A DNA stretch of 64,000 bases. Source: Halichondria panicea. Taxonomy: Eukaryota > Porifera > Demospongiae > Suberitida > Halichondriidae. Both the position numbers and the translations under genes were made by a program. This document shows, piece by piece, positions 1 to 64,000 of the stretch. Position 1 is the stretch's first letter; each line of letters starts with the position of its first letter. The stretch is from contig NC_087393.1 in assembly GCF_963675165.1 (NCBI RefSeq), forward strand, positions 4,706,202 through 4,770,201, given 5' to 3'. The notes below the pieces were generated by a model that saw only the letters and a list, made by a program, of their open reading frames with translations, searched no databases and had not been told where the DNA came from.

Positions 1-241
1 ACCCAAATTTGAACATTGATGATACAGGATTTTTTCTATGATACTAAAGCTATGGCTGTTGAAAATTCAAGTACACTTAACAATGATTCAAGGACAGTTG
101 AACAGTCGTAACTTTGATCCACTTAGAAAGAGACCTTTTAATGATGTGCCAAAATTTTGTTGGGGTCATAATTTGTTGTTTTTTCGGCCTTGGACCACAT
201 TTTGGTCACACCCACACACACCCACACACACCCACACACAC

Positions 242-3200
242 CAGGAACATGAGGTCAGCATGGCTGGCTCCAGTGCACTTGGGGATGTCGGGCATGTAGA
301 TCTTGTGCAGGAATGGCTTGTTGATCCTCACTCCAAAGTTCCTCTCTCCACTCAGCACTAGTAGAATGAACACCCCCACGTGGAGCATCCCCACCAGCGC
401 TACAGGATGGGAGGGGAAGGTCAAGTACTAACTAGGCCATGGGAGATTAGACCAACAAAAAACAGGCCAGTATTATTACCTACCTGATCAGACTTAATGC
501 TTATCGTACACTACTGATTGTAGAATTCTCAACAGCCTTGGTCCCAGGCTGATTTTAGTTTAATTCTTTTCGACTTAGCGTTACAATAGAAAAAAGTCGG
601 GCCAGGAACGAGGCTAAATGCCCAATAGAACGACTCTTGAAAGGTACTATAATTATAATGAGTTGCAAGTACACTAACAAGCTTGGGGAAAAGATGTGCA
701 AAATGTCCCCCCACTCACACACACACCCCTTCACCACACACACACATCAACCCCTCACCACACACACACATACACACATACACCACCCCCTCACCACACA
801 CACACATCAACCCCTCACCACACACACACATACACACATACACCACCCCCTCACCACACACACACATCAACCCCTCACCACACACACACATACACACATA
901 CACCACCCCCTCACCACACACACACATCAACCCCTCACCACATACATCACACACGCACACACATACTGCCCCCTCACCACACACACACACACACACACAC
1001 TACCCCCTCACCTGGGTTGGTCCTCGTCTCGAGCAGCTGTTGCAGGAGTGGTACGAGCATATCAAAGAGGGTGGGGCTACACAGCATGTGCATGAGGAAC
1101 TTCTGGTTGAGCTCAAACAGTTTCCAGAAGATGATGTAGATCTCCTGAGTGAAGTAGATCTTCTTGATGGAATGAGGAAGGTAGGTATAGCGGAGAGGGT
1201 TCATTAGAAGGTTGGTCAGTCCTTTCGTTATCAGCTCTAAATCCTGTATGCATGCATGGGACAGAAAGATGTCAGGCATGGGAGTAATGCAACATTTCAT
1301 ATCACAACTTAAAACTCAATAATGGAGACCCGAAACCCTGAGAATAATTTCCCTAGCTAGCTGTGTTTTGATAGCAGATTAACGCATCAGGGAATAGGGG
1401 GAGCTGGTGAGTAATGCAACGCACTGATGATGATCACAACATAATGCAAAAACCCTGACAAGAAATAATTTGACTTTCCCTAGCTGTGTTTAGCTCTTTA
1501 ATGGCTGAGACCCACCACCAATCAGCTTACCTCCGTCTGATGGAGCCTGGATATGAAGCTGCAGAAGAGGTTTCCCATTCCAGCCCCGCCTACCTGCCCT
1601 GCCCCCACACTCGGAGCACTTCCTCCTGGGGAGAAAAGGGAGCAATAAAACACGTCGTAACTTGAGTTTAGGAAGATTACAAATTACTCTGAAGTAGTGT
1701 GTTTATCTAGCTATGTGGATGTGGATGTATTCTCTCTCACCTGTTTGCTGTTGCCTGACAAGGTCAGAGGGTGAGGTGTAGTCTAGGAGAATGGCCAACA
1801 GCTGTGTGGATGTCTCTACCAGCTCTCCCCTCGGGTCAGCCACCATCGCATAGTAGTAGCTGTATAGGGGCAAGTGGTGTGGGTGTGGGTGTGGGGTGTG
1901 TGTGTGGTGTGTGTGTGTGTGTGTGTGTGTGCAGTGAATTGATGTTTAATACCACAGGGGCTGAAATGGCATGTAAAGTACTATAATTTTAAAAGCTACA
2001 TATACGTATAAGTGCATGTAAGTGCTTTATTACGGTTGTCAAGGACATCAATGCGGCTAAGTATGACACCTTGCTCGATCACAAGTTTGTTAGTACTATG
2101 TCTAAAGGCCGAAGGTGTAGCCACTGTACATAAGTGTGTACAACAGCTTGAACGTGGATTTATAATTAAGATCAAGTATTCAATGAACAACAGCGTATAT
2201 AATGCAGGGGATAGCGGGGGATAGTGGGGAGACTTACGGGACCCCGTATCCGACGGGATCGTAGGAGCAGACCACGTTGATGAGAGAGGTGAGGAGTGGG
2301 AGAACGTGACGATTCTCGGGGGACGTGAAGTGGGACAACCATCGATTAGCACCACTCACCTCTGCAGGGGACGAGGGAATGTGTCATACTTAAGCAATTA
2401 TTTCTTACGCAACATCTAAACTGTAGCAATAATTATAGATACCATGACTGCAATCAGCAGTAAGCTCTCCCTACACACACGAACAGATAAACAGACGTAT
2501 TTTAGAGTCAGCTCTTTGACCGCAACTATTCATAATAATTATAGCTACTGTACTAGTATATGACAATAATGAACTATACTGACCAATAATGACCAAAAGA
2601 GGGTGTACAGTACATGACATACAAGTACATTGTACATTGCTATACTACCACTGCTGATCATTCCAAAGGATATATTAAAGTCATGCTATAGTTGACATGA
2701 CCTCCAGCTACTCACCTCCGGGGGTGAGGTAAAGGGCCTCAGAGAAGCAAGTGATGAGCAGTTTGAGAATAGCCGTCCTGTGGTTGTCAATGAGTTTAGT
2801 GGACCCTGGAGAGTGTGTGCACCCGATACCAGCCTCCCTGTGGTGGGGGTGGGGGGGGGCATGTAGTCACATTCACTAATTAAGGACATGCAGTTATATT
2901 CACAGCTATATATAGTTGGTGAATTATGGATCTACAACTTGCAGACACCCGATACCAGCCTCCCTGGGGGTGGGAGGGGGGTGGGGGGGCATGTGGTCAC
3001 CTTCACTAATTAAGGACTAATTAAAACCACAACATGCAGCAGAGATTTAGATCACACTGGAGTGTGTTTATTGCTTAAAGATAAAATGTTGCTACATTGT
3101 ATCTCTAGTTAGCCAATGAAAAGTGGGATGTAGATCATGTGACTAATAGGTAGACACAACTTCGCGTGTACCTACCATATATACTCGCAGCTGTCCAGTG

Positions 3201-4869
3201 ATGCCAGGTCATCGGGATTCTCCTGCAGACAACACACACACACATAACTCAGTACACACACTAATATAAGGAATCTCGTATGTAATATCGAAGTGATAAG
3301 ACAGCTTACAGGGCCAAGCTTGGACTTTGGCACCACAGTGAAGTCCGGGCAAAACAGGAGGTCCTGTTGAGAGAGAGAGGGAGATAAAGATACTTATACA
3401 CTAATAGCTTCTTTATATGTAATGATGGGTGTGTACAAAAATGTGAATCTACGAAAAGGAAATAATTATGTTTCCTCTACTTACAGTGAGTGAGTTGAGG
3501 AGCACCTGTGCCAGTGCCTGAGGCTGCTCACCATCTTGAGTCTGTGGGAGGAAAACAATAATTATAGGTTTCAGAAACCATGTAAACCACGGGATGTGTG
3601 TGTGTGTGGACACTGAGTAGAGTGTTTCCACCACATGTATTATTCATTGATAGTTGTGCTGGCATCATCACAGTCTCTTAGAGCACATGTAATAAGTAAA
3701 CATCTTTAACTCTTAGACCAACCAGAAAGTGAATGTTGTACTGTTATTTTTCACCACACAAACGATACAAAGTATACAAATTATAAACGTGATCCACAAC
3801 AGCTGCGAGGTAGTGTAACTAAGCAATGCATGCATGTACGTACCTCTAGGAAGCTGGCTGGGGACCAGAAGAGCAGTCTCCAGTCAGGGGCCTCAAACAG
3901 GAAGGGGAGGAGTCTAGTGAGCAGCTGGACACAGTTCAACACTGAGTGGAGGGAGGGGGATAATCTTAAAGGCATTGAAATCGTAAGTAGTTCCAAAATC
4001 AACAAATTACTGTACATTAAAAATCAAAATACTTAGAGCGTCTATTATTTTATTAATTGGTAATGAGGGATAAGAACGGGTGCCAGGCCACGCCCAGCTA
4101 CAAGGCGTGCTGGTATCTTACATGTAACTCACCGATCACCTGCTCCTTGTCTCCAGTGCAGGCTGTAGCTGCACATGCACTGATCTTCTCAACCACCTGT
4201 GAGGGAATCAGAGTAACTATAGCAATAACAATCCACACTACTCCAATGATCAAATAATTATAGGTTCTTCAAATAGAGAGAGAGATCCCAAGAAAAGTCA
4301 CAGTAATGCTCTAAATCACTACAGTGCCATAGAAATAAACAAACCCATTCCCTCCACATTCCACTCCTAGGTTAAAGTAAACACTACTAGGAATGTTATG
4401 TTAGCACAGCTTCCTTATTCACATAATTATTCTAAAGAGCATTACAGTAGCCCCGACCGTACCTTGAAGCAGAGGGCAGTCAGGTTGCCTGAGGCCTTGT
4501 CCCGGAGGTCCCGTATGTCCTGGAACGTGATAAGAGTGAAGTAGTCTTGAGGGGTGAGGGTGGGGTCAGACCAGAACCGATCCCAGAACGAGTTGTCTAG
4601 TGCCGTCACAGACTGTGTGTGGTGTGGGTGGTGTGTGGGTGTATGGCCGTGTGTGGGGGAAGTGTGGGTGACTACCATGTTTAAGTTAAGCTCATTGATT
4701 TGACCTTTGACACAGATCCATAGCTAGATTAGATACATTCTCATAATAATGTAATATTGATAACCTTTGAGATCTACTCCCTTTTGTGGAGTACTTCACT
4801 CACTTGTTTGCTGGTGACCAGGTCTAAAACAGCTGCTCTGAAGTCCTGCTTGCTTGCCTTGCCTCCCAT
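242..4869 (-). CDS. HID1: HID1 orthologue, N-terminal 13 exons (continues off left edge)
   Basis: HID1 is a peripheral Golgi/trans-Golgi protein of metazoans, linked to dense-core vesicle sorting. Exons read on the minus strand: 4869-4804, 4612-4463, 4196-4133, 3941-3844, 3541-3485, 3363-3310, 3222-3176, 2837-2716, 2361-2238, 1859-1741, 1625-1531, 1243-1012, 399-242. All have GT/AG borders and phases join, giving 462 codons. The start MGGKASKQDF has Gly2 for N-myristoylation, as known for HID1. Recognisable family blocks are NSFWDRFWSD, LLTRLLPFLFEAPDWR, SLDSCEYIW, YDPVGYGVP, TYLPHSIKKI, FWKLFELNQKF and VFILLVLSGERNFGVR. The family is usually near 790 aa, so the C-terminal part lies outside the window. 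No inactivating break is seen. It is divergent from receptor copy 1, with 658 bp between start codons. Confidence 0.93.
722..960. repeat. 60-bp minisatellite in HID1 intron 12
   Basis: About four head-to-tail copies of a 60-bp unit made of CA-rich and CCCCTCACC segments (key words CATCAACCCCTCACCA and CATACACACATACACCAC). Full copies repeat almost perfectly at 781-840 and 841-900. A plain CA tract follows to about 1000. It lies between HID1 exons 12 and 13. Translations of it give His/Thr/Pro runs and are not genes. Confidence 0.95.
1876..1931. repeat. (TG)n microsatellite in HID1 intron 9
   Basis: Tract of GGTGTGGGTGTG passing into pure TG dinucleotides, in the intron between HID1 exons 9 and 10, immediately before the exon 10 acceptor at 1859. 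Confidence 0.9.
2939..3025. repeat. Partial duplicate of the HID1 exon 8 acceptor region
   Basis: The segment ACCCGATACCAGCCTCCCTG followed by a G-rich tract and ATGTGGTCAC..TTCACTAATTAAGGAC repeats the sequence at 2821-2888, which holds the 5' end of HID1 exon 8 and its polypyrimidine tract. The copy sits in intron 7 and carries only about 20 bp of exon, so it is a decoy acceptor rather than a second exon. Confidence 0.8.
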
Positions 4870-5527
4870 CTCTTTGATAGTGGTGTAGTAATATTGAATG
4901 TGAAACTATCAAGTTTCTCAAGTGACCTCGGCTCTATTACAATTTACATTATCTGGTAATGGTAGTCTCAGTAACTTATAGAGAAACTAGGTAATGATAG
5001 TGCATGTATTCTGCAAGATAGATTGGGAAACGGTCGTCTTAAAAAAACTGTTTTGCATGCAATAACTACATGGGAGCCAATGGCTATGCATATGAGAAGA
5101 AAGCTGAAAAAGACTTTGTGCTATGGTGGTTTGGTGAGTGTTATTACATAATTATCAATTGTGTTTATGTGCAAAAATGGTTTTTGGGGATATAGTACTG
5201 CGAGTGGGTGTCTCCGCTGCATGAGCAATGAGACGTGTGATCATGTGCATTCTGCTGACTATATACTCATTAATCATGTTGATTTTAATATCGTTAATTA
5301 AATAGCTTGTTTTTATTGGAACTATACAATTATTATCATGTAGGTATGTTTCCTATAGTAATATTTCCCTAATTTATCATGTAGTCATGTTTCTGTAGAA
5401 ATATGTTTCACTAATGGAGGTATTTACAAAGTTAGCAAAGCAATGTTGTGTATGACTCCTCCAGATAGTAGTAAGTTAAAAGGAATATGTAAAACAATCG
5501 ATTTAGTTCTATAGTTTAAGAGTAGCA
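4870..5527. promoter_or_regulatory. Divergent intergenic region, HID1 / receptor copy 1
   Basis: This 658-bp spacer separates the two divergent start codons, so it should hold both promoters. I see no coding exon. A CCAGATAGTAGTAAGT segment near 5461 resembles the CCAGATAGCAGTGAGT found 60-80 bp upstream of the other receptor starts, so some 5' leader sequence is shared between copies. No convincing TATA box was fixed. Confidence 0.5.
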
Positions 5528-8500
5528 ATGCAGAATAAGAAGCTGTTAGTGTTGGCTTGCAGTATTGTACTGTTCTCTCAAGGAGCAAGATGTTCTAACT
5601 TCTCACTCAATATAACTGTCACAAGTAACTCACCCCTCGACTGTAGCACTGGGCTGACTTACCCTGGTCCTGCATTTATTAGAGTGGAGTATCGATGGCT
5701 GGAGAGGGTCAATAACTCATTGATACCTGACCAGTGGAGCACTCTTAAGACAATGACTACTGGTAAATGTTGCATTGGATTTTCTACTTACTTACTGTAA
5801 CTATCTATACAGATGCGGACTACAATGTAACTGGACATACTCGACATACTCTACAAAGTTCTAATCAAAGTTTTGAGCAAGACAGCGTTGATTCTGTGCA
5901 GCTGAGAATAGTACAGCCAGAACATGGCGGTGGATTGTGCAACTGCTGGGAAATCAGCAAACTGCTGATTACATTTGATGGCAATAGTTACTTTGATCTC
6001 CTTAACGAGTAAGTCAATGCATTATCTTGACATTATACTCATGTAATTATAATGTAGAACACGAAGTTGTTACACTAACACCAGTCGTCAACTCACAAGA
6101 AATGATACCGGTCCTGTACAGTTCTGTGATGGTAGCGCAGGGGAACCAAGGGGTGTGGTGTTCCTCCCTATTACGCTGGATAATGGCCAAACAGAAGGAT
6201 GTGAGATGATAGTAAATGGTTCAGCTCTTGTTGATAAGCAACCACCACCGATGAATTGCGAAACCAGTAACCCAAGAATGTGAGTATGTGTTCTTCTGCA
6301 CGTCCATGATCGTGTGTGCTATAGTATGTTCTCCTACACAGAGAGCTGTCGTATGTGTTGGATTTGGCCCCAGATGGCTGTGACAAGATTGACGTTATTA
6401 ATGAAGGTATAGAGGTATCGCTAGGCAACTGGGACAGAGACGGTGATTGGATTCCTCTAGCGTACCACACTAGATTATCAACTAATGATCCTCCACTCCA
6501 AGTCAGAGACTATGATGTTCCTTATTACAATTGTAGTGGAGTTCACTCATTCAAGATAAGTGTGTGCGGAGATGACTATCTCAGAGATGGACTGCAGATA
6601 AGATGGCTGCAACAAGTTAATTTAGTCCCAAACACACTTAGAGACGTAGTGACATTAGACAATGTGTCTATTAGCTTGATTGTGAATGAAACCAGCATCA
6701 GTCTACTGAAGGATGGATTTGATCAGGGAAATTTGAGGTATTTTGAACTGAGCTCTATTTAATTATAAGATTCTGATACACGCATACAGCTCAACAAATT
6801 GGAATAAAGAGATCAGAAATAGTGGCGTATCTACTGACTGCTCTGGTGGCTCTGATGATCACAAGATAGTGTTTGGTCTCAACTGTACAACCTTTGGCTG
6901 TGAGCTTAACAGAACAGACGCTAGTCGCATAGCAACTACAGTCCCACTGAACATCACTCAATTCTTAGAAAAGTTTAACGGCATTTCTACCAACAATTCA
7001 AGTGCAGAAAATGCCTCTAATTACTCAGTCCCAGTTCAAGGGAATCAGTCAAATGCAACCGTTTTCAATATCTGCTATCCAGAACTGAACATTAATCCTA
7101 CATCTGTTACTCCAATGGATGTTACTCCAATGGATAGGACAGCTCCACCTACTTCCAGCATTGATTCATCCTTGGCCGAAGAGTTGGAATCTGCTATCTT
7201 AATAGTCTTAAAAATTGTAAGTACACTAAGAAATTTGCATGTTTTCATTGTCTTCCTGCCTTAGATAAATGAAAAGGAAGAATTGAGAGCCATCAAACAA
7301 AAAGTAAGTCATATTCTAATCTTGAGAGTAGTGTTACTCTCATCTTAGCTATACTTTGCCCTCGGCCTCAGCGGTTTATTGCCATATGCTATCACTATAA
7401 CATAATTATATTAGTCCCTATTGTCTTATTAGTCTCCTGCTGAAGCAGCTACTTCTCTGCTCGGCTTGCTGAAGGATCCACAAGTTGACCGGAGAGCTCT
7501 TATATATCTACTCAGTGACATTGTAGATCGGGCGAAAAGTATAAACGACAGCCAACAGTTTGGTCAGGTGAGTCCTGATGATTTGTACAACTGAATTCCA
7601 AGCATTTCCTGTAGGATGTTTTGGAAGTAGGTGATGAATTACTGAAACAAGCACTGAACACGAGTCAGGTATGTTCATGTGTGTGTATTTTTCATGACAT
7701 TATTTACCTATTTAGTGTACAACCTCCCTCCCCACTCACACACACTACAGTCCAGCACCATTGTCGGGAGCACACTGCTTGCTACCATTGAGCAACTGGC
7801 ATTTAATGTGCTCGCTCCAAATGAAGACGGCCTTAGGACATCAAATATTGGTATGGGTTAGAGAGGAGGCTATTGTGTTTTCTTTTCTTTTTCGTTTCTG
7901 TACATGCATGTAGGTGTAAAAACAGTGAATGTATGTTTTCTTGGTGCTTCAGACTGGTACTATCCATGCAAGTTTCTTCATAAGAGGGTGCTATACATAC
8001 GTGTGATTATATGTAGTGCTTCAACAGGTCCTCTTAAGCACAATTATACCATATACGCAGTTGACTTGTGTGTTCATTACTGTATGCACGTTTGGCTCTA
8101 CATGTACAGAACTGATAGTCCAAGAGGTAGAACAAGATGGGAACGAGGACTCATACTTCACTGGTATTGAAACAACCAACGGCTCCATCCGAGTGCCCAC
8201 TGAGTTAGTGAGGATGATGGGTAATGGAACTGGACCAGTCACTGCGGCCTCAGTCTACTACAGGAACATGAGTGGACTGCTGCCGACGGGAGAGAATGAC
8301 ACTGTGTTAGCATCTCCAGTGGTCTCCACCAGTCTGCAGTGTGGAGACAAGATCTGTGACACAGCCAACATTCAGCTCAGTCAGCCAGTCATTGTCACAC
8401 TGAAACACTTCTCACAGTTGGCGCAGGTAAGCTGGTAACCAGGCTAGTGTTAACGAGGAGAGGGGGTGATCCCCGTATTCCCTTCCCCTCCCTCCTGGAT

Positions 8501-11313
8501 AACTAAAGCATTTGTACAGCTACATACAGTGTAAACCCACTTTGAGGCCACCCCTAAAGAAAGGCCAACTGCAATATAAATTGAACTACCACTTAACAAC
8601 TTAAAGCCATCTCTATATAACGCTTTTGCTCCCTATGTAATAAAGTGATTTCTCTGTCCCTTATTATAGGATAGCAGTGAAATGAAGTGTGTTTTCTGGG
8701 ACTTCAAAAGAGGAAGGTAGGTAATAGTTGTTGTATTGTTGAGTGCACATTTACTTCTAATTACCTAGTATGTCTTAATTGTGACATTTTTAACTGCTTA
8801 TTTCATGCAGTGACTCTCGGCTAGTCAATGGAAGATGGAATACTACTGGCTGTGAGAGAAATGACAGTCTCTCTAACTCCACACACACTGTGTGCGAGTG
8901 CACACATCTCACCAACTTTGCCATTCTCCTCAGCTCTCAGCCCATAGTGGAAGGTGTGCATGGATTTGCACTGGAAGTGATTGGCTACATTGGTGTATCA
9001 CTCTCTGTACTAGCCATGCTAGCAACCATTGTAGCATTGGTATACCTAAGGTATGTGGTTCCTTTATAGGTTCTAATGTATAATTAGCTAAACTTCATAG
9101 CCTCGTTCCCAGGCTGAATTTTCACTTTCAGCAAATAGGGAAACAATATACTGTATAGCAGGTATATTTCGAGGGTGTAAATGTTCGTGGTTTTCGCTGA
9201 TTAAGCATCTACCGCAAACATTTATACCCACAAATTTAATATCGCATGCATGCAATGCTGCAGGAAGGCTGCTATTCCGCGAAAATTAAATCCACAACAA
9301 CCTTTCTAACGGTTATTCCGCAAAAGTTTATACCCTTGAAATATACCCATCATGCGGTAGCATACGTTACATTAGAAAAAAACTTGAACTTTGAACGAGA
9401 CTTATTGTGTGTGTTGTGCAGGTCTCTCTGGAGCATGCGTAACTACATCCACATCAACTTGTGTGTGAGTCTAATTCTGGCACAGCTGATGTTTGTGAGT
9501 GGGGTAACCCCTCACGGAGGAGGGGGTGTGGTGGATCCTGGTTGTCGGACGGCAGCAGTTCTCATGCACTACTTGTTCCTGGTGTCCTTCATGTGGATGC
9601 TCATGGAGGGGGTGGTCTTGTATGTGGCCCTCGTCAAAGTCTTTGTTAAAAATCAGAAGAGATACATAATCGGCTTCACAATTTTCAGTTATGGTAAGTT
9701 CTTTAATAAACCTTCCTATAGCCAATGTAGCTGAGTACATATAGATTACATGCAACATAAATTTTTAATGTATTTGTGTTTGCAGGTGCCCCTCTGCTGT
9801 ACATGGGTCTCTGTGTTCCCCTGGGCTTTACTCTGTACCCCGAGGCAGACTATGGCTATGGCTATGTACAAGTCAGTAACAGCACTCAAGACAATGAGAC
9901 CACCACCCAACAGACCGCTGTGTGAGTGTGCTTATATATAGGAGGTTATAGTAATGGGGAAATCCTTACAGTGAGGTGTCCTGATTGAATTGAATGTAAC
10001 GTGTCCTATAAATGTCAGGATTTATTATCTATCTATCTATGCTTCTATGCATTGAAGTGTCTTTATTTCATTGAGTCTACATTATGTGTTTGTCGCTTTG
10101 TTGCTAAAGAGGTGTCCTACACTGTGTGTTTGTTGTATCCTGCAGCTGCTGGTTGAACCCTCATGGCTACTTCATACAGACGTTCATTGTACCAGTTGTG
10201 TTGGTCATTTTGGCAAATTTTGGCTTCTTCATCATGGCATTAGTGATTATGAAAAGACATGCAAAGAAAGAAACGCACAAGAATAGAATACAGAGAGCAA
10301 GGTATGGGAAAATTAACGTACACCATTAATTGACTATTATTTATAATTATACCTATGACTGTACGTATAGATATTGGCTAAAGTCTTCAGTTTCCCTGGT
10401 AACCATCATGGGTTTGACATGGATCATTGGTGAGACTAATAGAGAGTTTGTCATGTGATAAGCACAAACATTGATACAGGTCTTCTGGTGTTCGAGGTCC
10501 CTGCTCTTTTCACGCTGGCGTACATCTTCACGATCTTTGTTGCCTTCCAAGGAGTGGCCATATTCGTCATATTTGTACCCCTCTCCAAGCAAGTGAGAGA
10601 TGCCTACTCAAAATGGTGGAGGGTTAAAGTGGCAGAGTCTAACATTCTCAGGAATTTTAGCGACTGGTCATTCAGAAGTAAAAGCCAGTCAGTGAGTTCA
10701 CACAATCACTTTGTTAGCTTTTCTATAATAATTGTAGTCATCTTGTAAGCAGGTAATCCTCTATACTACTGACAGGCCCAAAGCCTCCCATAGCCTCGAC
10801 TCCAGCCTTGAATAGTGGCTTTCTCAGCGGCTTGGAATCGAGGCTAAGCCTCCCATAGCATGCGTCCAGCCTGTGTTAGCAGGCCACCTAGTTCTTTACT
10901 ACAGCCAATGTTGGTCTGCTCCAAGGGTGACTGCAGTAGCCATGCAGGAGCCGGGTTTCATAATTGTGTCCACGCACACATTATTATATACTAACTCTGT
11001 TTTACAGGTAGTTATAAGCAATGGTAAGACGCCCTCTACAAATCAGCGTAGCTCATCAAATATTTACGAGCTGGAGTCATCAAAGTCACTGTTTGAATCG
11101 AAAGCAAGTGTGTCACTGGATACAGAAGAGTCCGAGGCTCCTGACTATGGGTTCACTTTCAACATCACTATGATATTTCCTCAGGGCAAATCAGGTGCAT
11201 GAACTGAAATTGAAATTTACTCTTGCACAGTGATAAGTATAGCTATAGCAGTCATTATTTATATGCTTGGCGATAATGTAATTCAATACACATGCACAGA
11301 TCGTGATGTCTAG
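5528..11313 (+). CDS. Adhesion GPCR copy 1, 19 exons, 1147 aa
   Basis: Exons: 5528-5762, 5813-6008, 6058-6279, 6342-6737, 6790-7216, 7265-7303, 7433-7567, 7615-7668, 7751-7850, 8110-8426, 8670-8716, 8811-9050, 9422-9693, 9786-9921, 10146-10301, 10371-10429, 10480-10691, 11008-11194, 11300-11313. They total 3444 bases and stay in frame. Residues 1-23 are a signal peptide; 24-350 are the Cys-rich head; 350-492 a short stalk; 506-707 the GAIN domain. The GPS has C714, W732, C737, C751, C753 and cleavage at HL756|T757. Helix 1 starts near 779. WMLMEGVVLY (TM3), CWLNPHGYF (loop 2/TM5) and FVAFQGVAIF (TM7) mark the adhesion class. The stalk lacks long repeats, unlike all other copies whose stalk is in the window. 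It is the only copy on the plus strand. Without splicing of the last intron the protein would end at 11202. Ligand unknown. Confidence 0.93.
9161..9347. mobile_element. Foldback MITE in copy 1 intron 12
   Basis: Terminal inverted repeats: GGTATATTTCGAGGGTGTAA at the left end and, read on the other strand, GGTATATTTCAAGGGTATAA at the right end. The 187-bp body also holds inverted TTCGTGG/CCGCAAA-type words and has no ORF. It is absent from the same intron in the other seven copies. No transposase is present, so it is a non-autonomous element. The superfamily was not identified. Confidence 0.8.
10795..10850. repeat. Short foldback in copy 1 intron 17
   Basis: TAGCCTCGACTCCAGCC and GGCTTGGAATCGAGGCTA are near-perfect inverted repeats about 20 bp apart. 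A related GGCCTGGAATCGAGGCTAAG occurs in copy 6 intron 3 near 51310, so this is a dispersed small foldback sequence. Confidence 0.65.
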
Positions 11314-11682
11314 ATCTGAATTGGGAACAACGGAGTGGCAGGATGGATGACATCACCTTTAATTTGATCAGTGTACCCTGTGATTATGTGTGTCGTTTTG
11401 TTTTGTTATATACATAACTTTTTATAGTATAATTGTACAGTTTATTGAGAGCTATGGCATTTTAAAATTTATTTATTTATGAATTGGCATCAAACTCTGT
11501 TCATAGACTGCTTTGTATGTTACGTATTATCATAACTAATGTACTGATATACCGGACCTTCCCAACAACGAAACGAAAGCGACCAAGATCTTTAATTAAA
11601 CTTAACTCCAATTAAAACCACAAAAAAGATTGATCTAACGAAATCAAAAGGTAAACTAAACCAAACTAATTGAGTCAGTGAA

Positions 11683-13471
11683 TTAAAGTTTAGTCTTTCG
11701 TTTTAGTGCTTTCTCGTACTTTGAACTCTGTACAGTGCTGCCCCGAACCTTCTTCACAGAGAGCTTTGAAATCTTTCTCTTCTTTTTAGGAACAGTTTCT
11801 TCCTTGCCAACTTTATCAGTTTCACTTGAATTGTCGACCTCACCGAATTCCAAGCACCTCTCCAGAGGCAAGTCACTGGAATTCATCTTTCTCTTTCTAC
11901 TCCCTTTTTCTGTCTCCATCGTGGAGTCGTTATCAGTGTCGGTATCGAGCTTGACTCGCTTGGTTTGGGGTCCTTCGTCACTGGCAGCTGGCAGTAGGGC
12001 CGGAGGGGGAGGGAGGGAGTTGTAGATAGGGAGGGATATAGAGTCGGGTGTCTTCAGATGAACTGATTGGATATTGTGTAGTCCTCGTGGAATGTGCGAG
12101 GAGACTCCTTTAATTGCCGCTAGTGTATTAGTGACCAGGTGCTCACAAGTGAACCCCACCCTTCCAATGGAGACGTTGCTATGGTGTGTGTGGGGGAGGG
12201 GGATATCATTATGTAATTCAGGTGAGCACGGGAAAGTTAATTCATACATTGTGACGTAATTACACAAACTGTCAGTATTTCAACGTACATAGCATGGTTT
12301 ACAAATTATACGACAGTACTATAATTATACGGACCCTACCAGCACGAGCCTAGACCAATGTGTAGGTAGGTGGAGTTTCTAGCTTGCTGAATCTCCAGTG
12401 CCAAATCTTTCTTCAACATGTCCACAGGAATTGGCAGCCTGAAAAGAGAATTGGTAGTACTCAACGGACATTCTTAAATATGCTATGTCCACTTACTTTT
12501 TCTTTTCGAAGAACCTCTTTCCCAGTAATCGGGGGAGCATCTGGTAGACACGTTTGTCAGACAAGAAGATGTCGTAGTTAGAGCAGAGTTGACGTTTGGA
12601 CTCAAATGATTTGTAGTTAGTCTTTAGCTTGCTGATGGGAATCACCTGTGTACGCAATCACAAAGATAAAGAGGAACACTAGGTACAAAAATTAATACCA
12701 ATAGGATCTTTAAAGGGCCATAGCTTTAGTTTTGATGGTCCAACTTGAATATTGTAGGCTATGCATGTAGGTAAGGGAATGTGGGCTGTGATCGAAAATC
12801 CCAAAAATTTTGTGATTTTAATTACTGCAATCAGACAAACTGGCGACTAGTTATGGCCACTCAAAGAAATAATTTATGCCAATGCTTTCCGGCTTAGACA
12901 TACATACACATCATGCATGTACGTTTGCAGTGTGCAACCAACCTACCTTGTTGACGCCTTCGACTTTCTTCTCTTTTAAGAATTCCTTGGCTTCTCCTTT
13001 CTCTCTCTTAGTGATGAGGCACAGGTCAGTGCCAGCGACGGGGTAGAGGGTGTGTGGGAGTGGCCTGGGTGGGTCACATGATACCGTGCGGTTACATAGG
13101 AACAATGATGATGGCATTTTACCTAGCTTGATTATAACCAACCCATACAATTGAAATATGGTGTGTATCCTAAGTGTGCAACAGGTGATGAATGTATAAC
13201 AAAACCACATCAAAGAGATTATTATCTCCTTTTGTGTAGGGTTGCCAACTCACACTCTCAATGGTCGGACAGTCCTGTCAGGGATCTTCTTGAGTGCCAC
13301 CACCATGGAGACAAGAGGATCTTCATCAACCAGCTTAGGCTTGCTCTTCTTTTGCACAGTACTGTGATATGTCTGGAGTGCTGCTACTGCCTTGCTCACC
13401 TGTGAAAGCAACAACAGGTTAAGTAGCAGCATACTATTATTATACAGTTCCCTCACCAAAGTCTCATCCAT
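11683..13471 (-). CDS. RSL1D1: RSL1D1/UTP30-like ribosomal L1-domain protein, 340 aa
   Basis: A nucleolar protein of the ribosomal L1-domain family (RSL1D1 in animals, Utp30/Cic1 in yeast) that acts in ribosome biogenesis. Six exons: 13471-13457, 13399-13254, 13064-12947, 12645-12497, 12438-12340, 12178-11683. Together they make 1023 bases in frame. The L1 fold spans about residues 5-240, with the family-like blocks SKAVAALQTY, VALKKIPDRTVRPLRVPLPH, YKSFESKRQLCSNYDIFLSD, PRLLGKRFFEKKKLPIPVDM and NIQSVHLKTPDSISLPIY. The C-terminal 100 residues are acidic, then Lys/Arg-rich (SRKRKM, PKKKRKISK, KALKRKTKL), as expected for nucleolar targeting. The start MDETL was chosen because the upstream frame has no ATG and lies in leader sequence. 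It is convergent with receptor copy 1 and unrelated to the array. Confidence 0.88.
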
Positions 13472-13904
13472 GGTGCTGGTTTGCTCAAGAAAAGACTTGG
13501 CTGGGTTGCAACCACGTGGCTTTACCTCAGTATAAACACGCCCTCGCAAACGGCATTTATCTAGATATCTATTCCGTTCTATTAAGGAAACATCGGCCTC
13601 TATTTATTTCATCCAAGATTTGCAATAATCTCAGTTACCCGCGAGGTTACTGGGAAATAAATTAGCCCTCATTAAGCGAGGCAAGGATGTTTATCGAGGT
13701 CATATGTGAAGTACATTGAAATCTACTTCCGTTTCCAATCCCTCTCTCCACATCTATGATCATATCGACAACCTTTGCCCACATTTCAATGTCTTATAAC
13801 AAATCAGTTCTCAATCTGTACACAATATATAACAACATGATATCTAGGCACATTATAATTATACAATGATCAGCAAGGTAGAAAGTTATTGGATAATGAC
13901 GTCA
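13472..13904. other. Spacer: RSL1D1 promoter and 3' flank of receptor copy 2
   Basis: Non-coding stretch between the RSL1D1 start and the copy 2 stop codon. RSL1D1 leader and promoter should lie at its left end. The right end, from about 13800, holds the copy 2 3'UTR. No further gene is seen. Confidence 0.5.
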
Positions 13905-16900
13905 TCAATCATGCACTCCACTGTTCCCAATGCAGACATCTCGATCTGTGTGCATTGTGCATGCATTGTGTACATCGTAAGCATAATAATAGAACATAGA
14001 ACGAAGACTAATCAGTATATACTTATTTTTGTCCACACTTTCAATTTCAGTTTACTTACCTGATTTGTCCTGAGGGTATATCATAGTAATGTTGAAAGCG
14101 AACCCATAGTCAGGAGCAGTAACGTCAGGAATCTTGAACCGCTCTGTATCTGCCAGTAACACATTAGTGCTTGACTTAAAAGTCGCTTTCGATTCGCACC
14201 GTGACTTGTCCTGAGGGTACATCATAGTGATGTTGAAAGCGAACTCATAGTCAGGAGTAGTAACGTCAGGAGTCTTGGTCCCGTCTGTATCCAGTGACAA
14301 ACTCGACTCAAAAGTCGCTTTCGATTCGCACTGTGACTTCAATATACTGGACTCCAGCTCGTAAATATTTGATGAGCTACGCTGATTTCTAGAAATCGTT
14401 TTACCATTGCTTACCTGTACAACAGTATAAAGAGATGGATTAATTATAGCTAATGGGAAACTTATAAAGTGTTATACTATAATAGTCACCCTTGGGCAGA
14501 ACAACAGTGCATAGCAGTAATAAAAAGGCTGATGGACTGGTAACACAAGCTGAAATAAACAAGCTGCTATGGAACTTGGGCTTCGACTGTCAGTATTATA
14601 GATGGTGAGTGACCTGCTTACAAGGTGACCATGCACAATTAACAAAGTGATTGTGTGAACTCACTGAACTGCTGTTGTTTCTGAATGACAAGTCGGTAAA
14701 GTGACTGCTGAGAATGTCAGACTCTGCCACTTTAACCCTCCACCATTTTGAGTAGGCCTCTCTCACTTGCTTGGAGAGGGGTACAAATATGACGAAGATG
14801 GCCACTCCTTGGAAGGCAACAAAGATCGTGAAGATGTACGCCAGCGGGGAAAGAGCAGGGACCTCAAACACCAGAAGACCTGTATCAATGTTTGTGCTTG
14901 TCACATGATGAAACTCTCTATTAGGCTCACCAATGATCCATGTCAGACCCATGATGGTTACCAGGGAAACTGAAGACTTAAGCCAATATCTACATAGGTG
15001 TACATAATTTATATAATTATATTGGCATAAAGGTGCCATTTTAATTCCCATACTTTGTTTTCTGTATTCTATCCTTGTGTGTCTGCTTCTTTGCATGTCT
15101 GTTCATGATCACTAGTGCCATGATGAAGAAGCCAATATTTGCCAAAATGACCAACACAACTGGTACAATGAACGTCTGTATGAAGTAGCCATGAGGGTTC
15201 AACCAGCAGCTGCAGGATAAAACAAACACATAGTGAAGGACAATTCATATAAACAGGACATCCAATATAGAAGTACAATGAACAGACACATCACATGCAG
15301 AACACGGTACAATTCAATTTCCCTTTACTCTAATCTTGATTGAGATTATAATGGCTCCTATATATACGCACACTCACACAGCGGTCTGTTGGGTGGTGGT
15401 CTCATTGTCTTGAGTGCTGTTAGTGACTTGTACATAGCCATAGCCATAGTTTGCCTTAGGGTACAGAGTAAAGCCCAGGGGAACACAGAGGCCCATGTAC
15501 AGCAGAGGGGCACCTGCAAACAGAACTAACTCTTAAAACATTGTTGTAATCTATGTACGCAGCTACATTGGCTATAGTAATTAAAGAACTTACCATAACT
15601 GAAAATTGTGAAGCCCATTATGTATCTCTTCTGATTTTTGACAAAGACTTTGACGAGGGCCACATACAAGACCACCCCCTCCATGAGCATCCACATGAAG
15701 GACACTAGGAACAAGTAGTGCATGAGAACTGCTGCTGTCCGACAACCAGGATCCACCATACCCCCTCCGTGAGGGGTTACCCCACTCACAAACATCAGCT
15801 GTGCCAGAATTAGACTCACACACAAGTTGATGTGTATGTAGTTACGCATGCTCCAGAGAGACCTGCACAACACACACAATAATTAAGTAGCCTCGTTCAA
15901 AGTCTATTTGCCTACATGTATTGATATGAAATTGAAATCGGGAACAGGCTAACACAATAACAAGTTCAGCTAATTATTGCATGCATAGTCAGAAACCAAA
16001 CAGAGCTATAGAATGCTTACACAACAGAACCTCTATGAAGGAAACTGTCTAAAAGAAAGCTGTCTAAAAGGAAGCTGTCTAAGAAGTGCAAACACATAGT
16101 TACCTTAGGTATACCAATGCTACAATGGTTGCTAGCATGGCTAGTACAGAGAGTGATACACCAACGTAGCCAATCAGTCCCAGTACGAATGCATGCACAC
16201 CTCCCACTATGGGCTGAGAGCTGAGGAGAATGGCAAAGTTGGTGAGATGTGTGCACTCGCACACAGTGTGTGTGGAGTTAGAGAGACTGTCATTTCTCTT
16301 ACAGCCTTTAGTATTCCATCTTCCATTGACTAGCCGAGAGTCACTGCACGAAATAATTATTAGCAGTGTCTAATTGCAGTGGTCAAACACGGAAGGAATG
16401 ATGCCGCGGTGCTGATGCCTCGGTGGAGGTGACAAAGCTACATAACATAGCTAATTAATAGCTTATACACACATTATAAGAACATAATTAATTTTGCTGC
16501 ATGCAGAATAATGCAGAATCACAGGGAAACTCCAAGAGTGGGAAATGATCGACTATGATTGTTTATAAAAAGGATCGATGCCAACAAGTCTAATGGCTGC
16601 TGCATCAGTAGAGCCTTGCAGCTCTCTGCTCACTCTTGCAGCTACCAATATCTAGTGAGCCTACTAAGTAGAATAGCAACACTCCATGGACAAGTTTTTC
16701 TACACACTCTTCTGAAAAGGCTGCATTTATATTGGCATTCCAAGTAAGCAAAACCGGCTAACTCGAGAACGAAACATAATTTTGATCTACGAATTAAAAT
16801 CCAAGAAAATATGACTATATAGAAGCCTATAGAACTCTTATACTTGCACTTCATTGATCCTTGAGCAGCTGTTAGCAGTCTACACACAGACACACAGACA

Positions 16901-19900
16901 CACACTACCGTATACCTCGCTTGCGCATGCGCACCGAGCCATAATAATACCATGCAGCAGCTGACATTTCCCCAATACTAATAGTGCACTCGACAATACT
17001 ACAACTGTTACCTACCTTCCTAGTATGAACTCCCAGAAAACACACTTCATTTCACTGTTATCCTATAATAAGGGACAGAGAAACCACTTTATGAACACTT
17101 GCATGTGGGAGCCCATTATTTTATATAGAGGTGGCCTTAGGGTAGTTCAATTTGTACACAATCTATAATTGCAGTTGTCCTTTTTTTAGGATGGCCTTAA
17201 AAAAGTGGGTTTTCAATGTATAAGATACAATGCTTCAGTTATCAAGGGGGGAGGGGAGGGGAATACAGGGCTCACCCCCTCTCCCCGTTAATACTAGCCT
17301 GGTTACCAGCTTACCTGTGCCAACTGTGAGGAGTGTTTCAGTGTCACAATGACTGGCTGGCTCAGTGTAATGTTGGCTGTATCACAGATCTTGTCCCCAT
17401 ACTGCAGACTGGTGGAGACCACTGGAGATGCTAACACAGTGTCCCTTTCTCCCGGCAGAGTCCCGGGCAACAGTCTACTCATGTTCCTGTAGTAGACTGA
17501 GGCCACGGTGACTGGTCCAGTTCCATTACTTATGATCCTCACTAACTCAGTGGGCACTCGGATGGAGCTGTTGGTTGTTTCAATACCAGTGAAGTATGAG
17601 TCGTCGTTCCCATCTTGTTCTACCTCTTGAACTATCAGTTCTGTAGAACATTATTGCATTACAGTAATGAACAGATACGTACGTATATGGTTTAGAGTAT
17701 GTGTGGTTTAAGAATATCTCTTCGAGGACCTGTTAAATGAAGCATGCAAGTATAATTATAACATGCACACTGTATGAAAAACTGGGAAGTATTGGAGCAC
17801 TAAACAAACGTGCATTTCCTGTTTACAGCTACACTGTAAATTAGTGTGTTTCTATAGCTACAAAAACTAATGACCTTAATTGTAACAAAAGGGAAATGAA
17901 TTGTGATAACCTGTACCTCCCACCTTTAGCATAATAACCTCCTCTCTAACCCATACCAATATTTGATGTCCTAAGGCTGTCTTTAGTCAGAGAGAGCACG
18001 TTAAATGCCAGCTGCTCAATGGTAGCAAGCAGTGTACTACCGACAATGGCGCTGGACTGTAGTGTGTGTGCATGAGTGGGCTTGTATGAGGAGGAGGGAG
18101 GTTGTACACTAAATAGGTAAATGGTGCATGTCATGGAATTATGTTAAATATACACATGAACACACCTGAGTAGTGATCAGTGATTGATTCAGCAAGTCAT
18201 CACTCACTTCCAAAACAATCTATATACAAGAAATGCTTACATCAATGACTTTCAGTTGTTCACAAATCATCTGTACTCACCTGACCAAACTGTTGGCTGT
18301 CATTGATACTCGCCCGATTTACCATGTCACTGAGCAGATACATAACAGCTCTCCGGTCAACTTGTGTACCATTCCTTACCAAGTCTCGTAGAGAAGCAGC
18401 TGCTTGACCAGGAGGCTAATTGCATGCAGATAGAATTATGAGGTATGCACAATAATAAAATAATGGATGAGAGTATAAAATTATTAGAATGTGACTTACT
18501 TTTTGCTTGATGGCTGTTAAATTTTCATTTTCATTTATCTAAGGCAGGATCACAATAAAAAAACATGCAAATTTCTCATTGTACTTACAATGCTTGAAAC
18601 ATTTGAGATAGTAGATTCCAGCTCTTTGGCCAAGGATAAATCAATGCTGGAAGTAGCTGGAGCTGTTGGGGTTGACGCCACTTGAATGGAGCTTGTAGAG
18701 GACTCTCGGACAGATGTGCTTGCAGAAGACACTCCAGTAGGACTCACAATTGATGCCACTTGAATGGAGCTTGTAGAGGACTCTGGGACAGATGTGCTTG
18801 CAGAAGATACTCCAGTGGTGCTCATAATCGAGGGCACTTGAATGGAGCTTGTAGAGGACCCTCGGACAGATGTGCTTGCAGAAGATACTCCAGTGGTGCT
18901 CATAATCGAGGGCACTTGAATGGAGCTTGTAGAGGACCCTGGGACAGATGTGCTTGCAGAAGATGCTCCAGTGGTGCTCATAATTGACGCCACTTGAATG
19001 GAGCTTGTAGAGGACCCTCGGACAGATGTGCTTGCAGAAGACACTCCAGTGGTGCTCATAATTGACGCCACTTGAATGGAGCTTGTAGAAGACCCTCGGA
19101 CAGATGTGCTTGCAGAAGACACTCCAGTGGTGCTCATAATTGAGGCCACTTGAATGAAGCTTGTAGAGGACCCTGGGACAGATGTGCTTGCAGAAGACAC
19201 TCCAGTGGTGCTCATAATTGAGGCCACTTGAATGGAGCTTATAGAAGACCCTCGGACAGATGTGCTTGCAGAAGATACTCCAGTGGTGCTCATAATTGAG
19301 GCAACTTGAATGGAGCTTGTAGAGGACCCTCGGACAGATGTACTTGCAGAAGATAATCGAGTAGGGACAATCGACACCACTTGAATGGAGCTGGACTCTC
19401 GAACAGATGTGCTTGCAGCAGTAGCACTTAGATGATGGAAAATAGTTGACATCACTGCTTCTTCTGTTGATGTAGTTAAACCGCCCATTGAGACAACAGA
19501 TGTTATATTAATCTTGTGTTTTGATATTGTTGTATTTGACTGATTGCCTGGAACTGGCATTAGTTGAGTGATGTTCAGTGGGACTGTAGTTGCTATGCGA
19601 CTAGCCTCTGTTTTTGTGTTCTCACAGCCGAAGGTTGTACATTTGAGACCAAACACTATCTTGTGATTATCAGAGGCACCAGAGCAGTCAGTAGATACGC
19701 CACCATTTCTGATCTCTTTATTCCAATATGTTGAGCTGTATTATGAGTGTATCAGAATCTGACACATTTAAATATAGCAAAATACCTCAAATATCCCTGA
19801 TCAAATCCATCCTCCAGTAGACTGGTGCTGGTTTCATTCACAATCAAGCTAATAGACACATTGTCCAGTGTCACTACGTCTCTCATTATATTTGGGTATA

Positions 19901-21039
19901 AAAAAACCTGTTGCAGCCATCTTATCTGCAGTCCATCTCTGAGATAGTCATCTCCGCACACACTTATCTTAAATGACTGAACTCCAGTACAATTGTTATA
20001 AGGAACATCATAGTCTCTGATTCGGAATGTTGGATTATTGGTGTATAATTTATGATCATGGTACGCTAGAGGAATCCAATCACCGTCTCTGTCCCAGTTG
20101 CCTAGTGATACCTCTATACCCTCATTATTGCGTTCAATCTCGTCACAGCCATCTGGGGCCAAATCCAACACATATGACAGCTCTCTGTGTAGGAGAACAT
20201 ACTGCATGTAATAACAATCATAGAGTTGACGTGCGTGCAGGTACAGAAACACACTCACATTCTTGGTTTACTGGTTTCGCAATTCATCGATGGTGGTTGC
20301 TTATCAACAAGAGTTGAACCATAATTGACTCTCCAACATTCTTTTGTTTTCAATTTGCCATTATTCAGCCAAACAGGGTGGAACACCACACCCCTTGGTT
20401 CCCCTGCGCTACCTCCACAGAATTGTAGAGTACCAGCTCCATTTCTTGTGAGTTGACTGTCGTTGCATCTGCTTTCTCTACATTCAATACATTTGTAAGT
20501 ATAACATCAAGATAATGCTATTGACTCACTCAGTAAGGAAATCAAAGTAACTATCGCTATCAAATATAACCAGCAGTTTGCTGATTTCCCAGCAGTTGCA
20601 CAATCCACTGCCATGTTCTGGCTGTACTATTCTCAGCTGCACATAATCAACGCTGTCTTGATCAGAACTTTGATTAGAACTTTGTAGAGTATGTCCAGTT
20701 ACATTATAGTCAGCATCTGTAGATAGTATATGTATATATACATGCATGCATGTACGTATACAGTAAGTAGAAAATAGAAGAGAACACTATTTTACCAGTG
20801 GTCATTGCTTCAAGAGTGCTCCACTGGTCAGGTATCAATTTGCCTCCATTCCACTCAAGCCATCGATACTCCACTCTAACAAATGCAGGACCAGGGTAAG
20901 TCAGCCCAGTGCTACAGTTGAGGGTTGAGTTACTTGTGAGAGTTATATTGAGTGAGAAGTTAGAACATCTTGCTCCTTGAGAGAACAGTACAATACTGCA
21001 AGCCAGCACTAACACTGCAAGTTGTCTCTTAGTCTGCAT
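13905..21039 (-). CDS. Adhesion GPCR copy 2, 19 exons, 1455 aa, long 26-residue-repeat stalk
   Basis: Exons on the minus strand: 21039-20796, 20716-20530, 20477-20259, 20184-19786, 19735-18589, 18538-18500, 18415-18281, 18219-18166, 18056-17957, 17640-17315, 17062-17016, 16343-16104, 15862-15594, 15513-15378, 15209-15054, 14989-14931, 14879-14665, 14414-14060, 13945-13905. They total 4368 bases, all in phase. Signal peptide MQTKRQLAVLVLACSIVLFS, Cys-rich head, repeat stalk (exon 5), GAIN, GPS with CECTHLTNFAILL (exon 12), then seven helices (exons 12-17). The exon 18 donor is a perfect CAG|GTAAGT, which supports the small last exon. Exon 18 is about twice as long as in sister copies because the tail segment (CESKATF..PDY.FAFNITM.YPQDKS) is duplicated. 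Intron 11 carries the mobile-looking block described separately. Confidence 0.93.
16378..16975. repeat. Shared intronic block, copy 2 (intron 11)
   Basis: About 590 bp, beginning near GGAATGATGCCGCGGTGC and containing the landmark words CACTCCATGGACAAGTTTTT and CATTGATCCTTGAGCAGCTG. Homologous blocks occur in copies 3 and 4 (intron 11) and copy 7 (intron 10). Copies 5, 6 and 8 lack it. Frames across it are not conserved as protein. It may be a non-autonomous mobile element or an old duplicated segment. Confidence 0.7.
18665..19420 (-). repeat. 78-bp coding repeat (26 aa) in copy 2 stalk
   Basis: Nine head-to-tail units of SSASTSV(R/P)GSSTSSIQV followed by ASIMSTTGV. Eight are full length and the last is truncated; one degenerate unit (AASTSVRESSSIQV) precedes them. 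The repeat is rich in Ser and Thr, as expected for a heavily O-glycosylated mucin-like stalk between the head and the GAIN domain. Adjacent units differ by only a few bases, so unit number is probably unstable. Confidence 0.93.
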
Positions 21040-21650
21040 TGCTACTCTGAACTACAGTATAGCTACATTGAATAGTTCAATGATTTTATTTTAACACTCA
21101 CTGCTATCTGGGGAGTTGATACAACTACTAGTATTTCAACTTCCTCCATACCATACATCAATTAGTTTGGGAAACACTATATGTATGAAACACACCTACA
21201 CACATACAGATGCAACAAAGCATACACATTAGTCTATAACATATGCATGGAACGATAACAGATGACCAAAGATACATGATCACGTACGTCTCACGGCACC
21301 TCTCAGTCAGGTATAATACCCGAAACGTTATAAATAGCACTATGCAACAACCAAACCATAACACACAGTCATCATTATGTAAGCCATTGTTATGTATTTC
21401 CAGAGCTAGTTTTTCACCCTATAACTTAATTGTAGAGCATTACCTCAACACGATATGGTAGTTGCCAGACGGTCTATTTATGTTTGGCTATCACACACTG
21501 ATCAACTGCAAAGAACTAATATATTAAGAGTGGCTTGTCAAGCCGATACGATTCTAAAGTTCTCAGAATACTACATGAACATGTTTTGATATCACAAACA
21601 TGGCTTAAACTGAACAAACGATCGCTGGCATTGAAAATGCTCAATATCTG
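21040..21650. promoter_or_regulatory. 5' flank of receptor copy 2
   Basis: No coding exon. It contains blocks also found upstream of copies 3, 4 and 7: CCAGATAGCAGTGAGTG about 75 bp from the ATG, CACGGCACCTCTCAGTCAGG near 21295, TATAATACCCGAAACGTTAT near 21313, and CCAGACGGTCTATTTATG near 21464. Such repeated conservation outside exons suggests promoter or leader function, but recent duplication alone could also explain it. Confidence 0.45.
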
Positions 21651-22251
21651 CAGGGGCGTAGCCAGACTTTTGAGACAGGGGTTTCTTTCAGAAAAATCAG
21701 CGGCGCGATAGCGCCGCGAAATTTTGTGGCCACGCCCACTTCCGGTACCACACCCTCTTGATTGGGGCACACCTACTGTTTATTGACTATTGTTCATGAC
21801 TTTTTTACATGTTTGTGGAAGCTAGCTAGCTGTAGACGTAACATACTAGGCATGCAGGTGCCAATTGTGTATTGCTAGTCTAGCTGAGCAACAATTAAAT
21901 GTCACCTGAGAGGTTTCATGTGGCTGAGATTGTTCTAAACTTGTACACTTCCTGAATAAAGTTGTGCTTAGAGCTGAGTCTGAGAATACTGGAGCATTCA
22001 GGATTGATACTAGATCTAGAACTTAAGTCTTGGTCTTCTTTGTTTGAGGTAGCTAGCTAGCTGAGACTAACTAGCTGAGACAAAGCCAAAGTGAAACGCT
22101 TCACGGTGCTGCTCTGATTATTGATTTGCAGCCACGTGTGAAAAGATGGGCAGGGCTGCATGATTTCAATTATAGGGAGCCCTGCCCAATTTTCTCAGCA
22201 GCCCTGGGGGGGTTTCTGGGCAACCAGGAAACAATGGTAGCTACGCCCCTG
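21651..22251. mobile_element. hAT-like MITE in the copy 2/copy 3 spacer
   Basis: The element starts CAGGGGCGTAGCCA and ends with the inverse TAGCTACGCCCCTG, terminal inverted repeats of the CAGGGGCGTA type common in hAT-like MITEs. It is flanked by ATCTG on both sides (21646-21650 and 22252-22256). The empty site CAATATCTGTACGAGG is intact in the copy 3 upstream spacer (near 29858) and the copy 7 upstream spacer (near 60306), which proves insertion. The body is 601 bp with no transposase frame and has a GCGGCGC..GCGCCGC hairpin near 21701. A 5-bp duplication is shorter than the usual 8 bp of hAT elements, so the superfamily call is tentative. Confidence 0.85.
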
Positions 22252-22256
22252 ATCTG

Positions 22257-23021
22257 TACGAGGAATACCGGACAATAATTCTCACACTCTTTCTAAGCAA
22301 CATCTCTAATCACTGTTGGAGAATGCATTTCGATGTGATGTCCTCTGATAACAGCTTTCATGGTCATCTTGGTCCCGTTTAATTAATTGGGGGTATTCTA
22401 CAAGGACCAAAATTGTTGAGATGTCCATTACATGTATTGCAATCTCGACCATTTAATGGAAAGTTTCAACGGACTCATTTGTCTTCCAAGTGTCTTCTTG
22501 ATCGGATATTCCCCAAATGTGGATCAATGCAAGCAAAAAATTTCTTAATCAGTTGGAGGTTGATTCTCTAACGAGACCCCAAGTTCACAATGAACAGATA
22601 ATTATGTTGCAGCATTTTTTTAATTCAGATCTGTTCATCCTCTGGTTTCAATCGTTTATTGTAGGAATATAATGTCACACATTACAATTTTAAGTAAACA
22701 GAGGCCTCTGGGCCAAGCCGCAGATTGAGAATAGTAGCCGTCGCCTTCCTTGGGAGGGCGGAGTTAAATTCACATGCATGCATGGCAGTACTAAGACGCC
22801 TCATATAACATCACTTTTATAATTAGTTCTATACCGCCCTTTCAATGTCAGATGTTGTTATAATTATATAAGTATTTAATCTGTATACACATGACTTCTA
22901 TACATGACTTCTTTAACTATAATTATAGAGTTTACTGACAGACAGGAAAAAATGCGAGACACACCTTATAATTATACAATGTTCAGTAAGGAAGGCAGTT
23001 ATTACATGTCCAGTGATGTCA
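22257..23021. other. Spacer between copies 2 and 3, right part
   Basis: Non-coding. Contains shared array spacer words (GATGTCCTCTGATAACAGC, AAGTGTCTTCTTGATCGG, GCAGATTGAGAATAGTAGCC) and the copy 3 3' flank. No gene, RNA gene or long inverted repeat seen. Confidence 0.5.
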
Positions 23022-26000
23022 TCAATCCTGCACTCCACTGTTCCCAATGCAGACATCTCGATCTGTGCATGTGTAGAAGTACATTGCAAGCATAATTATA
23101 TTGAAACTACATACTTATCACTGTACAAGAAGATCACAGTTTCAGTTCACCTGATTTGCCCTGAGGGTATATCAGAGTGATGTTGAAAGTGAACCCATAG
23201 TCAGGTGCAGTAACGCCAGGAGTCTTGGTCCCTTCTGTATCCAGTGACACACTCGACTCAAAACCCACTTTTAATATATTGGACTCCAGCTCATAAATAT
23301 TTGATGAGCTACGCTGATTTTTAGAGGGGGTCTTACCATTGTTTACCTGTAAAACAGAGTTACTATAATAATTATTATTTGCGTGGATTAAGCAGACAAA
23401 ATGAGCATGAAATCTGATTATTACAGTCACCCTTGGCAGTATAGAATGACTTGTTCACAAGAACGTGATTGTGTGAACTCACTGAACTGCTGTTGTTTCT
23501 GAATGACAAGTCACTAAAGTAACTGCTGAGAATGTCAGACTCTGCCACTTTAACCCTCCACCATTTTGAGTAGGCATCTCTCACTTGTTTGGAGAGGGGC
23601 ACAAATATGACGAAGATGACCACTCCTTGGAAGGCAACAAAGATCGTGAAGATGTAGGCCAGTGGGAAAAGAGCAGGGACCTCAAACACCAGAAGACCTG
23701 TATCAATTTTTGTGCTTGTCACATGACAAACTCTCTATTCAAGTATAGGCTCACCAATGATCCATGTCAAACCCATGATGGTTACCAAGGAAACTGAAGA
23801 CTTTAACCAATATCTACATAGGTGTATATATTTCAAGCAAATGGCATAAAGGTGCCTCATACTTTGTTCTCTGTATTCTATTCTTGTGTGTTTCTTTCTT
23901 TGCATGTCTGTTCATGATCACTAGTGCCATGATGAAGAAGCCAATATTTGCCAAAATGACCAACACAACTGGTACAATGAACGTCTGTATGAAGTAGCCA
24001 TGAGGGTTCAACCAGCAGCTGCAAGATACAACAAACACACAGTGAATCTCCTAAATGTAGAAATAAGGACACCTCACATATACAGTTCCATAAAAATATC
24101 AGGACACTTCACAGAACACGGTACAATTCAATTTCCCTTTACTCTAATTAAATTGAGATTATAATACCTCCTATATATACGCACACTCACACAGCGGTCT
24201 GTTGGGTGGTGGTCTCATTGTCCTGAGTGCTGTTACTGACTTGTACATAGCCATAGCCATAGTCTGCCTCAGGGTACAGAGTAAAGCCCAGGGGAACACA
24301 GAGGCCCATGTACAGCAGAGGGGCACCTGCAAACACAATATTCTTAAAGCATTAAAAATTGATGTTGCATGTAATATATGTACGCAGCTACATTGGCTAT
24401 AGATAAAGAACTTACCATAACTGAAAATTGTGAAGCCGATTATGTATTTTTTCTGATTTTTGACAAAGACTTTGACAAGGACCAAATACAAGACCACCCC
24501 CTCCATGAGCATCCACATGAAGGACACCAGGAACAAGTAGTGCATAAGAACTGCTGCCGTCCGACAACCAGGATCCACCACACCCCCTCCCCCGTGAGGG
24601 GTTACCCCACTCACAAACATCAGCTGTGCCAGAATTAGACTCACACACAAGTTGATGTGGATGTAGTTACGCATGCTCCAGAGAGACCTGCACAACACAC
24701 ACAATAATTAAGTAGCCTCGTTCAAAGTCTATTTGCCTACATGTATTTGATATGAAATTGAAATCGGGAACAGGCTAACACAATACAAAATTCAGCTAAT
24801 ATTATTGCATGCATTGTCAGAAACCAAACAGAGCTATAGAATGCTTACACAACAGAACCTCTAGAGATGAAGGAAGCTGTTTAAAAGGAAGCTGTCTAAG
24901 AAGTGCAAACACATAGTTACCTTAGGCATACCAATGCTACAATGGTTGTTAGCATGGCTAGTACAGAGAGTGATACACCAATGTAGCCAATCACTTCCAG
25001 TACGAATGCATGCACACCTCCCACTATGGGCTGAGAGCTGAGGAGAATGGCAAAGTTGGTGAGATGTGTGCACTCGCACACAGTGTGTGTGGAGTTAGAG
25101 AGACTGTCATTTCTCTCACAGCCCCTAGTATTCCATCTTCCATTGACTAGCCGAGAGTCACTGTATGAAATAATTATTAGCAGTGTTTAATTGCAGTGAT
25201 CAAACACGGAAGGAATGATGCCTCGGTGCCTCGGTGGAGGTGACAAAGCTGCATAACATAAAGTTACTAGCTAATTAATAGCTTATACACACATTATAAT
25301 TATCATAATGAACATTTTTCATTCATTAATTTTGCTGCATGCAGAATCACAGGGAAACTCCAAGAGTGGGAAATGATCGACTATGATTGTTTTAAATAGG
25401 ATCGATGCCAACAAGTCTAAAAATGAATGGCTGCTGCATCAGCAGAGCCTTCCAGCTCTCTACTCACTCTTGCAGCTACTATAATATCTAGTGAGCTAAC
25501 TACTAGCAACACTCCATGGACAAGTTTTTCTACGCACTCTTCTGAAAAGGCTGCATTGGCATTCCAGGTAAGTAAAACTAGGCATAACTCGAGAACGAAA
25601 CATACTTTTGATCTACGAATTAAAATCTAAGAAAATATGACTATAGATCTATAGAAACTCTTATACTTGCACTTCATTGATCCTTGAGCAGCTGTAGCAG
25701 TCTACACACAGACACACACACCAGCAGCTGACATTTCCCCAATGCTAATAGTGCACTAGACAGTACTACAACTATTACCTACCTTCCTAGTATGAACTCC
25801 CAGAAAACACACTTCATTTCACTGCTATCCTATAATAAGGAACAGAGAAACCACTTTATGAACACTTGCATGGGGAGCCCATTTATATAGAGGTGGCCTT
25901 AGGGTAGTTCAATTTGTATAATTGCAGTTGTCCTTTTTTTAGGGTGGCCTTAAAAAAGTGGGTTTCTAATGTAAGATACAATGCTTCAGTTTCCAGGAGG

Positions 26001-29000
26001 GAGGGGAAGGGAATACAGGGATCACCCTCTCTCCTCGTTAATACTAGCCTGGTTACCAGCTCACCTGCGCCAACTGTGAAGAGTGTTTCAGTGTGACAAT
26101 GACTGGCTGACTGAGCTGAATGTTGGCTGTATCACAGATCTCGTCCCCACACTGCAGACTGGTGGAGACCACTGGAGATGCTAACACAGTGTCCCTCTCT
26201 CCCAGCAGAGTCCCGGGTAGCAGTCCACTCATGTTCCTGTAGTAGACTGAGGCCACAGTGACTGGTCCAGTTCCATTACTTATGATCCTCACTAACTCAG
26301 TGGGCACTCGGATGGAGCTGTTGGTTGTTTCAATACCAGTGAAGTACGAGTCATCGTTCCCATCTTGTTCTACCTCTTGGACTATCAGTTCTGTAGAACA
26401 TTATTGAACGTGCATACAGTAATGAACTCACAAATACATTCGAATGGTTTAATTGTATAAGAGTATGTGGTTTAAGAATATATCTCTTCAAGGACCTGTT
26501 AAATGAAGCATGCAAGTATAATTATAACATGCACACTGTATGAAAAACTGGGAAGTATTGGAGCACTAAACAAACGTGCATTTCCTGTTCTGTAAATGTA
26601 ATGTTTCTATGTAGAGCTACAACAACTAATGACCTTAATTAGAAATGAATTGTGATAACCTGTACCTCCCACCTTTAGCACAATAGCTACCTCTCTACCC
26701 ATACCAATATTGGATGTCCTAAAGCCGTCTTCATTTGGAGCGAGCACATTAAATGCCAGCTGCTCAATGGTAGCAAGCAGTGTACTCCCGACAATGGCGT
26801 TGGACTGTAGTGTGTGTGCATGAGTGGGCTTGTTTGAGTGTGGAGAGAGGGTGTACACTAAATAGTGGTAAATGATGCATGTCGGAATAAACACATGAAC
26901 ACACCTGAGTAGTGATCAGTGATTGATTCATCAAGTCATCACTCATTTCCAGAACATCCTACAAGAAATGCTTACATCAATGACATTCAGTTGTTCACTG
27001 TATTTACTCACCTGACCAAACTGTTGGCTGTCGTTGATACTCGCCCGATTTACCATGTCACTGAGCAGATACATAACAGCTCTCTGGTGAACTTGTGTAC
27101 CATTCCTTACAAAGTCTAGCAGAGAAGTAGCTGCTTGACCAGGAGGCTAATTGGAGATAGAATTTTACAGAATTATGAGGTATGCCACAATAATGGATAT
27201 GAGAATATAACATTGTATACTCACAAGATTAGAATGTGGCTTACTTTTTTCTGGATGGCTCTCAATTTGTCACTTCCATTTATCTAAGGCAGGATAGCAA
27301 TGAAAAAATATACACATTTCTTGGTGTACTTACAGTGCTTGAAACATTTGAGATAGTGGATTCCAGCTCTTTTTTGGCCAAAAATGAATCATTGCTGGAA
27401 GTAGCTGGAGCTGTTGGGGTTGACGCCACTTGATTAGAGCTTGTAGAGGACCCTGGGACAGATGTGCTTGCAGAAGATACTCCAGTGGTGCTCATAATTG
27501 AGGCCACTTGAATGGAGCTTGTAGAGGACCCTCGGACAGATGTGCTTGCAGAAGACACTCCAGTGGTGCTCATAATTGAGGCCACTTGAATGGAGCTTGT
27601 AGAGGACCCTCGGACAGATGTGCTTGCAGAAGATAATCGAGTAGGGACAATCGACACCACTTGAATGGAGCTGGACTCTCGGACAAATGTGCTTGCAGCA
27701 GTAGCACTTAGATGATGGAAAATAGTTGACATCACCGCTTCTTCTGTTGATGTAGTTAAATCGCCCATTGAGACAACAGATGTTATATTAATCTTGTGTT
27801 CTGGTATTGTTGTATTTGACTGATTGCCTAGAACTGGCATTAGTTGAGTGATGTTCAGTGGGACTGTAGTTGCTATGCGACTAGCCTCTGTTTTTGTGTT
27901 CTCACAGCCGAAGGTTGTACATTTGAGACCAAACATTATCTTGCGATTATCAGAGGCACCAGAGCAGTCAGTAGATACGCCACCATTTCTGATATCTTTA
28001 TTCCAATTATTTGAGCTGTACGAGTGTATCAAAACCTTATACATTTAAATATAGCAAAATACCTCAAATATCCCTGATCAAATCCATCCTCCAGTAGACT
28101 GATGCTGGTTTCATTCACAATCAAGCTAATAGACACATCGTCCAATGTCACTACGTCTCGTTTCCTATCATGATTAAAAGAAACGTATTGCAGCCATCTT
28201 ATCTGCAGTCCATCTCTGAGATAGTCATCTCCGCACACATTTATCTTGAATGACTGAACTCCACTACAATTGTAGTAAGGAACATCATAGTCTCTGATTC
28301 GGATCGTACTATGATCATTAGTTGATCTATCATGATACACTAGAGGAATCCAAGTGCCGTCTCTGTCCCAGTTGCCTAGCGATACCTCTATACCCTCCTT
28401 TTTATTCTTGTCAATTTTGTCACAGTCATCTGGGGTCAAATCCAGCACATATGACAGCTCTCTGTGTAGAAGAACATACTGCATAAAGTTACGCTCAACG
28501 ATAGACATGCAGATAAGAAACACTCACATTCTTGGGTTACTGGTTTCGCAATTCATCGGTGGTGGTTGCTTATCAACAAGAACTGAACCATCGACTATCA
28601 TCTCACATCCTTTTGTTTGGCCATTTTCCATCCTAATAGGGAGGGACACCACACCCCTTGGTCCCCCTGCGCTACCTCCACAGAACTGTAGAGGACCGGC
28701 TCCATTTTTTGTGAGTTGACTGTCATTACAGCTGCTTTCTCTACATTATGTACAAATACGTATAATGTCAAGATAATGTATTGACTTACTCGTTAAGGAG
28801 ATCAAAGTAACTATTGCCATCAAATGTAACCAGCAGTTTGCTGATTTCCCAGCAGTTGCACAATCCACCGCCATGTTCTGGCTGTACTATTCTCAGCTGC
28901 ACAGCATCAACGTTGTTTTGATCAGAACTTCGTAGACTATGTCCAGTTGAATTATAGTCAGCATCTATAGACATATAGTATGTATATACATGTACAGTAA

Positions 29001-29272
29001 ATAAATAGAAAGTACTATGCAAAATTACCAGTAGTCATCGTCCTAAGAGTGCTCCACTGGTCAGGTATCAATAATGTATTGACCCACTCCAGCCATTGAT
29101 ACTCCACTCTAACAAATGCAGGACCAGGGTAAGTCAGCCCAGTGCTACAGTTGAGAGGTGAGTTACTCGTGACAGTTATATTGAGTGAGAAGTTAGAACA
29201 TCTTGCTCCTTGAGAGAACAGTACAATACTGCAAGCCAGCACTAATACTACAAGTTGTCCCTTAGTCTGCAT
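23022..29272 (-). CDS. Adhesion GPCR copy 3
   Basis: Same 19-exon plan. Exon 1 is 29272-29029 (signal peptide MQTKGQLVVLVLACSIVLFS), stalk exon 5 is 28015-27334, GPS/TM1 exon 12 is 25160-24921, and exon 19 starts at 23062. The frame is open through every exon inspected. GPS residues CVFWEF, GCERND and CECTHLTNFAILL, the TM3 motif WMLMEGVVLY and the loop-2 CWLNPHG are present. The tail without exon 19 would end in PQGKSGELKL at 23134; with it, in VCIGNSGVQD. The stalk has three SSASTSV units, the last truncated, against nine in copy 2. Copies 3 and 4 are near-identical over long stretches, at a nearly constant offset of about 7.62 kb, so they arose by a recent duplication or are being homogenised. 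Confidence 0.92.
25195..25735. repeat. Shared intronic block, copy 3 (intron 11)
   Basis: About 540 bp homologous to the block at 16378-16975, in the same intron. It ends near CACACACACCAGCAGCTGAC without the ACCGTATACCTCGC end seen in copies 2 and 7. Confidence 0.7.
27415..27705 (-). repeat. 78-bp coding repeat in copy 3 stalk
   Basis: Three SSASTSV units (two full, one truncated) of the same 26-residue repeat as copy 2, preceded by the degenerate AASTFVRESSSIQV unit. The flanking exon sequence is shared with copy 2, so the difference lies in repeat number. Confidence 0.9.
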
Positions 29273-30646
29273 TGCTACCCTGAACTACAGTACAGCTACA
29301 TCAATGACTTTCTTTTAATACTCACTGCTATCTGGGTAGTTGATACAACTATCTACTATTCTCAATACCATACATCAATTAGTTTGGGAAACACTACGTA
29401 TACATGTATATGAAACACACCTACACACATACAGATGCAACAAAGCATACACATTAGTCTATAACATATGCATGGAACGATAACAGATGACCAAAGATAC
29501 ATGATCATGTACGTCTCACGGCACCACTCAGTCAGGTATAATACCTGAAACGTTATAAATAGCACTATATATGCAACAACCAAACCATAGCACACAGTCA
29601 TCATTATGTAAGCCGTTGTTATGTATTTCCAGAGCTAGTTTTTCACCCTATATAATTGTAGAGCATTACCTCAACATGGTAGTTGCCAGACGGTCTATTT
29701 ATGTTTGGCTATCGCACACTGATCAACTGCAAAGAACCAGAGTGGCTTTCTCAAGCCGATGGGATTCTAAAGTTCTTAGAATACTACATGAAAATGTTTT
29801 GATATCACAAACATGGCTCAAACTGTGAACAAACGATCGCTGGCATCGAAAATGCTCAATATCTGTACGAGGAATACCGGACAATAATCCCCACACTCTT
29901 TCTAAGCAACGTCTCTAATCACTGTTGGAGAATGCATTTCGATATGATGTCCTCTGATAAGCAGTTTTCACGGTCATCTTGGTCCCGTTCAATTAATTGG
30001 GGGTCTTTTACAAGGACCAAAATTGTTGAGATGTCCATTACAAGTAGCTATACTATAGTATACTGCAATCTCGACCATTTAATGGAAAGTTTCAACGGAC
30101 TCGTTTGTCTTCCAAGTGTCTTCTTGATCGGATATTCCCCAAATGTGGATCAATCCAAGCAAAAAATTTCTTAATCAGTTGGAGGTTGATTCTCTAACGA
30201 GACCCCAAGTTCACAATGAACAGATAATTATGTTGCAGCCATTTTTTAATTCAGATCTGTTCATCCTCTGGTTTTAATCGTTTATTGTAGGAATATATAA
30301 TGTCACATATTACAATTTTCAGTAAACGGAGGGCTCTGGGCCAAGCCGCAGATTGAGAATAGTAGCCGCTGCCTTCCTTAGGAGGGCGGAGTTCAATTCA
30401 CATGCATGCATGGCAGTACTAAGACGCCTCATATAACATCACTTTTATAATTAGTTCTATACCGCCCTTTCAATGTCAGATGTTGTTATAATTATACAAT
30501 ATTGTTTAATCTGTATACACATGACTTCTATACATAACTTCTTAACTATTATAGAGTTTACTGACAACAAAAAATGATACGAGACACACCTTATAATTAT
30601 ACAATGTTCAGCAAGGTAGACAGTTATTACATTTCCAGTAATGTCA
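29273..30646. promoter_or_regulatory. Spacer between copies 3 and 4
   Basis: Holds the copy 3 upstream region (CACGGCACCACTCAGTCAGG near 29518; CCAGACGGTCTATTTATG near 29688) and the copy 4 3' flank. It keeps the uninterrupted CAATATCTGTACGAGG site used by the MITE in the neighbouring spacer. No gene seen. Confidence 0.5.
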
Positions 30647-33600
30647 TCAATCCTGCACTCCACTGCTCCCAATGCAGACATCTCGATCTGTGCATGTGTA
30701 GAATTACATTGCAAGCATAATTATATTGAAAACTACATACTTATCACTGCACAAGAAGATCACAGTTTCAGTTCACCTGATTTGCCCTGAGGGTATATCA
30801 TAGTGATGTTGAAAGTGAACCCATAGTCAGGAGCAGTAATGTCAGGAGTCTTGGTCCCTTCTGTATCCAGTGACACACTCAACTCAAAAGCCACTTTTGG
30901 TATATTGGACTCCAGCTCATAAATATTTGATGAGCTACGCTGATTTTTAGAGGGGGTCTTACCATTGTTTACCTGTAAAACAGAGTTACTATAATAATTA
31001 TTATTTGCGTGGATTAAGCAGACAAAATGAGCATGAAACCTGATTACTACAGTCACCCTTAGCTTGGCAGTATAGAATGACTGATTCACAAGAACGTGAT
31101 TGTGTGAACTCACTGAACTGCTGTTGTTTCTGAATGACAAGTCACTAAAGTAACTGCTGAGAATTTCAGACTCTGCCACTTTAACCCTCCACCATTTTGA
31201 GTAGGCCTCTCTCACTTGCTTGGAGAGGGGCACAAATATAACGAAGATGGCCACTCCTTGGAAGGCAAAAAAGATCGTGAAGATGTACGCCAGCAGGAAA
31301 AGAGCAGGTACCTCGAACACCAGAAGACCTGTATCAATGTTTGTGCTTGTCACATGAAAAACTCTCTATTCAAGTATAGGCTCACCAATGATCCATGTCA
31401 AACCCATGATGGTTACCAAGGAAACTGAAGACTTTAACCAATATCTACATAGGTATATATATTCAAGCAAATGGCATAAAGGTGCCTCATACTTTGTTCT
31501 CTGTATTCTATTCTTGTGCGTCTGCTTCTTTGCATGTCTGTTCATAATCACTAGTGCCATGATGAAGAAGCCAATATTTGCCAAAATGACCAACACAACT
31601 GGTACAATGAACGTCTGTATGAAGTAGCCATGAGGGTTCAACCAGCAGCTGCAAGATACAACAAACACACAGCGAATCCCCTAAATGTAGACTCCCTGAA
31701 ATAAGGACACCTCTTATAACCAGCTCAACCAAGACAGAAGGACTGGCATTGAACCCTTTATGTAACTAAAGACATGCCAATAAACATATACAGTTCCATA
31801 AAAATATCAGGACACTTCACAGAACTCGGTACAATTCAATTTCCCTTTACTCTAATTAAATTGAGATTATAATTCCTCCTATATATACGCACACTCACAC
31901 AGCGGTCTGTTGGGTGGTGGTCTCATTGTCCTGAGTGCTGTTACTGACTTGTACATAGCCATAGCCATAGTCTGCCTCAGGGTATAGAGTAAAGCCCAGG
32001 GGAACACAGAGACCCATGTACAGCAGAGGGGCACCTGCAAACACAATATTCTTAAAGCAATAAAAATTGATGTTGCATGTAATCTATGTACGCAGCTACA
32101 TTGGCTATAGATAAAGAAGTTACCATAACCGAAAATTGTGAAGCCGATTATGTATTTTTTCTGATTTTTGACAAAGACTTTGACGAGGGCCAAATACAAG
32201 ACCACCCCCTCCATGAGCATCCACATGAAGGACACCAGGAACAAGTAGTGCATGAGAACTGCTACCGTCCGACAACCAGGATCCACCACACCCCCTCCCC
32301 CGTGAGGGGTTACCCCACTCACAAACATCAGCTGTGCCAGAATTAGACTCACACACAAGTTGATGTGCATGTAGTTACGCATATTCCAGAGAGACCTGCA
32401 CAACACACACAATAAGTAGCCTCGTTCAAAGTCCAACTTTTCTCTATTTGACATGGCTAACACTTATTGGTTAAAAATGAAGCTATATTTATAACAGAAC
32501 CTCTGTAAAGGAAGCTGTCAGTAAGAAGAGCAAGAACATAGTTACCTTAGGCATACCAAAGCTATAATGGTTGCTAGCATGGCTAGTACAGAGAGTGATA
32601 CACCAATGTAGCCAATCACTTCCAGTACGAATGCATGCACACCTCCCACTATGGGCTGAGAGCTGAGGAGAATGGCAAAGTTGGTGAGATGTGTGCACTC
32701 GCACACAGTGTGTGTGGAGTTAGAGAGACTGTCATTTCTCTCACAGCCAGTAGTATTCCATCTTCCATTGACTAGCCGAGAGTCACTGTATGAAATAATT
32801 ATTAGCAGTGTTTAATTGCAGTGATCAAACACGGAAGGAATGATGCCTCAGTGCCTCGGTGGAGGTGACAAAGCTACATAACATAAAGTTACTAGCTAAT
32901 TAATAGCTTATACACACATTATAATTATCATAATGAACATTTTTCATTAATTAATTTTGCTGCATGCAGAATCACAAGGAAACTCCAAGAGTGGGAAATG
33001 ATGGACTATGATTGTTTTTAAATAGGATCTATGCCAACAAATCTAAAAATGAATGGCTGCTGCATCAGCAGAGCCTTGCAGCTCTTACTCACTCTTGCAG
33101 CTACTAATATCTAGTGAGCTAATATCTAGTGAGCTAACTACTAGCAACACTCCATGGACAAGTTTTTCTACGCACTCTTCTGAAAAGGCTGCATTGGCAT
33201 TCCAGGTAAGTAAAACTAGGCATAACTCGAGAATGAAACATAATTTTGATCTACGAATTAAAATCCAAGAAAATATGACTATAGATCTATAGAAACTCTT
33301 ATACTTGCACTTCATTGATCCTTGAGCAGCTGTAGCAGTCTACACACAGACACACACACCAGCAGCTGACATTTCCCCAATACTACTAGTGCACTAGACA
33401 GTACTACAACTATTACCTACCTTCCTAGTATGAACTCCCAGAAAACACACTTCATTTCACCGCTATCCTATAATAAGGAACAGAGAAACCACTTTATGAA
33501 CACTTGAATGGGGAGCCCATTTATATAGAGGTGGCCTTAGGGTATATAGTTCAATTTATACACAATCTATAATTGCAGTTGTCCTTTTTTTAGGGCCTTA

Positions 33601-36600
33601 GAAAAGTGGGTTTCCAATGTAAGATACAATGCTTCAGTTTCCAGGAGGGAGGGGAAGGGAATACAGGGCTCACCCCCTCTCTTTGTTAACACTAGCCTGG
33701 TTACCAGCTCACCTGCGCCAACTGTGAGGAGTGTTTCAGTGTGACAATGACTGGCTGACTGAGCTTAATGTTGGCTGTGTCACAGATCTTGTTCCCACAC
33801 TGCAGACTGGTGGAGACCACTGGAGATGCTAACACAGTGTCCCTCTCTCCTAGCAGAGTCCCGGGTAGCAGTCCACTCATGTTTCTGTAGTAGACTGAGG
33901 CCACAGTGACTGGTCCAGTTCCATTACTTATGATCCTCACTAACTCAGTGGGCACTCGGATGGAGCTGTTGGTTGTTTCACTACCAGTGAAGTACGAGTC
34001 ATCGTTCCCATCTTGTTCTACCTCTTGGACTATCAGTTCTGTAGAACATTATTGCAAACGTGCATACAGTAATGAACACACAAATACATTTCAAGGACCT
34101 GTTAAATGAAGCATGCATGTACATGCACACTGTATGAGTGAAACTAGAAAGTATTGGAGCACTAAACAAACGTACATTTCCTGTTCTGTAAATGTAATGT
34201 TTCTACGTAGAGCTACAACAACTAATGATCTTAATTAGATGAATTGTGATAACCTGTACCTCCCACCTTTAGCACAATAGCCACCTCTCTAACCCATACC
34301 AATATTTGATGTCCTAAAGCCGTCTTCATTAGGAGAGAGCACATTAAATGCCAGCTGCTCAATGGTAGCAAGCAGTGTACTCCCGACAATGGCGTTGGAC
34401 TGTAGTGTGTGTGCATGAGTGGGCTTGTATGAGGAGGAGGGAGGTTGTACACTAAATAGGTAAATGTTGCATGTCATGGAATGGAAATAAATACACACAT
34501 GAACACACCTGAGTAGTGATCAGTGATTGATTCATCAAGTCATCAGTTATTTCCAGAACATCCTACAAGAAATGCTTACATCAATGACATTCAGTTGTTC
34601 ACTGTATTTACTCACCTGACCAAACTGTTGGCTGTCGTTGATACTCGCCCGATTTACCATGTCACTGAGCAGATACATAACAGCTCTCCGGTCAACTTGT
34701 GTACCATTCCTTACCAAGTCTAGCAGAGAAGCAGCTGCTTGACCAGGAGGCTAATTGGAGATAGAATATTAATTTTTACATAATAATTATGAGGTATGCA
34801 CAATAATGGATATGAGAATATAACATTATATACTCACAAGATTATAATCAATGTGACTTACTTTTTTCAGGATGGCTCTCAATTTGTCACTTCCATTTAT
34901 CTAAGGCAGGATAGCAATGAAAAAATATACACATTTCTTGGTGTACTTACAGTGCTTGAAACATTTGAGATAGTGGATTCCAACTCTTTTTTGGCCAAAA
35001 ATGAATCATTGCTGGAAGTACCTGGAGCTGTTGTGGTTGACGCCACTTGATTAGAGCTTGTAGAGGACTCTGGGACAGATGTGCTTGCAGAAGATACTCC
35101 AGTGGTGCTCATAATTGAGGCCACTTGAATGGAGCTTGTAGAGGACCCTCGGACAGATGTGCTTGCAGAAGATACTCCAGTGGTGCTCATAATTGAGGCT
35201 ACTTGATTAGAGCTTGTAGAGGACCCTGTGACAGATGTGCTTGCAGAAGATAATCGAGTAGGGACAATCGACACCACTTGAATGGAGCTGGACTCTAGGA
35301 CAGATGTGCTTGCAGCAGTAGCACTTAGATGATGGAAAATAGTTGACATCACCGCTTCTTCTGTTGATGTAGTTAAATCACACATTGAGACAACAGATGT
35401 TATATTAATCTTGTGTTCTGGTATTGTTGTATTTGACTGATTGCCTAGAACTGGCATTAGTTGAGTGATGTTCAGTGGGACTGTAGTTGCTATGCGACTA
35501 GCCTCTGTTTTTGTGTTCTCACAGCCGAAGGTTGTACATTTGAGACCAAACATTATCTTGCGATTATCAGAGGCACCAGAGCAGTCAGTAGATACGCCAC
35601 CATTTCTGATATCTTTATTCCAATTATTTGAGCTGTACGAGTGTATCAAAACCTTATACATTTAAATATAGCAAAATACCTCAAATATCCCTGATCAAAT
35701 CCATCCTCCAGTAGACTGATGCTGGTTTCATTCACAATCAAGCTAATAGACACATCGTCCAATGTCACTACGTCTCGTTTCTTATCATGATTAAAAGAAA
35801 CGTATTGCAGCCATCTTATTCGCAGTCCATCTCTGAGATAGTCATCTCCGCACACATTTATCTTGAATGACTGAACTCCACTACAATTGTAGTAAGGAAC
35901 ATCATAGTCTCTGATTCGGATTGTACTATGATCATTAGTTGATCTATCATGGTACACTAGAGGAATCCAAGTGCCGTCTCTGTCCCAGTTGCCTAGCGAT
36001 ACCTCTATACCCTCCTTTTTATTCTTGTTAATATTGTCACAGTCATCTGGGGTCAAATCCAGCACATATGACAGCTCTCTGTGTAGAAGAACATACTGCA
36101 TAAAGTTACGCTCAACGATAGACGTGCAGAAGAACACACACTCACATTCTTGGTTTACTGGTTTCACAATTCATCGGTGGTGGTTGCTTATCAACAAGAG
36201 CTGAACCATTGACTATCATCTCACATCCTTTTGTTTGGCCATTTTCCATCCTCGGGAGGGACACCACACCCCTTGGTTCCCCTGCGCTACCTCCACAGAA
36301 CTGTAGAGGGCCGGCTCCATTTCTTGTGAGTTGACTGTCGTTACAGCTGCTTTCTCTACATTATGTACAAAGACGTATAATGTCAAGATAATGCATTGAC
36401 TTACTCGTTTATAAGGAGATCAAAGTAACTATTGCCATCAAATGTAACCAGCAGTTTGCTGATTTCCCAGCAGTTGCACAATCCACCGCCATGTTCTGGC
36501 TGTACTATTCTCAGCTGCACAGCATCAACGTTGTCTTGACCAAAACTTTGTAGACTATATCCAGTTGAATTATAGTCAGCATCTATAGATATATATAGTA

Positions 36601-36892
36601 TGTATATACATGTACAGTAAATAAATAGAAAGTACTACGCAAAATTACCAGTAGTCATCGTCCTAAGAGTGCTCCACTGGTCAGGTATCAATAATGTATT
36701 GACCCACTCCAGCCATCGATACTCCACTCTAACAAATGCAGGACCAGGGTAAGTCAGCCCAGTGCTACAGTTGAGGGGTGAGTTACTCGTGACAGTTATA
36801 TTGAGTGAGAAGTTAGAACATCTTGCTCCTTGAGAGAACAGTACAATACTGCAAGCCAGCACTAACACTGCAAGTTGTCTCTTAGTCTGCAT
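30647..36892 (-). CDS. Adhesion GPCR copy 4
   Basis: Same plan as copy 3: exon 1 starts at 36892 (MQTKRQLAVLVLACSIVLFS), stalk exon 5 is 35632-34951, GPS/TM1 exon 12 is 32785-32546, exon 19 starts at 30687. Small in-frame differences from copy 3 support a functional gene. Exon 2 gains one codon (LLINE for LLNE) and exon 3 loses one codon (SLPRMENG for SLPIRMENG). The GPS motif (CECTHLTNFAILL), WMLMEGVVLY and CWLNPHG are intact. The tail ends in PQGKSGELKL at 30760 or, with the last exon, in VCIGNSGAVE-type sequence read from the conserved block. No stop or frameshift was found in the exons inspected. Confidence 0.91.
32820..33370. repeat. Shared intronic block, copy 4 (intron 11)
   Basis: About 550 bp, nearly identical to the copy 3 block and in the same intron. 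It has a short internal duplication AATATCTAGTGAGCT (33107-33136). Confidence 0.7.
35034..35330 (-). repeat. 78-bp coding repeat in copy 4 stalk
   Basis: Three SSASTSV units of the 26-residue repeat. Units one and three read SSNQVAS in place of SSIQVAS, so units have been shuffled relative to copy 3. Confidence 0.9.
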
Positions 36893-37832
36893 TGCTACTC
36901 TGGACTACAGTACAGCTACATTGAATAGTTCAATGACTTTCTTTTAACACTCACTGCTATCTGGGGAGTTGATACAACTATCTACTATTCTCAATACCAT
37001 ACATCAATTAGTTTGGGAAACACTACGTATACATGTATATATGAAACACATCTATACACATACAGATGCAACAAAGCATACACATTAGTCTATAAAATAT
37101 GTATGGAACAATAACAGATGAACAAAGATACATGATCACGTACGTCTCACGGCACCTCTCAGTCAGGTATAATACCTGAAATGTTATAAATAGCACTATG
37201 CAACAACCAAACCATAGCACACAGTCATCATTATGTAAGCCGTTGTTATGTATTTCCAGAGCTAGTTTTTCACCCTATATAATTGTAGAGCATTACCTCA
37301 ACATGGTAGTTGCCAGACGGTCTATTTATGTTTGGCTATCACACACTGATCAACTGAAAAGGACCAGAGTGGCTTGTTCAAGCCGATGAGATTCTAAAGT
37401 TCTCAAGTATATGAATATAATGTCACACATTACAATTTTCAGTTAACGGAGGCCTCAGGAAATAGTTGCAGATTTAGAATAGTAGCCACCACATTCCTTG
37501 GGAGGGCGGAGTTCAATTCACATGCATGATTGTACTAAGACGCCTCGTATAACATCACTTTTATAATTAGTTCTATACTGCCCTTTCAATGTCAGATGTT
37601 GTTATTATTGTTTAATCTGTATACACTTGACTTCTATACATGACTTCTTAACTATTATAGAGTTTACTGACAACAAAAAATGATATGAGACATACCTTAT
37701 AATTATACAATGTTCAGTAAGGTAGACAGTTATTACATTTCCAGTGATGTCATCAATCCTGCACTCCACTGTTCCCAATGCAGACATCTTGATTTGTGCA
37801 TGTGTAGAATTGCATAATAATATTGAAAACTA
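36893..37832. promoter_or_regulatory. Spacer between copies 4 and 5, shortened
   Basis: Upstream region of copy 4 with the shared blocks (CACGGCACCTCTCAGTCAGG near 37150; CCAGACGGTCTATTTATG near 37314). Sequence corresponding to about 500 bp of the copy 3/4 spacer, between GATTCTAAAGTTCT and GAATATAATGTCACA, is missing at about 37400. No gene seen. Confidence 0.55.
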
Positions 37833-40800
37833 CTATACATGTATATCACTGCGCAGTTTCAGTTCACCTGATTTGTCCTGAGGGTATATCATAGTGATGT
37901 TGAAAGCGAACCCATAGTCAGGAGCAGTAACATCAGGAGTCTTGGTCCCTTCTGTATCCAGTGACACACTCGACTCAAAAGCCACTTTCGATATATTGGA
38001 CTCCAGCTCGTAAATATTTGGTGAGCTATGCTGATTTGTAGAGGGCGTCTTACCATTGCTTACCTGTAAAGCAGAGTTAGTTAACAATGTGCGTGGATTA
38101 AGCTGACAAAAATGAGTAATTAACATGAAACCAGTCACCCTTGGCAGTGGCTGTAATAAAGAGGTGGCCTGCTAACACAAGTTTAAACACATGCCGCTAT
38201 ATGGAGGCTTTGAGCCTGTCTGTATTATAGAGAGGGTGACCTTCTACAAAATAGTCAATCCATTGTGTGAACTCACTGAACTGCTGTTGTTTCTGAATGA
38301 CAAGTTGCTGAAATAACTGCTGAGAATGTCAGACTCAGCCACTTTAACCCTCCACCATTTTGAGTAGGCCTCCCTCACTTGCTTGGAGAGGGGCACAAAT
38401 ATAACGAAGATGGCCACTCCTTGGAAGGCAACAAAGATCGTGAAGATGTACGCCAGCGGGAAAAGAGCAGGGACCTCGAACACCAGAAGACCTTTATCAA
38501 TGTTTGTGATATAATTATTATGTCACATGACGAAACTCTCTATTAGTCTCACCAATGATCCATGTCAGGCCCATGATGGTTACCAAGGAAACTGAAGACT
38601 TAAGCCAATATCTACATAGGTATATATATTTCAAGCAAATGGCATAAAGGTGCCTCATACTTTGTTTTCTGTATTCTATTCTTGTGCGTCTGCTTCTTTG
38701 CATGTCTGTTCATGATCACTAGTGCCATGATGAAGAAGCCAATATTTGCCAAAATGACCAACACAACTGGTACAATGAACGTCTGTATGAAGTAGCCATG
38801 AGGGTTCAACCAGCAGCTGCAGGATACAACAAACACACAATGAATCCCCTAAATGTAGACTCAATGAAATAAGGACACGTACCTCTTATAAAACCCAATC
38901 CCAAACAATTAAGATAGAAGCACATTGAAAATATACCCTTTATATAACTAAGGACATGCCAATAAACATACAATTCCATAAAAAAATCAGGACACTTCAC
39001 AGAACTCGGCACAATTCAATTTCCCTGCACTTTAATCCTGGAGATTATAATTATAACCTCTCCTATACGCAAACTTACACAGCGGTCTGTTGGGTGGTGG
39101 TGTCATTGTCTTGAGTGCTGTTAGTGACTTGTACATAGCCATAGCCATAGTCTGCCTCAGGGTACAGAGTAAAGCCCAGGGGAACACAGAGACCCATGTA
39201 CAGCAGAGGGGCACCTGCAAACACAAAAATTGATGTTGCATGTATAATCTATGTACGCAGCTACATTGGCTATAGGAAGCGTTAAATAAAGAACTTACCA
39301 TACTGAAAATTGTGAAGCCCATTATGTATCTCTTCTGATTTTTGACAAAGACTTTGACGAGGGCCACATACAAGACCACCCCCTCCATGAGCATCCACAT
39401 GAAGGACACCAGGAACAAGTAGTGCATGAGAATTGCTACCGTCCGACAACCAGGATCCACCACACCCCCTCCTCCGTGAGGGGTTACCCCACTCACAAAC
39501 ATCAGCTGTGCCAGAATTAGACTCACACACAAGTTGATGTGGATGTAGTTACGCATGCTCCAGAGAGACCTGCACAACACACACAATAAGTAGCCTCGTT
39601 CAAAGTCTATTTGCCTACATGTATTTGATATGAAATTGAAATCGGGAACAGGCTAACACAATACAAAATTCAGCTAATATTATTGCACGCATTGTCAGAA
39701 ACCAAACAGAGCTATAGAATGCTTACACAACAGAACCTCTATGTAAAAGGAAGCTGTTTAAAAGGAAGCTGTCTAAGAAGTGCAACCACATAGTTACCTT
39801 AGGTATACCAATGCTACAATGGTTGCTAGCATGGCTAGTACAGAGAGTGATACACCAATGTAGCCAATCAGTCCCAGTACGAATGCATGCACACCTCCCA
39901 CTATGGGCTGAGAGCTGAGGAGAATGGCAAAGTTGGTGAGATGTGTGCACTCGCACACAGTGTGTGTGGAGTTAGAGAGACTGTCATTTCTCTCACAGCC
40001 AGTAGTATTCCATCTTCCATTGACTAGCCGAGAGTCACTGCTGCACGAAATAAGAATACCAATATTTAGAAATGAATATTGGGAGGCTTCTGTTTTATAG
40101 AAATTGATTGCAGTAATCAATGGATATAAACACTGAAAGGGAAATAGTAATTAACTTCAACCCTCTATGGAAACCAATAAGTAAATAGTGCATAGACAGT
40201 ATACAACTATTACCTACCTTCCTAGTTTGAACTCCCAGAAAACACACTTAATTTCACTGCTATCCTATAATAAGGAATAGAGAAACCACTTTACACATTG
40301 CATGGGGAGCACATTTATAGAGGGCCTATGGGGTAGTTCAATTTGTACATGCACTTATATTGCAGTTGGCCTTTTTAGGGGTGGCCTCAAAGTGGGTTTT
40401 CCACTGTATGTAGCTGTACAAATGCTTCAGTTATCCAGGAGGGAAGGGAATACAGGGCGGCTCACTAGCCTTGTTACCAGCTTACCTGCGCCAACTGTGA
40501 GGAGTGTTTCAGTGTGACAATGACTGGCTGACTGAGTTGAAGGTTGGCTGTATCACAGATCTTGTCCCCACACTGCAGACTAGTGGAGACCACTGGAGAT
40601 GCTAACACAGTGTCCCTCTCTCCCAGCAGAGTCCCGGGCAGCAGTCCACTCATGTTCCTGTAGTAGACTGAGGCCACAGTGACTGGTCCAGTTCCATTAC
40701 CCATCATCCTCACTAACTCAGTGGGCACTCGGATGGAGCCGTTGGGTGTTTTAATACCAGTGAAATATGAGTCATCGTTCCCATCTTGTTCTACCTCTTG

Positions 40801-43800
40801 GACTATCAGTTCTGTAGAACATTATATTGCAAAAGGTGCATACAGTAATGAACACACAACTATACGTACAGTTGTATAATTGAAGACCGAAACGTATAAT
40901 TATAACACCCTTTATTTATTTGAGATGAAAAGTAGGAGTACTACTAGAGAAACGAACATTTCCTGTTTACAGCTACAAACATTATAATTAATGGTTTCTA
41001 CAGCTACTCCTTGAACAACTAATTGGAAAAATGAGTTGTGATAGCATGTACCTCCTACGTTTCGCACAACAGCCACTTTCTAACCCATACCAATATTTGA
41101 TGCCCTAAGGCCGTCTTCATTTAGAGCGAGCACATTAAATGCCAGCTGCTCAATGGTAGCAAGCAGTGTACTCCCGACAATGGCACTGGACTGTAGTGTG
41201 TGTGTGCATGAGTGGGCTTGTATGAGTGGGGAGGGAGGTTGTACAAAATGGTAAATATTGCATGCCATAGAATAGAAATAAATACACACATCAACATACC
41301 TGAGTAGTGTTCAGTGATTGTTCCAGCAAGTCATCACTCACTTCCAGAACATCCTACAAGAAATAGTTACATCAATGACATTCAGTTGCTGACAAATCGT
41401 CTGTACTCACCTGACCAAACTGTTGGCTGTCGTTGAACTTCTCGCCGCCCGATTTACAATGTCACTGAGCAGATACATAACAACTCTCCTGTCAACTTGT
41501 GTACCATTCCTCACCACCAAGTCTCGTAGAAAAGTAGCTGCTTGATCAGGAGGCTAAAATTGGAGATAGAATTTTACAGAATTATGAGGTATGCACAATA
41601 TAATAAAATAGTAGATGAGAATAATATACTCACAAGATTGTAATCAATGTGACTTACTTTTTGCAGAATGGCTCTCAATTTTTCACTTTCATTTATCTAA
41701 GGCCGGATAGCAATGAAAAAATATACAAATTTCTTAGTGTACTTACAATGCTTGAAACAATTGAGATAGCAGATTCCAGCTCTTTTCCCAAAGATGAATC
41801 ATTGCTGGAATCAGCTGGAGCTATGGTAGTTGCCGTCACTTGATTAGAGCTTGTTGACATCACCTCTTCTGCAGTTGTCATATCCGAGGTAGTTGGCGTC
41901 ACCTCTTCTACAGTTGTCATATCCAAGGTAGTTGGTGTCCCCTTTTCTACAGTTGTCATATCCGAGGTAGTTGACATCACTTCTTCTGCAGTTGTCATAT
42001 CCGAGGTAGTTGGTGTCACCTCTTCTGCAGTTGTCATATCCGAGGTAGTTGACATCACCTCTTCTGCAGTTGTCATATCCGAGGTAGTTGGCGTCACCTC
42101 TTCTGCAGTTGTCATATCCGAGGTAGTTGGCGTCACCTCTTCTGCAGTTGTCATATCCGAGGTAGTTGGCGTCACCTCTTCTGCAGTTGTCATATCCGAG
42201 GTAGTTGGTGTCACCTCTTCTGCAGTTGTCATATCTGAGGTAGTTAACGTCACATCTTCTGCAGTTGGCGTCATATCTGAGGTAGTTGGCGTCACCTCTT
42301 CTGCAGTTGTCACATCAGAGGTAGTTGGCGTCACCTCTTCTGCAGTTGTCATATCCGAGGTCACCTCTTCTTCAGTTGATGTGGTACCCATTGATGTAGG
42401 CTTAATGTTTGAATCTGAATAGCAGACATTGAAAACAGTTGCATTTGAGTGATTGTCCTTTGATAGTTGACTGGACTTTTCTGCACTTAAATTGTTGGTA
42501 GAAATTCCTTTAAACTTTTCCAAGAGTTGAGTGATGTTCAGTGGGGCTGTAGTTGCTATGCGACTAGCTTTCGTGCTGTTAAGCTCACAGCCGAAGGTTG
42601 TACAGTTGAGACCAAACACTATCTTGTGATCATCAGAGCCACCAGAGCAGTCAGTAGATACGCCACCATTTCTGATCTCTTTATTCCAATTAGTTGAGCT
42701 GAATGAGTGTATCAGAATCTTATACATTATTTTAGCAAAATACCTCAAATTTCCCTGATCAAATCCATCCTCCAGTAGACTGATGCTGGTTTCATTCACA
42801 ATCAAGCTAATAGACACATTGTCCAGTGTCACTACGTCTCTCATTCTATTTGGGTATAAAAAAACCTGTTGCAGCCATCTTATCTGCAGTCCATCTCTGA
42901 GATAGTCATCTCCGCACACACTTATCTTAAATGACTGAACTCCAGTGCAATTGCAATAGGGAACATCATAGTCTCTGATTCGGATCGTAGGATCATTAGT
43001 TGGTAATCTATTGTGGTACACTAGAGGAATCCAAGTGCCGTCTCTGTTCCAGTTGCCTAGCGATACCTCTATACCCTCATTAATGACGTCAATCTTGTCA
43101 CAGCCAACTGGGGCCAAATCCAGCACATATGACAGCTCTCTGTGTAAGAGAACAGTTACACACATGTAATTATAGATGTGCAGATATAAGAAACACTAGC
43201 TCACATTCTTGGGTTACTGGTTTCGCAATTCATCAGTGGTAGTTGTTTATCAACAAGAGCTGAACCATTGACTACCTTCAAACGACATCCTCTTGTTCTG
43301 CCTTCATCCAGCCTAACAGGGCGGGACACCACACCCCTTGGTTCCCCTGCCCTACCTCCACAAAACTGTAGAGGACCGGCACAATTTCTTGTGAGTCGTC
43401 GACTGCTGTTAGTGTAACAGCTTCTTGGATTACAGTATAATGTGAAGATAATGCATTGACTTACTTGTTAAAGAGATTAAAGGAACTATCGCTATCAAAT
43501 ATAACCAGCAAATTGCTGATTTCCCAGCAGTTGCACAATCCACCGCCATGTTCTGGCTGTACTATTCTCAGCTGCACAGCATCAACATTGTCTTGATCAA
43601 AACTTTGTAGAGTATGTTCAGTTACATTATAGTCAGCATCTGTATAAATAGTACAGTAAGTAAGTAGAAAATACAGTGCAAAATTTACCAGTAGTCATTG
43701 TCTTAAGAGTGCTCCACCACTGGTCAGGTATCAATGACTTATTGACCCTCTCCAGCCATCGATACTCCACTCTAACAAATGCAGGACCAGGGTAAGTTAA

Positions 43801-43935
43801 CCCAGTGCTACAGTTGAGGGGCGAGTTATTCGTGACAGTTATATTGAGTGAGAAGTTAGAACATCTTGCTCCTTGAGAGAACAGTACAATACTACAAGCC
43901 AGCACTAACACTGCAAGTTGTCTCTTAGTCTGCAT
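37833..43935 (-). CDS. Adhesion GPCR copy 5, 13-residue-repeat stalk
   Basis: Exon 1 starts at 43935 (MQTKRQLAVLVLACSIVLFS), stalk exon 5 is 42698-41747, GPS/TM1 exon 12 is 40037-39798. All core motifs are present: GCERND, CECTHLTNFAILL, WMLMEGVVLY, CWLNPHG. The stalk uses the TTSDMTTAEEVTP repeat, not the SSASTSV repeat of copies 2-4. Intron 4 is only 45 bp, has no stop and keeps frame, so exons 4 and 5 form one open frame. The exon 12 acceptor is a CAGCAG tandem that could add one Ser. The acceptor of the conserved last exon is mutated (CACAAATC for CACAGATC), so the listed end is the read-through stop after PQDKSGELKLRSDIHV. No copy of the intronic block is present. Confidence 0.91.
41850..42375 (-). 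repeat. 39-bp coding repeat (13 aa) in copy 5 stalk
   Basis: Thirteen units around TTSDMTTAEEVTP, with variants SDVTT, TPTAEDVTL, TTVEKGTP and AEEVMS. Thr-rich with regular Asp/Glu, so likely O-glycosylated and acidic. The right flank STSSNQV recalls the end of the unrelated 26-residue repeat of copies 2-4. Confidence 0.93.
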
Positions 43936-45762
43936 TGCTACTCTGAACTACGGTATATAGCTACATTGAATAAGCACTCACTACAGCTATACTATCTGTA
44001 GAAGTCCATAAATTAAGGTTATGATAACTTCCTATATGAAATTTGGGGAAACACTGTTATGAAACACTATAGTCTATATGCAGGGAACAATGACAAATGA
44101 GTAGAATGAGTACATGATTAGGTATAATTATGTCTCATTGAGCAGCAGTATACAGTATTGCTACTCAGTATAGCTATATTGAATAGTTTAATGACTTTCT
44201 TGAGATGTCCATAGGTTATGATACTTCCTTAAACACTATTATGAAACACACCTAGATCTAAAAACATACAGTTGCGATAAATAACAAGCCACACACATTA
44301 GTGGAACAATGACAAATGAGTAGTCTGCCAAAGGTACGTGATTAGGTATAATATTATTATGTCTCACTGCAGTGCTCATACAGCATGCAGCGTGGGACAC
44401 CACTCTGCAGTGTGCTACCATGCACAAACCCTCAATACACAAATAGCACAATAGACAAGTTGATAACTCACCAAACCATTGCTCCTTTTTCCCTATGTAT
44501 TTACAGAGGCTTCATGGGCTGGTTCAGTTTTTCACCCAAAGCATAATTCAACTCCACATCATTACCTCAACATGGTGGTCGCAAGTAGGGGTTGGTAGAT
44601 TAATTATGCTCGAGATATTACCTATATGCTATTCTTTTATGCTCAGTTAACAGAATGTATTTTCAAATTGCCTACAAATTGCCTATTATTCCCACATTTC
44701 CCTCCAAAGCACAACATAGACCCCATGTCATTGCACAAGTAACATCAATAATGACACATGACTCATCTATTAACACTTTCATCACGACCATCGGGCCCAC
44801 GAATGTTTATACTAAGATTCATACTGACCTGTACTTAAAAACCTTGCCTATTTATATTATGCCAGCATAATTCTCACCAAAAAGTCATCAGTGCCTATTA
44901 TGCTGAGACTGAGAAGAAGATCTACTAACTCTATTGCTAGGTATATCTTCTTTAATTCCCACTAAGCAACGTTTCTAATCACTGTTGGAGAAACTGTTGG
45001 AGTTCGATGTGATGTCCTCTGATGGCAGCTTTCATGGTCATCTTGGTCCCGTTAAATTAACTGGGGATCTTCTACAAGAACCAAAATAATCGTTGAGAGG
45101 TCCATTACAAGTGCTGCAACCTCGGCCATGCATTTAATGGAGAGTTTTTGACGGACTTGGTTTGTCTTCCAAGCGTCTTCTTGATCAAATTTCCCATGCA
45201 AATGTGGATCAAACTATTTAGATATTTGCTAAACACACATTTTCTCAATCGATTGGAGGTTAATTCTTTCTGAAGAAGTTAGTATATGCAGAAGATTATC
45301 GAGTACCTCAAGCTCGCAATGAAGGAAGACACTACAGATATGTTGCAGATTGACACTTTAATTTACACGATTTGTTTCAATCCTCGGGTTTCATGACGTC
45401 ACACAATACAATGCAGTAAACGGAGGCCTCAGGGTAAAGCTGCAGATTGAGAATAGTAGCCGTTGCCTTCCTTGGGAGGGCATAGTTCAATTCACATGGC
45501 TTTACCTCAGCACTATAAGACGTCCTCGTAACAGCACATAATAATTGTAATTAATTCTACCGACAACCTTTGCCCTCATTTCAATATCAGAATCAGATAT
45601 TGCTACACATATTACACACATGACTTATATACACACATGAATTCTTTAACTATAATTATAGAGTTTACTGACAAGAAAAAAAAGGACATGATATTTGAGA
45701 CACACCTTATAATTATACAATGTTCAGCAAGGTAGACAGTTATTACATTTCCAGTGACGTCA
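43936..45762. other. Long spacer between copies 5 and 6
   Basis: No coding exon. Contains an imperfect duplication: TGAAACAC..GGAACAATGACAAATGAGTAG..GATTAGGTATAAT at about 44049-44135 and again at about 44240-44370. The upstream blocks of the other copies are strongly diverged here. The right part keeps the shared words GATGTCCTCTGATGGCAGC and GCAGATTGAGAATAGTAGCC and the copy 6 3' flank. Confidence 0.5.
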
Positions 45763-48700
45763 TCAATCCTGCACTCCACTGTTCCCAATGCAGACATCTT
45801 GATCTGTGCATATTATGTAGAATTCATTGCAAGCATTTATATTGAGATTATTTATCACTGCACAAGATCACAGTTTTTCAGTTCACCTGATTTGCCCTGA
45901 GGGTATCTCATGGTAATGTTGAAAGCGAACCCATAGTCAGGTGTAGTAACGTCAGGAGTCTTGAACCGTTCTGTATCCAGTGACACACTCGACTCATAAG
46001 TCGTTTTCGATATATTAGACTCCAGCTCGTAAATATTTGGTGAGCTATGTTGATTTATAGAGGGCGTCTTACCATTGCTTGCCTGCAAACAGAGTTAGTA
46101 TAACGAGTACACAGTATAAGCTGACAAAAAAAGTTGGTTATTACAGTCACCCTTGGGCAGACCAATAGTGGCTGTAATAAAGTAGTGGCATGCTACCACA
46201 AACTGTCAATGGAACGCTCTATTGCTTACAAGGTGACCATAATGGACAATGTAATTGTGTGAACTCACTGAACTGCTGTTTCTGAATGACAAGTTACTAA
46301 AGTAACTGCTGAGAATTTTAGACTCTGACACTTTAATCCTCCACCATTTTGAGTAGGCATCTCTCACTTGCTTGGAGAGAGGCACAAATATGACGAAGAT
46401 GGCCACTCCTTGGAAAGTAACAAAGATCGTGAAGATGTACGCCAGCGGGAAAAGAGTAGGGACCTCGAACACCAGAAGACCTGTATCAATGTTTGTTCTT
46501 GTTATGTCACATGACGAACTCTCTATTAGCCTCACCAATGATCCATGTCAGACCCATGATGGTTACCAGGGAAACTGAAGACTTTAACCAATATCTACGC
46601 AAGTGTACATAATTAATACAAATGGCATAAAAGTTGATTAATATGCAATTTGACAATAAATTTTATTCCCATACTTTGTTCTCTGTATTCTATTCTTGTG
46701 TGTTTCTTTCTTTGCATGTCTGTTCATAATCACTAGTGCCATGATGAAGAAGCCAATATTTGCCAAAATGACCAACACAACTGGTACAATGAACGTCTGT
46801 ATAAAGTAGCCATGATGGTTCAACCAGCAGCTGCAGGATACGACAAACACACAGTGAATCCCCTAAATGTAGACTCAATGAAATAAGGACACGTACCTCT
46901 TATAAAACAACAACCCAATCCCAACCAATTAAGATAGAAGCACATTGAAAATATACCCTTTATGTAACTAAGGACATGCCAATAAACATACAATTCCATA
47001 AAAAAATCAGCACACTTCATAGAATTCGGCACAATTTAATTTCTCTGCACTCTAATCTTTGAGATTATAATTCCTCCTATAGATATGCACACTCACACAG
47101 CGGTCTGTTGGGTGGTGGTCTCATTGTCTTGAGTGCTGTTAGTGACTTCTACATAGCCATAGCCATAGTCTGCCTCAGGGTACAGAGTAAAGCCCAGGGG
47201 AACACAGAGACCCATATACAGCAGAGGGGCACCTGCAAACACAAATACATTAAAAATTGATGTCGCATGTATAATCTATGTACGCAGCTACATTGGCTAT
47301 AGGAAGCGTTAAACAAAGAACTTACCATAACTGAAAATTGTGAAGCCGATTATGTATCTCTTCTGATTTTTGACAAAAACTTTGACGAGGGCCACATACA
47401 AGACCACCCCCTCCATGAGCATCCACATGAAGGACACCAGGAACAAGTAGTGCATGAGAACTGCTGCCGTCCGACAACCAGGATCCACCACACCCCCTCC
47501 TCCGTGAGGGGTTATCCCACTCACAAATATCAGCTGTGCCAGAATTAGACTCACACACAGGTTGATGTGGATGTAGTTACGCATGCTCCAGAGAGACCTG
47601 TACAACACACACAATAATTAAGTAGCCTCGTTCAAAGTTTATTTGCCTACATGTATTTGATATGAAATTGAAATCGGGAACAGGCTACAATACAAAATTC
47701 AGCTAATATTCTTGCATGCATTGTCAGAAACCAAACAGAGCTATAGAATGCTTACACAACAGAACCTCTATGAATTAAAAGGAAGCTGTTTAAAAGGAAG
47801 CTGTCTAAGAAGTGCAACCACATAGTTACCTTAGGCATGCCAATGCTAGAATGGTTGTTAGCATGGCTAGTACAGAGAATGATACACCAATGTAGCCAAT
47901 CAGTCCCAGTACGAATGCATGCACACCTCCCACTATGGGCTGAGAGCTGAGGAGAATGGCAAAGTTGGTGAGATGTGTGCACTCGCACACAGTGTGTGTG
48001 GAGTTAGAGAGACTGTCATTTCTCTCACAGCCTTTAGTATTCCATCTTCCATTGACTAACCGAGAGTCACTGCACGAAATAAGAATACCAATATTTAGAA
48101 ATGAATATTGGGAGGCTTCTATTTTATAGAAAATTGATTGCAGTAATCAATGGATATAAACACTGAAAGGGAAATGGTAATTAACTTCATACATCTATGG
48201 AAACCAATAAGTAAATAGTGCATACAACTATTACCTATTCCTTCCTCTTCTGAAGTCCCAGAAAACACACTTCATTTTACTGTTATCCTATATAATAGGA
48301 ACAGAAAAATTACTTTACACATTGCACTGGGAGCCCATTTATAGAGGGCCATTGTTAAAAAGTACTTCAATTTGTACATGCATGCACACTTATATATTAT
48401 ATTGCAGTTGGCCTTTTTAGGGGTGGCCTCAAAGTGGGTTTCCACTGTATGTAGCTGTACAAATGCTTCAGTTGTCCAAGAGGGGAAGAGAATACCGGAT
48501 CCCCTCTCCTCGTTAACACTAGCCTGGTTACCAGCTTACCTGCGCGAACTGTGAGGAGTGTTTCAGTGTGACAATGACTGGCTGACTGAGCTGAATGTTG
48601 GCTGTGTTACAGATCTTGTCCCCACACTGCAGACTGGTGGAGACCACTGGAGATGCTAACACAGTGTCCCTCTCTCTCGGCAGAGTCCCGGGCAGCAGTC

Positions 48701-51700
48701 CACTCATGTTCCTGTAGTAGACTGAGGCCACAGTGACTGGTCTAGTTCCAATACCCATCATCCTCACTAACTCAGTGGGCACTCGGATGGAGCTGTTGGT
48801 TGTTTCAATACTAGTGAAGTATGAGTCGTCGTTCCCATCTTGTTCTACCTCTTGGACTATCAGTTCTGTACAAAACGTGCACACAGTAATGAACACACAA
48901 CTACGTATGGTACAATTAAGAGAGTCTTTAGGACCTGTTGAAGTGAAACATGTGTATATTGTAACACTCTTTATATGAGATTAAAAGTAGGAGCACTAAA
49001 GAAACGAACATTTCCTGTTTACAGCTACAAACATTATCTTATTAATGTGTTTATATAGCTACACTTGAACAAAGAAAGGAAATATGAGTTGTGATGGCAT
49101 GTACATCGTACGTTTCGCACAATAACCACCTCTCTAATCCATACCAATATTTGATGTCCTAAGGCCGTCTTCATTCAGAGCAAGCACATTAAATGCCAGC
49201 TGCTCAATGGTAGCAAGCAGTGTACTCCCGACAATGGCGCTGGACTGTAGTGTGTGTGTGTATGAGTGGGCTTGTATGAGGAGGAGGGAGGTTGTACACT
49301 AAATAGGTAAATGGTCCATGTCACGGAATTATGTTAAATTACACACACATACCTGATTAGTGTTCAGTGATTGATTCAGCAAGTCATCACTCACTTCCAA
49401 AACATCCTATAATAAATGCTGACAAATGCATTCAGTTGTTGACACAACGGGACTCACCTGACCGAACTGTTGGCTGTCATTGATACTTCTCGCCCGATTT
49501 ACCATGTCACTGAGCAGATACATAACAGCTCTCCGGTCAACAGCTTCTGGACCCTTCCTCCTCACCAAGTCTCGTAGAGAAGTAGCTGCTTGACTAGGAG
49601 GCTAATTGGAGATAGAATTTTTTTACTAATTATGAGTGTATGTAAGGCATGAGAGTAACAATTCCCACAAGATTAGAATGTGACTTACTGTTTGCAGGAT
49701 GGCTCTCAAGTCGTCATTTTCATTTATCTAAGGCAGAATGACAATCAAAAAACATGCAAATTTCGCATTGCACTTACCATGCTTGAAACATTTGAGATAG
49801 CAGATTCTAACTCTTCGTCCAAGGATAAATCAATATCCGAGGTAGTTGACGTCACCTCTTCTGCAGTTGTCATATCCGAGATAGTTGACGTCACCTCTTC
49901 TGCAGTTGTTATATCCGAGGTAGTTGACGTCACCTCTTCTGCAGTTGTTATATCCGAGGTAGTTGATGTCACCTCTTCTGCAGTTGTTATATCCGAGGTA
50001 GTTGGTGTCACCTCTTCTGCAGTTGTTATATCCGAGGTAGTTGATGTCACCTCTTCTGCAGTTGTTATATCCGAGATAGTTGGTGTCACCTCTTCTGCAG
50101 TTGTTATATCCGAGGTAGTTGACGTCACCTCTTCTGCAGTTGTCATATCCGAGGTAGTTGACGTCACCTCTTCTGCAGTTGTCATATCCGAGGTAGTTGG
50201 CATCACCTCTTCTGCAGTTGTCATATCCGAGGTCACCTCTTCTTCAGTTGATGTGGTACCCATTGATGTAGGCTTAATGTTTGATTCTGAATAGCAGACA
50301 TTGAAAACAGTTGCATTTGAGTGATTGTCCTTTGATAGTTGACGGGACTTTTCTGCCCTTGAATTGTTGGTAGAAATTCCTTTAAACGATTCCAAGAATT
50401 GAGTGATGTTCAGTGGGACTGTAGTTGCTATGCGACTAGCTTTCGTCTTATTCAGCTCACAGCCAAAGGTTGTACATTTGAGACCAAACATTATCTTGTG
50501 ATCATCAGAACCACCAGAGCACTCAGTAGATATGCCACCATTTCTGATCTCTATATTCCAATTATTTGAGCTGTACGAGTGTATCAGAATCTTATACATT
50601 TAAATATATAGCAAACTACCTCAAATTTCCATCAAATCCATCCTCCAGTAGACTGATGCTGATTTCATTCACAATCAAGCTAATAGACACATTGTCCAAT
50701 GTCACTACGTCTCTTTTTCTATCATGTGTAAAAGAAACGTATTGCAGCCATCTTATCTGTAGTCCATCTCTGAGATAGTCATCTCCGCACACACTTATCC
50801 GGAATGACTGAACTCCACTACAATTATAATAAGGAACATCATAGTCTCTGATTCGGATCGTAGGATCATTAGTTGGTAATCTATTGTGGTACACTAGAGG
50901 AATCCAAGTGCCGTCTCTGTCCCAGTTGCCTAGCGATACCTCTATACCCTCATTATCATTAACGACGTCAATCTTGTCACAGCCATCTGGGGCGAAATCC
51001 AACACATATGACAGCTCTCTATACGTGTAGGAGAACATACTGTAAACACAGTCTATATAATAATTAGACACTGTTTAGGGGACGTTTCTACATGATTTAG
51101 AAGCCCAAAGGGCTGGTTGTAGTATCCCTAACACAGTGAGGGTTCTACTAGCCCTGAGGACTTCTAGAAACTTCCTAAACAGTGTCTAAGCATTTTAGAT
51201 CTATAGCAACCATGAGTATTTAGCCAATCATGTTCTTATCTAATCTTTGCTACATGATTTTTTAAGTGAAGTACATGATTTTCTAAGTAAGTACTAGCCT
51301 CCTTCACAAGGCCTGGAATCGAGGCTAAGTAAGTACATGATTTCTATGTTGGATAGAACACTTCCTTTAGCCAATCAGATTGCAGTATTTATAGCAAACA
51401 TGATCTAAAGTCATGAATGTGCAGATATAAGAAACACTAGCTCACATTCTTGGGTTACTGGTTTCACAATTCATCGGTGGTGGTTGCTTATCAACAAGAA
51501 CTGAACCATTGACTATCACATTACATCCCCTTGTTTTGCCATTATCCAGCCTAACAGGGCGGGACACCACACCCCTTGGTTCCCCTGCGCTACCATTACA
51601 GAACTGCAGAGGACCGATACCATTTCTTCTGAGTCGTCGACTGGTGTTAGTGTAACAGCTTCTTGTTCTGCATTATAAGTATAATGTAAAGTGTAAAGAT

Positions 51701-51902
51701 GATACATCGACTTACTCGTTAAGGAGATCAAAGTAACTATTATCATCAAATATAACCAGCAGTTTACGGATTTCCCAGCAGTTGCACAATCCACCGCCAT
51801 GTTCTGGCTGTACTATTCTCAGCTGCACATAATTAACGCTGTCTTGATCAGAACTTTGATTCGAACTTTGTAGAGTATGTCCAGTTACATTATAGTCAGC
51901 AT
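45763..51902 (-). CDS. Adhesion GPCR copy 6, first exon missing
   Basis: Exons 2 to 19 are present: exon 2 starts at 51902 (DADYNVTGHTLQSS), exon 4 lies near 51020-50630, stalk exon 5 is 50570-49778, GPS/TM1 exon 12 is 48069-47830, and the last exon stops at 45763. Frames are open and GPS (CECTHLTNFAILL), WMLMEGVVLY and CWLN are kept. Exon 1 with the ATG and signal peptide is absent. Homology to sister copies ends near 51935, about 30 bp upstream of exon 2, where foreign sequence begins. At exon 11 the usual donor AAG|GTAGGT is changed to AAGGAATAG|GTAAT, which would add six in-frame bases. Unless a new first exon exists, the product cannot be secreted normally, so this may be a young pseudogene or an assembly artefact. 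Confidence 0.85.
49833..50240 (-). repeat. 39-bp coding repeat in copy 6 stalk
   Basis: Ten units of the TTSD(M/I)TTAEEVT(P/S) repeat. The isoleucine variant (SDITT) occupies the middle units, which suggests spread of one variant within the array. Confidence 0.92.
51063..51189. mobile_element. 127-bp MITE in copy 6 intron 3
   Basis: Perfect 16-bp terminal inverted repeats TTAGACACTGTTTAGG / CCTAAACAGTGTCTAA, with further pairing inside (AGAAGCCC..AGGACTTCT). No ORF. The neighbouring 51190-51420 segment, also absent from the other copies, adds more insertion sequence, including the CTGGAATCGAGGCTAAG foldback arm, so intron 3 here is several hundred bp longer than in sister genes. Confidence 0.85.
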
Positions 51903-51934
51903 CTGTATAATTATTATATAGATAGTATGTTTAT

Positions 51935-52870
51935 CTCTTTCCTTGGCAATCTGTTGTAGAAATTACAACAATGGGTAAGGAATCGTTATGATGAATTAGA
52001 TGAAGTTGTATGTGAGCTCCTCCCTGACAAACAAACTGTAGTCTAGGTAACCGCCTTATCAGTCAAGTAGGCTAAAAATCTGTGTCCTTTGATGTAAGCT
52101 TTGATGTCTCTTTGTGCATATGTAGTTATAAAAAAAAAAAAAAAAAAAAAGAAACCTTTGACTAGCTAGGAAGAGTAGCAGCAGTAGGCAGCAGTAGTAG
52201 TAGCAGTGCAAGCAGGACTAGACTAGATTAAAAAGTTGGTGGAAAGAATAACTGACCGTTTGGACGTCACCTGGCTGCCAGACTTTCATCTGGACTCTTC
52301 CCCCTGAGTAGCTGGCCTTTCTCTAAGCCACAAAACTGAGCAAGAAGCTGAAGAAGCAGCTAGACAGAGACATGTACCTAGCCTTGAGAATTGGGAGGCG
52401 TGGCTCAACTAGTTAGCCCAGCCCAGAGGAATTGTTACCGTGGGTACTGAACAACCGTAGAAGTAGGGCTACCCCTGGCTTTACTGAATTAACTAGCTGT
52501 GTCTGCTGTCTAGTTGGACCAGATTTAGCTAGATAATGGGGTAGAGAATAGTTGAGCGGTGCTGTGTGTAGCTTGAACTGTACTGGCTGGCAAGAATCTA
52601 GTAAGCACCCTATGCACTGATAACTCGTCAGAATGGAGGGTATGTTCTAGGGATCTGGACAGCTGTACATCCAAAGGAGCCAGGGAGTGCCAATCATCTT
52701 CTCCCAGTCTCTGACACGCTAAACAAAAGGAGCTAGAACTGGGAGTCCCAGCTAGAATTGCTAGCCGGATCTAGACTAATAGAATGACTTGGAGGCGTGG
52801 TGAGGCCGGATCCACACTAATTGATCGACCTAAAGACGCTCCTGTTCCAGATTTCACGAATGGCAAGGAA
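51935..52870. other. Foreign segment replacing the copy 6/copy 7 boundary
   Basis: About 930 bp with no similarity to any other array spacer. It includes a pure A run at about 52132-52150, a GCAGTAGTAGTAGCAG-like stretch, and several GGAGGCGTGG words, but no convincing ORF. It stands where exons 18-19 of copy 7, the intergenic region and exon 1 of copy 6 should be. The A run could be a retroposon tail read on the plus strand, but no target-site duplication was identified. A misassembly is possible. Confidence 0.75.
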
Positions 52871-52964
52871 AGGGTTAAGCTGATAAAATTAAAACCTGAT
52901 TATTACAGTCACCCTTGGCAGTATAGAATGACTGGTTCACAAGAAAGTGATTGTGTGAACTCAC

Positions 52965-55900
52965 TGAACTGCTGTTGTTTCTGAATGACAAGTCACTAAA
53001 GTAACTGCTGAGAATGTCAGACTCTGCCACTTTAACCCTCCACCATTTTGAGTAGGCCTCCCTCACTTGCTTAGAGAGGGGCACAAATATGACGAAGATG
53101 GCCACTCCTTGGAAGGCAATAAAGATTGTGAAGATGTACGCCAGCGGGAAAAGAGCAGGGACCTCGAACACTAGAAGACCTGTATCAATGTTTGCATGTG
53201 CTTATTATGTCACATGACGAACTTTCTATTCAAGTATAGGCTCACCAATGATCCATGTCAGACCCATGATGGTTACCAAGGAAACTGAAGACTTTAACCA
53301 ATATCTACGTAAGTGTACAAATGAAAAAGTTCGTTAATGTGCCTTATGAATACAGAAAACAAAGTATGCGAAACAATTAATTAGCATACTTTGTTCTCTG
53401 TATTCTGTTCTTGTGCGTCTGCTTCTTTGCATGTCTGTTCATGATCACTAGTGCCATGATGAAGAAGCCAATATTTGCCAAAATAACCAACACAACTGGT
53501 ACAATGAATGTCTGTATGAAGTAGCCATGAGGGTTCAACCAGCAGCTGCAAGATACAACACTTGAAACACACAGTGAACCCCCTAAATGTAGACTCAATG
53601 AAATAAGGAACCTGATAGAAGCACATTGAAAATAGACCCTTTATATAGGAAATGTCAATAAACAGACACTTTCTAACTCAACCATAGAAAATCAGGACAC
53701 AGAACATGGCACAATTCAATTCCTTGCCGGCATGTACTCTAATCCTGTATAACCTCTTAAGTGCACTCACACAGCGATCTGTTGGGTGGTGGTCTCATTG
53801 TCTTGAGTGCTGTTACTGACTTGTACATAGCCATAGCCATAGTCTGCCTCAGGGTACAGAGTAAAGCCCAGGGGAACACAGAGACCCATGTACAGTAGAG
53901 GGGCACCTGCAAATACAAATTAACTTAAAACGTTTACGTACGCAGCTACATTGACTATATAGGAAGCGTTAAATTAAGAACTTACCATAACTGAAAATTG
54001 TGAAGCCCATTATGTATCTCTTCTGATTTTTGACAAAGACTTTGACGAGGGCCACATACAAGACCACCCCCTCCATGAGCATCCACATGAAGGACACCAG
54101 GAACAAGTAGTGCATGAGAATTGCTACCGTCCGACAACCAGGATCCACCACACCCCCTCCGTGAGGGGTTACCCCACTCACAAACATCAGCTGTGCCAGA
54201 ATTAGACTCACACACAAGTTGATGTGGATGTAGTTACGCATGCTCCAGAGAGACCTGCACAACACACACAATAAGCTAGTAGCCTCGTTCAAAGACCACA
54301 TTTTCTCTAATTGCTATGGCTAACACAATAGAAAGTTCAGTTAATTATTGGTCAGAAACAGAACAGAGCTACAGCATTAACATTTTTATAAAACTGAACC
54401 TCTATAAAGGAAGCTGTCTGAACCACATAGTTACCTTAGGTATACCAATGCTAGAATGGTTGCTAGCATGGCTAGTACAGAGAGTGATACACCGATGTAG
54501 CCAATCACTTCCAGTACGAATGCATGTACACCTCCCACTATGGGCTGAGAGCTGAGGAGAATGGCAAAGTTGGTGAGATGTGTGCATTCGCACACAGTGT
54601 GTGTGGAGTTAGAGAGACTGTCATTTCTCTCACAGTCCCTAGTATTCCATCTTCCATTGATTAGCCGAGAGTCACTGCATGAAATAAGAATGCATTTATT
54701 AATTGCAATTGTCGAACACAGCTTCCAAAAATATCATGCAAGGTTGAAAGCAAAGTTATAGTGCACTCGACAGTGCTATTACCTACCTTCCTCGTTTGAA
54801 CTCCCAGAAAACACACTTCATTTCACCGCTATCCTATAATAAGGAACAGAGAAACCACTTTATATGAAAGCACCGCGGGTGCTGATGCCTGGGTGCCTTG
54901 GTGGAGGTGTCAAAGCTACATAACATAAAGCTACTAGCAAGAGCTCATTATATCATGATGAACATTTTTGCATAAATTTTGCTGCATGGGAATCGCAGAG
55001 AAACTAAAAGAGTGGGTAATCATCAACCCATGATTGTTGTAAAAACGATTGATGCCAAAAGTCCAAGTCTAAAATGAGTGGCTGCATCAACAGAACCTTG
55101 CAGCTCTCTTCTCACTCTTGCAGCTACCAATAGCTAGCGTTCTAGTGCAGAGCTAACTACTAAGTAGAGTAGCAACACTCCATAGACAAGTTTTTCTATG
55201 CACTCTTCTGAAAAGGCTGCAATGGCATTCCAAGTAAGCAAAACTAGGCATAACTCGAGAACAAAGCATTATTTTGCAAATCCAAATCCAAGAAAACGTG
55301 ACTAGAAGCCTATAGAAACTCTTACTTACACTTCATTGATCCTTGAGCAGCTGTAGCAGTCTACACACATACACACACAAACACACTACCGTATACCTCG
55401 CTTCTTGTGATAATGAGCACATTGCATGGGGAGCCCATTTATAGAGGGCCTTAGGGTAGTTCAATTTATACACACTTATATTGCAGTTGGCCTTTTTAGG
55501 GGTGGCCTCAAAAGTGGGTTTCCACTGTAGGTAGCTGTACAAATGCTTCAGTTATCCCGGAGGGAGGGGAGGGGAATACAGGGATCACCCCCTCTCCTCG
55601 TTAACACTAGCCTGGTTACCAGCTTACCTGCGCCAACTGTGAGGAGTGTTTCAGTGTGACAATGACTGGCTGACTAAGCTTAATGTTGGCTGTGTCACAG
55701 ATCTTGTCCCCACACTGCAGACTGGTGGAGACCACTGGAGATGCTAACACAGTGTCCCTCTCTCCAGGCAGAGTCCCGGGCAGCAGTCCACTCATGTTCC
55801 TGTAGTAGACTGAGGCCAGAGTGACTGGTCCAGTTACATTACCCATCATCCTCACTAACTCAGTGGGCACTCGGATGGAGCCGTTGGTTGTTTCAATACC

Positions 55901-58900
55901 AGTGAAGTATGAGTTGTCGTTCCCATCTTGTTCTACTTCTTGGACTATCAGTTCTGTAGAACATTATTGCAAAACGTGCATACAGTAATATGGTACAATT
56001 GTATAAGAATCTCTTTGAGAACCTGTGAACTGAAGCATGCATGCATGTATAATTATAACACCTTTTATGAGATGAATCTGGAAAGTACTAAACTAACGTA
56101 CATTTCCTGTTTACAGCTACACTAAACTACATGCAGCTGCAACAACTATTGTAACGAAAGGTAAGTGATAGCATGTACATCGTACGTTTCGCACAATAGC
56201 CATCTCTCTAACCCATACCAATATTTGATGTCCTAAGGCCGTCTTTAGTCGGAGTGAGCACATTAAATGCCAGCTGCTCAATGGTAGCAAGCAGTGTACT
56301 CCCGACAATGGCGCTGGACTGTAGTGTGTGTGTGCATGAGTGGGCTTGTATGAGGAGGAGGGAGGTTGTACAAATTCCAAGACAGACATGCACCATTTAT
56401 GGTAAATGGTGAATACACACATGAACATTTATGGTAAATGGTGCATGTATTGGAATTACACACACACATGAACACACCTGAGTAGTGTTCAGTGATTGTT
56501 CCAGCAAGTTATCACTCACTTCCAAAACATCCTATAATAAATGCTTACAACGGCATTCAGTTATTGACACAACATCTGTACTCACTTGACCAAACTGTTG
56601 GCTGTCATTGATACCTCTCGCCCGATTTACCATGTCACTGAGCAGATACACAACAGCTCTCCTCTCAACAGGTTTTGGACCCTTCCTCACAAAGTCTCGT
56701 AGAGAAGTAGCTGCTTGACTAGGAGGCTAATTGGAGATAGAATTTCTTCACTAATTATGAGTGTATGTAAGGCATGAGAGTAACAATTCCCACAAGATTA
56801 GAATGTGACTTACTTTTTTCTTGATGGCTCTCAATTTTTCACTTCCATTTATCTAAGGCAGGATGACAATCAAAAAACATGCAAAGTTCGCATTGTACTT
56901 ACAATGCTTGAAGTATCTGAGATAGCAGATTTTAACTCTTCGGCCAAGGATGTAGATGTAGATGGAGCTGTTGACGCCACTTGAATGGAACTTGTTGACA
57001 TCACATCTTCTGCAGTTGTCATATCCGAGATAGTTGTCATCACCTCTTCTGCAGTTGTCATATCCGAGGTTGTCATATCCGAGATAGTTGTCGTCACCTC
57101 TTCTGCAGTTGTCATATCCGAGATAGTTGTCGTCACCTCTTCTGCAGTTGTCATATCCGAGATAGTTGGCGTCACCTCTTCTGCAGTTGTCATGTCCGAG
57201 GTAGTTGTCGTCACCTCTTCTGCAGTTGTCATGTCCGAGGTAGTTGGCGTCACCTCTCCTACAGTTGTTATATCCGAGGTAGTTGTCATCACCTCTTCTG
57301 CCGTTGTTATATACGAGATAGTTGTCATCACCTCTTTTGCAGTTGTCATATCCGAGATAGTTGTCGTCACCTCTTCTGCAGTTGTCATATCCGAGATAGT
57401 TGGCGTCACCTCTTCTGCAGTTGTCATGTCCGAGGTAGTTGTCGTCACCTCTTCTGCAGTTGTCATATCCGAGGTAGTTGGCGTCACCTCTTCTGCAGTT
57501 GTCATGTCCGAGGTAGTTGGCGTCACCTCTCCTACAGTTGTCATGTCCGAGGTTGTCATATCCGAGGTAGTTGGCATCAACTCTTCTGCAGTTGTCATGT
57601 CCGAGGTAGTTGGCGTCACCTCTTCTGCAGTTGTCATATCCGAGATAGTTGTCGTCACCTCTTCTGCAGTTGTCATATCTGAAATAGTTAGCGTCACCTC
57701 TTCTGCAGTTGTCATGTCCGAGGTAGTTGGCGTCACCTCTCCTACAGTTGTCATATCCGAGGTTGTCATGTCCGAGGTAGTTGGCCTCACCTCTTCTGCA
57801 GTTGTCATGTCCGAGGTAGTTGACGTCACCTCTTCTGCAATTGTCATATCCGAGGTAGTTGTCGTCACCTCTTCTGCAGTTGTCATATCCGAGGTAGTTG
57901 GCGTCACCTCTTCTGCAGTTGTCATGTCCGAGGTAGTTGACGTCACCTCTTCTGCAATTGTCATATCCGAGGTAGTTGTCGTCACCTCTTCTGCAGTTGT
58001 CATATCCGAGGTAGTTGGCGTCACCTCTTCTGCAGTTGTCATATCTGAGGTAGTTGACGTCACCTCTTCTGCAGTTGTCATGTCCGAGGTAGTTGGCGTC
58101 ACCTCTTCTGCAGTTGTAATATCCGAGGTCACCTTTTCTTCAGTTGATGTGGCACCCATTGATGTAGGATTAATGATCTGTTCTGGATAGCAGATATTGA
58201 CAATAGTTGTATTTGGCTGATTGTTTGGAAATGGTTCGGAGGAGCTTAAGAGTTGAGTGATGTTCAGTGGGATTGTAGTTGCTATGCGACTAGCGTCTGT
58301 TCTGTTAAGCTCACAGCCGAAGGTTGTACAGTTGAGACCAAACACTATCTTGTGACCATCAGAGTCACCAGAGCAGTCAGTAGATACGCCACCGTTTCTG
58401 ATCTCTTTATTCCAATTTGTTGAGCTGTACGTATATGTATGAGTGTATCAGAATTTTATAGAGCTTAGTTCAAAATAAATACCTCAAATGTCCATCCTCC
58501 AGTAGACTGATGCTGGTTTCATTCACAATCAAGCTAATAGACACATTGTCCAGTGTCACTACGTCTCTCTTTATACCTGTGTATAAAAAAACCTGTTGCA
58601 GCCATCTTATCTGCAGTCCATCTCTGAGATAGTCATCTCCGCACACACTTATCTTGAATGACTGAACTCCACTACAATTATAGTAAGGAACCTCATAGTC
58701 TCTGATTCGGATCGTAGGACCATTAGTTGGTAATATATTGTGGTACACTAGAGGAATCCAATCACCGTCTCTGTCCCAGTTGCCTAGCGATACCTCTATA
58801 CCCTCATTACTGCTTTCAATCTCGTCACAGCCATCTGGAGTCAAATCCAGCACATATGACAGCTCTCTGTGTAAGAGAACATACTGTAAAATTACGCACA

Positions 58901-59669
58901 GTGATAGACGTGCAGAAGAACACACACTCACATTCTTGGGTTACTGGTTTCGCAATTCATCGGTGGTGGTTGCTTATCAACAAGAGCTGAACCATTGACT
59001 ACCTTTAAACATTCTCTTGTTTGGCCATTATTCTGCAGCCTAACAGGGCGGAACACCACACCCCTTGGTTCCCCTGCGCTACCTCCACAGAATTGTAGAG
59101 TACCAGTTCCATTTCTTGTGAGTTGACTGTCGTTGCATATGCTTTCTCTACATTCAATACATTTGTAAGTATAACATCAAGATAATGCTATTGACTCACT
59201 CAGTAAGGAGATCAAAGTACCTATTTCCATCAAATGTAACCAGCAGTTTGTTGATTTCCCAGCAGTTGCACAATCCACCGCCATGTTCTGGCTGTACTAT
59301 TCTCAGCTGCACAGCATCAATGTTGTCTTGATTAGAACTTTGTAGAGTATGTCCAGTTACATTATAGTCAGCATCTGAAGATAGTATGTGTATATCATGT
59401 ACTGTAAGTAGGATAGATCATTTACCAGTAGTCATTGTTTCAAGAGTGCTCCACTGGTCAGGTATTAAATTTCCTGTTTTCCACTCCAGCCATCGATACT
59501 CCACTCTCACAAATGCAGGACCAGGGTAAGTCAACCCAGTGCTACAGTTGAGGGGTGAGTTACTTCTTAGAGTTATCTTGAGTGACAAGTTAGAACATCT
59601 TGCTCCTTGAAAGAACAGTACAATACTGCAAGCCAGCACTAACACTGCAAGTTGTCTCCTAGTCTGCAT
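52965..59669 (-). CDS. Adhesion GPCR copy 7, longest stalk, tail exons missing
   Basis: Exon 1 starts at 59669 (MQTRRQLAVLVLACSIVLFF), stalk exon 5 is 58424-56903, GPS/TM1 exon 12 is 54674-54435, and exon 17 with TM7 ends at the donor 52965. Core motifs are intact, though the GPS has RDCERND in place of TGCERND. Exon 4 has a small in-frame loss (EDGHLR for EDGFDQGNLR). Exons 18 and 19 are not found downstream; homology ends near 52870. If the exon 17 donor is not used, the frame runs on to 52875, giving a different tail. If it were spliced to exon 2 of copy 6 the phase would be wrong and translation would stop after about five codons. Either way the usual YELES..PDYGF tail is lost while all seven helices remain. 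Confidence 0.88.
54866..55410. repeat. Shared intronic block, copy 7 (intron 10, not 11)
   Basis: About 540 bp homologous to the blocks in intron 11 of copies 2-4, starting GCACCGCGGGTGCTGATGCC and ending ACCGTATACCTCGC. Here it lies between exons 10 and 11. The empty site is visible in copy 8: CCACTTTCTATAATGAGCAC there, against CCACTTTATATG[block]GTGATAATGAGCAC here. Confidence 0.8.
56996..58140 (-). repeat. 39-bp coding repeat in copy 7 stalk, about 28 units
   Basis: About 28 units of TTSDMTTAEEVTP type plus three five-residue SDMTT insertions. Blocks of units recur in the same order, for example the variant series AEEVTP-AEEVTT-IAEEVTS and the SDMTTSDMTTVGEVTP junction, so expansion proceeded by multi-unit duplication. 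The unit has no stop in one antisense frame either, which creates a long but spurious plus-strand frame. Confidence 0.92.
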
Positions 59670-61056
59670 TGCTACCCTGGACTACAGTACAGCTAGTCTA
59701 CATTGAATAGTTCACTCTTTCAACACTCACTGCTATCTGGGGAGTTGATAAACAACTATAATTATAGTATTACACTTCCTCATTTATCATGCAAGTTGTT
59801 AGGGAAACACACATGTATATGAAACACACCCACACATAGATACAGTTGCAACAAAGCATACACATTAGTCTATAAAATATGCATGGAACGATAACAGATG
59901 ACCAAAGATACATGATCATGTACGTCTCACGGCACCACTCAGTCAGGTATAATACCCGGAAACGTTATAAATAGCACTTGCAAAAACCAAACCATAACTA
60001 ACCGTCTGTCCACTCACAGCTCCTATCATGATTCTAAAGAGAAGCCACCATAGCACACAGTCTTCATTATTAAGCCATTGCTCCTTTATTCCTATATGTA
60101 TTTCCAGAGCTAGTTATATTATTGTAGAGCATTACCTCAACATGGTAGTTGCCAGACGGTCTATTTATGTTTGGCTATCGCACACTGATCAACTGCAAAG
60201 AACCAGAGTGGCTTTTTAAAGTTCAGAATACTACATGAAAATGTCTTGATATCACAAAAACATTGCTCAAACTGTGAACAAACGATCGCTGGCATTGAAA
60301 ATGCTCAATATCTGTACGAGGAATACCGGACAATTATTCCCACACTCTTTCTAAGCAACGTCTCTAATCACTGTTGGAGAATGCATTTCGATGTGATGTC
60401 CTCTGATAACAGCTTTCATGGTCATCTTGTTCCCGTTAAATTAACTAGGGGTCTTCTACAAGGACCAACATCGTCTACAAGGACCAAAATCATTGATAGG
60501 TCCATTATATAAGTATTGAAATCTCGACCAGAGAGTTTTCGCCGGACTTGGTTTGTCTTCTAGGTGTCTTTTGACCCCAAATGTGGAGATCAACGATATT
60601 TGTCAAGCACACATTTTCTCAACCAGTTGGAAGTTGATTCTCTATTGACTACAAATGAGACCCCAAGCTCGCAATGCAGATATATTGCAGACATTTTTAA
60701 CCTATCTGTTACATGAACTTATATTTCAATCCCAGCATAATTATTATGACGTCAAACATTACCATTTTCAGTAAAAGAAGGCAGGCCTCGGGGTCAATTA
60801 AGCTGCCGCCTTCCTTGGGAGGGCAGAGTTTAATTCACATGGCGTACTAAAGACGCCTCGTAACAGCACAAAATAGTTCTACCGACAATCTTTGCCCACA
60901 TTTCAATGTCAGATGTGTTATAAGTATACAAGTATTAATCTGCATGTGTACACTAACTTCTTAAGAGTTTACTAACAAGAAAAAAACGACTGAGACACAT
61001 CTTATAATTATACAATGTTCGTAAGGTAGACAGTTATTACATTTATGGTGATGTCA
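59670..61056. promoter_or_regulatory. Spacer between copies 7 and 8
   Basis: Upstream region of copy 7 with the conserved blocks (CACGGCACCACTCAGTCAGG near 59931; CCAGACGGTCTATTTATG near 60153) and the unoccupied MITE site CAATATCTGTACGAGG near 60306. The 3' flank of copy 8 lies at the right. No gene seen. Confidence 0.5.
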
Positions 61057-64000
61057 TCAATCCTGCACTCCACTGTTCCCAATGCAGACATCTCGATCTG
61101 TGCATGTGTAGAATTACATTGCAAGCAATGAAAGATACATATCACTGTACAAGATCACGGTTTCAGTTCACCTGGGTTGCCCTGAAGGTGTCTTATAGAC
61201 ATGTTGAAAGCGAACCCATAGCTAGGAGTAGTAACGTCAGGAGTCTTGGACCCTTCTGTATCCAGTGACACACTTGACTCAAAAGCCACTTTCGATATAC
61301 TGGACTCAAAAGCCACTTTTGAAATACTAGACTCTAGCTCGTAAATATTTGGTGAGCTACGCTGATTTGTAGAGAGCGTCTTACCATTGCTTGCCTGCAT
61401 GTATAACAGTACGTGGTTTAAAGCTAAACCTGATTTGAGAATGACGGTTCACAAGATGACCACAATAGACAATCTAACAAAGTGATTGTGTGAACTCACT
61501 GAACTGCTGTTCTTTCTAAATGACAAGTCGCTAAAGTGACTGCTGAGAATGTCAGACTCTGCCACTTTAACCCTCCACCATTTTGAGTAGGCCTCCCTCA
61601 CTTGCTTGGAGAGGGGCACAAATATAACGAAGATGGCCACTCCTTGGAAGGCAACAAAAATCGTGAAGATGTACGCCAGTGGGAAAAGAGCAGGGACCTC
61701 GAACACCAGAAGACCTGTATCAATTTTATGTCACATGACAAACTCTCTATTAGTCTCACCAATGATCCATGTCAGACCCATGATGGTTACCAGGGAAACT
61801 GAAGACTTTAACCAATATCTATATATGTAAGTGTACATAATTGGATTAAAAAAGTGCCTTTTAATTTTATTCGCATACTTTGTTTTCTGTATTCTATTCT
61901 TGTGCGTCTGCTTCTTTGCATGTCTGTTCATGATCACTAGTGCCATGATGAAGAAGCCAATATTTGCCAAAATGACCAACACAACTGGTACAATGAACGT
62001 CTGTATGAAGTAGCCATGAGGGTTCAACCAGCAGCTGCAGGATACAACAAACACACAGTGAATCCCCTAAATGTAGACTTAATGAAATAAGGACACCTCT
62101 TATAACCAGCTCAACTGATAGAAGCACATTGAAAATAGACCCTTTGTGTAGGACATGTCAATAAACATAGAAAATCAGGACACAGAACACGGCACAATTC
62201 AATTCCTTGCCGGCATGTACTCTAATCCTGGAGATTATATAACCTCTTGAGTGCACTCACACAGCTGTCTGTTGGGTGGTGGTCTCATTGTCTTGAGTGC
62301 TGTTGGTCACTTGTACATAGCCATAGCCATAGTCTGCCTCAGGGTAAAGAGTAAAGCCCAGGGGAACACAGAGACCCATGTACAGCAGAGGGGCACCTGC
62401 AAACACAAATAAAAGTGTTGTTGTAAATTTACGTATGCAGCAACATCGGCTATAGGAAGGTTTATTAAAGAACTTACCATAACTGAAAATTGTGAAGCCG
62501 ATTATGTACTTCTTCTGATTTTTGACAAAGACTTTGACGAGGGCCACATACAAGACCACCCCCTCCATAAGCATCCACACGAAGGACACCAGGAACAAGT
62601 AGTGCATGAGAACTGCTACCGTCCGACAACCAGGATCCACCACACTCCCTCCCCCGTGAGGGGTTACCCCACTCACAAACATCAGCTGTGCCAGAATTAG
62701 ACTCACACACAAGTTGATGTGGATGTAGTTACGCATGCTCCAGAGAGACCTGCACAACACGAATAGCCGCATTCAAAGTCCAAGTTTTCTCTATTTGCTA
62801 TAATTATGGCTAACACAAGAAGTTCAGCTAATTATTGGTTAGAAACCAAACACTATATTTATAACAGAACCTCTGTAAAGGAAGCTGTCTGGAAAAATAC
62901 CAACCACATAGTTACCTTAGGTATACCAATGCTAGAATGGCTGCTAGCATGGCTAGCACAGAGAGTGATACACCAATGTAGCCAATCAGTCCCAGTACGA
63001 ATGCATCCACACCTCCCACTATTGGCTGAGAGCTGAGGAGAATGGCAAAGTTGGTGAGATGTGTGCACTCGCACACAGTGTGTGTGGAGTTAGAGAGACT
63101 GTCATTTCTCTCACAGCCAGTAGTATTCCATTTTCCATTGACTAACCGAGAGTCACTGCACGAAATAAAAATGTATTTATTGGCAGTAATTTAAATTGGT
63201 CAAACACTGAAATAATACAAGCAGCTTTCATGCAAAGTTGAAATGTCCTAAAAGTAAAGCACTCAACAGTACTACAACTGTTACCCACCTTCCTAGTTTG
63301 AACTCCCAGTAAACACACTTCATTTCACTGCTATCCTATATATAATAAGGAACAGAGAAACCACTTTCTATAATGAGCACATTGCATGGGGAGCCCATTT
63401 ATAGAGGGCCTATGGGGTAGTTCAATTTATACACACTTATATTGCAGTTGGTCTTTTTAGGGGTGGCCTCAAAGTGGGTTTCCACCGTAAGCTACAATGC
63501 TTCAGTTGTCCAGGAGGGAGGGGAAGGGAATACAGGGATCACCCCCTCTCTTTGTTAACACTAGCCTGGTTACCAGTTGAGCAGTTACAGCTAGAATACA
63601 CACACACACACACACAGTCAGCTTTATGTATCCTTGTGTAGCTACGCCTCGAGGCATAATACGATTGCAGTGTTATAAATAAATCGAACAAATTATGTTA
63701 TTAATTTTAGTAGTGCTGATAATTAAGCAAACATTCCACTGTAGCTGCTATCCATACCCACTGATACCACCAGCCTTCTTGTGCCCAGATATTTATATAT
63801 ATATAAGTTGGTTTCCACTGTATGTAGCTATACGTGTACAAATGCTTCAGTTATCCAGGAGGGAGCTAGGGGAAGGAGGGCTCACCCTCTCTCCTCGTTA
63901 TCACTAGCATAGTTACCAGCTTACCTGCGGCAACTGTGAGGAGTGTTTCAGTGTGACAATGACTAGCTGACTGAGCTGAATGTTGGCTGTGTCACAGATC
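61057..64000 (-). CDS. Adhesion GPCR copy 8, C-terminal half (continues off right edge)
   Basis: Contains part of exon 10 at the right edge (LSQ..VIVTLKHSSQLPQ-like end of GAIN subdomain B), exon 11 (DSSEMKCVYWEFKLG, with Tyr for the usual Phe after CV), GPS/TM1 exon 12 at 63155-62916, exons 13-17 (TM2-TM7), and the tail. GPS CECTHLTNFAILL, WMLMEGVVLY and CWLNPHG are present. In TM3 the usual FMWMLMEG reads FVWMLMEG. The tail exon has an internal duplication of SISKVAFES and ends in QGNPGELKP at 61155, or splices to the conserved last exon with its stop at 61057. The head, stalk and most of GAIN are outside the window, so stalk type is unknown. Confidence 0.9.
63480..63930. repeat. Direct repeat of an intron/exon border segment in copy 8
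   Basis: The segment GCTTCAGTTGTCCAGGAGGG..CACTAGCCTGGTTACCAG at about 63500-63575 recurs at about 63840-63922 next to the exon 10 donor. Between the copies lie about 260 bp of extra sequence, including an (AC)n run at 63597-63616. Other receptor copies have this segment once. Confidence 0.8.

Follow-up and report, generated by a model that had tools for sequence, protein, structure and literature searches.

To our knowledge, EMR2 is the only chimeric adhesion GPCR known. In the excerpts available on this gene, EMR2 (ADGRE2) carries EGF motifs 97% identical to those of CD97 and a 7TM region about 90% identical to that of EMR3, and is expected to share its ligand with one paralog and its signalling with the other (PMC10055975, PMC2651185). 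It is the closest precedent for the genes described here, as an adhesion GPCR whose ligand-binding part resembles one paralog and whose 7TM resembles another. The paired immune receptors CEACAM1/CEACAM3 and CD300A/C are single-span immunoglobulin receptors. They combine, according to the excerpts of the corresponding papers, in which the term 'gene conversion' occurs, similar ligand-binding halves with different signalling halves, as found here. For the sponge Amphimedon queenslandica, the accessible sections report a sizeable adhesion GPCR set with a GPS in 28 of 40 and varied N-terminal domains, including HRM, SRCR, Ig, EGF and fn3 (PMC4302439); the words 'reelin' and 'tandem' are absent from the main text, and no half-exchange among these receptors is described in those sections.

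The window, i.e. the whole stretch of DNA that was analysed (64,000 nt), contains eight paralogous adhesion-GPCR copies, c1 to c8, with c1 inverted relative to the seven others, as the first-pass annotation had proposed (Table 1). They form the biggest cluster of the family. Across exons and introns alike their units share about 77-97% of DNA positions, far above chance, c3 being closest to c4 (94-97% in long blocks). The gene located between c1 and c2, to which the name RSL1D1 had been given, was confirmed by a Ribosomal_L1 match; a second copy of one of its exons, 90% identical, lies at C17:4098994. The array had been said to continue past the right edge, but only c8 crosses it: its remaining exons reach window-extended position 66758 (C17:4772959), 2.8 kb beyond the edge, where the array ends, the nearest further family exon lying near C17:4881290, about 108 kb past this end. 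The complete c8 is intact and codes for 1172 aa; the signal sequence previously attributed to it is outside the window, as are its other exons up to exon 9 and the greater part of exon 10.

Table 1 Features of the array and their positions in the window (C17 coordinates for the window itself).
Feature	Position	Strand	Remarks
Window	C17:4706202-4770201		64,000 nt of a 131-Mb genome
c1	5528..11202	+	18 coding exons, intact, 1142 aa, stalk repeats absent
Ribosomal_L1-type gene	11683..13603	-	approximate span of open exons
c2	14052..21039	-	18 coding exons, intact, 1442 aa
c3	23134..29272	-	18 coding exons, intact, 1232 aa
c4	30760..36892	-	18 coding exons, intact, 1232 aa
c5	37833..43935	-	18 coding exons; one base missing in exon 7 (GAIN) and one in exon 13 (TM2-TM3)
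c6	45855..51902	-	exons 2-18 open; signal-peptide exon 1 missing
c7	52965..59669	-	exons 1-17 open; tail exon 18 missing
c8	61155..64000	-	in-window 3' part: exons 11-18 and last 76 bases of exon 10
c6/c7 junction insert	51911..52891	none	limits are where alignments to other copies stop
c2 stalk minisatellite	18672..19362	-	exon 5, 78-bp (26-aa) unit, 8.9 copies
c3 stalk minisatellite	27420..27642	-	78-bp unit, 2.9 copies
c4 stalk minisatellite	35037..35259	-	78-bp unit, 2.9 copies
c5 stalk minisatellite	41853..42361	-	39-bp (13-aa) unit, 13 copies
c6 stalk minisatellite	49833..50233	-	39-bp unit, 10.3 copies
c7 stalk minisatellite	56994..58129	-	39-bp unit, ~28 units
c1 exon 13	9422..9693	+	TM2 to start of TM4
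c2 exon 13	15594-15862		TM2 to start of TM4
c3 exon 13	24416-24687		TM2 to start of TM4
c4 exon 13	32124-32395		
c5 exon 13	39299-39569		
c6 exon 13	47326-47597		
c7 exon 13	53986-54254		
c8 exon 13	62478-62749		

The copies follow a common plan, as anticipated, with 18 coding exons and not the 19 first counted. Exon models were built from protein matches to the other clusters and from splice sites; gene finding by substitution pattern had too little power with copies so alike. Short introns of about 45 bp are present among the copies. The protein comprises, in order, a signal peptide (called by eye), an ectodomain with cysteines, some 340 aa long, an S/T-rich stalk that varies in length, a GAIN/GPS region with the HLT site, the 7TM region and a tail. 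Five copies (c1, c2, c3, c4 and c8) splice into one open frame, with GT/AG at all introns. In c1, the copy scanned in full, 7tm_2 (PF00002) scored 157.8 bits against a cut-off of 20.6, GPS (PF01825) 52.9 bits against 22.5 and GAIN (PF16489), at the expected place, 26.4 bits against 26.5 (E 5.4e-6). HLTNFAIL, consisting of the HLT cleavage site and the tethered-agonist sequence TNFAIL, is present in 19 of 19 exon-12 rows. A signal sequence, GPS and 7TM core had been attributed to all eight copies; the two domains stand in c1, and the signal sequence does not hold for c6, the only copy that gave no match in the exon-1 search (7/8), c7 being the only one without a match in the exon-18 search (7/8). 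The c5 copy, with its two 1-bp deletions, is probably a pseudogene, and the odd appearance of its exon-7/8 junction is an effect of the exon-7 deletion. Bases 52000-52850 of the insert at the c6/c7 junction were found at about 100% identity in at least 39 further places, several about 5 kb apart; the insert is a high-copy, LTR-like element.

The ectodomain showed Reelin_subrepeat-B matches below the cut-off in five of five sequences of a diverse set (best E 1.9e-4; one score of 20.9 bits against 27), with four of five among array members. Two PDB profile searches with the ectodomain returned no Reelin chains, and a genome scan with PF21471 gave no match, nor did its controls; a Reelin-repeat identity, for which the cut-off score was not reached, is suggestive only. 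Pfam searches of the ectodomains up to E 1 gave no EGF-like match, and the exon-4 fold prediction (pLDDT 39) was left unused. The stalk lengthens by in-frame growth of the minisatellites. The c1 stalk had been regarded as the only visible one almost free of repeats, which is correct inside the window; overall, c8 has a single 26-aa unit and 17b3, a relative on C17, none. Nor does c1 appear founder-like: the ECTO and TM trees both give it a nested and not a basal position, its neighbour in the former being 17b3 (85/85).

The dN/dS ratio was 0.72 (95% 0.56-0.91) for exons 1-4 and 0.21 (0.14-0.33) for exons 14-17: the ectodomains evolve fast and TM4-7 slowly, in agreement with the conserved signalling core and variable outer part noted earlier. 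Diversifying selection is not claimed for exons 1-4, with 95% upper bounds of 0.91 and 0.95, and exon 2 alone (dN/dS 1.15, dN>dS in 17 of 28 pairs) is not taken as proof of it; the ratio of 1.14 in exons 11-12 is due to a low dS alone. Constraint by splice or RNA signals might account for the low synonymous divergence seen inside the array in exons 11-13 and, from one cluster to another, in exons 10 and 13. This explanation touches the conversion claim only, and we consider it somewhat doubtful: codons 1-66 of exon 13 are low in almost all comparisons, even where other exons are saturated, but pS of exon 12 is 0.043 within the array against 0.547 between clusters, the pattern expected from local conversion.

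The family comprises about 19 genes, the eight array copies and 11 further ones on C17, C13, C4 and C23, the last a 36-kb contig that may be a haplotig; two fetched loci, on C2 and C15, were left out of the analysis. The exons of the relatives were placed under assumed exon phases, and those not found were exon 6 in 13a1, 13b2 and 13c1, exon 8 in the C4 gene and several in C23. Some relatives are damaged: 17b1 is without exons 1-4, 17b2 is frame-shifted in exon 12 and a stop interrupts exon 7 of the C4 gene. The ECTO tree was built without 17b1 and C23, and no tree includes the additional 13a copies, which are partial and cover exons 7-12. The eight array copies form one clade for exons 14-17 (100/100), which bears out the local birth-and-death suggested at first. 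The single locus-confined clade predicted for exon 13 was not recovered, seven outside relatives nesting among the array copies (79/65, placement weak); exon-13 relatives at 77-91% identity occupy 11 places outside the array. Exons 1-4 and GAIN trees mixed the 17b genes of C17 with the array, an array-only clade not being rejected (p-AU 0.19, 0.068).

Four ectodomain classes were distinguished. Each occurs with A as well as with B, the two back cassettes of TM4-7 and tail, which differ in ICL2, ICL3 and the tail. Type A designates everything non-B and may, in the unrooted tree, be several clades and not one. The ECTO and GAIN trees grouped the C17 genes (99/99, 100/100) and rejected a type-B clade (p-AU 3.7e-5, 0.0026), whereas the TM4-7 tree grouped all eight type-B genes, which lie on C17, C13, C4 and C23 (100/99), and rejected a C17 clade (p-AU 0.0027), all these p-AU values being optimistic because the A/B groups were named after the sequences were seen. 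At least five cassette changes are needed on the ECTO tree. Plain local birth-and-death without exchange, the tree conflict coming from selection on protein sequence, fits the single clade of array copies for exons 14-17, some of them damaged, but is scarcely credible, as the switch is visible in synonymous sites and introns.

The front halves of A/B partners are alike, 13b2 and 13c1 being near-identical and the three other classes having pS of 0-0.24 (exons 1-4, listed pairs). Synonymous differences between 13b2 (B) and 13c1 (A) were 0.00 in exons 2, 3, 4, 9 and 11 and 0.66 and 0.59 in exons 14 and 15; between 13b2 and the C4 gene they were 0.40-0.67 in exons 1-9 and 0.05-0.22 in exons 12-17; for three pairs of an array copy with a 17b gene, 0-0.32 in exons 1-12 and 0.45-0.86 in exons 14-17. 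With introns included, 13b2 and 13c1 are 96.8% identical over 3022 bp through exon 11, and 13b2 and the C4 gene show 90.6% identity across a stretch of 1786 bp from exon 12 to exon 17. The allegiance of synonymous sites and introns thus changes between exon 9 and exon 14, and front and back halves have different closest paralogs at the DNA level, as in a chimera of the EMR2 type. All 11 recombination triplets, which overlap, gave 0/1000 permutations (chi2 184-603), with best-fit breakpoints spanning exon 9 to exon 13 and lying inside exon 13 in four; the three same-cassette controls gave 0/1000 with a chi2 of 37 (17b2/17b3/4), 25/1000 (13a2/13a3/4) and 109/1000. Breakpoints vary by class, 13a1 being foreign in exons 9-11 and having exon 14 in common with its B partners. 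Two of the type-B partners on C17, 17b1 and 17b2, are among the damaged genes.

We regard it as probable that this family was shaped by duplication, stalk growth and a recombinational exchange of halves that led to four classes with two cassettes each: copies arise by tandem duplication, and genes, also on different chromosomes, have exchanged halves by DNA recombination. The upstream DNA of 17b3 resembles the array copies as far as the ATG (77-169 bp, 76-91%) and its tail exon is type-B, like those of 17b1 and 17b2. Beyond the stop, the matches of 17b1-3 to type-B genes are short (27-143 bp), and seven array downstream flanks gave no match. Outside the gene the flanks give uneven support, with a 115-bp upstream match linking 17b2 to 13c1, of another ectodomain class, and for this reason more weight is given to homogenisation in place, in which A and B genes were originally adjacent and gene conversion keeps equalising the fronts within clusters, the backs being unmoved. 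In three of the four A/B sets (13a; 13b2/13c1; C17) the partners share a contig, 13b2 and 13c1 have almost identical fronts, and the origin of EMR2 is given as duplication plus conversion in the available text (PMC10055975). We nevertheless hold homogenisation to be unlikely, given that 13b1, on C13, and the C4 gene have a common front across chromosomes and that 17b3 resembles the array at the ATG and upstream of it and is of type B down to and including the tail exon, so that a conversion tract would need to start outside the gene.

An assembly artefact, with haplotypes placed end to end or paralogs mis-joined, is very improbable. The 94-97% identity of c3 and c4 could be attributed to a very diverse diploid, and C23 could be a haplotig; but other copy pairs have dS of 0.12-0.20 in exons 1-4, the window is without any N, c3/c4 divergence is uneven (dS 0.04 in exons 1-4 against 0.10 in exons 14-17), the chimeric make-up is common to three 17b genes and 13b2 is at 100% to neither parent. 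Haplotype duplication, the possible source of copies mentioned in the first-pass annotation, does not appear supported by these sequence comparisons.

Under the exchange of halves that we favour, the family differs from EMR2, which is one gene in one mammalian group with EGF domains: here four classes that gave no EGF match, with genes on C17, C13 and C4, each combine with A and with B, and the switch falls in the interval from exon 9 to exon 14, part of it within the 7TM region. A chimera repeated over four ectodomain classes is, as far as we know, new. By analogy with other adhesion GPCRs, a ligand or a pull on the ectodomain would free the tethered agonist, and the cassette would choose the intracellular route, so that one recognition would have two outputs. 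A sensory or recognition role of the family, as first suggested, is conceivable. More tentatively, these may be paired-receptor adhesion GPCRs, in which recombination would keep each ectodomain with two G-protein-coupling cassettes and one cue would give two different or opposed signals; self, non-self or microbes are candidate cues. Compared with the paired immune receptors, these are 7TM receptors, and a shared ligand and opposite outputs are putative.

The tandem array by itself, or an exon-13 tree, gives the wrong history of this family. The genes constitute a natural ectodomain-swap set, with which one can test if ligand choice lies in the ectodomain and G-protein choice in the ICL2-TM7-tail part, and if paired recognition has emerged elsewhere than in the immune system of vertebrates.

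The window, at C17:4706202-4770201 in a genome of 131.5 Mb on 39 contigs, contains no N bases, and its self-comparison showed repeated units of ~7 kb with ~77-97% identity across exons and introns; the array order in the assembly and its junctions are predicted. An 18-coding-exon model was built from protein matches to the other clusters and from splice sites conserved among the copies, the gene models being predictions. Exons 1-4 code for the ectodomain, with a signal peptide in exon 1 judged by eye, exon 5 for the stalk and exons 6-10 for the GAIN-like region, followed, with helix and loop labels of our own reading, by GPS and TM1 (exons 11-12), TM2 to the start of TM4 (exon 13), TM4/ECL2 (exon 14), TM5 (exon 15), TM6 (exon 16) and TM7 with the tail (exons 17-18). 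Copies c1, c2, c3, c4 and c8 exhibited open frames of 1142, 1442, 1232, 1232 and 1172 aa, with GT/AG at all introns. One base is missing from c5 in exon 7 and in exon 13, exon 1 is absent from c6 and exon 18 from c7. Alignments to the other copies break off on either side of the c6/c7 junction (~51.91-52.89 kb), where bases 52000-52850 are ~100% identical to at least 39 further places, several ~5 kb apart (a lower bound, with 40 of 344 candidates scored), so an LTR-like high-copy element occupies the spot of the missing c7 tail exon and c6 signal exon.

The Pfam scores of c1 were above cut-off for 7tm_2 (157.8 bits) and GPS (52.9 bits), and 0.1 below it for GAIN (26.4 bits). In the ectodomain, Reelin_subrepeat-B was the top match, below cut-off, in four of five array members and also matched below cut-off in 5/5 of a set including C4 and C13 relatives (best E 1.9e-4), for which the sole other family listed, PASTA-like, matched one member weakly. 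No Reelin chain came up in two PDB profile searches, and a Reelin-like identity was not adopted. The stalk exon ranges from 142 to 507 aa across the eight copies; by motif count, c1 has no repeats, c8 one 26-aa unit, c2-c4 4-10 of these, and c5-c7 10-28 units of 13 aa. In ten relatives the predicted stalk exon is 78 to ~805 aa, and the two longest (13b1 and C4) are built from different repeat units.

An exon-13 protein search of the genome gave 24 matches, 19 of them at 77-100% identity and the other five at 44-72%; a family size of 19 is a lower bound, since such searches may overlook weak matches. The relatives' exons fall in the same order as those of the array, with phases assumed in placing them and some exons not located.

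Location of family members and of other features (C, contig; L, genome stretch beyond the window)
Feature	Location	Remarks
Array (c1-c8)	ends at C17:4772959	8 exon-13 matches
Next family exon	~C17:4881290	none nearer in searches; of the gap, the opening 17.2 kb and closing 2.3 kb were read directly
17b1-3	C17, 4.88-4.91 Mb	3 exon-13 matches
Stray type-B exon 17 and partial tail exon	L004:1491-1771	between 17b1 and 17b2; remnant of another copy
13a1-3	C13, 0.76 Mb	exon-13 matches
Extra partial exons 7 and 9-12, 13a cluster	L008:3040-4815; L009:2962-4435	two genes seem to have a doubled GAIN-GPS segment
13b1, 13b2, 13c1	C13, 1.76-1.79 Mb	exon-13 matches
C4 gene	C4	1 exon-13 match
C23 gene	C23	1 exon-13 match
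Other tandem 7tm_2 genes	C9:4884603; C9:4902525; C13:2065991; C13:2086061; C8:4207127-4252333	seven helices in a single unbroken frame, unlike the many exons of the array family
LTR-like element	window 51911-52891	
Ribosomal_L1-type (RSL1D1-like) gene, one exon	window 13250-13603	duplicated at C17:4098994-4099302, ~620 kb off, 90% identical
Common open frame (NCEQTIAGIENAQYLYEEYRTIIPTLFL...), + strand	window 29803-30174; 60189-60512	intergenic, 5' of copies 3 and 7; the frame at 29803 has no Pfam match
60-bp repeat in CA-rich stretch	window 712-1000	several frames open (HTHT-like); probably a simple repeat rather than a gene

The trees indicate that the front and back halves of these genes differ in history. 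On exons 1-4 (17 genes, leaving out 17b1 and C23, whose front exons could not be recovered) and on the GAIN exons (19 genes), the C17 genes formed one clade (99/99 and 100/100) and a clade of genes with the B back cassette was rejected (p-AU 3.7e-5 and 0.0026). Neither tree had the array as a clade by itself, yet such a clade was not rejected (p-AU 0.19 and 0.068). The tree of exons 14-17 (19 genes) united all eight type-B genes (17b1-3, 13a2, 13a3, 13b2, C4 and C23) in one clade (100/99) and the array in another (100/100), and a C17 clade was rejected (p-AU 0.0027). With A and B labels assigned after viewing the sequences, each of four ectodomain classes was found with both cassettes: C17 (c1-c8 A; 17b2 and 17b3 B), 13a (13a1 A; 13a2 and 13a3 B), 13b2/13c1 (B and A) and 13b1/C4 (A and B). 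At least five cassette changes are needed on the ectodomain tree.

The synonymous divergence per exon (Nei-Gojobori, uncorrected) between 13b2 and 13c1 was 0.00 in exons 2, 3, 4, 9 and 11, 0.03 in exon 7, and 0.12, 0.09 and 0.14 in exons 1, 10 and 12; exon 13 gave 0.17 up to codon 66 and 0.59 beyond it, followed by 0.66, 0.59, 0.21 and 0.48 in exons 14-17. The opposite pattern was found between 13b2 and the C4 gene, with 0.40-0.67 in exons 1-9, 0.27 and 0.49 in exons 10-11 and 0.05-0.22 in exons 12-17. Exon 13 gave 0.11-0.30 over codons 1-66, then 0.49-0.70, in the seven listed pairs that have similar ectodomains but different cassettes. The introns switch in the same way. Between 13b2 and 13c1, identity is 96.8% in a 3022-bp stretch through exon 11 and 82% across exons 12-14; between 13b2 and the C4 gene, the front matches are patches of exon, followed by a 1786-bp stretch through exons 12-17 at 90.6%. 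In 17b3, intron 12 lies within the array-like part and the DNA round exon 14 is 92% identical to 13b2. All 11 chimera tests on max-chi-square triplets, which overlap, gave 0/1000 (chi2 184-603), with best breakpoints in exons 9 (two), 10 (one), 11 (one), 12 (two) and 13 (four) and at the 12/13 border (one). Three same-cassette control triplets gave chi2 of 19, 10 and 37 (25, 109 and 0 of 1000); hence there is some signal, though a weaker one, within cassettes too. The case of 13a1 is more complex, with exons 9-11 foreign and exon 14 in common with its B partners.

The A and B genes might instead have been adjacent from the start, their fronts kept alike by gene conversion in place. Upstream, 17b3 matches c2, c3, c4, c7 and c8 up to the ATG (77-169 bp, 76-91%), and 17b2 has weaker matches to five array copies (69-89%) and also to 13c1 (115 bp, 74%). 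In 17b1-3 the tail exon is of the type-B form; beyond the stop, the type-B genes on C13 and C4 gave short matches (27-143 bp) and the downstream flanks of c1-c6 and c8 gave none. The switch in synonymous sites and introns speaks for DNA exchange, not convergence, as the cause of the conflict between halves; because the flank support against homogenisation in place is patchy, we regard moved halves as the probable reading.

Among the eight copies, dN/dS was 0.72 in exons 1-4 (bootstrap 95% 0.56-0.91), 0.57 in exons 7-10 (0.40-0.84) and 0.21 in exons 14-17 (0.14-0.33), and 0.74, 0.49 and 0.23, respectively, for the five intact copies only. Since dS was alike (0.146 and 0.135), the contrast lies in protein change. 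Within the array, pS was 0.052 in exons 11-13 versus 0.122 elsewhere (0/5000 random codon sets as low); between the array and the C13/C4 genes it was 0.329 in exon 10 and 0.198 in codons 1-66 of exon 13, versus ~0.62 (0/5000 each). Either local conversion or constraint may account for these low values.

The original description of EMR2 as a chimera is reportedly that of Kwakkenbos (2006). PMC10055975 and PMC2651185 term EMR2 a genetic chimera, probably arisen via duplication and conversion: its EGF motifs share 97% identity with those of CD97, and its 7TM ~90% with that of EMR3. An Amphimedon GPCR survey gives 40 adhesion GPCRs with varied N-termini (PMC4302439). The present family may be likened to paired receptors by analogy. 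Within limited literature coverage, we found no published account of this family or of half exchange in sponge adhesion GPCRs.

Adhesion GPCRs act through self-cleavage of GAIN and a tethered agonist released by ligand binding or pull. The HLT site and TNFAIL stretch present in 19/19 genes argue for this standard mechanism, by which GAIN would cleave itself and the agonist would then be freed by ligand or by a pull on the ectodomain; H-X-S/T is the motif for GPS cleavage in PMC13062082. The ectodomain, the stalk and most of GAIN remain joined through the exchange. At a minimum, ICL3, TM5-7 and the tail travel with the exchanged cassette, to which most pairs add ICL2; these are the parts contacting the G protein. 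From this swapping of one set of parts and keeping together of the other, we infer that recognition would be one module and coupling another.
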